Below are positions 1 through 64,000 of a DNA stretch of 64,000 nucleotides, in pieces. How positions within the stretch are numbered: the stretch's first letter is position 1; the number at the start of each line of letters is the position of its first letter. The translations under genes and the position numbers were made by a program. Below the pieces are notes generated by a model, which did no database searches, was not told the DNA's origin, and saw nothing but the letters and a program-made list of their open reading frames with translations. The stretch covers positions 28,530,759 to 28,594,758 of the forward strand of contig OY783204.1 in NCBI GenBank assembly GCA_963678705.1, written 5' to 3'. The DNA is from Panorpa germanica. Lineage: Eukaryota > Arthropoda > Insecta > Mecoptera > Panorpidae.

Positions 1-88
1 TTATACAGAGGTGGATTGGAACTGTTGCTCCGGGCACTTAATTTCAATTTCATTAGTTATTCTGTATACAAAACAAAACCAAGAAATT

Positions 89-207
89 GACTTACTGTTA
101 CCACTGCTTTTTTGATTGCGACACCGAAGAAAGCAGAACTTAATTGGGGGCGATAAAAGATAGCGTGCCTAGGAAACCTTAGAAATCACAATTATAAAAA
201 AAAAAAT
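89..207 (+). mobile_element. 3' end of LINE family A (Jockey/I-like), decayed copy 1
   Basis: This stretch matches the tail of the better copy at 19493-19898. Shared blocks are GACACCGAA near 119, AGAAAGCAGAAC near 128, GGGGCGATAAAAG near 147 and GCGTGCCTAGGAA near 163, followed by an A-rich tail at 195-206. About 60 bases present in the 19.8-kb copy, covering the end of the ORF, are missing here. Only 3'-untranslated sequence and the last few codons remain, so no protein can be made. The family assignment rests on the better copy. The left edge is uncertain because similarity fades before about position 89. Confidence 0.6.
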
Positions 208-244
208 TAGTTGTTTAATTACGTGTTTCAAGTACTATTACAAT

Positions 245-440
245 TTAGAAGCCATTCTGAGCTTGAATAGTATTTTTCCACATTAAAAAGCAATGCTTTA
301 TAAATATACGTAGTTCAGATTTTTCCATTGTTTTGAAAATTACATAAGTAGCGTGACTAAAACAACTGTAACTTGTATTTGTACTTGACACGTATTCAAT
401 GAAGGTTGGTACTATCCAAAAACCATATGAATATGTCAAT
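245..440 (-). pseudogene. Mariner transposase, 5' fragment a
   Basis: A minus-strand frame holds the start of a mariner-type transposase. The likely initiator is at 322-320, followed by MEKSELRIFIKHCFL, the usual first helix of the N-terminal HTH DNA-binding region. The KNTIQAQ that follows matches the typical KNTVQAK of the family before a frameshift and stop near 245. Upstream, on the higher-coordinate side, a GGTTGGTACTAT block near 405 is shared with fragments at 9.8 kb and 53.7 kb and is probably 5'-untranslated mariner sequence. The DD34D catalytic core is absent, so this is a dead fragment of a protein normally of about 340 residues. The family call is from memory of the motif, not from a search. 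Confidence 0.6.
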
Positions 441-3400
441 CTACTATAAAACGCGGTGCCTGAAGAAAAATGTGAAACCTTAAAAGTTTGCTTGATTTAT
501 TACATTAATACAAATTTTAGAATTGTACCACAACGCGCTGGATGCAAGCCATAAGGAATTGTGGACGGTTACCTTTAAAGAGAATGATTTTTACTTGTTA
601 TTACAAAGAGATTTGGATAGAGAAAAAGAAAGAGAAAGAGTATCAAATAATAACTGAGGCATAAACTTTTGCTTCATTGTTTATATTGACAACTTTATAC
701 TTACTTAAAACTAGTATTATTAAATTGAAAAGTTTGAAAAGATTGTTGACTACGTTTATTGTATAATATTCAAAGCAATGTTTTCTTGTAATACACCGAG
801 CATTAGAACATAGTTTGTTATACATATACCTATAGAACTCGAGTAAATAATTACATAAATCTATGCAGAAACAAGACCTGAATACTTAAATAAGATCAAC
901 TTATTTTATAATTAAGTTTAAATTAGTATACAATGTTGGGGTTGCCGCATTTGAAGCTATAAGCTAAAAGCTACAGGGCTGAAGGTCTCATAAAATAAAA
1001 TATTGAAATCTCTGCACGTATTTCTAAATGTCAAAGTTTCTACTTTATTATTTTGAGCTTGTTGTAACTCCTAATACAATTAACCCTATTATGTTAAATA
1101 AATAATTATAAGTATCTTTGAAATAATTTAAAACTTATTGTTTCTTATGTACAAATATTATATGAGTCGTAACTTAATTTGGGCGCAGGTATTGCTTTAA
1201 ACGGGCACGATTTAGAAAAAGTAGGTTTATCCCGAAGAGGGGAAACCCTGAATCATTTAAGAACACAAATAATGAACGGAAGTTCTTACAAACTATATCA
1301 CTTTTTATAACGCTGTTTTTTAACCAAGTGCCAACCACTTGAAATGGACTTTTGAAGTATGTATTTCAGGAGCAGAGATATTTAAAAGTGGATTATAAAT
1401 CACACTTCAACCACTTAAAAATAAAATAAATGTGACACGTGACCACCGAATCTGAGACTCAGTTCACATCGTAGCGTTGACTTGTGTGCGTAAATTAAAA
1501 ATACCGACCTTTAGATTGCGTGTGACTCCGTTATGAACGGCTATAAATTAAGTTAAATGCGTTAAGCAAAATAATTAGTTTCAAGAGAAATGAATTTTGT
1601 TTTAAAAATTCATTTATAGTTAAAAGACACGTTGGTAAAGTACGAAGATGATTTGATTCTCTCTCAGGTCTTTCAATGAAATTTATACACATGTTAACTT
1701 GCCACAGGTTAATTTAAAGGTTCATTTTCTACTTTTCATATAAAAATTATCTTGCAGTGCAGAGTTCACACTTGCCGGCTTACTACAAGCTATGTCGAGA
1801 ATTTAAGTAATTTTCAGAATTAAAAAAAACGTTTTTAGTACATTTTAGGGGTTAACTGAGATACTCAAACCATTGGATATCAGTGAAAGTAGAAACAGTA
1901 ATAAAAGTAAATAATTTGAAGTGAATACAAGACAAGATATCGCCCGTACCCCGTCAGTCATTCATTCATTCTGACGTCTTCCTCATAAACCGTATAAATT
2001 AACCCTAATATTTTTGTTGTCAACATCCCCTCATCCTGCCATCTTGCTTGCTTTTCTACTAAATATTAGGCGACTATAAAAGCCTTTGACAAACCCTTTT
2101 GTTAATTTATTATGTGCTTTCCTTAATTTACAGACAGTTTTCATATAAACAAACAAGAGAAAACAAAGAGAAATCTCAATATTTCTCTCCGTGTTCTCGC
2201 TTCAATTTATAAACAAGAAACATGAATATCTCCTCTCCTCACCCCATACTTCCCACACTTCCCACGCCCAACATTTCATGTTATGAGATGGCCTTCATTT
2301 TGATTATCTAATGTTACTATGAGGAATTATAACTCATAGTATACCGAGGAGGAAGTGAAATAAGATTGTATTGAAGGAGCTAATAGGTACACACTAAATC
2401 GCGAACAAATATTCCTGTCTTCCCTTCCCCTTCCTTGTCTTGTCTTATGTTGTCTTCAGAAGGAAGGTTTTACAGGGTAAATAAATATTTCTGAGAAGGA
2501 TCTTCTGTGCTCAGTCAAACGGGTTAATGCTTATCTTTAAATTTATTATTAATATAACAAAAAGAAGGAAGCTGCGTTAATTATTCGATGAAAATATTAT
2601 GTATGCTATATCATACTTGAGTCTACACTAGACGACTGTCTTTTGTGTGTGAATTGAATTTTATTTCAAATTTTAATTCCATTTTTAAATTGAAATATTA
2701 AACTTCCATATTTATTTTACATATAACAACAAATCATTTTTCATATAAACTGAGTAAAAAAATATATATTTTCCAATTTGTTCATTATTTGACCAACTTT
2801 TTTTCAAAACTTGGGGTTTTTTTTTCGATTTGTAAATTAGTACCGAAGTTAGCACATACATAAAAATAATTTACTAAATAATTTAATAAAAATACAAAAA
2901 GTAAAAAAAAATAATTTTAGTTTTTCCAAAATTACGGGTTTCCAGGAAATGCAGGGGAAAATCCGAGGACACCAAAAGTCTTAGAATTTCTTTCTCTACG
3001 ATATAGACGATTTTTGAGAAAATGCGCGGAGCCGTTTTCGAGCTACCACACGAATCGCGTAAATATAAAAACAAATAAAAACATAATAATATAAACATAT
3101 AGGAAGGAAGGATATCAGTCCCTGTTAAAAAATATAGCGCAAACGCCTATGAAATAAGTTTTAACTACTGAACTTAGTAGAACGGTTATTTTTTGTAAAA
3201 TAGGGTCATTAAAAAAACATTTAGAGATAGATCCAAGTCCTACGTATGCCTAAAAAGAAAATGATCATCTCCAATGACTCAACAAAGGCGTGAAAATACA
3301 TTTTATAAATAGTCTTTTTTTATAGTCAATATTTTACAGATATATTACAAAAAATGTCTTCTTTAACGGGTTTTATTTCTGTTTGTCGCAGTAGGCAGTA

Positions 3401-4679
3401 GGCAAAAGTTCACTAAATCTAACGCAGGGGTCTCACACACATTTTAACTTCATCACCATATTTCTAACGGTTGTTTTTCTTTTGATTTATCGCTCACGAT
3501 AGCATTATAGTTGTAAGAAAATGTAATCATAATTTATCTGCTATAAATCAAATATTTGTTCGGAAATATCAAGAATAGAAATTACAAATTATTTCTAAAT
3601 AAATATATACATATATGTTATAAAAGAATCAATGTTATTTTGCTCCACAGATGGCATTATATGATATAAGAAGAAATATGCAGAATCGAGAGCAAAACCA
3701 GGATAATAAATACATATAAACAGATTTGTGAAACCTGAATATTAAATTCTGTGGTGACAGTTTTTGTAAAACCTCAGAGGCACTCCTACCTCTCTCTCCC
3801 TCTTGGGAATGAAGTGATGGTAGTGGAAAATTCACCCTATGACACCTACATAATAATCTATGGGTGTTTATCTCATATATAGCTGTTTTTCCTGCTAACT
3901 TTGCACATTTTCTTTTCGTTTTCTATTTCGTTGAAAGAAAATGCGTGTTTTCTGCATATATAAATATAGAAAGATCGTTTCTAATATCGATTATGGATTT
4001 GTTTTAGTTATTTCGATGTTTCTAAGTGAGTATTTGATTTATATCGTTATTTCATTTTATGTTTTATTGCTGAGAAAGATGAATATATGCAGGAAATCAA
4101 AGGCACTGATTTGGAAATAAATTGTTACATTATTTACGAGTAGACGGGTAACTGTAAGAGTATTAGTGTGCTATAAGAATCTAAATAATTTATTACAGCT
4201 ATTAATTTAATAATAAAACATTTTTCATTTATGAATTTACATAATTTGTGAAAAAATTAGATTGCTGAAGTGTGACATTAAAAGAAATGACAATATAAAT
4301 TTACTAAAATAGTTATATATAGTAAGAGGGCTAATCATGAATTATTTTTAATGAATTTAACTGCTGGATATGCCAAAGCTGATGGTTAGGCTCAGGTTTT
4401 ATTGTAAATATAGTTCAAATTATGAGAATTCGGTGACTCATGCTTAAAAGAGGTTATAAGAGCACAATATATCTCCGATACTTTATAAAAGAAGTGATAT
4501 TGCAACTAAATGTTGTTCCAATGGGGATAATCCTTTAGATATTAATTTTCAATTCTTCAACCTTATTAAACCTTACGTTATAAATAACACACAGCCTCCA
4601 CCACCCTTCCATTTCGGCTTTCTCTTCGTCATAACGTTCAAACACACACTTTGTGTTCGTTAATTAAAACTCTGAGAGT
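441..4679. other. AT-rich non-coding sequence, no gene recognised
   Basis: Short open frames here (for example 643-825, 2883-3098 and 3635-3835) are low-complexity and have no recognisable domain. A single CAGGGGTCTCAC at 3424 resembles one end of a hAT-type element, but no partner was found. The stretch is mostly A/T runs with no tRNA-like or rRNA-like sequence. Confidence 0.6.
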
Positions 4680-4760
4680 TTCTCACGTTAATTCAAGCCC
4701 CTGATACTACCGCTACCGTCACTGTCACTGTCACTACGATGACGTCACAGACGTCGCCTA
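4680..4760. promoter_or_regulatory. GC-richer patch with a perfect CRE palindrome
   Basis: A patch with CpG sites stands out from its AT-rich surroundings. It contains TGACGTCA at 4740-4747, the full CREB/ATF half-site palindrome, and a second ACGTC half-site at 4751-4755. The tract just before it repeats GTCACT three times (about 4718-4735). This is a motif match only; binding is inferred. Confidence 0.35.
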
Positions 4761-7700
4761 GAGCGATGTTAAACACCGTGATACCATGTTTGTACCTCTT
4801 CAAAATTGTTTCAGAACATTCTGACTGTTGCTTGCCTCTACGCATTTATTCTGTATGACAATGTTTAAAAGGGGTTGGTGATGAGACAGTGAGAGGGGGG
4901 TGGGGCAAGGGGAAGGGTGCTACTCTGATATCTGTCCACAACCTATTGTAACTGACAACTGACAAACTTAACTGTTGAATTTTGAATAAGATATGAGCAA
5001 GACGTGTTCCCGGAGAGGAAACCGTAAAGGATTTACGGTTATTTTGGACGAAATAGGAAGCGTATGGACCTATTTTATGAATTAGAAACTTATTAGAAGT
5101 TTCTCCATAAGCTATATAACGTATACATTAATTATCAGAGTTATTTGTTTAGCTTTATCATCGCTAATTATTACGGTACTAAAATAAATAAAAAACACGA
5201 ACGATTTTTGGATGGTACTACACAAACCTATATGTTAAAACACTATCTTATAAATATAACTATATATATCTTCATAAATATACAATAACCAGTAGTGAAT
5301 AGATATTTCAAGTAATACTTAGTTTATTATACGTTTGTAATCACATTCTGAATCTGTCTCGGAACGGGAGCAAATCCCGGCACATTTGTCAGTTGTCTGA
5401 TTCAGTATTTGAATACGGGAACAATATTAATTAGATTACGAAGAAGTATAACACAGCGCTCTGTACCAAAACTTTGCACAGTCACCCCCAAAAGTATAGA
5501 CAATATTTATATAATAAAATTCAAGTATTTATTAATCTAGAAATTAATATTTTACTACTTAAATAATCAAGAATTATACAGGAAAGTAAAACTACTTTCA
5601 CGGAGTGTACAGTTTTAAAACTGATTATTAAATTAAAGGTATAATGATTATAATTATACTACGTGTATATAATATTTAAGCCCTGTACGATTAAGGGTTA
5701 AAATGAAACCTGATCTTAACGAAAATAAGCATTTAGGAGGTAAGAAAACCAGTAAGAATATAAGATGTTAGAAAAGCGGGAACTGCGCTAAGAATTCCGT
5801 GCTTAAAGTGGGGCGAAGTGTTCAAGAATTAATTGACACATTTATTTACTTTAATATAATGGTAATTAACTAATTAGTAATTGTTTTGTAGTATTACGTA
5901 ATGCATATTTATTATCTAGCAATGATCGTTGGTAATGACTAGGAAAATTATCACATTCTTCTGTAAACAATTATTTGAATTTAAATGTTGGCGCCTCAAA
6001 TAATTTCACTCAATTCTATCAGCTGAATAACGGAATGTGGCAACACAGTATTTGCCAGCCACAAGCAGAGCAAACAGTATTTCCAATAACAAGTTAAAAA
6101 TGACAACGAATATTGGATTTTTCATGGTTTTTCAAATTGGAAAACTTGGTATTTCATTACTGGTCTCACTCTATACAAGTTAAAATGAATTAATCATTGA
6201 ATCAAATCATTAATGAATTATCGATAAAAACTAAAATTCATTGAGTAATGATAACTTATTCAAACTAGTTACATAAAGTAACGAAGCAATATTATAATTA
6301 AAGTCTAGCCTTGTAACAGAAAAGTTACAAAACTTTTTTAATTATAATAAGGCATAACTTAAAAGCATTTAAATTGATTGAAAATAGTTAATTATTCCAA
6401 ATTAATTACTATTTTCTTTATATTATTTAAATAAGCTATTCTTTGAAAGCTCAAAGCTCCAAGCTCACAGGGTGGAAAGATGGGGAAAGAGATTCTCGTC
6501 TTATAAACTTCACATGAACTTAATTTGTACCTCATATAAAATTCAATGACTTATTCCTTTACAAGAGTGAGTAAAAAAGAACTACATTTTCTATCTCACT
6601 CTGATATGAAGCTTATGACTTCCACACAGTTTTATTAATAACGCAACCAAAAGCTCTTTTCAATCATCTTCTTAGAAGAAAATTTCTATATGTATATAGA
6701 GATATCTCTCTCTCTATGTGTTATGGAAGATGAATAGAGATAAATATATAATTATGAATAAGATGGAATGAGATAGATATATAAGGAAGAGCTTTGTCTT
6801 TAGCTTTACAGCTTTTGTTTTAATTCTCAGAGGATAGAGCTTTAATTCTCAATCGACAGATGGTGCTAGTTGGCAATTTTGTAAGATAATCCTAAATGAA
6901 CAAGGTTATAAATAATAAAGTTCAATTATTATTTTAAAATTTGAAAAGTTCTTCTTCTTTGAAATAATTAAAGAGTTTTGAAAGAGTACATATATATATA
7001 TGCATGAATATAAACGGTTTATTTTTATTTTTATTCCTAACACAGTTATTTATTCATAAAATTTATTAATAAAAATCTTATTTTTAACAGTGTGTCGTCT
7101 AGACAATGGAAATATTTCTCCTTACATTTTCAATGAGCCACTTTGCTAATTGCTATCTTGTTAGCAGTAAAAACTGGGGCCTGAGGAACCTGGGGGGCCT
7201 GGTGAAGCTATTGTTCTCACTGCTTAAGAGGTAAGAGAACATTTAAAAACCATTCTGTGTGTTTTTGTTAGTCTTAAATGTTTCTATTTATATAAAATAT
7301 ATCTTGCAATTTGCATATAACAGAATCAATAATATACTATATAATATTATATACAAAAAAACTATAAATATTTTCTAATGACGTCTATTAAAATTTTAAG
7401 TTAATTATCCCTTAAGTTTATAAATTATGCAATAAATAAAAGTGTTAAGAAAAAATGACAAAAAAAAAAACAAACTTGGGAATATTTTTCCCAACAAAAG
7501 TTTTCTAATAAAGTATTTGTTAATGCTAAAAGTTTGCTTTAAGTTGTGGAACTGTCGGGTGGAAGTGAGGAAAGGGGAGGAATGCTCTTTTTGACTTTGG
7601 CATTCAATCTAAGAAAAACCAAAAATTTAAGTCACTTAAAATACCATGTATTAGAGATAACAACTGAGAATACTCCATGAAGCAACCTCGTTAAAAATGA

Positions 7701-8600
7701 CGAAAATAACACTTGTAGAATACTGAATCGTAATTATTGACCTTCTTAGATAAATATATCTACAATTGGGGTTTTGAGTCAATAGATTTCAACAAGCGGA
7801 AGTTATGTTCTTATTACATCCACCTTATGTATCAGAAACTTTTATTGATTTCTCAGAAAATTATTATAGGGTTCTTGCTTTGTTTCGAATTGACAACCTA
7901 GCTCTATTGTAATACGTAAACCATTGTTATATTTCACAAAAGCATTGTTGAGGTAAAGCTATTATTGAAATTCAAGGTCATTTCGGAATCATTAATCTTC
8001 GTCATCTATTTACATTTGGGTAGTATATCTACAAAGCTTAAAATCAATAGCTTGCGAAAAGCTCCAAATACTACTCATGGTTTTGTTTTTCTTTGAAGGT
8101 CCCTTTTTTGAACCAACAAATAGTTGTTTAATAAAATTTGGTCTTAAGTTATTCCATATTTGAATCGTTGAAAGTGAAGAATTAAAAAAAATTTATGTTT
8201 TTTAAAATACATTGGGGAACATAATCATATTAAGAAAGTTCTACAGAAAGAAGGAAATTACAGTGCCGAAATTTGACAATACTAAATTGAATGTTGATAG
8301 TATAAGAAAATTTCTATATGAGAAGTGCAAAATGAACCTTACAATTAGCTTGTTGTGCAAGCTATCAAATATAAAACAACATAATGTTAACAAATACCGC
8401 AGACGCGAATAATTAAACTGCAACATTCAACCTTATTTTCCAACGTAATAGCAGTTTCCGATTGTAAAGTTCTCGATTTTGAAAAATTAGAAACCAAAGT
8501 ACATACCTTTTAATAAAGTTTCTATATATCAAAGAATACTACCCCCTTCCCCTTCGTCGCCCTTGTTGAATATACGTAGTGTACATTTTTATTTCACTTT
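4761..8600. other. AT-rich non-coding sequence
   Basis: No gene is recognised. Simple AT and GA/CT runs occur near 6690-6720. The only motif I would single out is the nuclear-receptor-like site at 7972-7980, listed separately. Confidence 0.6.
7972..7980 (+). promoter_or_regulatory. FTZ-F1/ERR-type monomer nuclear receptor site
   Basis: TCAAGGTCA is an exact match to the extended half-site bound by FTZ-F1/SF-1 and ERR family receptors. Single sites of this length arise by chance in 64 kb, so the functional call is weak. Confidence 0.2.
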
Positions 8601-8628
8601 AAGTACTACTAAAATGAGCAGAAATTTC

Positions 8629-8662
8629 GCATACCTGAAACAAAAGAAAAATAATTAGAGAC
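8629..8662 (-). promoter_or_regulatory. Candidate recursive splice site 1 (ratchet point)
   Basis: Read on the minus strand, a CTCTAAT branch-site-like motif is followed by TATTTTTCTTTTGTTTCAG and then directly by GTATGCG. The junction lies between 8635 and 8634. A 3' splice site fused to a 5' splice site with no exon between is the defining structure of recursive splicing in long insect introns. The donor half (GTATGC) is weaker than at the other two sites, and I see no strong second donor just downstream. It is the most 3' of three such sites on this strand. Confidence 0.35.
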
Positions 8663-9807
8663 AATGTTATAACGATACATTTCTATAAGGGTATTTTAAT
8701 GTACATACATAAACAACTTAAGCATGTCGGAGTAGTAGTAATTATTCATTACAAACTTAACTTTTATGATATGTAAATTAATTAGAGAAAATTATTGAAA
8801 GTCATAAAATGTCATATTTGAATGTAATGTTTACAAAAGCATTGACTTAGCAATTTTGCAACCCTTAAGTTTGACAAGCGAGCAGGTGTATATTATCAAG
8901 GGTATGAGAGAGTGGAAACATTGCACAAACACATCTATAGAAGGGGTTGAAAAGTAATGAAAAGTTTGGTACAAACAAACGAAAAGAAATATGAATTTAA
9001 ATTTGTATATCTTTTTTAATTTTAACACGAGGATCTTATCATTTAAGAACAAAACGATGGCGTTGTTTTTCTAGCCGAGTATTAAAGAAGGTTAACATTT
9101 TTAGTACATGCAGTCAATACACATGTAACTGTTAGCTATTAACACAAATTTTTATTAAATAAGAAAAGGTCTTTTTGTGAAGTATTTATGCTGAAACTTG
9201 CCTTGTTACTCTACTAAACAAAACTCTAAATATTTAAATGATAAGTTTAAATATATTGAGACAAAAACTATTAATACATATAATGTTTATGTATTGTTTT
9301 AATGAGCATATTTAATTAACATATATAAAATCCGAATGCTGCAATTAAAAATATTAAATTAATTAAATAAGTAATAAATAATTTATATTATATGTAATGC
9401 AGATTTCGACGGAGTGTACGTCGCCGTGTGCCGGATTTCTCATTAGTCATGGCTTTGAATTGTGCAAAGTTTTTACCACCCTCTTAACACCACCCTTAGC
9501 CTAGTGTACAGTAATGTACAAAATTTAAGAAATAGAATATGCATATTATTTTTATAACTTTTATGTAAAATGAGATTCTCTCTTTCAATTGACTTAAAGT
9601 GGTAATTATTAACTGTGTGAGGTCGTTAGATTTTAGGGGGAAGTACTAATATTGTATTAGCTACATATAGTACACGTAGGATGAGATATAGATGGCTGGT
9701 TGAAGCAAAATAATCACTTGACAAGTGTAATTCGGAATCGGTTTTATTTAATCGGTTTAATCCACTGTAAACCGTAAACTAATAGTCTGTATGTTAAGAA
9801 ATTTTAA
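8663..9807. other. AT-rich non-coding sequence
   Basis: No gene recognised. A minus-strand open frame at 8831-9052 has no recognisable motif. A small CpG-bearing patch at 9405-9440 is unexplained. Confidence 0.55.
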
Positions 9808-9905
9808 CACATATCGTTTGAAGGTTGGTACTATCTAAAAATTATATGGAATATGTCATCCTACGGACTTATTGAGTGATGTGTTATATATGAAACTGAA
9901 CGAAA
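9808..9905 (-). mobile_element. Mariner 5'-untranslated fragment d
   Basis: The block ACACATATCGTTTGAAGGTT and the following TTGGTACTATC match, in reverse orientation, the sequence just upstream of the transposase start in fragment b (53657-53715). Similarity continues through TTATTGAGTGATGTGTTA, which pairs with bases near 53595-53615 of fragment b. No coding part is present. The piece lies on the wrong side of fragment c (10640-10790) to be its 5' region without a rearrangement, so it is probably a separate remnant. Confidence 0.5.
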
Positions 9906-10639
9906 CATATATTTAACAGTGTCTGTACTATGTACAACAGGCATGAACCCATAAGTTCACATTCTAAGTTATTAATATGAAGTATTATACGAGATGCAAA
10001 CAATACATATCTTGCATTATATTATTAGAATATATATTCATACATTAATTCACTACGAAAACTTGTACGTCAGAGGAGCCCGCGAATAACTAGGGTCAGG
10101 GGGCACGGGGTACAGCGATGGGAGGACGGACATATTGTTTGAGGTGGAGGAGTGATCTTATGAATGTTATAGGGACATGAATGTTTATTACTTGGCTCAA
10201 ATTATAGCGTACCTATAAAAAACGACAAGGGACAGAAAAACTCACTGAGACATGAGATATGGCCTTTGAAAGAACTTTACTTTATAACTCCCGGGTTATT
10301 AAAACGTGACTGCCAATATGTTGAGAAAATTTACTTTGGCTGCTGTTGTTGCTGAGGAAATATTCTTAGCAGAATATTATTATACTTGTACGATATTTTG
10401 TGGAATTTTATTTTAATATATTTTTTGATTAAAGCTTTATATTAAAAGTGAATTTTTAATATGTTTAAATTTAGCACTACCATCGGAAAGCTACTCGTAT
10501 TTTTAGATTATCTGTCTTTTGGAATCGTTTGACTGGATCTAGATATGTTTCATATACTTTTAAAAGAAACTTGATGCAATTTCATAACATTTAGAAAGCA
10601 TATTTTATAATTACTACATTCATAAAGAATTTACGTTCC
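9906..10639. other. Non-coding sequence
   Basis: No gene recognised. A GC-richer strip at 10075-10125 is unexplained; the rest is AT-rich. Confidence 0.55.
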
Positions 10640-10790
10640 GTATATTAATTTATATGGCTTGTCAAACCTTTGCTTTGCTTGAACGATATTCTTTCCCTTT
10701 ATCAGCACACGAAATTCAGATATTTTCATTGCTTTGAAAATTACAAAAGTAGCTTCACTGAAACCACTTTAAGGTCCACAGCACACGAGG
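10640..10790 (-). pseudogene. Mariner transposase, 5' fragment c
   Basis: On the minus strand a start at 10729-10727 opens a frame reading MKISEFRVLIK, then GKNIVQAKQRFDKPY, ending at a stop near 10643. This aligns with the mariner N-terminal pattern EFRVLIKHCFLMGKNTVQAKQWLDKHY with five residues deleted after LIK. The bases upstream of the start encode the same ATFVIFK stretch seen in fragments a and b. Only about the first 30 of some 340 codons remain and there is no catalytic domain. It is too short for the usual ORF length cut-off but is the clearest of the four mariner starts. Confidence 0.65.
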
Positions 10791-10808
10791 CAACTGGTTG
10801 CAAATCTT

Positions 10809-10852
10809 AGCCCCGAATCTACCCGAACCGAATGAGACTGGAACTGTGTTGT
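10809..10852 (+). repeat. Dispersed repeat R, copy 1
   Basis: About 43 bp beginning AGCCCCGAATCTACCCGAAC match the reverse complement of 28981-29023 with roughly three mismatches. It sits next to mariner fragment c. It may be the end of a non-autonomous transposon whose remainder I cannot trace. An open frame at 10798-11262 runs through it but shows no known domain and is probably chance. Confidence 0.5.
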
Positions 10853-11631
10853 TGTGCAACTCGATGAAATTTAACAGCACTTTTATATACCATCCTCCAC
10901 ACATGTTTAGAACAACTGTTTCACAATTTAACACATACAGCAGCTTCCCTAGCAGGAAGCCAAGTGGCCCAAAGCAGTCGTTAAATATCTACAATTTGTT
11001 CCTCCACCGTTCTATGCACTCACATATATCTACCATTGCATATATGCTAGTACATTTTGTCTCACATTTTGGGGACTTTTACTTTGTACTTGAAATTGTG
11101 TGCGCCAAAGAGAACCGAGAGCCGAGACCAGAGAACCACACAAGCTGTGTCAACATATTATTTTTGTTTTTGCAGCGGTGTCTTTTATCTGCTTGTTCAC
11201 ATTTTATCTTTTATGCGGGAGTGAATGACTCGGGGTGGACAAGGGACAGAGGAGGGAGGTAGCATGCACTGTTGCACATGCGGGATCACATGAATATAAT
11301 ACATTTCATAAGAGACATATGTCACTCAATGATAACATCATATAACCAGGTCTTTTAATAACATGTACTTGAAAGTGAGGTTATGATAATATGTAAGTGA
11401 AGGTAGATGACTCTAGAAGCAACAGATTGTTTTATTCTCTCGTTGTATGTATAAAAGGATGCTCTATTCATCTGCTGTGTGATTTAGATGAAGTAATTTG
11501 TAATAGCAACTGCACCGAGTGTAATATACAATGCTCTAGCTGATATACTAACATTTTGTTCATTTGTAATTCTCAGAACGTAATAAGTAATCTATTTTAT
11601 TTATTGTTGTTTGTGAATATAAACTAATGCC
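10853..11631. other. Non-coding sequence
   Basis: Covered mostly by a 154-codon frame without an ATG start or recognisable domain, which I do not accept as a gene. No RNA gene or mobile element recognised. Confidence 0.45.
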
Positions 11632-12017
11632 TGTTTCACACCAGAGAGGCAGTTCAATATAACACGAAGAAAAACACCAAAGAGAAAGTTCTTAAAACAT
11701 TTTTGTCTTTAAAAACTGTTTTAGTAAACAAAATCCCATCCCAAAAACCCATCTGAAGTTGGTAAGATCAAAGGAAAACACGTTTGTTGTTTTTTAGTCT
11801 TGGTTTGAACACGCAGTTTTGTTTTTTGTGCACATTTGCACTTGCCAGTTGTTGTTTATCATGTTTATAATTTTTATAAGACACACAGAAAAACACAAAA
11901 AACAAAACCATTAAAACAGTCTGTTTTCGAAACTGTTTTAAAATAAAACAAAACATGTTTTTGCTTTGTTTCTTTAAAAGAATACTGTTTTCAAAACTGT
12001 CTCTCTAGTATGAAACC
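11632..12017. mobile_element. MITE-like element with about 22-bp terminal inverted repeats
   Basis: The left end reads TGTTTCACACCAGAGAGGCA (from 11632) and the right end, reverse-complemented, reads GGTTTCATACTAGAGAGACA (from 12017), matching at most positions. The interior is 386 bp, non-coding, and rich in short ACTGTTTT / AAAACAGT blocks repeated in both directions, so a transcript could fold extensively. No transposase is encoded. No clear target-site duplication was seen, so the superfamily is not assigned. The minus-strand frame at 11768-11956 inside it is not credible. Confidence 0.55.
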
Positions 12018-13695
12018 GACATAAGAATTCAGGCTAAGGCAATAGAGACATATGGAAAGGTACATTGTCGTCTTGATTTTTCTGTAAAGCTACTGAAACA
12101 AAATTACTTGAACTAAAAAAATTAGCATCAGAAAACGTCGTGTTTGAGGAATAAAGGTGCCATTCATCAGAATGCCGATACAGATGGCATGAAATGTATT
12201 CCAATTATGAATAAAGTTTTCAAATATTGAATTCATCATTAGATTAGTGTCATCTATAAGTCATTAAATTCAAATCTAGAACGGTAATAAAAGTGTCATC
12301 CTAGTAGCGTGTGTGTGTGTGTCAAGTGCGAGTGGGGGAGTAGATGGAGAAGGAAAGTGCACAACCAGCTGTCAGTTGCCATGACGCTTTAATTCATGGT
12401 GTTTAAATTTATAGTATTAAATGGCCCCTGCGTTTATAGACTGTGGACGACACATTAACGGAGGATTCATATGAACAATCAGTGTTAATATACATAATTT
12501 ATCTTTATAGCATGGGAAATAATTCAGTGTCAAATGATTATATATATATTTATGTATATATATATACATATATAACTTCTATAAAATATACTATGGGTTC
12601 AGTAATTCATAATTTTTAATTACAAACGAAATTTGAATTGTTCGAATAACCTCCATATGTCAATTACTTGTTAAATATGACTCAATATATGTTTTCCCCA
12701 CTTTTCATTACGTTTTCCAATAATTTCAAAATGTCAATATCAATTATAATTTAATAGCTTTCACACATTGTTATTTGTACGTACATATATATGGGGCAAT
12801 ATTCGTTAACACGTACTGAAAAATCATCTCCTTTTCTCTCTCTCTCTTTTATAAAATATATTTCCAATAAAATGGGGAAATTTTTAAAGGGCGTACAATA
12901 TGCAATATATAAAACGATGGGAAGGGAAAGAGAGGGGTTGATTTTTAACAATGGATATTTCGTTCCTTTATGGCGTGGTAAATCGTTAAATCGTTGAATT
13001 GAAATCATGCCATTCTGACTTTACAATGACCTCATAACAGAGGGTAGAAACCTTCTTTGCACTAATATTAATTTGTTTGAATATAAATTATTTTTATCGA
13101 CGAAGGTGCTATCAAGAATTTTAGATAATATTTTTCTAAATGTATAGTTCAAGATCTGCAGGTTGCCAAGCTCTGATGCATGGAATAAACTTTAGTTTAG
13201 TAATGTTGTATGTTCATGTTTACTAGGGTACTGTAGTGATTTGTTCGGAGCAAACGCAGTTGTGAATGAATCGCTCAGGATTCGAGATCGGTGGTGCAAC
13301 GATATAATGGCCTAGCATCCCGCGGTCGTGGTCCAGGGGTTCGCAAAGCATCCAGTACTGCGTGTCAGATGTGAATATGTGAATAATGAATTTTCTATTA
13401 CATTTGCTTTGAATAATAACCCCGTGAATTGACACACGACTGACATGACACGCCGTCATGTAATATGAATGTTCGTCGTTTGAATCGCGTGAGCCCTAGT
13501 TTCATTTAATGTGATATATACGCATGCGTTATGCACTTGCAACTATATGGGGTTGTGAATATAAATATAGCGGCATTATACTTTTATTAAATGAAATAAT
13601 ATAAAGAATTTCTTTATAAATTACGTTTTGTAAAAGATATTTAAAATAGAAGAAAAATGACCAAGAAACTCGAAGCTCTTTGGCTTTTTGTAAAG
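12018..13695. other. Non-coding sequence with one odd open frame
   Basis: Mostly AT-rich, with a (TA)-rich stretch near 12540-12572. The frame at 13223-13459 (minus, 78 codons) lies in a GC-richer, CpG-containing patch and is discussed under findings. No gene is claimed. Confidence 0.5.
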
Positions 13696-14060
13696 CCGGT
13701 ATCAATCAACGTTTGATCCAAATGCTTGTGAGTCAAATATTGGAAGATTAATATGGCAAGTTCCTGCTACACGGTGGAACGAATGTTTGATCCGAGTGTT
13801 TTATTTATTTTATTAATTTGTTGATATTATTGACACTGACACTGTTTAACAAAAACTTTCAAGTAAATAAAGAAACTTTCAAGTATAAAACCTTCCTTTG
13901 TTGGACGATTCGTGCAGCAGTGCATGATATGTGGATCAAGTGAGTGTTGGGAATAGAAGAATTCCTTTTAACGCAGGTCAAACGACCGACAACAGCTCGA
14001 ACTTCTTCCAACGTGGACGTTGGACACATGACATTTGACACACTTAGTTTCAGCATCGAT
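13696..14060 (-). mobile_element. Element X, copy 1 (non-autonomous DNA transposon)
   Basis: The region matches 53823-54126 in reverse complement. Shared blocks include CACGGTGGAACGAATGTTTG near 13770, GACACTGACACTGTTTAACA near 13830 and CCTTCCTTTGTTGGACGATT near 13892. This copy has about 100 extra bases (about 13925-14020) that the other copy lacks. Strand is given as minus relative to copy 2. A 65-codon minus-strand frame at 13859-14056 crosses the extra segment; it could be a scrap of transposase, but no motif is recognisable. Confidence 0.6.
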
Positions 14061-16095
14061 CACACAAGATATCTTAACTATTTTCGAGAGCCACAGTGTA
14101 CGACCCTGGAGCTCTATTTACATCGAAATTCAATAAATGTCCAGCTAACGCAGTTACGTGTTATTAAGGTTTATCTAACCTGTAAAAGTTACCTGTTACG
14201 TAAACAAAATTACCTATAATAGTAAAAGAGGAATAGATGACGGAAAAAGTGAACAAGAGGAGAAATAATTAGAGATACCATTAGTTTAAGATTAATTGAA
14301 CGAGCTCAAATATAGATTAAAATAGTTTTAAGTTTAATTTAAGTAAAAATGAAATGTAATTTAGATAAATTAATGTAATGGTATACAATACTAGATATAG
14401 TTGAAATACTGAGTCCGATTGCAACGGCAAATGTACACTGAATATGAATAACTTATCAAATTAAATACAAGCCAATTATTTATTAAAAAAATGGCACGTG
14501 GCAATGTTATTTAATATGTGAAATGGATACTCTATATCTGTAGTGGATTCACAATGATTTTGAATGTATATTACATATATAATATGGTGCCGCTGTATTA
14601 AAAATCGATGTATTTGCAATAAAAACATAATTTTTGCACTGCGCACGCTCGGTGCATCCCAATTTCGTTTCCGTAGTCATTCACAACAAAGGACGTAGTG
14701 GAACTTATGCTCAGCTATTGTCAAAGTCTAACAATATAGTTGTAAACTAAAAACATTATTTATAGATGCGAAAAACAGTCGCGTAAGCTACAACAGAATT
14801 AGCTATACACAGTATAACAAGCATAAATTTACATGAATACTTAATCGGGTGTATTTTTTATGGATATGTTAAATTTTGATGGTTATTTTTATGAATTGCG
14901 ATATTTATTACTGGAGAGATAATTTATGAATTTAATTTACTTAATTATATAGCATTTATATGTAAATTTATTGATTTTCTGCAGATATAAAAAGAATAAT
15001 CGCATATTCTTTGCTTTCTTTTAAATTTAACTTTCATCATTAAACTTAATAAAGTATTAATTTGTTCAAAAATAAAAGATAAACATCAAGAGAATGAAAG
15101 AAGAAGAAGAAGAGGATAAAGTAATAGAGATGTGTAATCAGCCCAAATCCAGGATATAGTACGCCATAGCAGGGCGGCAAAGGAAATCATCTTCAAAGCC
15201 TGATAAAATATAGAAGACAGGTGGTTGAAAGCTTCGTGATGAAGTGGACAAATAGGAAAAGAGTGTCGACAGACGCGAACACTGTGGGAACCTTGTAAGG
15301 GTTAGAATGTGACGTCACAGTATCTGACAGTAAAGGCAGACTTACAGCACTTTCATAAAAAACGATCTAATTATTAATCCCTTATAAAACAAATAGCGCG
15401 GTTGAATAAAAACATTTTATAAGCAACAACCCTTTTAAAATATTTTTTATAAAAAAAAAACGACACCCTAAAAAAACATTTAATAAACACCCAAAACTTT
15501 CACCCTTTAATATAAGAGGGTATTTAACTTTGAAAAAGTGACATCTGTATTATAAAACCTGAAATGTAATAAATAGATTCGCATCATAAAGTAGGAATAT
15601 TTTCTATATATAGGTTATGAAAAGTAAATATAATTATTTCTGATCAGTTATGAAATTTTCTATTAAAATATTGTTTTTGTTATAAAATGCCCGGAAGGCA
15701 AATTTTAATAATATTTTTGTTGTTCGTTACTGGTTGATAAATAAGTTTGTCAATATGCAACAAACAAAGGAAGATTTGTAGGGGCTTAAAACAATTACCC
15801 CCGTGTAGAAATATAATAAGGCAATAACCTTCATATGATGTTGACTGTAGTGTAGTTTTATTAGAAATAAAATAATAATTTGTGCAGGTATGAGTAATGA
15901 AGGGTAGCCCCCCCTCTCTTAATCCAAAACGTTGTATTAATCAATGCCGATAACTCCATGGCCTAGTTTCCTGCTTTCTACTCGTAGATATCCTTGCTTT
16001 ATATCAAGGTGACCGTATTTCGTCCTTTATATATAAGTTACTGTCCCAGTTGTTTCATTTACCACCCTGAGCTTCCATTACCGCCCTTATCTCTT
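14061..16095. other. Non-coding sequence
   Basis: No gene recognised. The stretch at 15100-15310 is GC-richer than its surroundings and contains a CRE palindrome (listed separately). It may be an old repeat, but I cannot place it. Confidence 0.55.
15310..15317. promoter_or_regulatory. CRE palindrome TGACGTCA
   Basis: Exact match to the CREB/ATF consensus, one of five in the window. The match is visible; function is inferred. Confidence 0.25.
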
Positions 16096-16128
16096 TGTAA
16101 ACAATAAACACTGATTGGTCACGTGACC
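16096..16128. promoter_or_regulatory. Compact cluster of forkhead, CCAAT and CACGTG motifs
   Basis: Within 33 bp lie TGTAAACA (16096-16103, forkhead consensus), an overlapping AACAAT (16100-16105, SOX core), ATTGG (16114-16118, inverted CCAAT box) and the 12-bp palindrome GGTCACGTGACC (16117-16128). The palindrome contains GTCACGTGAC, the extended E-box preferred by MITF/TFE and USF-type bHLH-Zip factors. The density is unusual for such AT-rich DNA and is compatible with an enhancer. No expression evidence is available. Confidence 0.35.
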
Positions 16129-16817
16129 GGTGACATCTCATTTCATGGATTTACGTCTCCCACACACGAACTGCTGAGAACAATCAATGTGAACAAAGAA
16201 CATTTTCTGATAATGTATAAAGCTCACAATAGAGCTTTTTTTTAAACTCAAATACCCTATTTATTTTTTGTCTAAAGCTTTAAGAGTAAGATCTTTATAC
16301 TCGTAAGACTAATGCTTTTTGGATAGCCTTGTGTATTATTAATTGTTTTTGTTAAATATAACAAATTCTGGTAACATTATTCAAGTTTCTAACACAGGGT
16401 GTTCTACGATCAACAGAAATAACACTTTTAAAAGCTCTACTACTTAAAAGCTCTGCTACTATATTTAAATAAAAGGCAGACACGGGCTTTGTCCACATTA
16501 CGCATGCGTTTAACTTTGAAATGGTAGCGCTGGCATGACACACGATAATTAAAAGTGTATGTTAATTTGTACAAGTAATTTAACATCGTATTTTATGCTT
16601 TTTTATCATTGTAATGAATCTAGCTTTAATTAAATTTGACATTAGATTAGATTAGTTGTAGTTTAGTTAAAGTTTTATGTAATAGATGGCAGAGATGAAG
16701 ATGTAATTAAATAGTTTTAATCACGATAGATTTGTGCGTGGTATTTTAACAATTTAAACTAATTACTTGAAATGATTTATTTTTATGCATATTTCCTCTT
16801 GCTCTACCTTTCCTAAG

Positions 16818-16895
16818 TACATAATATTATTGGAAAAGAGAGGACGCGAAAAAATGTGTGATTGTGGAAAGGAAGATGAGAAATTGGAGCATATT
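16818..16895 (+). pseudogene. LINE ORF2 C-terminal zinc-finger fragment
   Basis: An open stretch reads YIILLEKRGREKMCDCGKED and continues EKLEH. The C-x-C-x8-H spacing is that of the zinc knuckle near the C-terminus of Jockey/I/R1-type retrotransposon ORF2. In intact copies the His is followed after four residues by a last Cys. Here the frame is cut two residues after the His by MITE M1. Only about 26 codons remain. The flank after the MITE (17018-17160) contains GATTGTAAAACCGGA, reminiscent of the GTAAAGCCG block at the 3' end of LINE family B, so it may be the tail of the same insertion. Confidence 0.5.
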
Positions 16896-17017
16896 AATTG
16901 CCTTACAAATAAACCTATTATAAAATTTTTACCAGGTATAAACTAAAAATATGCCTGACAGGACGGGCTTTATACTTGGTATAAATTTTATACCAGGCTT
17001 ATTTGTAAGGCGGTTAG
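16894..17017. mobile_element. MITE M, copy 1
   Basis: A 124-bp inverted-repeat element. Its right end, GTAAGGCGGTTAG, is the exact reverse complement of the left end of copy 2 (CTAACCGCCTTAC at 22612). The arms CCTTACAAATAAACCT...TTATAAAATTT and their complements make up most of its length, so it is nearly a perfect foldback apart from a short centre around GCCTGACAGGACGGGC. It has no coding capacity. It sits inside the LINE finger fragment ending at 16895. Confidence 0.7.
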
Positions 17018-19026
17018 AGTATTAGGCGTATTAAGAGTATTAAGAGAAGAAGATAAATGAGAGGCAGATATATTTTAATTATAAATTAGTTTTTACTTTC
17101 AAAATAGGTTAAATTTAAATAAGATTAAATAGAACGTAAAGGAGATTGTAAAACCGGAACTATATATGCATAATACTTGTACAGTAAATCGGTGGAAGAG
17201 TATCAATATCTTATTGAACTCTTGTTCTTAAAAAAGTTGCCTACGACTCGTATGGTCAGAGAATTCTCAATCGCAGTTATTTAACGACTACTATAATCAA
17301 TGTAATCGATAAAATACCAAACAAATTCGCATGTTTTGCCTGTGTCTGTGTGTGTGTGCTTACAATTCTTTGTACAATAAAGAAAGAGTACGGGTAAAGT
17401 TTAAAGTATACCTCTTCAACAAAAAAATATGCAACAAGATTTTATGCAATAGTATTTAAATGAAAATCAACGTAATTAAATTACCTTCTTTGAATGGATG
17501 AATATAATACCTGTTTATATTGTTATAGTATACCTATACAGGTATTCCTTTACTTTTACCTGGTGTTTTACCGTCTACTTTATTCATTATACTCTCAGAG
17601 CGATACTATGCATCTAGTACACCAGGTATAGTGCTATAACACTGCAACGCCCGCGTCGTATACCTAACTAGACCTGGAGCATCATAGATGGGTGCTTATA
17701 GTCTGCATGATTAAACTAATTAAATTTTTGTTCAACAAATTGTTATTAGCTCTGGTATATATAATAATATGCACAGGCTTGTTTTAGTACGAGTATCAAA
17801 AGCATTGAAGGAAAATAATTGGTTTTAATGAAATATTATATTTAATATCTTTTTCTATCTTTAATGTGTCTTAAAGCTGCTTAAAGGAACGGTATAATTA
17901 ATTATTTTACGATGATTAAAAAATGTATGACGATTAAACAATGAACTGAAGCATATACCAATTCTTCTAATGAATAAAAATATAACCTGTTTCGTGTGAA
18001 AGGAATAAAATTGTAAATGGCAACTATATGTAATAGTGCTAATAAATAATGTTGCTTTTTGTAAGATTAGTAGGAAAGTGTGTTTTGAAATATTTGCGTT
18101 AATGTTCTTTATACCACTTAAAGGCAATATTTTACGTTACAATTTAAGTTGATGGAATAGGTTTATTTGCTCGTTGGCCACACCTGATATAAAGATCACA
18201 AGATTAAGATTATACCATAAGATGAAGCGCTTAATAATAAGAATATTATAATATCGTAATTACCTATTAGAGAATCTAATTAATTTTGAATTAAATTATT
18301 ATAAGTAAATAAACTAAGATTTTAAACTTTTCTTAATAATACTTAAAATAGATAATATGTTATTTAATTTTATATAGAAAATTTCTAACATGATTTTCAT
18401 TGTGGAAAATGATATTTATAATGAAAATATAATTGCATTTTCACTCTTTCTATGATAATCTTTAATATTATAACGTACGAGTAAGAAATGAAAATTTCAA
18501 GATGTTATACGATGCTTTGTGTATGATATTCTTAATATAAAACTTAAGAAAAGTGTTGGATAGAATCAGGTTAGATTGAAGTGGAACTTACCACTTAATA
18601 ACGGAACATAAAAACAAAGTCAATACAAAATAATATCTGTTAAAACATAAAATATTTATAGTTAAAAACAAAACTGAAAATTTGATATATTAAAAAACTA
18701 CTACATTTTAGTTTTTACTGGTAAATATGACATGGATTTTTCCATTTACAAAGTTGGAAAAACATTTCCGTAAAAACAAATTGAGATAAATATAGAGTTA
18801 AAACGTTTCAACTAAAAATACAAGTAGAACTAATGTATAAATACTTATAATTCGTTTATTAAATAAAAACTATTTTTCTCGGTATTTCAAGTAAATATGA
18901 AACTACCCTATTACACAGTACAGAGTATGAGTCGTCTACCATAACACAGTTCCGGCACATATCTCAATAAAGTTAAAAAGTTTAAACTGTCTGCCCCATC
19001 GTGACGTAACTAAATATCTTTATCTC
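17018..19026. other. Non-coding sequence
   Basis: 17018-17160 may be 3'-untranslated LINE sequence. From there on the region is AT-rich. No gene recognised, including the low-complexity minus-strand frame at 17861-18127. Confidence 0.5.
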
Positions 19027-19262
19027 TCTACGTGGTTCGTAGTTCGTAGCCCGTAGCTCGTAGCGCTGTAGAACCATCATGAATGGGGGTTACGGTTTTT
19101 GAAGCTACTATACAGCTATATTATATGGGATGTTTCTTATAATGTCTGTAACATAGTCGTTAGCCCGGCATGTGGCAACGAAAAGAGTTACGATGTATGA
19201 TTCTTCTAAGAATGCTGTTACGAGTGAAGCTACGGGGTACGGCGCTACGCCGCTACGTCATG
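19027..19262. mobile_element. CGTAG-rich foldback/MITE-like element
   Basis: The left end holds about five tandem 7-mers of the form YYCGTAG (GTTCGTAGTTCGTAGCCCG and onward, 19033-19068). The right end (19220-19256) holds the complementary series built on CTACG (GCTACGGGGTACGGCGCTAC and onward). Such inverted subterminal repeat arrays around a non-coding centre are typical of foldback or hAT-like MITEs. A target duplication was not identified. This is one of the most CpG-rich stretches of the window. Confidence 0.5.
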
Positions 19263-19492
19263 ACCAAGGAAAAGGAAATGTGTGAAATAGAAATGAAGTA
19301 TGGCGTCTAGCTTTGAAAGTGACTTAGTTTTAACAAAGGACAATTGTATAAAATACAATGCAAAAATAAATTATGTTCCACGAATATGTAAAATACATTT
19401 GCTTAAAGAAAATAATATGTGAGAAAGTTTGATTGTTAAGGCACTTAAAATTAGTCGGAGTTAAGCATTCCAAATAATCAGCTGATACCAAT

Positions 19493-19898
19493 ACTAAAGC
19501 CATAGTTTGCCCAACTAAAATGGCCAAGAAGATTAATAACAATGACCTCAAGACTAAGAAGGAATCATACTGGAGCTCCGAAACATCTAGCAAGAAACAA
19601 AATCATTCCAACCCCTAAATGCAAATGTGGTGAAGAGGAGGCAGACCCTAACCACATTCTGTGGCAATGTAAAAATACAGCAATGGCAAGAAATGAACTC
19701 CGAAGGGCGGTGCTACAGACTTCGCAGACGCTTCCCGTTAACACCACCTTTTGGATAGAGACACCGAAATTTATAAAAGCAGTACCCATGATTAGATCAT
19801 CTTTGTTGTCTGAATATAAAGTATAAGAAGAAGCAGAACAATATTAGGGGCGATAAAAGGCTACGTGCCTAGGAAGCCTGAGAAATTATACATAAAAA
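19493..19898 (+). mobile_element. LINE family A, 5'-truncated insertion with target duplication
   Basis: The insertion is flanked by AATCAGCTGATAC(C/T)AAT at 19476-19492 and 19899-19915, a 17-bp target-site duplication with one mismatch. It ends in ATAAAAAAA directly before the right copy. This is the layout of target-primed reverse transcription that stopped early, leaving the last 400 or so bases of the element. A 3'-untranslated part follows the ORF stop at 19824-19826 and shares GGGGCGATAAAAG and CGTGCCTAGGAA with copy 1. Confidence 0.8.
19494..19826 (+). pseudogene. LINE family A ORF2, C-terminal fragment
   Basis: This is the 3' end of a Jockey/I-like retrotransposon ORF2, the enzyme carrying endonuclease and reverse transcriptase. 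Only the tail after the RT domain remains. The finger CKCGEEEADPNHILWQC (codons at about 19620-19670) has the full C-x-C-x8-H-x4-C pattern. Upstream, KWPRRLITMTSRLRR resembles the stretch that precedes the finger in this clade. An in-frame TAG at 19503-19505 reads where a Trp would fit, so even the retained piece is interrupted near its left end. From the ATG at 19542 the frame is open for 94 codons, but that ATG is internal to the original ORF and not a real start. Confidence 0.7.
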
Positions 19899-19915
19899 AA
19901 TCAGCTGATACTAAT

Positions 19916-21028
19916 GAATCAATATAAATTCATTCAAGCAAAGGCGCTATACGTATTTAACCAGAATTCAATTTCCTTTATTAATATTTACAAAACTACA
20001 TATACGCACCTTCCTCCCCATCGTTTTCTTCCGCTTTTCAATATGCACATATACTTACTACTCTTCAACCCTTCATTCACTACCCTTTCACTATAATAAA
20101 TTTCAAACTACTACCACTATTTTCTTATTCGACTCCCGTTATTCGTCTTACTAGGGATTTTCTTTTGTTTCCCAGACTTTTCACTCCTGTTTTTATTCCT
20201 ATTTTTTTTCTTTTTCATTTTTTATGCTGCATATAAAAAGGAATAGATGGACTATATTAAGAACTAAAAAACTATACATACATAACTAGCAGAAGTCTAT
20301 CGCTTGGACTATGAACATACACACACACACATTTATTTCAGAATATTTATTCGGCGAGAAAAATAACTTGGAAGTTCTGTTAAAACTTTTTTAAATACTG
20401 CTGAGAATTTCTGGATAAAATTTCTAGAGTAGACTGTACTTTACTTGACATGGAAGGCTGTCGTGTGTGTATTGTCCTAATTATCATCTTAACATATTTA
20501 GTTGTAGACAAATTATTATCAACTAACTAAATATTTGTTGAACGTATTGTATTGTATTTACAAATTAAATTAAAGAAAATCCGCTGTATCGTTATCCTGA
20601 TCACCAGATCGTCCCATAATGGATTTGGCAATAGCAATAATTTTCGTTCCCTTGACTTGCCGGTTTGTGCAAAGACATGGGGATGAGTGAGAGGATGCGG
20701 GGAGAGGCTACCCCCTTTACTGCCCATACTAAACTGAACTTTACAACATAGTGGTCGAGTATTCTGAATTCAGAATGGGCTCTGGACTCCAGCAATGTCC
20801 CGGTTCTGGAAATCCACGATCTGTGAATGTTGGAAATGATGCGGAGAGAAAAATGAGTAAAAAAAAGAAAGAAAAACATTTTCGAGAATATTTTCTTTAT
20901 GACTTGCCGTACTAAAAATATGATAACTGCAGTTTTGCATTTTTATAGTTAGTTTATTTGTTTTTAAGTTTTTTGTTAAGAACCCTCTACACCGCGAGAT
21001 TCTACAATGCGCATTCCTACAACACGAG
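19916..21028. other. Non-coding sequence
   Basis: No gene recognised. 20640-20830 is GC-richer and spans two overlapping minus-strand frames (20527-20727 and 20601-20879) without recognisable motifs. Confidence 0.55.
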
Positions 21029-21048
21029 TTAAAGAGATATCTCTTTAA
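21029..21048. repeat. 20-bp perfect palindrome
   Basis: TTAAAGAGATATCTCTTTAA reads the same on both strands with no spacer. It could be a dimer binding site or the apex of an old inverted repeat; the flanks ACACGAG and TAACGAG are also similar to each other. Confidence 0.5.
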
Positions 21049-22104
21049 TAACGAGATGGATTAGCAGTATGCAAATATGATGAAATTTAGTAAACGATAA
21101 ATCTTTCAATATTTCGTCGAAGCAAATATATGAAAGTAGTTATTAACAAATACAAAATTGTAAATAAAGGGTTAACGAACGGACTGCAATTAAGGGATGA
21201 AACAAACCTACTGCAGTAGCACTTCAAATAGTGTTTTAAACACGTTTCTACAGTTGTTCTGGATTATGTATAATGCCCTCTTCAGATTTATAGCAAAAAA
21301 GTATTAGTCTTCGGACTTAGGGGATGGTAATATAGAGATTTAAATAAGGGAGGGAAAAATACGAGTATAACAACACACACAATGACAAACAAAAAAATAT
21401 TTGTATTGTATTTTGTGAAGTATGTTTGTTATACATATGTAGTTATGTATATAAAAACACTAATCCTAAGCAAATATGAATAAATATTTAAAAGAGACCA
21501 TTACAAGTGTTTGCATATAGAAATATATCATTGGGTAGTTCCCTGCATGTGGGACATTCCATGTCAAATTATTACGAATTATTGAAAATAATAGGAGACG
21601 TTTATTTAACAAAACGCCAACTTCAAAAAACTAAATTTAAATTTTGTAATTTTATCTATGAAGAATACAAATTTTTATGAATATCAAATTTAATACAGGA
21701 ACTTTATGAAAATTTGATAAGTTACAAAAATCGTAGTCACAGAGCTCATAAAAAAATTATTGAGTATGTCGTTATTGAGATATTATTATTTAAAAGATGA
21801 TTTTTTCAATTAACTGGAGAGATGAATCGACACTAGTAGAATATGCTAGCTACGAAATAAGCGCGGTTATTTGGTTAAGTCGGCACCCAGTAAACAATTT
21901 GGTGAAGTGCAATTTGGTCCTATTTTGTGACGTTTCTATCATTATTGCACTCTTCAATTATAGTTCGCATCTATTTGAACTTTAATCTATCCTTCACCCT
22001 TAGTTTTAGTTCAAGTATAATACTAATGTCTTTATATGTAAATCAAAGTAAAAATAAGAATATATCCTCATATACATTTAAATATGAATTAAAAAAATGG
22101 TAGT
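21049..22104. other. AT-rich non-coding sequence
   Basis: No gene recognised. The open frame at 21797-21985 shows no domain. Confidence 0.55.
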
Positions 22105-22204
22105 ACATACCACAGCGCAGTCAAATGAGAACCGTACTATTATTATAAGCCAGTAACAAAGCACTCCTCTTACCTGAAACAAAACAAAAAGACATTAAAA
22201 AAAA
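22105..22204 (-). promoter_or_regulatory. Candidate recursive splice site 2 with short cryptic exon
   Basis: On the minus strand a T-rich tract (TCTTTTTGTTTTGTTTCAG) runs straight into GTAAGAGG; the junction lies between 22174 and 22173. The left half is a strong 3' splice site and the right half a near-consensus 5' splice site. Sixty-three bases further on (exon end 22111) GTATGTAC offers a second donor. Short cryptic exons that help define ratchet points before being spliced out are known in Drosophila. The site is 33 kb downstream of site 3 and 13.5 kb upstream of site 1 on the same strand. Confidence 0.5.
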
Positions 22205-22611
22205 AAGAATAACAAGAATAATTGTCGGACATTATGCATTTGATTTAGATTATAAATGGATAAAGTATAAAAGAAAATAATAAAAAAAAAAATGATTATG
22301 AAAATAGAGCTTAATATACAAAAGAATAAAATAATGTATTTTAATGGAAAATATGCAAATTTCTACAATTAGTTTACTACTGTCTACTGTGAGAGATATT
22401 TTGATAAAATATTTAACAAAAGAAAATTATATAAATATAAAATGAGGAAAATTATACAGTGAATAATTATATTATACGAGTATATAATAGGAAAATATAA
22501 TTTGAATATGGGGCAGTAAAAGTTTTATTTTTATGGGCACCGTTGAACAACATCTACCCAATAAATTACTAGATGAGATAACCAACACTTAATAGATTTA
22601 CTTAGTTAACA
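22205..22611. other. A-rich non-coding sequence
   Basis: Nothing recognised beyond long A/T tracts. Confidence 0.6.
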
Positions 22612-22732
22612 CTAACCGCCTTACAAATAAACCTGTTATAAAATTTATACTCGATATAAAACTGATAATAAGCCTGTCCAGAAGGGCTTTATACCTGGTA
22701 TAAATTTTGTAACAGGTTTATTTGTAAGGCGG
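22612..22732. mobile_element. MITE M, copy 2
   Basis: A 121-bp foldback beginning CTAACCGCCTTACAAATAAA and ending in TTTATTTGTAAGGCGG. Arms include CCTGTTATAAAATTTATAC and its near complement. The centre, around GCCTGTCCAGAAGGGC, is the counterpart of the copy 1 centre. It is non-coding. Flanks AACA and CAAAAG give no clear target duplication. Confidence 0.7.
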
Positions 22733-25177
22733 CAAAAGTTGTCTTTAAATAATTGTTTAGAATTAGATACAAGCCTAGCCTGAGAACTACTAGCACCCGA
22801 GATTAAACTTTAAAGTAAACTAAATTAGAAGCATGCTCCAGGAGTGAATTATTGATTCTGGGTCACCACTCGCGAGTGGTGCATACGAGCACATCGCTAA
22901 GTGGACGCAAAATATACCCAAGAGCTCAAGAAAAGTAGTACACCATATAAAACTATTTATGTTTATTAACACAAGATTGACAAAAAAATTGATTTTTCAA
23001 AATAAACAATTCATATTGAAAAGTTAACATATACATATAATATCCAAATATTTAAGCCAGTTGCATCTTAAGTGAATAGGGGAACCATCTGGAAGCGTTT
23101 TTATCAGTGGAAGTAGTTTGTTGTATATTAAGTAGGAATTGCAAGAGTGTCATAAACATAGGTGATTAGAGCTAGAGAGGCAGGATGTCTAAGTCATTTA
23201 TATTGATAACTCTAGAAGCTAAATAATTTCACGGATAAAAATATGAGTTACTTTTAACTGCGGCTCTTGAGGCGGTTGCACGATGGAGACAGAAAAGATA
23301 GAGACATCATCATATGAACAAGCAGAGACAACGCTAATTGTATCTTAAGATGGTGAGAAGGCAGACTGTCTTAAGACAATCGTGTATCCAGTATGCGCTT
23401 ACTCTAAAACCATAGTTCAAAAAGTTGAAATATAAAAACGACAGGTCATCTTCAGAAGTCCGCAAAATCATTATTCATATCAAAATAAACAGAAATGTAT
23501 CGCAAAATAAATAAAGAAAAACGAGGAAATGTATAACATAAATAGAAAGCAGTTTGATATAAATATTTCATAGAAAAATACTAAAGAAATAGTCAACCAT
23601 CATCAGTAGTTCAGTATCAGAATTTCAGCATTTGAGTATTTCAGAGCCCGTGAAACGCCTGAAAAGTGCCTGGAGTTAGTGGCAGTTCTTTTTCCCAAGA
23701 AAACAGAGAAGACAAATGATGACAGAGTGATATGTTTTTGCTATTTGTCTGTTGGGTTGGTAAGGGTATAGGAAAAGTTAAAGCTCACTACATCTAAACA
23801 TCTACCAACATAACAAGAAAAAGAAAAAAAAACTACTAGTAGTTGTTAGAGAAGGAAAAATAATGTGAAAAACATGAAAACATCATAAGTAAAATAAAAT
23901 ATACTAAAAACACATTTATCTTGTAAAATTATTATGTAATAATTTTAGTCTGAGTGCACGATATTAATAAATGATTGTCTAAAATGTGTCTAGCGACACT
24001 AGCGACAAAGTTCCGAACTATCTGGCGCCTAACCTTCCCGAAACGTTACGGCAATATACAGAAAAGGGGATCACGGAATAATATATTTACGAAAATGAGT
24101 GAAATATTTGTTATTATTAAGCTTGTAGAATATTACAATGCTCAAAAGCTCAAAAACAACATATTTCTACTATGTAGAACACAGAACTGTTGTGATTTCA
24201 AATGACTAAGCCATTTTGTCGAGGAAAAATAATTAATAAAGTATGTCATCATATAATTTAAGAATGCTCTGAAAATTTACTTGAAATTAATATACATATA
24301 TATGTGGGAATTATTTTTTGCAGATATTTGAATGTAAGTTTAAATTTAGTTATCAATCAAGAATGAGATTATTGAGTGAGCCATTTTATAAACATTAGAA
24401 CAGTTAGAATACTGGACTATAGACGTAAATTTCCAAAACGTGTAAAATAATTATAAAATAGCTTACAATTAAAAAATTGTAAAGACGTAATTTTCTTTTA
24501 ACTGTTTAGTTTGTGAATTTGTGTTGGACTTTTGTATTATCGTATTTCTAATAGTAATTTTATAACATAATTATTTTTAATTAGTAAGAATTTATATTCC
24601 TACATATATATATATTTAAAAATTACTATATTTTAAAACCAGCTGAACATTTTTAAGAGCAGTTCACTATAAAGATTGTTGGTAAAGGACGGGGTCAAAT
24701 GTTAAAGTGTGCGTGTGCCTGTGCCAGACCCTTCAGACTAGACAAGTCGCGTTCTAAATTTACACACATTATCTATTTCAAGTTTACTTACTAACATAAA
24801 GATTATTCTAATGAAATAATGAGTGATTTACTACCAAGACAAACTGCACTTTCACTTTTAAATATTATTATTACACTATCGTACTTTCTAGAATATTTAT
24901 ATTATTAATAGGTTAAAGAATATGAGCATGTAAATATTGAATTTATTATAAATAAAAAATTTGAAAAAAATGTAAATTTGGTTTCGTTTAAAAAGCCATA
25001 TTATTTATCACTCTCATTAATTATAAGAGATGTCCATATGTAAATATTATTTGGTAATAATTATGTAAAAAGAATTAACGCTCATGTCATAATATTTAGT
25101 TTAAAAACAAGCCGTATAAAATATGGCAAGACAAATCGTATATTTGTACTAAATGTCTGAGATTCATGTAAGTTGTG
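22733..25177. other. AT-rich non-coding sequence
   Basis: No gene recognised. The open frame at 23975-24205 has no known domain. Confidence 0.55.
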
Positions 25178-25201
25178 GGTAGGTGGGGGGGGGGAGGGGG
25201 G
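25176..25201 (+). repeat. G-run with quadruplex potential
   Basis: A G10 run (25185-25194) and a G6 run (25196-25201) separated by a single A, preceded by GTGGGTAGGT, supply at least four G-triplets within 26 bases. That is enough for an intrastrand G-quadruplex on the + strand. It is striking in a window otherwise poor in G and C. Confidence 0.6.
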
Positions 25202-26613
25202 TTGTATAGATGGTCTCTACAGGGTACATACCCTGATTTTATAGAAAGTGTTGAACAGAGTATGAAGTTTATTACTAAATACCACAAGCCCTTTTATATA
25301 CATACAATTCACAGCATGTTCATGGGGTAGTAGACTTTCATGATTTTCATCAAAAACCTCTTTCCCCACTTTCTCACTCACACACTCACTGTGTGTTACT
25401 TCATCAGTATACGTATATACTTGAATATATGTTTTTCTCTTTTCGCACTCTGACGCGTTATTTGTTTCGCCTGATACTTTGGCAACCCTTTATACACTAA
25501 AATATAACCAAACTGTGTTGTCATTACAGCTGGTTTTCTATTATGTTAAATTCATTCAATGTTATATATATGTATAGACTTGTATTATTTAATATGTAGT
25601 AACTGTAACAGTCATATAGGTATCTAAATAACATTGTATTATGTTTTGTAATTAACATTGATTTCAATTGAGAGTTAAATTAAATTGGTTTAGCATTTCA
25701 GCGTGCAATTTGTTTTCTATATAAATATATACTATTTAGACAATAGACAAATATATTCATTACTAAAACTGACAAGTTTGTAAGAGTAGGTATGTTATTA
25801 ATTGTACTGTGTACTTGTTAACGATAAGGGTTTGTTTTAACTAATAAAATTATTTGAAATTCGTGTCTGCGACTTGATCCAAGATAGTTGTGATTTTTAT
25901 GCGACGATAGTGGTTGTTTCATAAATATTAAAATGATAGCTTGCTCTAAAGATGAAGTATGCTAATGCGAAGCAACTGTAATACATATTGAACCTATTGA
26001 ACGCAATAACGAACAAATATTCCTGCAAGTAGTCTGTTCCAGTGTGAGACCAGTATAATACAGATAGATATGTTTCTTTCGGTACAGAACCGTTGCTGTG
26101 AAGATTCTATTTATAACATTAAGAGACGTACTAATTCTTTTAAGATCTAAAACACCGCATTTGCAGGTTCTCTATGAATTTCAGGGTGTTAGATAAAACA
26201 AGACTAATAATGCAGTCTCAATGTTCAGTACAGACAATGGGAACATATGAGGATATACAGATTTATGACAAGTCTGTCTTAAAACAAAGCTGGTAACATT
26301 ATCTCTCGCTGTTCAATGTATTCATAAGCTATTGCCATTGCACAAAGATCTGTAAAATGCAATAAGAAATCATATACAAGCCCTTTTTACGCCAATGGAC
26401 ACCTTTGGAACCTGGACAAATACAGTTTGCACTCTATACTGTAAGTTTAATCTTAAGAATACAATTATTAAAGATTATTTTTAAGAAAAACCATGATTAT
26501 AAATAGATTTAGTGTGTAAATTGCCGCTGTATTAACATGAATAGACGGATATCTAAAAAAACCATTCCCTCTCTTTATTTTTCATCCCTCTGTGTTCCCA
26601 ACTCTTATATCAC
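25202..26613. other. Non-coding sequence
   Basis: No gene or mobile element recognised; AT-rich throughout. Confidence 0.55.
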
Positions 26614-26731
26614 CATCGTCGTTCTGAAATTCGTTGAAGAGGTCCACTCGGAGATCCAGTGGAGCGTGTCGTGAGCTAAAGAACACATCGCTGACGAGCA
26701 CGAAGAGCAAAGAAACAGACGCCCAGTTCCA
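26614..26731 (-). CDS. Candidate short coding exon with signal-peptide-like stretch
   Basis: A GC-rich patch (about 26620-26750) in an AT-rich region is open on the minus strand. After a long pyrimidine tract and ACCCAG at 26737-26732, the frame reads WNWASVSLLFVLVSDVFFSS and continues RHAPLDLRVDLFNEFQNDD. The first part is hydrophobic like a signal peptide or membrane segment and the second is polar. The proposed end at 26614 uses a weak donor (GATG|GTGATA); the frame stays open to a stop shortly after. No ATG lies close upstream, so it would have to be an internal exon. Against it, the plus strand is also open here for about 50 codons. I do not recognise the protein. The minus strand is favoured only because the splice-like sites elsewhere are on that strand. 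Confidence 0.22.
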
Positions 26732-28980
26732 CTGGGTCCCAAAGCCCGACAAAACACAACGAAAAGGAAAATGGAAAATTAAATAAAGGTAAAGTAAAGA
26801 AAAGAATATACTTGTTTAAGTCGATTAATTATTCTGAATTGATTGAATAGATTTATTAAAGTACTTAAAGATTATATTGTCAGGTTCTAAACAAACTTAA
26901 CTTCTGAATATTTGAAAAGGATCGTTTTTCGTTTTGAGAGCTATTTATTTGCAAAAAGCAAAATGGTATAGAATTTTACCTTTTTCAGTCAATGATATTT
27001 TAAAATATAAAAGATCTTTTGTTATTTTCGTTTACAGAAAGAGCCTGAAGTGTCTTCACCGCTACTGCGGCTAGTAATTTGGTCCAATGGAGACAAAAAA
27101 ATTACTTAAGATATCTAAAATTTCTTGGTAGAAACTACACATTTTTGCTTATAAATTTAAGCCTGTGAAGAAAATGTTTGCCTATTGATAAAATTTGAAG
27201 TATTAAACGTTTTAATATTTGTAAAGGCGACCGCACACTGGTGGTACGACTGTTTTAAGATAATCTTGCCTACGTCGAAGACAAATAGAAAAAAATTTCG
27301 GAATAATAACATCGATTTTTACTAACAATTTTCTTGTTAAAAACAATTTTTTTAATAAACTAAATCAAATTGGAAATCAACTTAGTTTAGCAATAAATGA
27401 AAAACGGTAAAGCAAAACTATATCAAACTAAATTCAATTGCATTCCAGAAACGTCTGGTGACAAGAAAACACACTATTGCTTTACATAATGTAAAAAAAC
27501 CTAATTCAGTTATTTAATTTGATCTCTTTTCTATCTCATATTGCAAGAAAGTGCTTAATAATTTTACACAGTCAATTTTCTAAGCATATTCTCTACCATG
27601 TACTTACTTCGATTTTTATTATTATCTCCCTTATCGATAAAGGGAGTATGCAACAGTTTTGTTCATATATTTTTAAGTAAAGATAAACTTTCAATATTAT
27701 ATGAAGCTAAAAAAAATAATCTTTTTATGAAACATCCAATTAAACAGAGTAAATACGGTTACAAATCCATTACCGATTACCTCCCCCTCGTGTTCCACAT
27801 CCATTTACAACGTATCACAATATAGTATAACTTTTTTATGACCGGACATTGTGTGCCATATTATAATGACGTCATAAACGCGTTATGAAAATTCATTTTT
27901 ATTTTACATGAAACAAAATTGAGTTTGTAATATTCACAGGGTGATTCTAAATCACTAATTTAATAAAAAAAAAACTTCTTTTAAGGTATCGAACTTTTGC
28001 TTTCTTGGTTTAATAATATTATGAATCACATCTGGATCAAAACTGTAACAAATCAAGAAAATAAGTCTTTCAACACATTTACTAAAAGTTAAAGAATAAA
28101 TCGCAAGCATGTTCATAATATGCCATGTGTAAAACTTTGTTGTCCTTTTGTATCACATAATTTGTAGCAGCTCTGCTTTCATGAACGGAAACTTGACCGT
28201 GTAACCGCGCTGTAAAAGGAGCAACGATATTACTGGAAAATACACCTTTAATAAAATTTTATAGCACACTCTGTTAAGGTATATACGAGTAATGTACTCG
28301 TAATATACCATAGGCTAGTATGTGGAGAACAGACATGAAACGAAACCAGTTAAAAAGCATCCTCGAAATCTATCTATGGTACACGTATCCAATTTAACAC
28401 AAATTACTAAACGTGATGAGAAAAACTAACGAACGCGAAATATCACCATTAAAAATATGTGTTATAGTCCATTAAACTGTTAAAAAATATCATTAATTTC
28501 AATGAAATTTAAATCGGTGAAAGACAGTTAAGTTAGTTCATTTCGTCTAATGTTGCAGATCGAAAATTAATTACTATGTTTAATTGTTGAATGGATATTT
28601 TATAGGTATGCAGTAATGATAGGTCGGTGTTAAAGTTAATTAGAATTATTTCAAGTTTTTGTTACGGTATTGGCTACTAAGAGCCGTTTTTATAAACCTT
28701 GGTTCTCAGCTCAACGAAGTTTCCAACGAAAACCGAGCTGTGTTTCGTGACTCTATAGAATTTTTAACAATAGCACAATAGGGGATTTTATTGTGTCGTA
28801 TTGTGAGGTATTTGTATGTATGTATGTATTTAAATACGTTTGAAAAGTATTTCTGCACATCTCTAATGTTCACTATCAAAAGCATGCAACGTAATTGCCT
28901 TGCGACCTAGAAACACAGTCGCTCAAAACCAATTTCAAACCAGTTTAGTTTCATTCGAACCGTGTGCGCTCTCTCACTCA
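26732..28980. other. Non-coding sequence
   Basis: No gene recognised. A CRE palindrome at 27867-27874 is listed separately. GCGACCGCACACTGG at 27228 resembles a MITE terminus, but no partner was found. Confidence 0.55.
27867..27874. promoter_or_regulatory. CRE palindrome TGACGTCA
   Basis: Exact CREB/ATF consensus in AT-rich flanks (ATAATGACGTCATAAA). Motif match only. Confidence 0.25.
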
Positions 28981-29023
28981 CAACACAGTTCTATTCTCAT
29001 TCGGTTCGGGCAGATTCGGGGCT
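28981..29023 (-). repeat. Dispersed repeat R, copy 2
   Basis: Reverse complement of 10809-10852 with about three mismatches. The surrounding GC-richer stretch (28900-29075) carries an ATG-less open frame on + with no recognisable domain and probably represents more of the same element. Confidence 0.5.
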
Positions 29024-29075
29024 CGCGTTCGCAATCAGTCGACCCATGTGCGGACGACCTAACTCGGGACATTTT

Positions 29076-32000
29076 TCATAGTGAACTGTAGAAAAGTAGA
29101 ATTAGAAAGCCCATCTAAGCTTCATTTTCTATCTTGCATATAAAACTACATATTAATGCGACTTTTAAAAAGATTCCCAAGAGGTATTACTGACAAATTA
29201 GTATATAGATTATAGAAATAATTTTTTTTAAGTGGTTTTGTTTTAAATTCGAGAATTAAAATAAAGAGCTGCATACACAAATCTTTTGATATTTCAGAAA
29301 GCTGTAAAGACAAGCCTGACGTGATAAATTCTCCAACTAGGTGTGCACGACTATAATAATGGTACATCTGATATACGCATGCACTTTTCTAAATTAGAAC
29401 CATTAGTATAATCACATGAAACAAATGGGAATTAAAATAAAAGATATAACATACAAAACTACAGTTATCTCTTTCTATCACTATAAAATACAATGAGATA
29501 AATATATAACTCTTAAAAGACATTGCACTGGAAATGTTTGAAAAGTAACGACTCGGCAAGAAATTAGAATCTCCCACTGTCAATTAAGTAAGCTTATATG
29601 AATTAGAAGAAAAGTCTTCTTTATCCGTAAACCTCGGTCTTGAACGTCATGCCATGAAGAAGAAGAAGATGAAGAAGAAATAGGAGTTTATTCTGAGTAA
29701 ATCTCTTAAAAGATCTCCAGAAATAGGTGAGAGATTGTCTATAAAATGTGAGAAGTAGTATAAACGAGATGGATATATATTCTTTTTGAGTGACAGACAA
29801 AGATAGACATGACATTAACGCAAGATAGATAGACATTTTACTGTAGTAATTTTTAATAATCTTGTCTCAAAAGTTAAGAAGATTAATTAGTGAAGTATGA
29901 CATACTTTTTGAAAACTTTGTGAGAAGTACATTACTCTATAGAAAACGGAGATTTCTTTCTAAGAAGGTTCCATTTGTAGAACTGCATTCTGACACCGAA
30001 AAAGTTTTACAAAATAATCGACCAGCAGAAGAAGAACTCGCATAAAGTTAAAATATCTGCGCGATGTTAATTTATGTACTTCCTCATAGATTAATCGAAA
30101 CGATAACGATTTGTACATCCTCTTGTGACATCAAACAAAAGTTTTTCGTTGTGGTTTTGTTATTTTCCTTTTTTGCTTCAACTTCAAGTGAAAAGTTTAC
30201 TGATATTTGTCACCTTGTATGTATGAACGTATGCCGTATTGAAATGTATTTACACCGTTATAACATTTGCATAAAATATATATATTAATTTGTATTTAAA
30301 TTACAAATGGTTTTAGTTAGAGTATTTATATAAAAGCCATAATTATAATAATATTTAGAACATTTAATTAAACAAACAGCTAGCAACTTATAGCGACACA
30401 ACCCTTAAAAGCTCAAGATTCAAAAGCTTGGAAACAAGCCGTGTGCAGATTTATTTACAATTGCCAAAAACTTTTTTTTCTTTTTAGTATAAAATAACAA
30501 AAGTAAGTTTTTCATGTCTCTATGGTGTAACCTCTTTATAATAAAAATTTATTTGTTTTTGTATTTTTATGAAAAATAATAGTTTTAAGACTGCAACAAA
30601 AAAAACACAAAAAAAAAAACTTTTACTTTTTCCAATAAAATGTCAAAAAATATTATTTACATTATGTCAAAACAAGAAGAAAATATGAAAAGTTTTTTTT
30701 TGTAATGAAAAATATTTTATACTGAGTTATTGGGTTATTTTTTGTGAACAGGTTTTTGTGTTTTACGGGTTTTTAAAATTGTTACATTTTTTAAGAATAA
30801 CCAAGTAATTACCGCTTTAATTTCTGTTTTCCTCACATTCAAATAAGTAAGGTAATCATCCAAGTAGTTTAACAGTTACTAAAGTAATTTATATTCAGTT
30901 AGACTATTTGAAATATTTGACATAATTTACTGTATTTATCGAAACAAAAAACAAATAAAATAAATCACTATTACACCAGAGATTTAAACCATTTTCTATC
31001 TCTAAAACGTATAGGTCACATATTTGTACAAAAATACATTTTGTTTCCATACGTATATAATCCTTATTTACAAAAACATTGCTGCCTTTGAGCAGTAACC
31101 CCTGTTAGAGCTGTTGTTATCCGGGGTGAAACAGCTCTGTAGTAATATTAACTATCTACCGGCTGCAATCCCAACCCCTGACAAAACCGCCACGTACGTA
31201 GTAGGGATGAGAAAACATATGAAATTTTATCGAAAAATGAGGAAATACACATGCAAAAGGTTATCAAAGTCGTCACTTTTATATACATCGATGTTTTTCG
31301 ATATGATTTTCATCCCTAACGATCAATCCACAAGCCTTGTTGCTACTTGCATTGCATTCTAGTGGACGTATGCATCAGCTCTTTGCCTCGAAAAAAAAAC
31401 CGAACTGTGGAAACAAATCACAAAACAGAATGATGAGGACCTCTCTTCAAAAAATAAACGCGACAGACATTTTCATTGTATACAGAGTGGGCTGGGCACC
31501 CACAGCTTAAGGGTGGTAATTATCATCTCTCTTATATACTACCTTTATATTTATATTTATTTTTATTGAAATCATTAACAGCATTTGTTTAAAAGGGCTA
31601 AAAAAAAAGCAAATACGGGTTTATTCTGATTACGATTTAATTGAGCATTTTTATACACGAATACGATTTTCATTTTATAAAGAATTGGTGATATATCCAA
31701 ATAGTGTAAATGCATAAAAAATATTACATACAAAAAATATACGATATCACCAAATAAAATAGTATATCGGTCGTTACATTACATTTAATTTTAATGCAAT
31801 TATTATGTTCGTTGAAGGTTATTGACTTAACACAAAACTTATGTGTTATATAAATTCCTGTTTAAGCAAAACATAATATAATTTCATCTAAAAAGGTTAT
31901 TTTATAACTCTTTAATCCTTAAAAACTAGTTTTAAGATTTGGTCATTCTTAAAACGTCTTCTTAATAAGTATTATGATTATATTAATGTGTACAATGGTC

Positions 32001-32229
32001 ACAAAACGTTGTTCTTATAAACATAACAATTTCAAGCTTCTTATAAGTGTAAATGTAACAACCGTTACAATAAATTACCTGTGTTACAAATATTACAATT
32101 TATTTTAAATATCCACCTATTCTTTTACGACAAGCTCCAATAATTCCATACCAGTAAATAAGCAATAAACTTAATAAATACGTTTTCCAAAAACTAATTT
32201 AAAAATAAAAAAGTCTCCAACATGTATAA
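29076..32229. other. AT-rich non-coding sequence
   Basis: No gene recognised. Frames at 29146-29367, 29389-29583, 29621-29836, 30064-30288 and 31114-31362 show no conserved motif. A hairpin at 31107-31138 is listed separately. Confidence 0.55.
31107..31138. repeat. Hairpin-forming inverted repeat
   Basis: AGAGCTGTT (31107-31115) and AACAGCTCT (31130-31138) are perfect complements around a 14-base loop containing CCGGGG. Nothing around it identifies a known RNA. Confidence 0.4.
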
Positions 32230-32370
32230 ATCAGTTCAGCGAGCCTGCCGCCCCACCGCGCAGCGCCATTTGCATAAATATACAATAAGCTACATGCATC
32301 TCAATAAATAATGCTACATGCTCATTAGCATACTTAATCGGGCTGCGTACAATGTGCAGCATATGTTAGG
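32230..32370. promoter_or_regulatory. GC island with octamer and homeobox-like sites
   Basis: A GC-rich core (CCTGCCGCCCCACCGCGCAG near 32244) leads into ATTTGCAT (32268-32275), the POU octamer in reverse. It is followed by two ATGCTACATGC / CTACATGCATC blocks and CTCATTAGCATA, with ATTA homeodomain cores. Such a mix of GC core and homeodomain/POU sites is compatible with an enhancer. No coding potential is evident. Confidence 0.3.
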
Positions 32371-33054
32371 AGCATAACAATTTATTCAAATATATTTCTG
32401 TTACCCTCTCCCAAACAAGCATCCCTTATCTTGCACCCTTAGTCTTACTTCTTATGCATGCTGCACAAAGTGGAACATTAAACCAATATTTTTTATGGGA
32501 TCATTTCTCTTTTACTATTGAATTCCTTAGGAAGTAGCTGCAGTGAAGATATCTAATTTTATTACACACATTATATCAATTTTTGAAATGCAAAATTCCT
32601 AATAAATATAAATTTATTATTGCAATAACTTTTACGGGGACCAATTTTATAGTAACATATTAAGTTAAAGTGAAATATGGGATTTAGGGTCAAAATATTA
32701 GAATCACAATCTGAGTTTATTTTTTTTATATTAAATTTATATGAAATCTGGCGTCTCATTGGTAATAAAATCATAAAATAACTTCAGTTAAAAAATAAAT
32801 AAGTTTCAGATGATTCTTTGATTATTTTGTACATTGTAAAGGCAGTCACTACTTTCCAGTGGTCAAGCTAATACTATAATGACATCATTTCTACATACAC
32901 AAGCCCAGACGAACATTAATCTCAGATTTTCTACAACAAACACCGCATGCTCAAACACCGCGCCAGACGGACGACTGTTACCAGAGTCTACAAAACTTTA
33001 TTTTAGTCTGTTTTTAGTGTTTTAGCCAAGCAGAAGCGCGGCAACCGTTTAGAT
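32371..33054. other. AT-rich non-coding sequence
   Basis: Nothing recognised. Confidence 0.55.
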
Positions 33055-34710
33055 CGCATTAACACGCAGAAAAGGAACACACAGCGGCAGCCACCAACGG
33101 TTAAAAGACTAAACTGACTCCGCAGAGGAAATGATGAGAGGGAAGTGAGGGGGATGGCCAAGAGGGGGATGGATGTAGTGTTCCGGTGATATCCGATGAA
33201 AGGTGGTTGGGTTGCAGGCAGAAGGGTGTGCAGAGTCCATGAAGAGGACATCATTTTGTCGTAATTACGAACAACCCCCTATTCCACCTACTTTTAGATA
33301 AAAATAAAAGAGTAAGGTGGTTTTAAATGAATGTGATGGTGGTTGGAGGGTTGTGAGGGGTTGGAAAATCTGTCTATCTCGAAAATGGAACGCAAAATGT
33401 GTAATTGTGAATGTATTATGAATAATGAATAGAAATTTAAAATTTAAATTGTAAATAATAATGTCTTTGATTCGGATTCATTTTATAAGATTTTAATTAA
33501 AATTTTAATAGGTCTGAAGAATAATTATTTTTAATTTTGTACGAGAAATGTTAGATGTTATGTGCACTGTGTAAAAAATAATTAACGAGGTCAAAGGTCG
33601 TGGCAGTTCTTGAATTATGGGTACCTAAAGGACTGTCTGCACTGGCCTTTCATATTTCTGCAATCTAACTTTATTAGCAGTTTCTAATTACAACTTAAAC
33701 AAGATTGTAACATTTTTCAAACATCAGAATTTAAAATTAGTGTTAATGTTAGAAAAATATCAGAATCTTAAATTAGTATGTTATATTATTAGTCGGGGCA
33801 AAGCAAAAAAAGCCTCTTAACTTTTTATTAGTCAATGAAAATATAATGACAAACCAATTTTCTTTTATTGCAAACCCAAAATGGCTCCAATTTAATTTAT
33901 ATTCAAATGTGATGTTCAAAATATAAATAGTTAGAGCAAAACTAATATAAGTACAGCGGTAAAGATAACAATTTCATAAATGAGGACCTTCAAAACATGT
34001 TTTGTCTCATTGTGTAACGAATAACAACTAACTAGGATCGGGTAAGCAATGAGGAGTGAGTTAGGGAGTGAGGGAGGATAGGGAGACGGTAGCGGATAAG
34101 CGTAAGAGTGGGAGTAAGTGTAACCCTTTAGTGCGTGTACCTTTTGTTGAGGTTGATGGTCCCTAATGTACTATTTCGATCTCTTACCTCAGTATTGAGG
34201 CACTGTTGGAGCAAGGACAGGTGGAGGAAGGAGGGAGAGGGCTAGTTGTAGAAGGATACAGTGACGGATGAGATGTTACTTAATAATCTTACCAATACTT
34301 CAATAATTTGGACGATTAAAACTGAATTTAAAAAGACATATTCTATTTCCATATATTCACAAAAAAGTTTGTTCTAAAACAATTTCACATTTAAAATAAA
34401 TGAACGTAAATTTAGAAAAACTTCTTGTTGGTTCCGCCTCTGAATACCCAATTGGTAGTACAACAAAATGGGTTTATGACAAGCCCATACTAAGGGATGA
34501 TGATCCAGGGGGTTCAAAGGTTGGAATGAGTAAACCTCTAGAGGAAACGCACTTTATATACATACTGTACATGAAGGAATACGTGTGTGACATTAAGCTC
34601 TCAAGTACATGAATAGATTTCAGTATTACAGTATGGTATATGTGTCCAGAGAGTCAAGTGTTTCATTCTGAGAGTGAGAGAAGGAGAGAGAGGGAAAGAA
34701 ATCTGTAACA
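33055..34710 (+). other. Region with several purine-rich tracts
   Basis: Purine-rich blocks on + occur at about 33120-33180, 34050-34115, 34210-34245 and 34668-34702, the last being mostly GA repeats. Such tracts can bind GAGA-type factors or form triplex DNA. Open frames at 33003-33254 and 34400-34612 have no recognisable domain. Confidence 0.35.
33588..33600 (+). promoter_or_regulatory. DR1 nuclear-receptor element
   Basis: AGGTCAAAGGTCG is a direct repeat of the AGGTCA half-site with one-base spacing, matching 12 of 13 bases of the site preferred by HNF4 and RXR/USP or Svp/COUP dimers. Binding is inferred from the motif alone. Confidence 0.3.
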
Positions 34711-37700
34711 TTACAATGGATTAGCTGTTTGCTTGTTGAAAGTAAAGACCGGCAAAGTGTACATGCAGATTGGAAATGTGTACGCCATATGAGAGCGAGT
34801 CTGTCAAATGTAGAAGTAAAGAACCTTTTGAGAATACTACAAATTCATAATTGGCAGAGCAACTTATTCTAAAAAGCATATTTTGCTATACAATATTGTG
34901 AATTCAAAATAATCTGTAAGTATTCCTACAAAACCAATTTTATAATAAAATAAAAAGTACGTACAGCGGTCGAGAGAGTGTTGTTATCAAACTTAATTTG
35001 ACTCTGGTTCATCATTTCAAAGGTTTTGTACCCCTGACTATATCAGACGCACACTTAGTCCTGTCATTTCCAACTCAAAGATTTTCACACACTTCTGTTA
35101 TATGAGGGGTCACAAAAATAGTGGCGTAAGTCTCAAATACACATTTTTAGTTTCTTTGCAAACAAATAGGTTAAGTCAAATATCTTTTTAAAATGATTAT
35201 AAAAAAATATTGTCAAAAAAAACTAAACTAGTATTACATAAAAAAAGGATTTGCTAGCTAACTGTACCTGTATCTACTCTGCAAAAACTAGATGAATCTT
35301 GTATTGTCAAACGTCAAATATTTCTAGTTGCTAATTCACAATACGCTATTCGAATATGTCACAGCACAGGTACTATGGTACAAATATTTAACCCACCCCA
35401 CAATAATTGCTCAGAAATCATAATAACACTGTAAGTTACTTAATTTTTAAAATGACATACATCGTTTTCATCTCAGCATCACATAATATAATGCACAAAA
35501 CTTATTACTTTATTCTTAAATCGCAGATGCGGGTTGAACAAAAGAGATGATTCTTTTAAAATATAACAAAACATGTACTTAAATGATGTAATTTTACATA
35601 AAACAAAGCGCCCTAAAATTTATTTAATTAACATCTTATAAAAAGAACTTGCAAAAGTTATATTATGGATTCGAAGCAAAAACGTTTTGTAAATGAATTT
35701 TCTTAATAAGGTAAGAAATATATTGCAACTATTTGGAACATGTAACAAAAGAAATCCATTCATTATAAGGAGTATTGTTGTATTTGTTTTGAAATCAGTA
35801 ACCTTTTAAACTTTGAAAATCCTACCTTGAACAGTTTGCAGGTGTCCATCAAAACACTGCCACGAAACAAGGTCATCTTAATATTCTTGAACACAACACT
35901 ACACTTAAACACTTGTCATGTTTTGCTATTCAACAAGATTAGAAAAATCTTTATTATCCTCAGAAACTGGTCTTTGACAGAATATGAAATCGTATGCAAT
36001 GTTCACCGAGTTAAAAGTTTTCTCTAACCTTAAATAGTTTGTATAAGTGACACCAAATACACATTAGACATTCTACACATTATCAATTATATTTTAAACA
36101 CTTCAATTACTATTCAGAATAATTCAATTCACTATTAGAACACTATTTAATTGCAAATATTATTTTAAAACTATCACAAAATGTATATACTTGGTCATTT
36201 AAACAACACAGCTCAGCTGTCAGTGTTTGCAGTTACTTCAGAGCTGCCAACTGAACGAAGCAAATGTACTACCTATTGCAAAAACATATACCCAGAAAAA
36301 AGACGCATGCATTTTTGGTTAAGTTTTTTATGGAACTATAACCGCATTTAAAATGTATTTTACCTAATTAAAAACACACACTTGATTAATATAACACACT
36401 TAAGTTAATTCTTGACATAATTACACAGTATTACAACTTAATTTGTGGTTTTATTAATATTTAAATTACATTTTAATGAACTAAGACGGACATGACCTTC
36501 TCCACACGACGTACACGCACTACTGACATACATAGGCCAATGCTTGCAAATTCATTGTGCAATTATCGAAAATGGCGTCGAGAAAATATTAATTAATTAT
36601 TAATTAATTTTTTTTTACATTGTAACTAAAATATCTGATGTATGCTTTGAAACTGTCTATTCTTTGGTTTTGACATTATTTTAAATGTATTTTACTCAAG
36701 TTCTGTGAGATTAAATAGGTTTTTAATTATTAGACAAGTTATTATTACAGGTATTAGATTATTTTTTAGACAAGTTTTGACAGGTCGGCTGATATTCATT
36801 ATGTTCTGCTGGTTGACTTATAGATCTAAACGTTTAGCAAGATGCTACATATATGTATAGAGTATATAATTAATTGAATATAAGTTTTTGTAAAATCATA
36901 TTGGTTACTCAGAATACTGTGTTTAATATATTCAAACGCATGTGTTCCAACAATATTTGCCTATGCAGACAGCCATGTGTGTGTTTCGGCCACATATGCG
37001 TTTTATGCTTCAGCTCCCTTTATTATTCCAAAGAGATTTCGTGTATTAGCTGGTAGCGAATTAAGTGAATTAGACTGTGTAATAAAACAACAGATTTATG
37101 TCCAAAAAATGTACATATATTAACTAAGGATTTATAATTATTTAGTGGATAATTAATAGTGGATATTTAACTGATAATAATTACATTAATGTATGAGTGT
37201 ACTGATTCTAAGAGTTTGTTAATGACTCCTGACAAATTTATGTTAATCATTTAGCACTTTACTAGCTTTGACATTATGATTCGAGTCACAGCAAAACAAA
37301 TCATGACATTAAACGTATGAATGCATAACTAGATGGCGGTATGTCATTTGCGACATTAATTTCTAAGGTAACAAGATGCATTAGTTTCGGTCTGTTGTAC
37401 GAATTATGATGATATGCATCTACAACATAGTATGAGTATGCATGCTAGCGCTGTAATCTTCATGTAAGTTTATACACGGAGGTGGTCTCATGTACTCAAG
37501 CTTCATAAATTATTTAAATATATTGTGGTTAATATTTTATTACTCTAAGTTTATTATTAATTAAAGTATACAAAGTGCAAAAGGTTTATAATAAATAATA
37601 CACATCTGTTACATATTCTTAACATGCAACGTTAAAAGTAAATGGCAGAAATATTTAAATTTGTATTAACTTGTTGTTTTTTTTAATAAGTTATTTTTGT

Positions 37701-37956
37701 TTTGTTGTTATTTTGTAAAAATGAGCGAAGGAAAATAGAAATTGGGATGTGATCTGTTCAATTTTTGAAAAATTATTAAAACACTGCATATTAGAATCCT
37801 ATCACCGATATCTTTTACTATGTTGGCAGTTTTTGTGATGTTTTGAGAATATTATTTATAACCAAAATTAGATAATTAATAACGATGTGATAACCAAAGT
37901 TGTATAGAAATATATATAGCAAATTGATTCAGCTATAAAGACGTGACAAACCTATA
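34711..37956. other. AT-rich non-coding sequence
   Basis: No gene recognised. Nested ATTAATTA palindromes lie at 36588-36608. Open frames at 35827-36027 and 36874-37056 have no known motif. Confidence 0.55.
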
Positions 37957-38547
37957 ACGGGCTTGTGTCCTATGTCTTAATTTCTATAAAAGTGTACTAT
38001 ATATTGATAAAGTGGGTTACTAGAACCTCAAATGTTCAATTATTTTTTAATAACTCCTTATATGTTAAGAGATATTAACAATTAAAAAAGTCATTTTGTT
38101 TCTTTAATTATTAAAGGGATTCAACGTTGTACAACATTCCAAATGCATGTGACATCATCACATCTCTGCTATATGTATTTATTTATCAAAATATCAAATA
38201 TTATTTACAGCTATTTCAAGGAACAATAAAATTCCAATATTATGTCTGCCGTAACCAGGGTTAAATAAAATAAAAACTTATTATTCTTTGACTTGATTAT
38301 TTCGACTGTCAACAGCTACAAAACATTACCACAGCACTGACCTACTCAACAAATAACTGACGTATAAAATGCATTTCACGTCATACAAATATGGCCGACC
38401 ATTTCTAGCGCTAAAACTAAAATTCAAATTTTTAATTGCTATATCTCCGTCAACATTTAGATATTTAATAAAATATACACGCCAATACACATTTATTAAC
38501 ATCAATTGAAAAATCGACCACTAAAAAATGAGGACACAAGCCCATTG
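37957..38547 (+). mobile_element. Element Z, copy 1 (MITE-like)
   Basis: A roughly 590-bp non-coding element. The left end ACGGGCTTGTGTCCT and the right end AGGACACAAGCCCATT form the terminal inverted repeat. The whole interior matches 58122-58717 in reverse complement, including the blocks ATTTGCTATATCTCCGTCAA-like near 38440 and GCACTGACCTACTCAACAAA near 38334. No transposase frame is present. A TATA on both sides may be a short target duplication, but the flanking base pattern makes this unsure. Confidence 0.75.
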
Positions 38548-40240
38548 TTATACCTTATAGCAACAGCACATGCGGAAGCTGAAACATGCATTCACCGAAA
38601 ATAGTTTCTTGTTTAATATGAACATAAAAATTTATTTAAATTTTTTATTTCATTTCTAGGGGAAGTCAATTGCGTTACAGGGTTATGGCAATATATCTTC
38701 TTCAGTTTATTGCCAGCATCGATACAAATTATGCCCTCGAGAATTACCACGAAAACACGTATAAGAGACGTCCCCATCCCCATCCTAAATACATGATGAG
38801 AAATATTTACTTTATTTTTAGATTTCCGTGTTTAAAAAAACATTGTAAGAATAGCGAAGAAATGCTTAAGCTGGCAGATGGTAATCCGTTAGAAATATAT
38901 ACCCACAGTTCGCCTGTAATAAGTAAATACAGAGGAAACGGAACTAGTGTGACGTCACGCTATACTATAGAATGTTGTAACTAGAAGAATAACGTCAATA
39001 ATACTCGGTAGATGTCACTCAATTCTTTAAGACTTAGACATCGAGGATTTTGTGGTGTTACAAGAACAGAGATTAGTCTTATTTGTTGGGAAAAAGTATA
39101 CTCTTGTTAATCAGAGAATAAAAAAGAAAAACTCAACAACGAACTTCATATTTAAGTTTTCTTATTGTTAAATTTATAAAGTTTAAATTTATCACTAAGT
39201 ATAATACTTGAACAAGACAAGATAGATATTAATTTTAAATGTAAGAATAAAATTTAATTCAATTTAGATGATTTACTTTTCAGCATTCAGCATCTGAGAG
39301 AGATTATGCTTTAAGATGTACTTCAGCGGTTTTTCTCTTAAGAGATTTGTCGAGTAATATTTTTATGTTTGTTTTTATTCTTTAACAGCCAGACTACAAA
39401 TTACTGAGCTCTGTTTTTGACATTTTATAATTATTACATACAATAAAAACGAAGATTTTTGTAATTTATGTTTAATAATTGTTGGAATGGACCAAACATA
39501 TTGTTCATTGAGAGCAATAAATTATATTTAGAGATATAGAAAATATTTAATAAAGGAAAAACTATCATAATGAATTTTCTCGTTGGCTTGGAACTAGTTT
39601 CACATTTATTTATTTTAGCAAAGTCGTTAAATATATTTTCAAAAATTTACTAGCACTTTCTCCACCGAGTTTAATGACGTATCACTTTCAAAATAACCTA
39701 ACATTTTTTATAATGAATTTAATTTTATATATTGATGGCATCATTGTCTATTTATAAGTGATGCACTTATTTTGCACTAACACAACTGTCACTCTGCACG
39801 TGACGTATTGTGGTCATAACCTCTGAGTTTAAATTTGTAAGTGCCACTTAATAAATATAACATCTTGTCGCATTTTCTTCACGGAACGATAAAATAGAAA
39901 GATTTTAACTGTCGCGAAAAACATGTGTTTCTTAAGATATATAGATATTCGTTGCTATAATTCTTTATTTTTATCTGTTAAATATATTTGCGTGTAAGAA
40001 TCTTCATATGTGTCAGTAACATTTGCTGACAATTATTTTAACTTAATTTTAATGAAGCATGATAGAATTATTTTTGGAAATTTTATTTGTGTTCTCATAT
40101 ACGAGTATACGTCTGCTTTGTGTGAGGTCAAGTTGATAGCAAAATAGAAAAACTATTAGATGATGTTATACCTTTGTCATTGCCAATTGAAAATTCTGTT
40201 GTTCCAATAATTATAAACGTTAAAAATACATTAAATTCCC
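38548..40240. other. Non-coding sequence
   Basis: The 104-codon frame at 38670-38984 has no recognisable domain and I do not call it a gene. A CRE palindrome lies inside it. The rest is AT-rich. Confidence 0.45.
38950..38957. promoter_or_regulatory. CRE palindrome TGACGTCA
   Basis: Exact CREB/ATF consensus within GTGTGACGTCACGC. Motif match only. Confidence 0.25.
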
Positions 40241-40300
40241 GTTCCCACTCACTGTTTTTAGTTTTAATTTAAGGTTTTAACCTTAAATGCAATTTTGAAC
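40241..40300 (+). mobile_element. Stray terminus of element Y
   Basis: GTTCCCACTCACTGTTTTTA repeats the left end of element Y, which begins again 110 bases further on. It is either a solo end or the outer end of a copy into which the second copy inserted. Confidence 0.45.
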
Positions 40301-40350
40301 TTGTGAAATCATGCGTCTGTAATATACATTATTTTGTAATAATTAAGCCC

Positions 40351-40830
40351 CATTCCCACTCACTGTTTTGATATTTAATTTACTGTTTTTATTTAATATT
40401 TGTAATCTAGATTTCAGGTTTTCGTTTAAGCATTCCTTTTTAGATTTGTGTTATAATTTTAGTTAATTTAGTTGGTGCGTATGCATTGTTTGTAATATAA
40501 ATTTTGACAGTTCGACAAAATTGTACGTGAAATAATTAAAATTGCTATTTTCAATAACAATTACTAATAGAAATTGTTTTCACTTCTATATTTTTCAAAA
40601 ACTGACATTAAACTTCTTTTAAAAGCAAATTCTACTGCATTTTGACAGATTGTTACATTTTGGAGGTTATAATATAATATAGATTTTCTTAATTTAATAT
40701 TTTTAATTTAAAACATTGGACCTTGTAAGGTTCTAAAAAAAACTAAGAAAATTAAAAAATAAATTAAATTAAAAATGGTACTGTGTATTGCCATATGCTA
40801 AACAATTTAAATTAAATACAAATGATGATA
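40351..40830 (+). mobile_element. Element Y, copy 1 (MITE-like)
   Basis: It begins CATTCCCACTCACTGTTTTG and matches 48550-49060 in reverse complement over almost its whole length, including ATTTTGACAGTTCGACAAAA near 40501, GGAGGTTATAATATAATATA near 40662 and ACCTTGTAAGGTTCT near 40720. Its right end has lost about 25 bases, including the inner part of the terminal repeat, but keeps GATGATACTTTA. No coding frame. Confidence 0.7.
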
Positions 40831-43800
40831 CTTTACTATTTTTATTTAATATAAATTATTGTATAAAATATAAACTTTAAATTAAGCTTAAGTTAAAACC
40901 TTAAATTTCGCTATATCCTATCTACAAATTACTTGACTCTCTAAGAACAAATACAGCGAATTCAAATTCGAAAAAACATTGTAATCACGAAGAGTAATAA
41001 CAATTAGGAGTATTATAGTATGAGGTTCAGAGCCGCTTTTAGGTACGGTGGACCTTAGGCACAAATTATGGTGTCAAAAAGATAACGTACCTTTCAAAAC
41101 CAAGATGACGTATTTTACAAAGTATTTATATGACAACCACGTAAACATTTAAACAATAAAGAATTTTATTTCACAATCTAAAACTCAAGAAAGTCAGTAA
41201 AAGCTCAAATTTTCCATCAGCTTTCTCCGTATAATATATGTGGAACTATTAAATACGTGTATTTTCGTGCGTGTGTATTTTATTACATTTAAATCGGTTT
41301 TTTTTATGCTCTCAGGTTCAGAGTTCACTATCACACGGTTCAGCTTCAGAGGCTTTCGTTCGAGCGCCGATTGTGTTTGATATTTTAAACCGAACACAAA
41401 ACAAAATATACTGCTTTATAAAACAATACCTCATACGAGGATATACCCTGGCTTAGCATCCCTGTTATCACTTCAGTCAGGGGTGGAACACCTTAATCAA
41501 CTTCAGTGATATATTCTACTATTTATCGGGAAAAAATCAGCCCGCAGATTATAATTCTGACATCCCTGTATAATATTCTCTTTCCTTTTCACTCTCATTC
41601 CACTTATACTTTTCAACTTTACATGATTTTTTCAAACAATTGTAAAGCACAATACCACCCACTAAGCCTGCCTCCCTACCTCCTTCCCTCCATCGCTGCC
41701 AGAGCTTTTAACATCATCACATATCAAAAGGATTTTTTAACTTGGCATTCTGTTGGTTTTTATAATATTAAATTCTTACTGTTAAATATTTTTTATTATA
41801 AAACTTATTACCACCAAAAAGAACATTTTTATTTTATACATATGTTACTTATTATACACCAAAGCCGTAAAAAATTAATTTTATAAAATTAATGGTTTTT
41901 TCACCTTTAAATTCAATTGTATAGGCAATTCGCGAATAAGGGGCTATTATGTATAGAAAATATGCACATTTATACAACCTTTACTGTGCGTTTTTAACTT
42001 ATTAACGTTTTTAGCACGTGAATGCGTCATAATATAGCCACGTGTATAAAGATACTATTCAGGCATTATGTAACGACCGTTACATTGTCATGCGTCAATC
42101 TTATGACATATGCATTAAAGACTATGCAGTTGCTGACGGTTGATTGACCCACTGGTAAGGAGATATTACAAACACACTGGTTTTGGCAGCCATTTTTTTC
42201 AAAATGGCGACGCAAAAAGATGTCCGCCGATGGGAAAGCATTGGAATTTTAATAACGACCGTAAACAAGAACTAATGTAACCTTCATGAAGTATTTCAAT
42301 GGTAGTAACAGCTTTAACAAAACTATACTACAATTAAACATTTTAATGAAGCATGTCTCCTTTAATAATTGTCAGTGCAATCACTTCACGGTCAATTGTT
42401 CCATTGACATTTAATGTCCAACAATGTTGAACACATATAATAACTTGAATAAATTACACACACCATATAACATATATAATAATATGATAACACATACACA
42501 TATAAATATATTAATAATATTTTAAAAACTTCATATAAACTCAGAGAATGAATAATGTGAAATGCGTAGTCCTTTGTAAGACCAGCAGATCCGCTGGCTG
42601 GTGATGAGTTAAGCACAGGCATTCATGCGAGGAAATTTTAATATTTTGATTTCAAAAACCCTTGTCGACGTTTTAAACCTCTAGCTGATTTCAAGTGTAA
42701 GTAATTTATTTAATTATTTTCTGTTTGGTATGTACATGTATATGTGGGACACATTTCCATACATAAAACATATTTATAAAAGTGTTGCAGCAGTCTACGT
42801 TCGGAGAAGACTTCTAGTTACCTAATTCGCTATTATCAATGAACATGGACAGATTTATGATATTTGACAATGTTCAAAATAAAATCCAATCAATCAATGA
42901 CCAATATGATATGATATAACAAGATATATCACAAAAATTCAATTTGAAATAATATATTTAGATATATCTGGAAATTCCCTATTCCCTGTTCTAAAACCAT
43001 TGTCCCTTCATATACAGAATCTAAGTTAGTACAAGTTTAGGTTTAGTCTGGTCTAAACTACCAGCAAGACCAAGACCAAGGGATGTTTATTGAAAAGGAT
43101 GTTTGGTAAACATGCCAAAACGTCACATTAATTTGACATGGGTGAAGTTAGCCAATGCCAACGAACAATCTACAATATATTCCACAAATACTTGAGACGT
43201 TCACCTTCCCTTAGACTTGGAATAGATGGAAACAACCACCGCTTTGTGGGAAAAACCCTAAGGGTATTTCCTCTAAAGTTATTCCTTATTTTTTTTACAT
43301 CTAAAGCATAACTTAAGTCAAGTACTAAAAGAAGGTTATGTCTAAGATTTTCTTTATTGTTGTTTGAAGGTCAGAGTTTATTAGTCGTGGCTCTGTGATA
43401 CTGTCAGATACACGGATAATTCCAATTGGGTTACATACGTTTTTAATTTTATTTATAATATTTGCCCATTAAACAGAGGTTGAAGATAGACAAACAAATG
43501 GCGGAATATTACATAGATTTCACATTTCATAGGGTCTGCCATATTTGTTTAAACAATACATGTCCATGTGTACATATCCGAGTATAAGAACCTAATATTC
43601 CATTTGAACTAATACATTGTCTTAGCATACTACAAACTAAATTCTAATGAGCAGTAGATGAAAAACCCCACGTCTATCCTTGAGTACTTATCTGCGTGGT
43701 CTCTATTTCCTGAGCCCATTATTTCTCCTTACTAAACATTCTATAGTTAGTGAGACAAATTCCAAACATTCTAGACAATAGTTTCTAATAGCAATAGTTT

Positions 43801-46800
43801 AGAAAACAGATGCTGACGAGCACCGACACACCACCCAACCAACGAGAATAATATGGTTGATGAAGAAAAGATAAGGAGAACGGAAAATAGATGAGGAACG
43901 GAACGAGAGGAGAGTGGGGGGATGGAACTTTAACTGGAAAAGAGACGAATGACTAGCTGACGTTGAACCAAAGGCATACGTTAGAAGAGTAAGGGTCTGT
44001 GGGGGGTGGGATGTTAGCAAGATCTTCAAAGGAATTCTCTTGTCTTATGGTTCGTTAATTTTAAGACCATATTGTCAAGAGCAGTGTTGGACTGGAATGA
44101 AATTACGAAGAACATCACCTATCGATTGTAAGTAGAGGTTGACCACCGCAAAGATCTATTGCTAACAGTAAATAACAGAAGTTCGTAGTCTTAATGTTGC
44201 TGCATGCTTGTGCTAAGAATTAACAAAGCAAGATACTTGTACTAAAGAAGAAAAATATCTCGCTAAACACAGGTACGTATATTTTAGATTTACATTATTT
44301 ATAACATTTTTTAGGTTACATAATAAAAATTATCTTTGATGTATGCGATTCCTTCTCCCTTATCTCGTATGTACATTTGTGCTAAAACGTAAGACTTGTG
44401 AACCCCAGTAATTGTTAAATTCTCTTCCAACTCTGTCTCAAAATATGCACAATGTGTCACAGAACATAGCTGTCGCGCAATTCTGAAGAATATTGTTCAT
44501 CAGCCATCAGATCAGACCGTCGCGTCTGTCTGCCAGCATCTTGTAATATTTGGTGCTAGAAATCATTTCGCGTGAAATTCTCGTCATTGTCAAGGACCGT
44601 AAAACGCTAATGAATTGTAAATAGAACAATAGGGTTAATTAGAAATAAGTTCATTTAAATATTTTCAGTTAATATAAAGTAATTGTGTTTCAAAAAGAAG
44701 AATAAGTTGAAGCAGCAAAAAGGGTTGAAAATATATATAAAAAAGGGTAATTTTCTTTATATTAAAGATATAAAACAAATAACCTAGATTTTCTTTTTTA
44801 AATTAAAAATATTGTTCAAATAGACTTTCAAGTTTTTGTTTAGAAAATTTGTTTTAAAATGGGGTACAACAATATGGGATATTTAACAATTGTTATTCAA
44901 GAAGAATCGATTAATAATAGGAAAGAGTTCTATATTCCTTTTGTTTTTTCAATCTACTACTTCTAATGTTCAAAAGAAATTTACAATTTTCAAAGAAATA
45001 CAAATGAGTAATACTAATAAATTAAAAAGAGATAGAAAGTTGTAATTTGGTATTCTACATTGAATATTTGTATAATATAACACAAAGCTCGTTGGAATTT
45101 GTGTTTTTCTCTGTTTCATTTAATTAAACGCATTATATAATTACTAATAAACAAAAGTGATCAATATTTCAGTTAATTAATCAGACCTTATATTTCAATA
45201 ATGTCATTTCTGTATTTTACACCATGATTTGTGTTCAGCTAATTAATTTACAACATACGTAATTAAATAATTATATTTAAAATAAAAGCGTCGATCTGGT
45301 TTAATAATTGACGCCTCGGCCAACGCAATAAATCAAATTAATTAGTACTATGTTTTTATAACATGTTTTTCATTGAGTGCATCTGCAAATGAATGTGTGT
45401 GTGCGTGTGTCCGGATCATATACTACATGTGGAAAACACACAGTGAGCTTTGAAATTCGATACTGCGTCCATAGACTTCAAACAGTGATATTTGAGCGTT
45501 GTTATTTATGTGATGCGATGTACGTACAAGAGAACCGATGTAATGAATGCGGCGCTGTTCGATTGATCCTAAATTAAATTTAACAAGCTCTAACGTAAAA
45601 TGTAGATTTTATTTCATAAATATTGAAAAAACTATACAGTATTATAATGTATCCAGTGACGGATTTAACAGTAGGCGCACAATTCGAGTCGTTTTTATGT
45701 TTTAATGAGAGAAGGTGTATATATATTCCAAACTATGATGTATGTTTAATAACTAAGTATATGCACTTTTATATATAGTCGAAATACTCGTAGTTAAGTT
45801 TACAAAACGAAAAGCAAGAAAAAAAAGGGAGCAACATTTTCTTCTGCGCTTAAGGCTTTAACAGACCTAAAACTGAATGTATATAGTTTTAAGTAATTAA
45901 AATCGAAAGCAATTTTCAAAAACATTGATCGAGCTATCATACAAAATTTAGTACCAAACATATAAGAATATAAACGATTCCGATAATGATTCTTGTAAAA
46001 AGTATCTAAATACATTTTCACAGTAACTGTAATATAAATATAAAAAGTGTACATAATTGTAACTAAATACAATTTTTTCTAAGTGTAAATATATGATCTA
46101 TATTTGAAAACGTATATAGTACTCTATATCTGTATCTAAATACAAAGTGTAACAATATTAACTAAAACAATACATATAATAATCATACAAATAATTAAAT
46201 TAATGCAGAGAAAGCTCATACAAAAGTTAAGACTTTCAAAATGTTGAAGAAAAGTTGATATTCTTGAATAAAACTAAAAATACAGTGTGGTAAAGTTTAC
46301 GAGATAAAATTAACATATACACTAATTATATTTTAAAACTTAAGAAAACTTTACTAGGAGTATCTTTCTATGTATGTACATAGTTTGTAGACGTAATAAC
46401 TGTCTTACGTTTCAATTAATGAAAGTAATCATAACTTGTTAATTACTTTAGACTTAATTGTTAACTATAAAGAAAAACTAATGCATTGATGTTAAATGTG
46501 TCACTACTCTATTTGATTTCAGATGCATTTTGTCAGTTCTATCAACATCAGAGTGAAAAGTATCTAAAATTTGCAATCTCTTGGAGCACAGAAGCAGATA
46601 CATCGTTATAGTATTAACCGGGAAAATTACTGCTCCTAGATCATTAAACGTTCCTTTTTGTTATTCCAAGGACGAATACAAATGGCTAGAATTCTTCAAC
46701 ATGTTATCCTTAAAACATGTCATCGTTTTCCCTGATTTATTTGACAATTATGCCTTTCTTGCTTAAAACAATATGTGGCGACCTTCATTGTATATTCAGC

Positions 46801-48549
46801 AAATTATAAAACAACAAAGACGACTATAATTTCCAAGCTATTATTTTTAAAAAAGAAAAACATTGTAGTTTAGACCCCGGTAGGTTTATGTAAGTCTGCG
46901 TGTTATCTTTTTGTTTCAAAAGTTATTTTGTCATATAAATCCTTGCAGTTAAATATTAGGGATACCAGTAAAGTCATTCGATCCTTTCTGACTTTTATTC
47001 TAACAACTGTTTATTTAGGATACGACAATACATCGGATTCCCAATCCTTAGTCCTTTCTTATCATGCATTCATCCTTCAGAAGTTTGAAGAAAACATTGT
47101 TACCTACCACCCTTACCTAACCTACCCCTTTCACTAAAAACTCCCTACGTATTTTTTTTACTTTCAAACAAACATTACTGCTGGTGAATTCTTCAGGGAA
47201 TTAGCTAAATGTATTTTTCTGTCGTCTTCAGAACTGATCTGGTCAAAAAGGACAAAAGCAGAATAGTAAAGGTACATGAGATAGGATATAAGGATCAGAG
47301 AGACTACAAATGTCCTTACGAGCGGTTGGATGGACATTGCTTAAGAAAACAAAATGGAGCTGGTGGAAAAACAGAAGGATGTTGAGATATCTTTTACAAA
47401 TTCAAAGTGAAAGTATGTCAGGATGTATTTATTGAAGCTCTAAAGTTTCAAAACGGGTGGACGATGAATTATTCTCTTTTAGCTGACACGATATGTATAA
47501 AAGGACTATGAAATCAAAGGCTAATTCGGTAGGGCTATAAAAGTATGTAGAATTGTTCATATACGACACGAATATGAAAATGAACGTTGTTATATATTCA
47601 AAAGACATTATTTTGACAAAACATTCAAAAAATAAATATGTCTGACGAGTTTTAATATAATATTTAATTAAATTTTGTTTCAGCTTTTAGTTTTTTACAA
47701 TCACTGCTCCTCTAAAGCTGCTCCAAAGCTTTCAAATGTCTAGACAATGTTATTATAAAATAAAACAGAAAAACAATTTTAAAGCTGTTATTACTCCAAT
47801 TATGAAAATGACAATATTTTGCACCCTGAATTATAATTTGTCACGTCGCGTCGTCTGTTAATGTATAGCGTGACTACTCCCTCCCTCTCTTACCCTTAAA
47901 TTTAATATTGATACATAGTTTTGCACCCCTATTTTACATTCAGTAGCAAGATACCTTGCAGTTAGTTTATTAGTTAACAAAAATAACTAAAACGAACTAG
48001 GACTCGAATAGGGGTTACAAATAAAGGGATGAAATAATAGCTCTTGTAGAACACCTGCTCGTGTAATTTGTTACAAAGTTGCAGTGTTACAAGTAATTTA
48101 AGAACGTAACTATATATATAAAACTACCCCTTTGTGAATTACTTCGCAACCTATTGTTAGAATTTCTTTAAATTTTGTGTTATTATTTTCATAGAGATAT
48201 TGGATTTTATGAATTAATTGTTTTAATTAAAATAAGTTAATTTAAGAAGGGAGAATCTTATACGGACAAATTAAATTCGGCAGATTGCGCTTCTAGGGAA
48301 TTGTAACCGTTTGTTTGTTGCCCCAAAGAATTGCAGGCGCTTTCATATTTAATTACTGTTAAAAAGTTTTTATAAATTTTAATAATTATCGTAGGATGCC
48401 ATTTCAGGACTTAATTAAACGAAATAATAAATAGATACGGTTGTGTCATCGAAAATATGTCGCGCAAGCGAAATTTTATTGTAAACCTATTGTTAAATCT
48501 ATAAATAATACATCGCAATATAAATAAATTTAAATTAAAAAACAAGTAT
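40831..48549. other. Long AT-rich non-coding stretch
   Basis: No gene recognised in 7.7 kb. Open frames such as 41506-41886, 42392-42622, 43799-44029, 45800-46072 and 46581-46766 are low in complexity or lack any known motif. 43850-44010 is purine-rich on +. An AAAATGGCG motif is at 42201. Confidence 0.55.
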
Positions 48550-49060
48550 AAAGTATCATTCTCACTCACTACTTAAATTTTATTTTGTATTTAATTTAAA
48601 TTGTTTAGCATATGGCAATACGCGTAGTCATTCACAGTATCATTTTTAATTTAAATTATTTTTTAAGTTTTTTTAGAACCTTACAAGGTCCAATGTTTTA
48701 AATTAAAAATATTAAATTAGGAAAAACTATATTATATTATAACCTCCAAAATGTGACAATCTGTTAAAATGCAGAAGGATTTATTTTTGAAAAAAGTTTA
48801 ATGTCAGTTTTTGAAAAATATAGAAGTGAAAACAATTTCTATTATTAATTGTTATTAAAAATAGCAATTTTATTTATTTCACATACAATTTTGTCGAACT
48901 GTCAAAATTTATATTACTAACGATGCATACGCACCAACTAAATTAACTAAACTTAAATTAAAACACAAATGTGAAAAGGAATGCTTAAATGAAAATCTGA
49001 AATCTAGTTTACAATATTAAATAAATTAAATATCAAAACAGTGAGTGGGAATGAGGCTTT
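48550..49060 (-). mobile_element. Element Y, copy 2 (MITE-like)
   Basis: The more complete copy, about 511 bp. The left end AAAGTATCATTCTCACTCAC(T) and the reverse-complemented right end AAAGCCTCATTCCCACTCAC(T) give a 21-bp terminal inverted repeat with three mismatches. It is non-coding and AT-rich. Its minus orientation is relative to copy 1. The flanks show at most a TA at each side, so the superfamily is not fixed. Confidence 0.75.
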
Positions 49061-50719
49061 ACTGACTTAATAATAATAAAACTAAATTATTAAAAGTATG
49101 TCAAGATTTCAGGTTGAGTTTTAAGATTTAGACTATCAAATTTATCAAAGAAAAACGATGTTTTTCAAAAGTTTAACTGGTGTAGCCCCTTAAAGAGAAC
49201 ACGGCTGTTATTACAAAATCACGAATGACTAAAATATCACGGTGAAAGTTATTATATTACAAACGATAAGTAATATAATTTGCATATTCAAATGAAGCGA
49301 AATGACTTAATAAAATCTAAGTCTTTTAGTGCTCATTAATGGAATACGACCATTACTGCATTGCGCGCGCAATTAATTACTAAGCCTGTCTTTTGATGTA
49401 TGTGCTAAACCATCTGGTATCCTCATAAGTCGACACTGCGCGTGTTAAATATTTCTTTATACCTCTAAATCATTAACCCCTGTATGGTTCATCCCCTACG
49501 CGTAATCTAAAAACATAGGAGAGAGTGGATGGAGATAGATTTAGAAAGTACAAATGCATAATGTGAACTATAACACATTTCCTATTGTTGCAGAAATATT
49601 TTGAAAATATTTAATATTTATTTACAATGAGATTTATACGATTTTGTGACCCGTTCACACCAATGATTGGTAATCAAATCAATACTGCACATTCACACAC
49701 ATTTCTAGGGGTGGTGGGTGAAGGGTGAAGGGAGGAGTAGGTGATGCTGTGGAATGGGGTCACATAACGTTCTATAGGGTTAATACGTATGCGAAGCACG
49801 TGTGGATATTCCCACCCCTCATACAAAAACCCAAACCACTCATAAAATAAGGGTCGCCCTTTTGAACTTACAACCTTGTGGCCCGCTCTGATTGACTGAC
49901 TATTTTTACTCTATGAAAAATATTTTGACATAAAAGTGAAAATATGTTTTAACGTAAATACTTATTTTGCATAATTTGTTTAGTGGGCTTATTCTTAAAT
50001 ATAGTGGGAACAATAAGAAATAGAAACATATGTAAGATTCATTGCAAAGTTAGAATGAGAACATTAGAGTATAATGCCGATTTTTACAAGATAAGATACA
50101 GTACTCCCTTCTGTAGGGACACTTAATATGGTGGCTTTGCAAAATGGCAACCATTTAAAAATGGCGGCAACGTGTGTTTAGTATTTGTTATACAACTCCG
50201 CTAATATCTACTTGATTTTCTTTGCTTCCTTGCTTGTTTGCTTCCTTGTTGTAATAATAACTCTGGCCAAAATTTCCAAACCAACGTTTTTCGTATAAAA
50301 TTAAAATTAACCTTCCAAATATATTATAACCTCAAAAAACATCGCAAGAAATATATGCTAAATGAAACAGTACATTTGATAGTGATTTAGGAATACTCGC
50401 CAACAGTAAATATCAAATTCACCTAATAATGCAGGGGTGATAAATGCACTAATATAAGTGACGTAAAGAATTATACAATTAAAAACATAGAAGCTGTACC
50501 AATTCCATTATCCCTGAAACATTGCGCCTACAGTAATACAAAAGGCGTGCCAGATGCAACCATTATAACAAATAATATTTCATAAAATTACGTCATTTAC
50601 AACAATTATATACACTTATATATTTTAATAATGGTAAGTAGTCATTAGAGCCCTTAGTACGACAGCCCTTATGGATAATATGACACACAGAACAACGTAA
50701 AATCATTAACACTGCACTG
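49061..50719. other. AT-rich non-coding sequence
   Basis: No gene recognised. An AAAATGGCG motif is at 50158. Confidence 0.55.
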
Positions 50720-51110
50720 GGTGTTTGGATTTTAGCAGAGGCCATGGTTTTAGGTTATAATGGGGGGTAGTTATCCCTCTATCGGTGGGTGGTTTAACTA
50801 GCTACCCTATTTCTATGGTTTGATACTAACCGGGTTTTCACCAGGGTTTCGACCAGTCTAGGCAACGAGCCCTAGAGCCTCAAATCGTCCACTAGCTCTG
50901 GTTTTGTGGTTATACAGGAAATAGTTTGATGGGGTAGCATCACCCCATGGGTTTCGAATTTAGTGATATTATTATTGATTTATTTTATAACATTTATAGT
51001 TAAAAAAATCTATACACTCAGGTGATAATCAAAAAACTCAGATATGTGTGACAAAACTCAGAAGTGGGAGCCTTTGGAGTATTGGAAATAAATAAATACT
51101 ACTACTATTT
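50720..51110 (+). mobile_element. Possible retroposon 3' end with ACT-repeat tail
   Basis: A GC-richer stretch (50740-50960) fades into an AT-rich part that ends in GGAAATAAATAAATACTACT followed by ACTATTT. Overlapping AATAAA signals plus a short trinucleotide run are common at the 3' ends of non-LTR elements and SINEs. ATGGGGT (50929-50935) and ACCCCAT (50942-50948) form a perfect 7-bp stem. No coding frame or second copy was found. Confidence 0.28.
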
Positions 51111-51300
51111 AATAATTACATTATTTCTATTAATTATAATTAAAAAATCATCATGTAATTACAATAAATTAATATTATAAATAAAATATAATTATTTCAA
51201 ATCTAAAATGATTTTGTAATAATTAAATAAATAAAAATCAATGAAATAAACTAATGAAGGACCATTTTGTGGTACTTTTGCGTGAAATGTAACTAAATGA

Positions 51301-51460
51301 TTGCCATCACCAATCAAGCCGCTCACATACCACCTCCACCCCATTCACGACCTCCTGGTGACACTGGTGACAGTAGTCAATGGTCCGTTGGCTGGTCGTC
51401 TGGCTAACGGCTGGTTATCGAACGTGGTGACCGAGATCACTAGGATGCCACAATGCTAAC
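51301..51460. other. GC-rich island, open on both strands
   Basis: About 160 bases of clearly higher GC content. On + a 50-codon frame without ATG runs up to TAA at about 51456, and on - a frame of similar length is also open. CTGGTGACA occurs twice in tandem near 51355-51373 and GTGGTGACC follows near 51424. It could be an enhancer with repeated GGTGAC half-sites or a small exon; the sequence does not decide. Confidence 0.3.
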
Positions 51461-52272
51461 TGGCTTCATTAGTGCCAATGAAAATTAATTTACATAGAAA
51501 ATAACGCGCGTCGAGTATTTTCCACTTTAACGTTCTTAATATATTCCGTTTAGCAATTTTTAACAGTTATATGAAATGTACACGCTAATAGTTATTAGCC
51601 AAACGGTCTCAATTGACGGATATCGATAGTAAAATGTCCTTCATATGTCCTGAAACTAATTTATAACCTGTATAATGATTTCCAATAAAACTGAAGCAAA
51701 AAAAAAGAAGAAAAACAATAAACCAACCCAAAAACATATCTATTAACAGCTGGAACGTTAAACACCCCAGAGTAAAGAAAGGAGTATCACCTTGTACGCG
51801 TCAAGAGACCTGGAGAACACAATATACGTCTTAGGAGGGTATTAAACTAGTGATATTTATGACCGTAAGGTGCGCTACTTTAGGGGTGTGTTTATATGTT
51901 TTTCTTTACAAGAAACAATCTTTGACCTGACTTATAACATGCTGCGCTTGTGCTGGTGGTAATGAATTATTAGGGATGAAGAATATTCGCATGTAACTAA
52001 CAACATTTTCTTGTTTAACTTGTAATTATACAGCGGTTTTAGATGTAGGAGTTTGGAACGATATCGTTTGCCGTGTTGAGTTAAAAATAGCGTCACATGA
52101 AGTGGAAATATTACACGGTTCATATTCATAATTCGTCTTTAAGTGAACAATCTTGTGATGCTTTTATTAATGAAGGTGCTGTCTTCAAGATCGTAGTACT
52201 CCAATACCTCACAAATCATCATAATTTTCATGATGTCTAATTTCATAATCTAGTTATCATAACATTAATTAT
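51461..52272. other. Non-coding sequence
   Basis: No gene or element recognised. Confidence 0.55.
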
Positions 52273-52347
52273 GACATTCTGTGGCAATGTAGAAATACAG
52301 CAAAAACAAAGAATGAAAAAAATGGGCGGTGTTACAAACTGCAAGAC
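52273..52347 (+). pseudogene. LINE family A, finger fragment (copy 3)
   Basis: ACATTCTGTGGCAATGTAGA and the next 55 bases match the zinc-finger region of the 19.5-kb copy. The frame reads DILWQCRNTAKTKNE against HILWQCKNTAMARNE there, so the zinc-binding His has become Asp. Only about 25 codons survive and neither end of the element is present. Confidence 0.6.
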
Positions 52348-52456
52348 CGAAAATGCTCTAGAAAAAAACTGAGTAAAAAAATTATTAATTGAAAGGAGAA
52401 AAAGAGAAATAGAAAGGGGCTTCTCAGGGTTCCCATAGGACATCTTAGTCCGGCTC

Positions 52457-52464
52457 TGACGTCA
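52457..52464. promoter_or_regulatory. CRE palindrome TGACGTCA
   Basis: Exact CREB/ATF consensus, the fifth in the window, about 110 bases past the LINE A fragment. Motif match only. Confidence 0.25.
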
Positions 52465-53568
52465 GTTATAGAAATAAATCTCTATGCGACTAACTACTTC
52501 ATGAAGTTATCTCAACATTCAATTCTCTAAATGTAAATTATTTCACATAGAGACATAAATAGTGAAAGGGTAGTTAGCTGTTCGGCGAGTAGACTCACCC
52601 CTTCTTCCTATTACCCACTACTCGTACACCCAGTACGTGCATTTAGCAATGCTTTATATATATATCTATGTGTGTGACCGTTTGTGATTTTGTGCCTAAT
52701 CCACTTCCAGATTTACGAGCGTTTGTGACAGGTTGGCCAACGACGAGAGACCAATAAATTGCCTTCGTTAATGCAAAACATATTGCGATAAATGAATCCC
52801 ATTGATAATACTAGTAGTACGTACCATATACTATTTGGCCAACAGATATTCAATTTTCAAATTTATATTTGTAAGTAAATAAATAAAAACAATTTGGTTA
52901 ATATTGTCAGGGACAAGTAGTTTTTGTTTGTGGAGCTTGAACTAATTTTGAATTCAAATTGATATATAAAAAAAATATAATCTCTTTATTTTCGTTGCAA
53001 ATGATTTGAACTTTGATTAAATTTATTTCGAGCCCTAACTGCACGGCAACTAACTTTGAAATGCATGCTACTAGGTAGCACTAAACTGTATTCATCTTAA
53101 CTATAAGCATGCTCTTTAAATAGCACGTGTATATCCACGTTAACAATATTAAAACGAATCTCACTGCACTTTATTCACGTTATCAAAATAGTTGTAACCG
53201 GAAATCTCCGTTTGATCAAAACTACATACATACTCGTATATATGTACTTGAATTTAATAATTGATAATACAGATTTCATGTATGAGAGCATCCAATTGCC
53301 AGTGAATGGACCAGTTATTTACATTACGGTGCTCATTGTGTTAAAACAATAGATCATTTTGCATTATTCTGTTTAATTTAATATTATATTATCCTCTACA
53401 TACAAATTATTCATGAATTGTACAGGTACATGCGTTAACATTGTCATTAATTGTTGTTATATTGTTACAATAGCGTTAACCGATCTGTTATCAGTATTGT
53501 TAAAACTGTAGTAGTTTATTTAATATAGATTATAGTGTTTAAAAATTATATAGGGGTATTCATGTCAA
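52465..53568. other. AT-rich non-coding sequence
   Basis: Nothing recognised. Confidence 0.55.
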
Positions 53569-53820
53569 ATGAATTTAACATGTGTTTTAAATCGCGTAAC
53601 ATATCACTTAATAAATTCGTGGAATTACATACAGATGGCTATTAACAAATCCATGATGATGATTTATATTGATAGTACCAACTCTCAAACGATATGTGTC
53701 CAAATTTCATCACATTCTGACCATTACTTTATGAGTTATAGCAGTTTTAGCGACGCTACTTTTGTATTCTTGAAAACAATGGAAGAATCTGAATTTCGTG
53801 TGCTGGCAAAGCATTGTTAA
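53569..53820 (+). pseudogene. Mariner 5' end and transposase start, fragment b
   Basis: The likely transposase start is at 53779-53781, giving MEESEFRVLAKHC before a TAA at 53818-53820. The family pattern is MEKSEFRVLIKHCFL. The 200 bases before the ATG match fragments a and d and represent the mariner 5'-untranslated region. The upstream part of the open frame from 53569 is therefore not protein-coding in origin. The frame stops three bases before the terminal repeat of element X, suggesting that X insertion removed the rest of the transposase. The catalytic core is absent. Confidence 0.6.
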
Positions 53821-53822
53821 AG

Positions 53823-54126
53823 CCGGCTCCAAACGATGCTACGAACAACTTTAGACGCATCGTCTTGTAGATGCTGGAACTAAGTGTGTCCAACGTCATG
53901 TGTCTGCACGAATCGTCCAACAAAGGAAGGTTTTATACTTGAAAGTTTTTGTTAAACATTGTCAGTGTCAATAATATCAATAAATTTATAAAATAAATAA
54001 ATCACTCGGATCAAACATTCGTTCCACCGTGTAGTAGGAAACTTGCCATGTCAATCTTCCAATATTTGACTCAGAAGTTGGAGGCAAGCATTTGAATCAA
54101 ACGTTCACCACATCGTCTGGAGTCGG
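53823..54126 (+). mobile_element. Element X, copy 2 (non-autonomous DNA transposon)
   Basis: A 304-bp element with terminal inverted repeats CCGGCTCCAAACGATG (53823-53838) and, reverse-complemented from 54126, CCGACTCCAGACGATG (14 of 16 identical). The interior matches 13696-14060 in reverse complement but lacks about 100 bases present there. No transposase. TTAA-containing flanks on both sides are suggestive but not a clean duplication. Confidence 0.7.
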
Positions 54127-55371
54127 ATTAACATTTGTCCAGATGGAGCAAAGTTTTATCAACTTATTTCGCAAGTATTTCTTATTCAATTTAAGGCGAA
54201 ACAATTAAAAGAAATTTCAATGAACTAAAAAACGAAAGAACTAAGTCAACTGAGGACTCAAACACTTCATTTTTATCAATAATTAATAATTCATTCAAAG
54301 AAATTAACACACATATCTAAAGCTTTAAGCACAGGTATCATTAAAACTTTATTTGAGAAATGACTATAAGCTTTCCTACCCTTATATCTGACATAATTTG
54401 AGCAAAAACACTTATTTCAGTTAAAACACAACTTTAAAGCATAATACGTGCGTTATTTAAAGCCTATTAAAACAATGTAATATACTGTGTGTAATTATAA
54501 CGGCAACGCTGGTGTAATATCTGTACCACTAGTCCGTGCTTGGGACGCCGACGCCGACGTCGACGCTGTATGATGATTATACAGTCAGCGGGTGAATTGG
54601 ACGTCGAAAACGTCGTCTACACACGGTGGAAATAGGACTTTATGTTCACGAGTACCAGCGGTTTAGACGAAGTAAATGGGCGATTGTTATTAAGTATGTG
54701 TGTGTCTCTCTGTGTATTCAATCTGGTACAAAGACAATTACTGTTGTATTACACGGTTATTAATATATATGTATATATGGGATGTTATATGGAAGATCTA
54801 CTAAGAATATTAAATGGATGGTAACTTTTTTGCGGGATGTGTATGTAAAAGAATTGAGGTCTAATTGGCTTCCTTTAGAAACTAAAAAGAAATAGAAAAT
54901 GTCTAAATCTTAAGCACAAACCACATATTAAATAGACCATTCACTGATTCTAAGGTTCATTTCCTACTTCTTCTAAAGAAACTGTGTTGCAATCAAGTTT
55001 ACCACTTTCTAGCTTGCTAAAAGCTAATTCCATGATTCATTTTCTATCTGGGATATATATAATGCAGTCGTCTCAGACTCTTTAAGAAAGCCAATGTATT
55101 ATCTATAAAAAATTATAGGACATTTTTGAGTAAATAGGACAATTTTGTAAAAGAAAACTTGCAGTTTAACCGAAAGCGTACGACAGCCTATTAATGGAAA
55201 CTATTTGGATATTACACAGTATGAAAATATGTAATACACGCATTATATAAAATACAGATAACAATAATATACTATTTCTGTTTTCACACTGCAACTAATT
55301 CCTACCAAGATTTATTACAACGGGGTATAAAAAGGGTAACATTTAGGTAATAATAATAATAAATATGTTTT
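54127..55371. other. Non-coding sequence
   Basis: No gene recognised. A CpG-dense strip at 54541-54620 has tandem GACGCC/GACGTC units and a hairpin CTGTAT...ATACAG. Confidence 0.5.
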
Positions 55372-55460
55372 AACTTACAGTTAATCGATTCAACTCATCA
55401 AGCAAGCATAAATACTGAAGAAATCTTACCTGTAATAAAAAGAGAAAAGAATTAGTACAT
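55372..55460 (-). promoter_or_regulatory. Candidate recursive splice site 3 with short cryptic exon
   Basis: On the minus strand GTACTAAT, a near-ideal branch site, is followed by TCTTTTCTCTTTTTATTACAG and directly by GTAAGATT; the junction lies between 55430 and 55429. Fifty-one bases later (exon end 55379) comes a second, very strong donor ACT|GTAAGTT. Branch point, pyrimidine tract, fused acceptor/donor and a nearby competing donor together match the known layout of insect ratchet points with a recursive-splicing exon. It is the most 5' of the three in this window. Confidence 0.5.
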
Positions 55461-56154
55461 ATTTAAAACACATTACATATAATAAATTAATTATCCAGTA
55501 CTAATAACTGAAAAGAAATAACCGCTGTTTCAAATAACAAACAGAGGAACACACACGAAGCTAGTGTTTCCAAACACAACAAATCTCTTTCGTTTGTTCT
55601 ATTATTCCACGACAAAACCCATGACAAATTGAAACCATGTTCTCTGAACGTATGTCGTGAATGCTTGTGTTGCATGGTATTTCAGTACAAGTTCTTTTCA
55701 ACCGAATGCCATACATGTTAAACCCATTGAAAAGTTGACTAAAACAATAACACGCTACACATATAAAATTATTCTGTACTAGTTCGTTACTATATAATAT
55801 TTATATGCAGTGTTTAAAGTATAAAAATATCCGGCGTTTCCACTACCATAACCATTCAAGGAGCTTTTATAAAAGCTTTGTTCGTAAGTTTAAATATATA
55901 TTACGTAAATCGAAATGTACTTTAGGTAATATGAGCTTGATTCATAAAGTAGTGCATAAAATAAAGAAGAATAAATATGTTTTAGAGTCACTTTATTTGC
56001 TGAAAGGAATTACAACCGATATTGAATACGCAGAGCTTTTTTAAATTGTGAATATTTTTGTAATTCATAAAATTGCTTACAGTTTTCGAAAGCGAGTCCA
56101 ATAATTATGTTAATAAGAAATCTTAACGGTTTGTTCGCGTTGTTGTACTTCGGA
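55461..56154. other. AT-rich non-coding sequence
   Basis: The 79-codon frame at 55805-56044 is Lys-rich without a known motif. No gene is called. Confidence 0.5.
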
Positions 56155-56169
56155 AAGTACACGAATAGT
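56155..56169 (+). repeat. Left target-site duplication of the LINE B insertion
   Basis: AAGTACACGAATAGT is repeated exactly at 56803-56817 and brackets the truncated LINE. Confidence 0.8.
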
Positions 56170-56802
56170 CATACAAGATATAAAAGGTTATGGGAAAATA
56201 ATGTGCCTCAGTACCTTATAGAAAAAGATATAAAACACATAAGAAGGACAGCAAGGTTTAGATTGGGAAATGAGGAAAAAAGAAACAGATACTGGGAAAG
56301 TAGTGAGGAAAGAAAGTGTAGAGTGGGCGGAGCGGAGGACGAAACACTGGAGCACTTTAAGTTTGAGTGTAAGGCAAAAGTAGAGAGCGAAAGGAATATT
56401 GGCCAGCTATTAAAGGGAGGCAGTGAAGGAAAGAGGTGAATGGTGCAAATAGTAAAAAGGAAAGGAAAAACAGGACAATAAATAAGCTGGTGGCTGGGTT
56501 GCACAAGGAACAGGAAGAGAGAGGAAGTACTAAAAGAGGCAGTGAAGGGAAGCAGGAGAAAGAAAGAAGTAGCGAGGAAACAGTAAAACTTCAGTCCAGA
56601 AAAATAGACTAGGGAATAGACCAGTCCAGAAGGAAGACTATGGAAAAATGAAGGAAGAGGGTCAAGAGAAGAAGAAGCAGAAAGTACTTTTGGAAATAAA
56701 AAGGTCTGGAATAGTTTAAATTTAATTGTAAGTTGAAGTATATGAAATGTATTAAGAATGTAGATTGTAAAGCCGAAAGGCGAACAATAAACAACAATTA
56801 AT
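56170..56802 (+). mobile_element. LINE family B, 5'-truncated insertion
   Basis: A 633-bp 3' fragment of an R1/LOA-like non-LTR retrotransposon sits between perfect 15-bp target duplications, the signature of target-primed reverse transcription. It holds the last codons of ORF2, a long purine-rich untranslated region, a GCC-GAAA-GGC hairpin (56772-56781), an AATAAA (56786-56791) and an A-rich end. The exact duplications indicate a fairly recent insertion. Confidence 0.82.
56171..56436 (+). pseudogene. LINE family B ORF2, C-terminal fragment
   Basis: This is the tail of a retrotransposon polyprotein after the reverse transcriptase. It reads TRYKRLWENNVPQYL, then RRTARFRLGNEEKRNRYW, then the finger CRVGGAEDETLEHFKFEC. 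The family pattern is C-x2-C-x7-H-x4-C, and the second Cys is Gly here, so the finger could not bind zinc normally. The frame ends at a TGA at 56437-56439 where copy 2 keeps a Trp codon. The frame appears to start at an ATG at 56107, but those first codons are flanking genomic DNA joined by the insertion. Confidence 0.7.
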
Positions 56803-56817
56803 AAGTACACGAATAGT
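56803..56817 (+). repeat. Right target-site duplication of the LINE B insertion
   Basis: AAGTACACGAATAGT is identical to 56155-56169. Confidence 0.8.
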
Positions 56818-56992
56818 GAGTCAATGGCGAGCTACTGACTGACTCGCACATGACAGTAACTCGCATAGTATGCCATAGGTTTTCCTCTTCCTGGATATCG
56901 ATAGTACACACTTCACAAACCATCAAATGGCGCTAATAGATCATTTTCGTAACAAAATGGGCTATCATCGTTATTCCCTCTGGCTGTACAAT

Positions 56993-57080
56993 TTTATTTA
57001 TTTATTTAAACCTCACAAAATGTGGGTTTATACAAAAATATGCTTTACAAAAAAAAAACATTACAACCATTGTAATTCAG
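56993..57080 (-). mobile_element. Possible LINE/SINE 3' end with TAAA tail
   Basis: Read on minus, a sequence with a hairpin (57008-57029, nine pairs with one bulged base) is followed by (TAAA)n at 57009-56993. A stem just before a simple-repeat tail is common at the 3' end of non-LTR elements. No coding part or target duplication was found. Confidence 0.3.
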
Positions 57081-57330
57081 TATTGCTTTTTTCCACATAA
57101 CATTTCACAACTCGTAATACTAACAGTTCAACGTTCCAGACAGACAAAAAACCACCCCTTTCACCCCCAAAACTCACCCCATCAACACACATACTATAAA
57201 CATTACCGTTAATGTTTATTGTTGATTTTTATCAATACCGATGCTAACATATTTGCTATACCTGCGTTCATCGTTTACATCGAAACTGCAAATGGAATGT
57301 GTGCACAGGCACACAATACCCTACCACGCA

Positions 57331-57355
57331 CTCCCCCACAGGTAAGTAGGGGGAG
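57331..57355 (+). promoter_or_regulatory. Hairpin enclosing a perfect splice-donor-like sequence
   Basis: CTCCCCC (57331-57337) pairs with GGGGGAG (57349-57355) around the loop ACAGGTAAGTA. The loop contains CAG|GTAAGT, fully complementary to U1 snRNA, preceded by a C-rich tract. It would resemble a ratchet point but lies on the opposite strand from the three candidates. Confidence 0.3.
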
Positions 57356-58121
57356 GGGGTTCATTTAACAACGATATGCTATTATTGCTGATGTTATTGT
57401 GTCAGTAGTGGTACTCTCGTACGTAATGTATACTTGAAATCATAAGCGTACGCAGAAGGGGGTAAATGGGCTTTAAAGTGCTTCCTCGCGACCATGCGAT
57501 GCTTTTTTTGTCCCCGAGTTTTAGTGTAAACTGTGGACGCCCATGCTGACTAATCTAACGCTGAATTTGTAATTTTTAATATTAGTTGAAGATAAAATAT
57601 TTTGTTATTAATTTCTTAAATATTTATACTGTTACTTCTTTTTCAGGGCTTCGTAGTTATAGTCCTTTTAATCCAGCTCTGTCTTTACAACAGAATATTC
57701 TCAGAAACATTTTAGAGAAGGTATGTCTATTAATAACAGACACGTTTCACTGACAGGGGTCAAAGTGTCATGCGATGATGTTTAGACGTATGGCAGTTTA
57801 CGTGACGAAGTACATGACTCAGTAGTCTGTGTAACCATTAGTAATTAGTCTATAGTTAGTACTGTCAGTAGTTGCTATTTTAGAACTTGAAACTATAACC
57901 CAAGTTATAATAAGTGTCAATAGATGACACCACCAACTAAATCAGTTTTTGAAATTATCTGTCAGTTGTTATATACGAAATCGTATTTGCAAGTTACTAC
58001 ACAAAGTGTTGGATCTGACTGGGACTATAAAGGTGTCTTTAGGTCAGTATATTTCTTATCTTTATAAGCATTCTGTCAGGAGTGGTCTTTAGTATAAGTT
58101 TGTATATCATGATGCACTTAG
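57356..58121. other. Non-coding sequence
   Basis: No gene or element recognised. Confidence 0.55.
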
Positions 58122-58717
58122 AATGGGCTTGTGTCCTCATTTTTTAGTGGTCGATTTTTCAATTGTTGATTGAAATAGATGTTAATAAATGTGTGTCTAT
58201 TTTATTAAATAGCTAAATGTTGACGGAGATATAGCAATTAAAAGTTTGAATTGTACTTTAGGCGCTAGAAATGGTTGATCATATTTGTATGACGTGAAAT
58301 GCATTTTAACGTCAGTTATTCTTTGAGTAGGTCAGTGCTGTGGTAATGTTTTGTAGCTGTCTGTAGTCAAATAATTAAGTCAAATCAAAGAATAATAAGT
58401 TTTTATTTTATATAACCCTGCTAAGGCAGACATAATATTGAAATTTGAGTGTTCCTTGAAATAGCTGTAAATAATATTTGATATTTCGATATATAAATAC
58501 ATATAGCAGAGATTTATGGGCTGTAAGGTTGATAGCCTTACACAAGGATTGTGATCCCTTTAATAATTAAAGAGACAAAATGACTTTTTTAATTGTTAAT
58601 ATCTCTTAGCATATAAGGAGTTATTAAAAATAATTGAACATTTGAGGTTCTAGTAACCCTCTTTATCAATATATAGTACACTCTTATAGAAATTAAGACA
58701 TAGGACACAAGCCCATT
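58122..58717 (-). mobile_element. Element Z, copy 2 (MITE-like)
   Basis: It begins AATGGGCTTGTGTCCT and ends AGGACACAAGCCCATT, a perfect 16-bp terminal inverted repeat. The interior is the reverse complement of 37957-38547 with scattered substitutions and small indels. No coding frame. No clear target duplication, although the flanks are AT-rich. Confidence 0.78.
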
Positions 58718-58794
58718 TAAATATATATTAAAAGACAATAATTGAATGACTTAGTTTATTGTGGTTACAGTCTGTCCCTTAGTAGAACGAAGAC

Positions 58795-58796
<2 letters not shown>

Positions 58797-58871
<75 letters not shown>
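58797..58871. repeat. (TA)n microsatellite
   Basis: About 37 uninterrupted TA units. An open frame crossing it (58742-58930) encodes a Tyr-Ile repeat and is an artefact. Confidence 0.95.
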
Positions 58872-58873
<2 letters not shown>

Positions 58874-59138
58874 CTCATTTCTTCAACCCCAATTCATATT
58901 ACTTACAGAGTTTTTAAGTGCAGGCTCTAGATATAGGTAGAGATACAACTCCTAATCCTTACTCAGATTCCCTTACGCTTATTCTATCTAAGGGTAAATA
59001 GTATTTGAAGCCTAAAAACTACCCTCTTTAAAAGAAAGAAGAAGAAAAAAAACTTAACATTTCGATAGCAAAACTTTTTTTTTATCTTTTAACGAAAGCT
59101 AAAGTGCTAAATCGATACTATTAATTATATATGTTCCG

Positions 59139-59170
59139 AAAAAAAAAAAAAAAAAAAAAAATTTTTTTTT
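59139..59170. repeat. A23/T9 homopolymer pair
   Basis: A run of 23 A is followed at once by nine T. It may be an old retroposon tail or slippage. Confidence 0.85.
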
Positions 59171-60780
59171 CACGTACATCCCTCTTTTGAAAATTCCTAA
59201 AACTTTATTTATTATCTAACAAACTGGGGTTAACAGAATTTATATAAGATATACTAACCTTCGTAGAGAATGGAATTTTATAAGTTTGAAAGTTTTAAAT
59301 TATACAAATATGTAGCTGATCAAAATTCCAAAAACCAGAAACTTGGAAATTATTGCACACTGGTTAAGTAGGGTGATTAAATTAACCAAGTGGTTTGTGG
59401 GATGAAAGATCACACAAGATTAGGGAGGTAAATTAATGTATTCCAAACGCTGGATAGTTTTCTAAACCAATATAACATAGTTTAACCCTTCTTTGATTTT
59501 AGAAATATTGAAACTTATATACCAACCACTTAAAAGCATCTCAGTTAACAAAATTTACTATAAACATAAAAGATATTCGTAACTTTGACATCATAAGAAC
59601 GTTCCTAAGGAGTTGGGTCCGAATTTGACTCCCGGAAACGGAATAAATCTATTCCATGACTTGTTTTTATGCTTCTATTTATAAATTAGGGTATCGGTTA
59701 ATATTTGAATTATCCAGAAAAATGATATTTTGATATAACGTAATTTTGTGACATGCATGGAATATAATTTATGTGTATATTAAGTATACGTTATATTGTC
59801 TAACACACACACACACACGAATACAACAGCAGGGATGGAAACTGAGGTGGGATTCATCTTTACAATCTCTGTTTAAGATAAAGCTCTTAGGTGAAGCAGT
59901 AAAACAACAAGCATGAGCCAGTATTGGGTGTAAACTAAACTCTATTGTAACAATTTGAATGCCTCAATAAAATTAGTACAAAAAGCGATTTTCAACACCT
60001 GATGCTGCCGTGTCTCTGGTAAATAGACCCTTTATATAATAGTTCCTTTATACGATAAGAGATGGCGTTAGGATATTTGTAACTATATTCCACTTGCGTG
60101 AATTGTAAAACAAAACCCACCCACGGTTGTGTTCAAATATCCTGTGAACTGAAAATAATTGGATTTTAAATTAAATGAGAGTTTAAGGGTGGTGTACGAT
60201 ATACTGGTGAGACAAGGAATACCGCTAAGACAACAGGGGTTGTTTTTATATATGTAAAAAAGAAAATATACCCTCTAAATATCATGTTTAGTTTCATTTA
60301 TGTATTGTTTTTGTTTGTCTAGCAAATGATATGAATAACAAGTATTAGGTTTCTTTTGTTTCGTATTTAAGGGTAGTTTTTAAATGCGTTTTAATCTTAG
60401 ATGGTTTTTGTTAATGTTATTTAAATTACAGTCAAGTGGGTCATTGCTTATAAATGTAGAGCCAGTTCAATTTTTGTGATTGCGAAATATAACTTTTTTC
60501 CTATATTTCTTTTTTCCTTATCCTATATTGTTATCAGCATTGGCTAAAGAATGGTAATTCTAATTTGATTACAGGCCGTTAAACATAGTTATATGTATCT
60601 AAGGTTTATTTACAAAAACTAGTATATGTTACATAACATTTTTTAGGTTAATATAACATAACATTACAATAAAACTTATTATGAAAGATTGTGTAACGTT
60701 ATATATTAAACTAATTTACTAGTAAAAGACTTTAAGTGAATTTTACATTTATTTAATGAATATGTTAGAGAATTATGTTA
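59171..60780. other. AT-rich non-coding sequence
   Basis: No gene recognised. A short CA repeat is at 59803-59818. Confidence 0.55.
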
Positions 60781-60782
60781 TC

Positions 60783-60840
60783 TTCAATAAATAATAAAAC
60801 AATAAATAATAAAATTCAATAAATAAATAATAAAATAATA
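60783..60840. repeat. AATA-type simple repeat
   Basis: Irregular AATAAATAATAAAA units directly precede the tandem duplication at 60837. Confidence 0.8.
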
Positions 60841-60980
60841 CTTGCAAAATTACTCAGCCTAAAATTTGACAAGCATTTGATGTAATATCCATGTCTTTTG
60901 TTTAGCGGAATACTTGCAAAATTACTCAGCCTAAAATTTGACAAGCATTTGATGTAATATCCATGTCTTTTGTTTAGCGG
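60837..60980 (+). repeat. Perfect tandem duplication, 72 bp x 2
   Basis: The unit beginning AATACTTGCAAAATTACTCA and ending CTTTTGTTTAGCGG occurs at 60837-60908 and again at 60909-60980 with no difference that I can see. The copies share only two further bases (AA) at the right junction. Identity suggests a recent duplication, or an assembly error. Confidence 0.9.
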
Positions 60981-62606
60981 AACTTTATTTACTGAATTTA
61001 CATATTTGCCGATAAAGAGAACTATTACTTTTCCATAAATTGACTTGCCCCACCCTCAAAATATTTCTGTTGAATAATAAATCATACATAACTGACAAAT
61101 ACAAAGTTTTCAAGTACATAACATAACCTCAACAAATAATTTTATGAAAGAAGAAGAATAACATTGTTCACACTCTTCAAGTATTTCAAAAGTGGTGAAA
61201 ATAAACGATTCTTTAATAAAGATCAATGTAAACTCAAATAATAAAAAAAAATAAAAATATACGATATAATAAAAAACGCTTTAACAGTGATAGAACTTGA
61301 AAAAGTATTTTTTTTTTTTTTTGACTATTACGTTTTAGTATCGTATCTGTTTCTGGCTTTTATAGAAAATCAATAAACAGTAATCATATTTCTAAAAAAA
61401 TAGACAAGTAAAATGGTTGATAAAATCAATTTCTTAAAGAAATTCTTCTTAACCTTATACAGTTTACTTTAAATGTCTATAGTAAAGATATAGTACTTAA
61501 GGTTGCCACTGGAACTATTACAGCGTCCGCGTTATTGGTTCTCCGGACTCTGGGATAGTCCAAGGGCATGAATATAGGAATTTTTAGATATTTTATAACG
61601 ATTTTTTACTAATGTCAGACTCCTATAGATTAATTCGGCATTTCTATCTCTTCTTTAATCGTTATAGTTTACCGTTGAAGAACTATCTCAATTCTGCTAT
61701 CTGAACCGGAACATCTACCATGATATTTTGCAATTGTTCATCGATGTTGTGTTTTTCTCGGGTAGCATCACATGTAATACTGTTACTTGATTAATTGTAA
61801 TTTTCTATCATAGAAGAGCTCCTACTACGTTGGCATTAGTTATGCCAGTTGTATATGAATCTCTAGACCATGTTTTTAACTATAGGCTATGTTTTTATAT
61901 GTCATCTCTTTTGCTATTGCAGGGCAAGTTCTTAGTTTTCTTGCTCAACATGCTTACGCAAAAAAGTACTATTCCCTTTGACATTTATGGAATAATTTCA
62001 GAAGTCATTGCGATTAAATCCACTGTATATCATTTATATTAATTATACTTTCAAACGAGAACTTAATTATTACGTATGTAATTTTATACCTCGATATATT
62101 GCAAGACATAACTCTTTTGAACAACACTAAGACCTACTTATCAGCAATAATTATGTCGCACTAGTTTTAAAATCGATTCCAAAAGCCTGAAGCCAGAGAA
62201 TTTAGCTTATTTTCTGTAGCCGTTCATTAATGTATAAAACCCCTCGGACTACAATCTTAAGATTGAAAGTCAAGTTGTTCTTAGCTTCCTATAGCACAGC
62301 TAAAAGAGTTTGATTTCTGCTTTATAGAAAAACTGATATAATATACAGATAGTAACCAATATCCAGTCTTCCTTACAATACCTAAGGAGTTTTGGAATCT
62401 GGAATCGGGACTCGGGAGAGCTGCGTCATTTAATCCTGCAATCCAGGATCTCCATTGTGTAAAGGGAATCTCGAAACGGGAATCTTTTCTACTCAGAGTT
62501 CCCCTAGCAATAAAATATCACATTTAATCGATTACTTACATAAGTCTACAAGAGCTTTTTCTTGGTTTATGGATCTTATATTATTTGTAGGTGGACTTTT
62601 TTATCC
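60981..62606. other. Non-coding sequence
   Basis: No gene recognised. 62390-62500 is GC-richer with repeated GGAATC/CGGGA words but no identifiable element. Confidence 0.55.
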
Positions 62607-62700
62607 TTTATTTATTTATTTATTGTAATTTCTTCACATCGAAGTGAAACTCGACATTAGTTCCACTGCAGGCAATCGTTTACTGTATTAGATTACATTG
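62607..62700 (-). mobile_element. Possible LINE/SINE 3' end with TAAA tail
   Basis: On minus, unique sequence ends in a small hairpin TTCAC-TTCGAT-GTGAA (62648-62633) and then, after about 10 bases, (TAAA)n at 62623-62607. The architecture matches 56993-57080, but the sequence differs. Confidence 0.3.
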
Positions 62701-63589
62701 AAGTAGTGCGGAGGTTTTTAAAACTGTGCAAAAACGGGGCGGAACTGAAACATCACAAATTTCAGTTCGTTTTACAGATACTTTAAGAAAGAAACCTATA
62801 AATTTATAATAAATGTATTAATAATAATATTTAACAAAGAAAAGGCAGGCCTGCACAAAATACAGTCGATACAGACCAAAGGAAATACATGGACATATTT
62901 AAAAAAAAGTAAAATTATTGGTGATCATGTCATTGTTTAAATAAGACAACGTAAAGTTGAATATTTCATTAATAAATCAGCACTTTGAAGTGATGGAATA
63001 TTTATAATATTTATTACATACGATTTTGTATATACTCGTATATATATTGCAAAATATTATCGTCATTACATAAGGAAACTTATATAAGAGCAGTAATAAA
63101 TAATAAATGAGATTATTTATTACCTGTAAAAGTGATAGAAACTTCTAGATGTAATACATTATGTAACATCACAAGTTTAACTCTAGTTTAACTGTGAATA
63201 ACTAAATTTTGAGTGAAGTTTAACGCGACTCCTATGGTCCTATGGTCCTACGGTTGCAAGGTTTTCGTAACAGGAATAGGGAATTTATGCATTATGGAAA
63301 CCAGCTCCATCAACTTGAACTGTTCCTGTCAGTTTGCTTAATAAATAGACAAGTTACATTTAATACACAGTTATGTATAATTTACGTTATGTGTTCTATT
63401 ATATAATGTGTTTCCATATATATATTAAACTCACATGCAAGTTATAAGTTATATTTATTCATATACATAAGACTGCGATAGTTGCGCCTCTGGCGGTTAC
63501 TTTATACACTATTAAGTGATTTTAATTACTTAAAATGTAAATATGATACATAAAGAATATGTAATGAGGTTATGACTAATATGGTTTCC
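62701..63589. other. AT-rich non-coding sequence
   Basis: Nothing recognised. Confidence 0.55.
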
Positions 63590-64000
63590 GCCATCCACCT
63601 CTTTCCTTCACTGCCTCCCTTTAATAGCTGCATAATATTCTTCTTGCTCATTACTTTTTTCTGACAAGAAAACTTAATGTGCTCCAGTGTTTCAATCTCC
63701 GTTCTGCACACTGTACACATTCTTTCCTCGCTATTTGTCCAGTATCTGTTTCCTTTCTCCTCGTTTCCCAACTTAAACCTTGCAATCCTTCTCATGTTTT
63801 TTGTGTCTTTTTCCCTTAATTACTGTGGTATCTCTCTCTCCCAAATCCTTTTATATCTTGTGTTGTAATTGCTCTTCTCGATTTTTTCATTCTTTCCTGT
63901 TGCTGTATCTCCTTGTCCCTTCTCCTCAGCTCATCTTCCACACTTGCTCCTCCTTCTCTTCTTCTCCCCCCCTCCCTTTCTTTCTACTCTTCACCCTTAT
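63590..64000 (-). pseudogene. LINE family B ORF2, copy 2 (runs off the window)
   Basis: Minus-strand sequence encodes the same ORF2 tail as 56171-56436: TRYKRIWEREIPQ, a TAA at 63822-63820 where copy 1 has Tyr, then MRRIARFKLGNEEKGNRYW and CTVCRTEIETLEHIKFSC. The finger is intact here (C-x2-C-x7-H-x4-C). Upstream the frame continues towards the window edge with a further in-frame stop. Similarity to copy 1 stops just after GGSEGKRW, so the 3'-untranslated region is missing, which is unusual because these elements normally lose their 5' end. The 89-codon frame ending at 63526 extends into unrelated flank. Confidence 0.7.

Follow-up and report, generated by a model that had tools for sequence, protein, structure and literature searches.

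A putative chain of seven recursive splice sites in a 219-kb intron of a DOK7 homologue from Panorpa germanica

Three fused acceptor-donor sites lie on the minus strand of a 64,000-nt stretch of the Panorpa germanica genome (the window; C1:28530759-28594758, where C1 denotes its contig); at a probability of about 90% they are considered genuine ratchet points, or zero-length recursive splice sites, the fifth to seventh of seven in the second coding intron of a DOK7 homologue. The chain is supported by sequence, strand coherence, gene context, spacing and downstream donors, and on the strength of their sequence the seven sites are predicted to be used in vivo.

The fifth ratchet point consists of an acceptor half at window positions 55430..55449 (CTTTTCTCTTTTTATTACAG), with CTAAT at 55455-55451, fused to the donor half GTAAGA at 55424..55429, whose first base is 55429. 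The sixth joins an acceptor half at 22174..22193 (GTCTTTTTGTTTTGTTTCAG), with TTAAT at 22198-22194, to GTAAGA at 22168..22173 (first donor base 22173), and the seventh joins an acceptor half at 8635..8654 (TTATTTTTCTTTTGTTTCAG), with CTAAT at 8658-8654, to GTATGC at 8629..8634, the weakest donor among the seven; all halves are on the minus strand. An earlier note on this DNA had placed minus-strand fusions to GTAAGA at 55429 and 22173 and to GTATGC at 8634, and they were found at exactly those positions; the CTAAT it reported before two of the sites belongs to the fifth and seventh, and its steps of about 33 and 13.5 kb measure 33,256 and 13,539 nt.

The same note regarded the count of the short consensus alone as weak, which agrees with the 5 occurrences of YAGGTRAG in the window against 4.41 expected. 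The chance level of such CAGGTAAG-like 8-mers, the abundance of T tracts and an antisense site reaching 17.4 would all suit a chance pairing of words that resemble acceptors and donors, the intron being rich in AT and in T tracts. With the pyrimidine tract scored, by generic acceptor and donor matrices not fitted to this genome, the three sites rank 1, 2 and 3 among the 303 AGGT sites on both strands of the window; Markov models (orders 1, 3 and 5) yield a mean of 0.04-0.09 sites per window that score no lower than the weakest of them, and none of 600 simulated windows contained three such sites. The cut-off does not mark a wide gap, because the fourth-ranked site (57342, plus strand, hence antisense) scores close behind, at 17.4 vs 17.8.

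Over the whole intron, scores of at least 17.79 are reached by 7 of 535 AGGT sites on the sense strand and by 0 of 516 on the antisense strand, against a Markov expectation of 0.05-0.16 sense-strand sites. A matrix-free rule (at least 12 pyrimidines in 15, then NCAG|GTRWG) returns the same seven sense sites and no antisense site over the same intron, and the strictest NCAG rule finds neither of two control words, AGTG and GAGT, behind the same tracts (0 occurrences of each). Four of the seven sites fall outside the window, hence in sequence that the earlier reader never saw; its proposal of a recursive chain in a giant intron is upheld by these additional same-strand sites, while its three sites were an underestimate. 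From exon 2 the steps are 22.7, 22.3, 19.7, 43.0, 30.1, 33.3 and 13.5 kb, with a last step of 34.5 kb; this spacing is more even than chance would give (CV 0.32, P about 0.002; minimum step, P 0.009). Even spacing and the downstream donors described below are independent of the motif score, and strand-coherent clustering of the motif is also seen genome-wide; given these points and the strand bias, chance pairing is highly improbable.

Dok-7 is the activator of MuSK in vertebrates. The window (1..64000, minus strand) is the middle part of a predicted intron of 219,125 nt (C1:28724036-28504912, minus strand) and lies wholly within it, as judged from the flanking exons and the identity of the protein; the host gene was located by reading 40 kb downstream of the window. 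About 129 kb separate the window from the first two coding exons, upstream, and about 26 kb from the PH/PTB exons, downstream; the exons either side of the intron share a strand and have compatible phases, exon 2 setting phase 1. When joined, the exons encode a 220-aa product that aligns to Dok-7 (PDB 3ml4) over 202 residues spanning the PH and PTB-type regions (E=3.7e-48), gapless across the 219-kb exon junction; the next-best match, Dok-5, is far behind (E=1.2e-05). PF02174 (IRS) scores 20.5 bits on one exon, slightly below the cut-off of 22, and a Pfam search with the long C-terminal part gave no match. From its predicted product, the gene hosting the intron is a DOK7 homologue with a PH domain followed by an IRS-type PTB domain, nearer to Dok-7 than to other Dok/FRS proteins. 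Its first exon was located with WKxRW as a DNA pattern; KWKSRW had been tried in the same way and occurs at 15 places, 0 of them on C1, because an intron interrupts the motif. The earlier note had looked to minus-strand exons of a single gene flanking the window, and the DOK7 homologue provides them; a single minus-strand intron spanning the window is supported, and the tens of kb proposed for it were an underestimate.

Pfam searches of 143 of the 147 listed ORFs matched just RNase_H and HTH_48, with one ORF apiece; the four ORFs set aside are antisense to Copia elements. By itself, ORF scanning would overlook exons of only 46 nt, so that the claim of no DOK7 exon in the window depends on the gapless protein join. 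An RRM_1 search showed only a plus-strand gene (C1:28382412-28382996). Ubx or another Hox gene had been entertained as host from the 51-nt length of one candidate exon, and was rejected as no listed homeodomain match lies near the window; the 100 matches listed, with 150 out of 155 candidates scored, include none on C1 past 20.1 Mb and many on C21. The sites might instead be part of an unrelated minus-strand transcript, a long non-coding RNA or nested gene within the DOK7 locus, and a small minus-strand ORF upstream (L027) indicates that other minus-strand genes are nearby. Against this, the chain begins after exon 2, stops before exon 3 and is evenly spaced over exactly the 219-kb intron; between the window and exon 3 (26 kb), and over 14 kb past exon 3, no such site scores above 12.7. 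An unrelated transcript consequently has only a slim chance of being the source, and assignment of the chain to the DOK7 intron is preferred.

Five of the seven sites are followed, 50-63 nt downstream, by a donor scoring 7 bits or more (binomial 9e-7), compared with 2.9% of random positions and 3.4% of AGGT control positions; C1:28701309 and C1:28539392 (window 8634) have no good donor at 40-70 nt. Downstream donors would delimit candidate cryptic RS-exons, which in the window are a 51-nt exon at 55379..55429 followed by ACT|GTAAGT (donor 55378), a 63-nt exon at 22111..22173 followed by GTG|GTATGT (donor 22110), and a possible 128-nt exon at 8507..8634 followed by AAG|GTATGT (donor 8506), all on the minus strand. 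The last is uncertain and exceeds the usual ~50 nt in length. Among the six candidates with a clear donor in the intron, four have an in-phase stop and two shift the frame; the lengths of 51 and 63 nt are multiples of three, yet each of these exons has a phase-1 stop.

Two of the window sites have good downstream donors, at 51 and 63 nt, which would also be expected if the sites opened small ordinary or alternative exons (of 51, 63 and 128 nt) that begin with GTAAG/GTATG by coincidence and enter some mature mRNAs in the manner of the Ubx microexons; Ubx m1 and m2 are expressed RS-exons of 51 nt (PMC8605326), and at C1:28659306 and 28539392 the RS-exon donor slightly outscores the ratchet donor. 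All three window candidates, however, carry a stop in phase 1, the gene's reading phase, as cryptic RS-exons of flies likewise carry stops, and including them would break DOK7 past its first 35 codons; expressed small exons are therefore very unlikely. Ubx m1 and m2 share with these candidates a length of about 50 nt (likewise 51 nt for the candidate at 55429) and an opening that has its own donor, but the DOK7 candidates have phase stops and their host, judged by the 100 homeodomain matches listed, is not a Hox gene; from their sequence they are most likely cryptic, unlike the expressed m1 and m2.

In the proposed mechanism, the exon-2 donor (CAG|GTAATA, C1:28724036) would first be spliced to the closest ratchet acceptor downstream, a step that may be aided, by analogy with Drosophila, by exon definition of the ~50-nt cryptic RS-exon. 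This would rebuild a stronger donor at the end of exon 2, for example CAG|GTATGT, which, again by analogy with Drosophila, would be preferred over the RS-exon's own donor and attack the next ratchet acceptor. After seven such steps a final step of 34.5 kb would connect exon 2 with exon 3 (acceptor TTTCAG|ATTGCC), and the mature mRNA would retain nothing of the ratchet sites. The intron would presumably be transcribed and its steps taken in this order, and exon definition and donor competition may act at the ratchet sites as in the fly. By the generic matrices, the donor rebuilt at exon 2 outscores the exon-2 donor in 7/7 cases, and the ratchet donor is stronger than the RS-exon donor in 5/7; it is slightly weaker at C1:28659306 and 28539392, which counts against simple donor competition.

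The stringent fused motif occurs at 128 sites genome-wide and at 0 in reversed controls; neighbours within 150 kb are on the same strand in 21/21 pairs listed, and 8 of 20 sampled sites elsewhere have a downstream donor, against 3.0%. The stringent motif was used in place of TTTCAGGTAAG (847 occurrences vs 142 reversed), which was dropped as a genome-wide marker because, among its first 8 loci, four belong to one repeat family, two form a pair and 0/8 have a downstream donor of at least 7 bits within 150 nt. The repeats among these loci, together with the recurrence of TTAATATTAATTTTGTACAG|GTGAGC on both strands, would fit a motif-carrying transposable element that spread the sites. The flanks of the three window sites nevertheless each match just themselves genome-wide, and the flanks of all seven have common stretches of at most 42 nt, mostly the motif itself; spread by a transposable element is barely conceivable, and ratchet points remain the preferred reading.

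Duff reportedly described recursive splicing in Drosophila in 2015. Intronic ratchet points and zero-nucleotide recursive splicing in Drosophila go back to Hatton 1998 and Burnette 2005, on the account of them in PMC2773006; recursive splicing and RS-exons of the fly are also treated in PMC6110457 and PMC8605326, and recursive splicing has mostly been worked out in this insect, which takes out its longest introns in several smaller pieces. The Panorpa chain resembles Drosophila ratchet points in its fused acceptor|donor, long intron, restriction to the sense strand, regular spacing, donor about 50 nt downstream that would define a cryptic exon, and frame-breaking candidate exons. It differs in insect and gene, in its 219-kb intron and longer steps of 13.5-43 kb, compared with the 9-15 kb typical of flies (PMC6110457), and in that 5/7 of its acceptors read TTTTGTTNCAG, with a G seven bases ahead of the junction. 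In bee, beetle and mosquito, RP-sites are enriched in large introns (PMC2773006, Table 2); those of the bee hold 0.484 RP-sites per 100 kb vs 0.122 on the complementary strand, a ratio of 4.0 (PMC2773006). The likeness to these insects is the enrichment in large introns over the complementary strand; PMC2773006 counts across introns, whereas in the Panorpa chain each site is placed individually, together with the RS-exon donors and the host gene. The chain adds to a known kind of site, bee introns having been reported previously as enriched (PMC2773006). The presence of seven putative ratchet points within a single 219-kb intron of a 464-Mb insect genome, with a fly-like cryptic-exon geometry, suggests that the fly mechanism scales to several-fold longer introns and is predictable from sequence alone; the 128 places of the stringent motif are a ready list of loci. 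Minor alterations of these sites, deep within the intron, are further predicted to admit stop-bearing cryptic exons into DOK7 mRNA.

The G at -7 raises the speculative and rather unlikely idea that this lineage marks its ratchet points by an acceptor code of its own, TTTTGTTNCAG|GTAWG, read by a dedicated factor. Candidates would be a U-rich RNA binder of the ELAV/Hu or Sxl type alongside U2AF; if true, such a code would separate recursive acceptors from ordinary ones. Genome-wide, 128 of the 204 fused TTTTNTTNCAGGTAWG sites have G at this position, compared with 139 of the 881 sense-strand TTTTNTT words in the 219-kb intron. TTTTGTTNCAG without a following G is also in excess (4634 vs 1868 in the reversed control), so G at -7 may be common to the ordinary acceptors of this genome.

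The three sites of the window (C1:28530759-28594758, C1 being its contig) lie inside an intron of a DOK7 homologue predicted from exons found in the flanks, of which 200 kb were read on the high side and 40 kb below the window, in a genome of 464 Mb and 249 contigs. On the low side, the minus strand carries open frames similar to Dok-7 (3ml4), one exon alone reaching E=7.2e-20, and the exon-3 acceptor TTTCAG|ATTGCC is at C1:28504911 (minus strand, phase 1). On the high side, the start of the PH domain is supplied in part by a first coding exon beginning with ATG (C1:28725268-28725212, minus strand) and in part by a 46-nt exon, TGG...GCAG, flanked by TTTTTTTTAG and GTAATA (C1:28724082-28724037, minus strand). 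Joined over the gap, these exons give the product MVDISSIIEGTVKFRDGKK-WKSRWCVMRKLSPVA-DCLHLQ..., which matches Dok-7 at E=3.7e-48 with an alignment gapless at the joins; the runner-up is Dok-5 (1.2e-05). A misassembly is conceivable, although the exons on both sides share one contig and one strand. The intron separating the two exon groups is 219,125 nt and entirely contains the window; the earlier note's single intron, bordered by minus-strand exons of one gene, is supported, while its size of tens of kb is not.

The fused minus-strand sites themselves read exactly as the earlier note described them, at window 55429, 22173 and 8634. Its caution about the short consensus was well placed, as the window has 5 copies where 4.41 are expected by chance. 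A full-site score of 20 acceptor and 6 donor positions ranks the three first to third among 303 AGGT sites on both strands. The matrices, which are generic insect-like ones not fitted to this genome, are juxtaposed as in PMC6110457. Under Markov models (orders 1, 3 and 5), 0.04-0.09 sites are expected at the weakest of the three scores, and 0/600 simulated windows contain three. An antisense fused site, CACTCCCCCACAG|GTAAGT (window 57342, plus strand), ranks fourth in the window with a score of 17.4; its tract is C-rich, unlike those of the intron's seven sense sites.

With the score of the weakest window site, 17.79, as cut-off, the whole intron contains seven sites among 535 sense AGGT and none among 516 antisense; the Markov expectations for the sense strand are 0.05, 0.16 and 0.16 sites, and looser cut-offs give 7 to 1 (at 17) and 7 to 2 (at 15). 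A matrix-free rule retrieves the same seven sense sites and no antisense site. The first donor bases, all on the minus strand, are C1 28701309, 28679008, 28659306 and 28616329 outside the window, and 28586187, 28552931 and 28539392 (window 55429, 22173 and 8634) within it; four of the seven lie outside the window and therefore count as a successful prediction. The intron is divided into segments of 22.7, 22.3, 19.7, 43.0, 30.1, 33.3, 13.5 and 34.5 kb, in agreement with the steps of about 33 and 13.5 kb expected earlier. The spacing is even (P 0.002 by CV, 0.009 by smallest step, both tests being picked after the data were seen). The flanks of each window site match themselves alone genome-wide, and those of all seven share stretches of at most 42 nt, mostly motif. 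Several loci of the looser word TTTCAGGTAAG, by contrast, are repeats. Another potential supply of decoy fused sites is a dispersed repeat in which TTAATATTAATTTTGTACAG|GTGAGC or near variants occur on both strands (C1:28603850, 28660375 and 28744449, minus; 28633088 and 28775164, plus).

PMC2773006 reports that large introns hold an excess of zero-length recursive splice sites in bee (ratio 4.0), in beetle and in mosquito, and the chain thus belongs to an already known kind of site. No paper linking recursive splicing with DOK7 was found in the literature searched, nor, among titles and abstracts, a site-by-site ratchet study for Apis mellifera or Hymenoptera.

In flies, according to PMC8605326, a ratchet point starts a cryptic exon that is roughly 50 nt long and bounded by a second donor. 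At five of the seven sites a donor scoring 7 bits or more follows at 50, 51, 53, 55 or 63 nt, compared with 2.9% of random positions and 3.4% of other AGGT sites; 28701309 and 28539392 have none of this strength in that range, the good donor of 28539392 being at 128 nt. Six candidate cryptic exons have a clear donor, and contain a stop in the phase of the gene (4/6) or shift the frame (2/6). Exon 2's own donor scores 7.2, and the donor that replaces it after joining to a ratchet point would score 9.5-13.8; the latter exceeds the cryptic-exon donor at five of the seven sites and is slightly lower at 28659306 and 28539392.

By analogy with the fly (PMC6110457; PMC8605326), the intron is most likely removed stepwise; sequence, strand, gene, spacing and second donors are observed, and transcription, the order of rounds, exon definition and donor competition would follow the fly model. 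The first acceptor would be met after the polymerase passes only about 20 kb; exon 2 would be joined to it, the cryptic exon being defined by its own second donor, and the rebuilt donor, stronger than exon 2's first, would be used for the following round. Eight such rounds would clear the intron, and the mRNA would keep no trace.

The word TTTTGTTNCAGGTAWG, matched by five of the seven sites, occurs 128 times genome-wide and its reversed form not at all. Among 100 listed of the 128, neighbours share a strand in 21/21 pairs within 150 kb (15/15 without the pairs of this locus), 22/23 at 250 kb, 25/29 at 500 kb and 27/57 beyond 500 kb. For 20 of these sites at other loci, selected as members of same-strand groups (three additional pairs excluded), a donor at 40-70 nt reaches at least 7 bits in 8/20 and at least 5 bits in 13/20, versus 3.0% and 9.0% of random DOK7-intron positions (Mann-Whitney P 3e-9 for downstream donors). 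These strand-coherent neighbours and second donors indicate that the site anatomy of the DOK7 intron recurs genome-wide. Fused sites across the genome show a strong preference for G at the seventh base before the junction (128 versus 76 with A, C or T); in the intron this G is present at 28701309, 28659306, 28616329, 28552931 and 28539392. Five TTTTGTTNCAGGTAWG sites on the minus strand of another contig, within 280 kb (C9:11148882-11429220; stretches L043-L047), are likely a second long ratchet chain in some gene.

Upstream of the DOK7 start codon, further minus-strand ratchet-like sites at C1 28738238, 28769361, 28791233, 28882903 and 28913424 (stretches L027, C1:28774759-28784758, L028 and L041-L042) score 15.9, 17.9, 20.9, 15.7 and 18.6, respectively, with second donors 48 nt after 28791233 and 72 nt after 28882903; these sites suggest another recursive intron, which may belong to the 5' untranslated region. 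A 149-residue open frame (L027:4697-5143, minus) with a signal-peptide-like start and a cysteine-rich middle matches no Pfam family at 0.01 and nothing convincingly in the PDB. Two Copia-type elements in opposite orientation flank DOK7 exons 1-2 (L021:1082-5059, minus; L022:5175-9137, plus), are 99.86% identical across 4303 bp, each have ends of about 122 bp that are identical, and are apparently recent insertions. Within the window, open frames with Cys/His motifs at 56071-56436 (plus), 63526-63819 (minus) and 19506-19826 (plus) are presumably relics of LINE-type elements; the window also features a perfect 72-bp tandem duplication (60837-60982) and a pure (TA)37.5 run (58797-58871).
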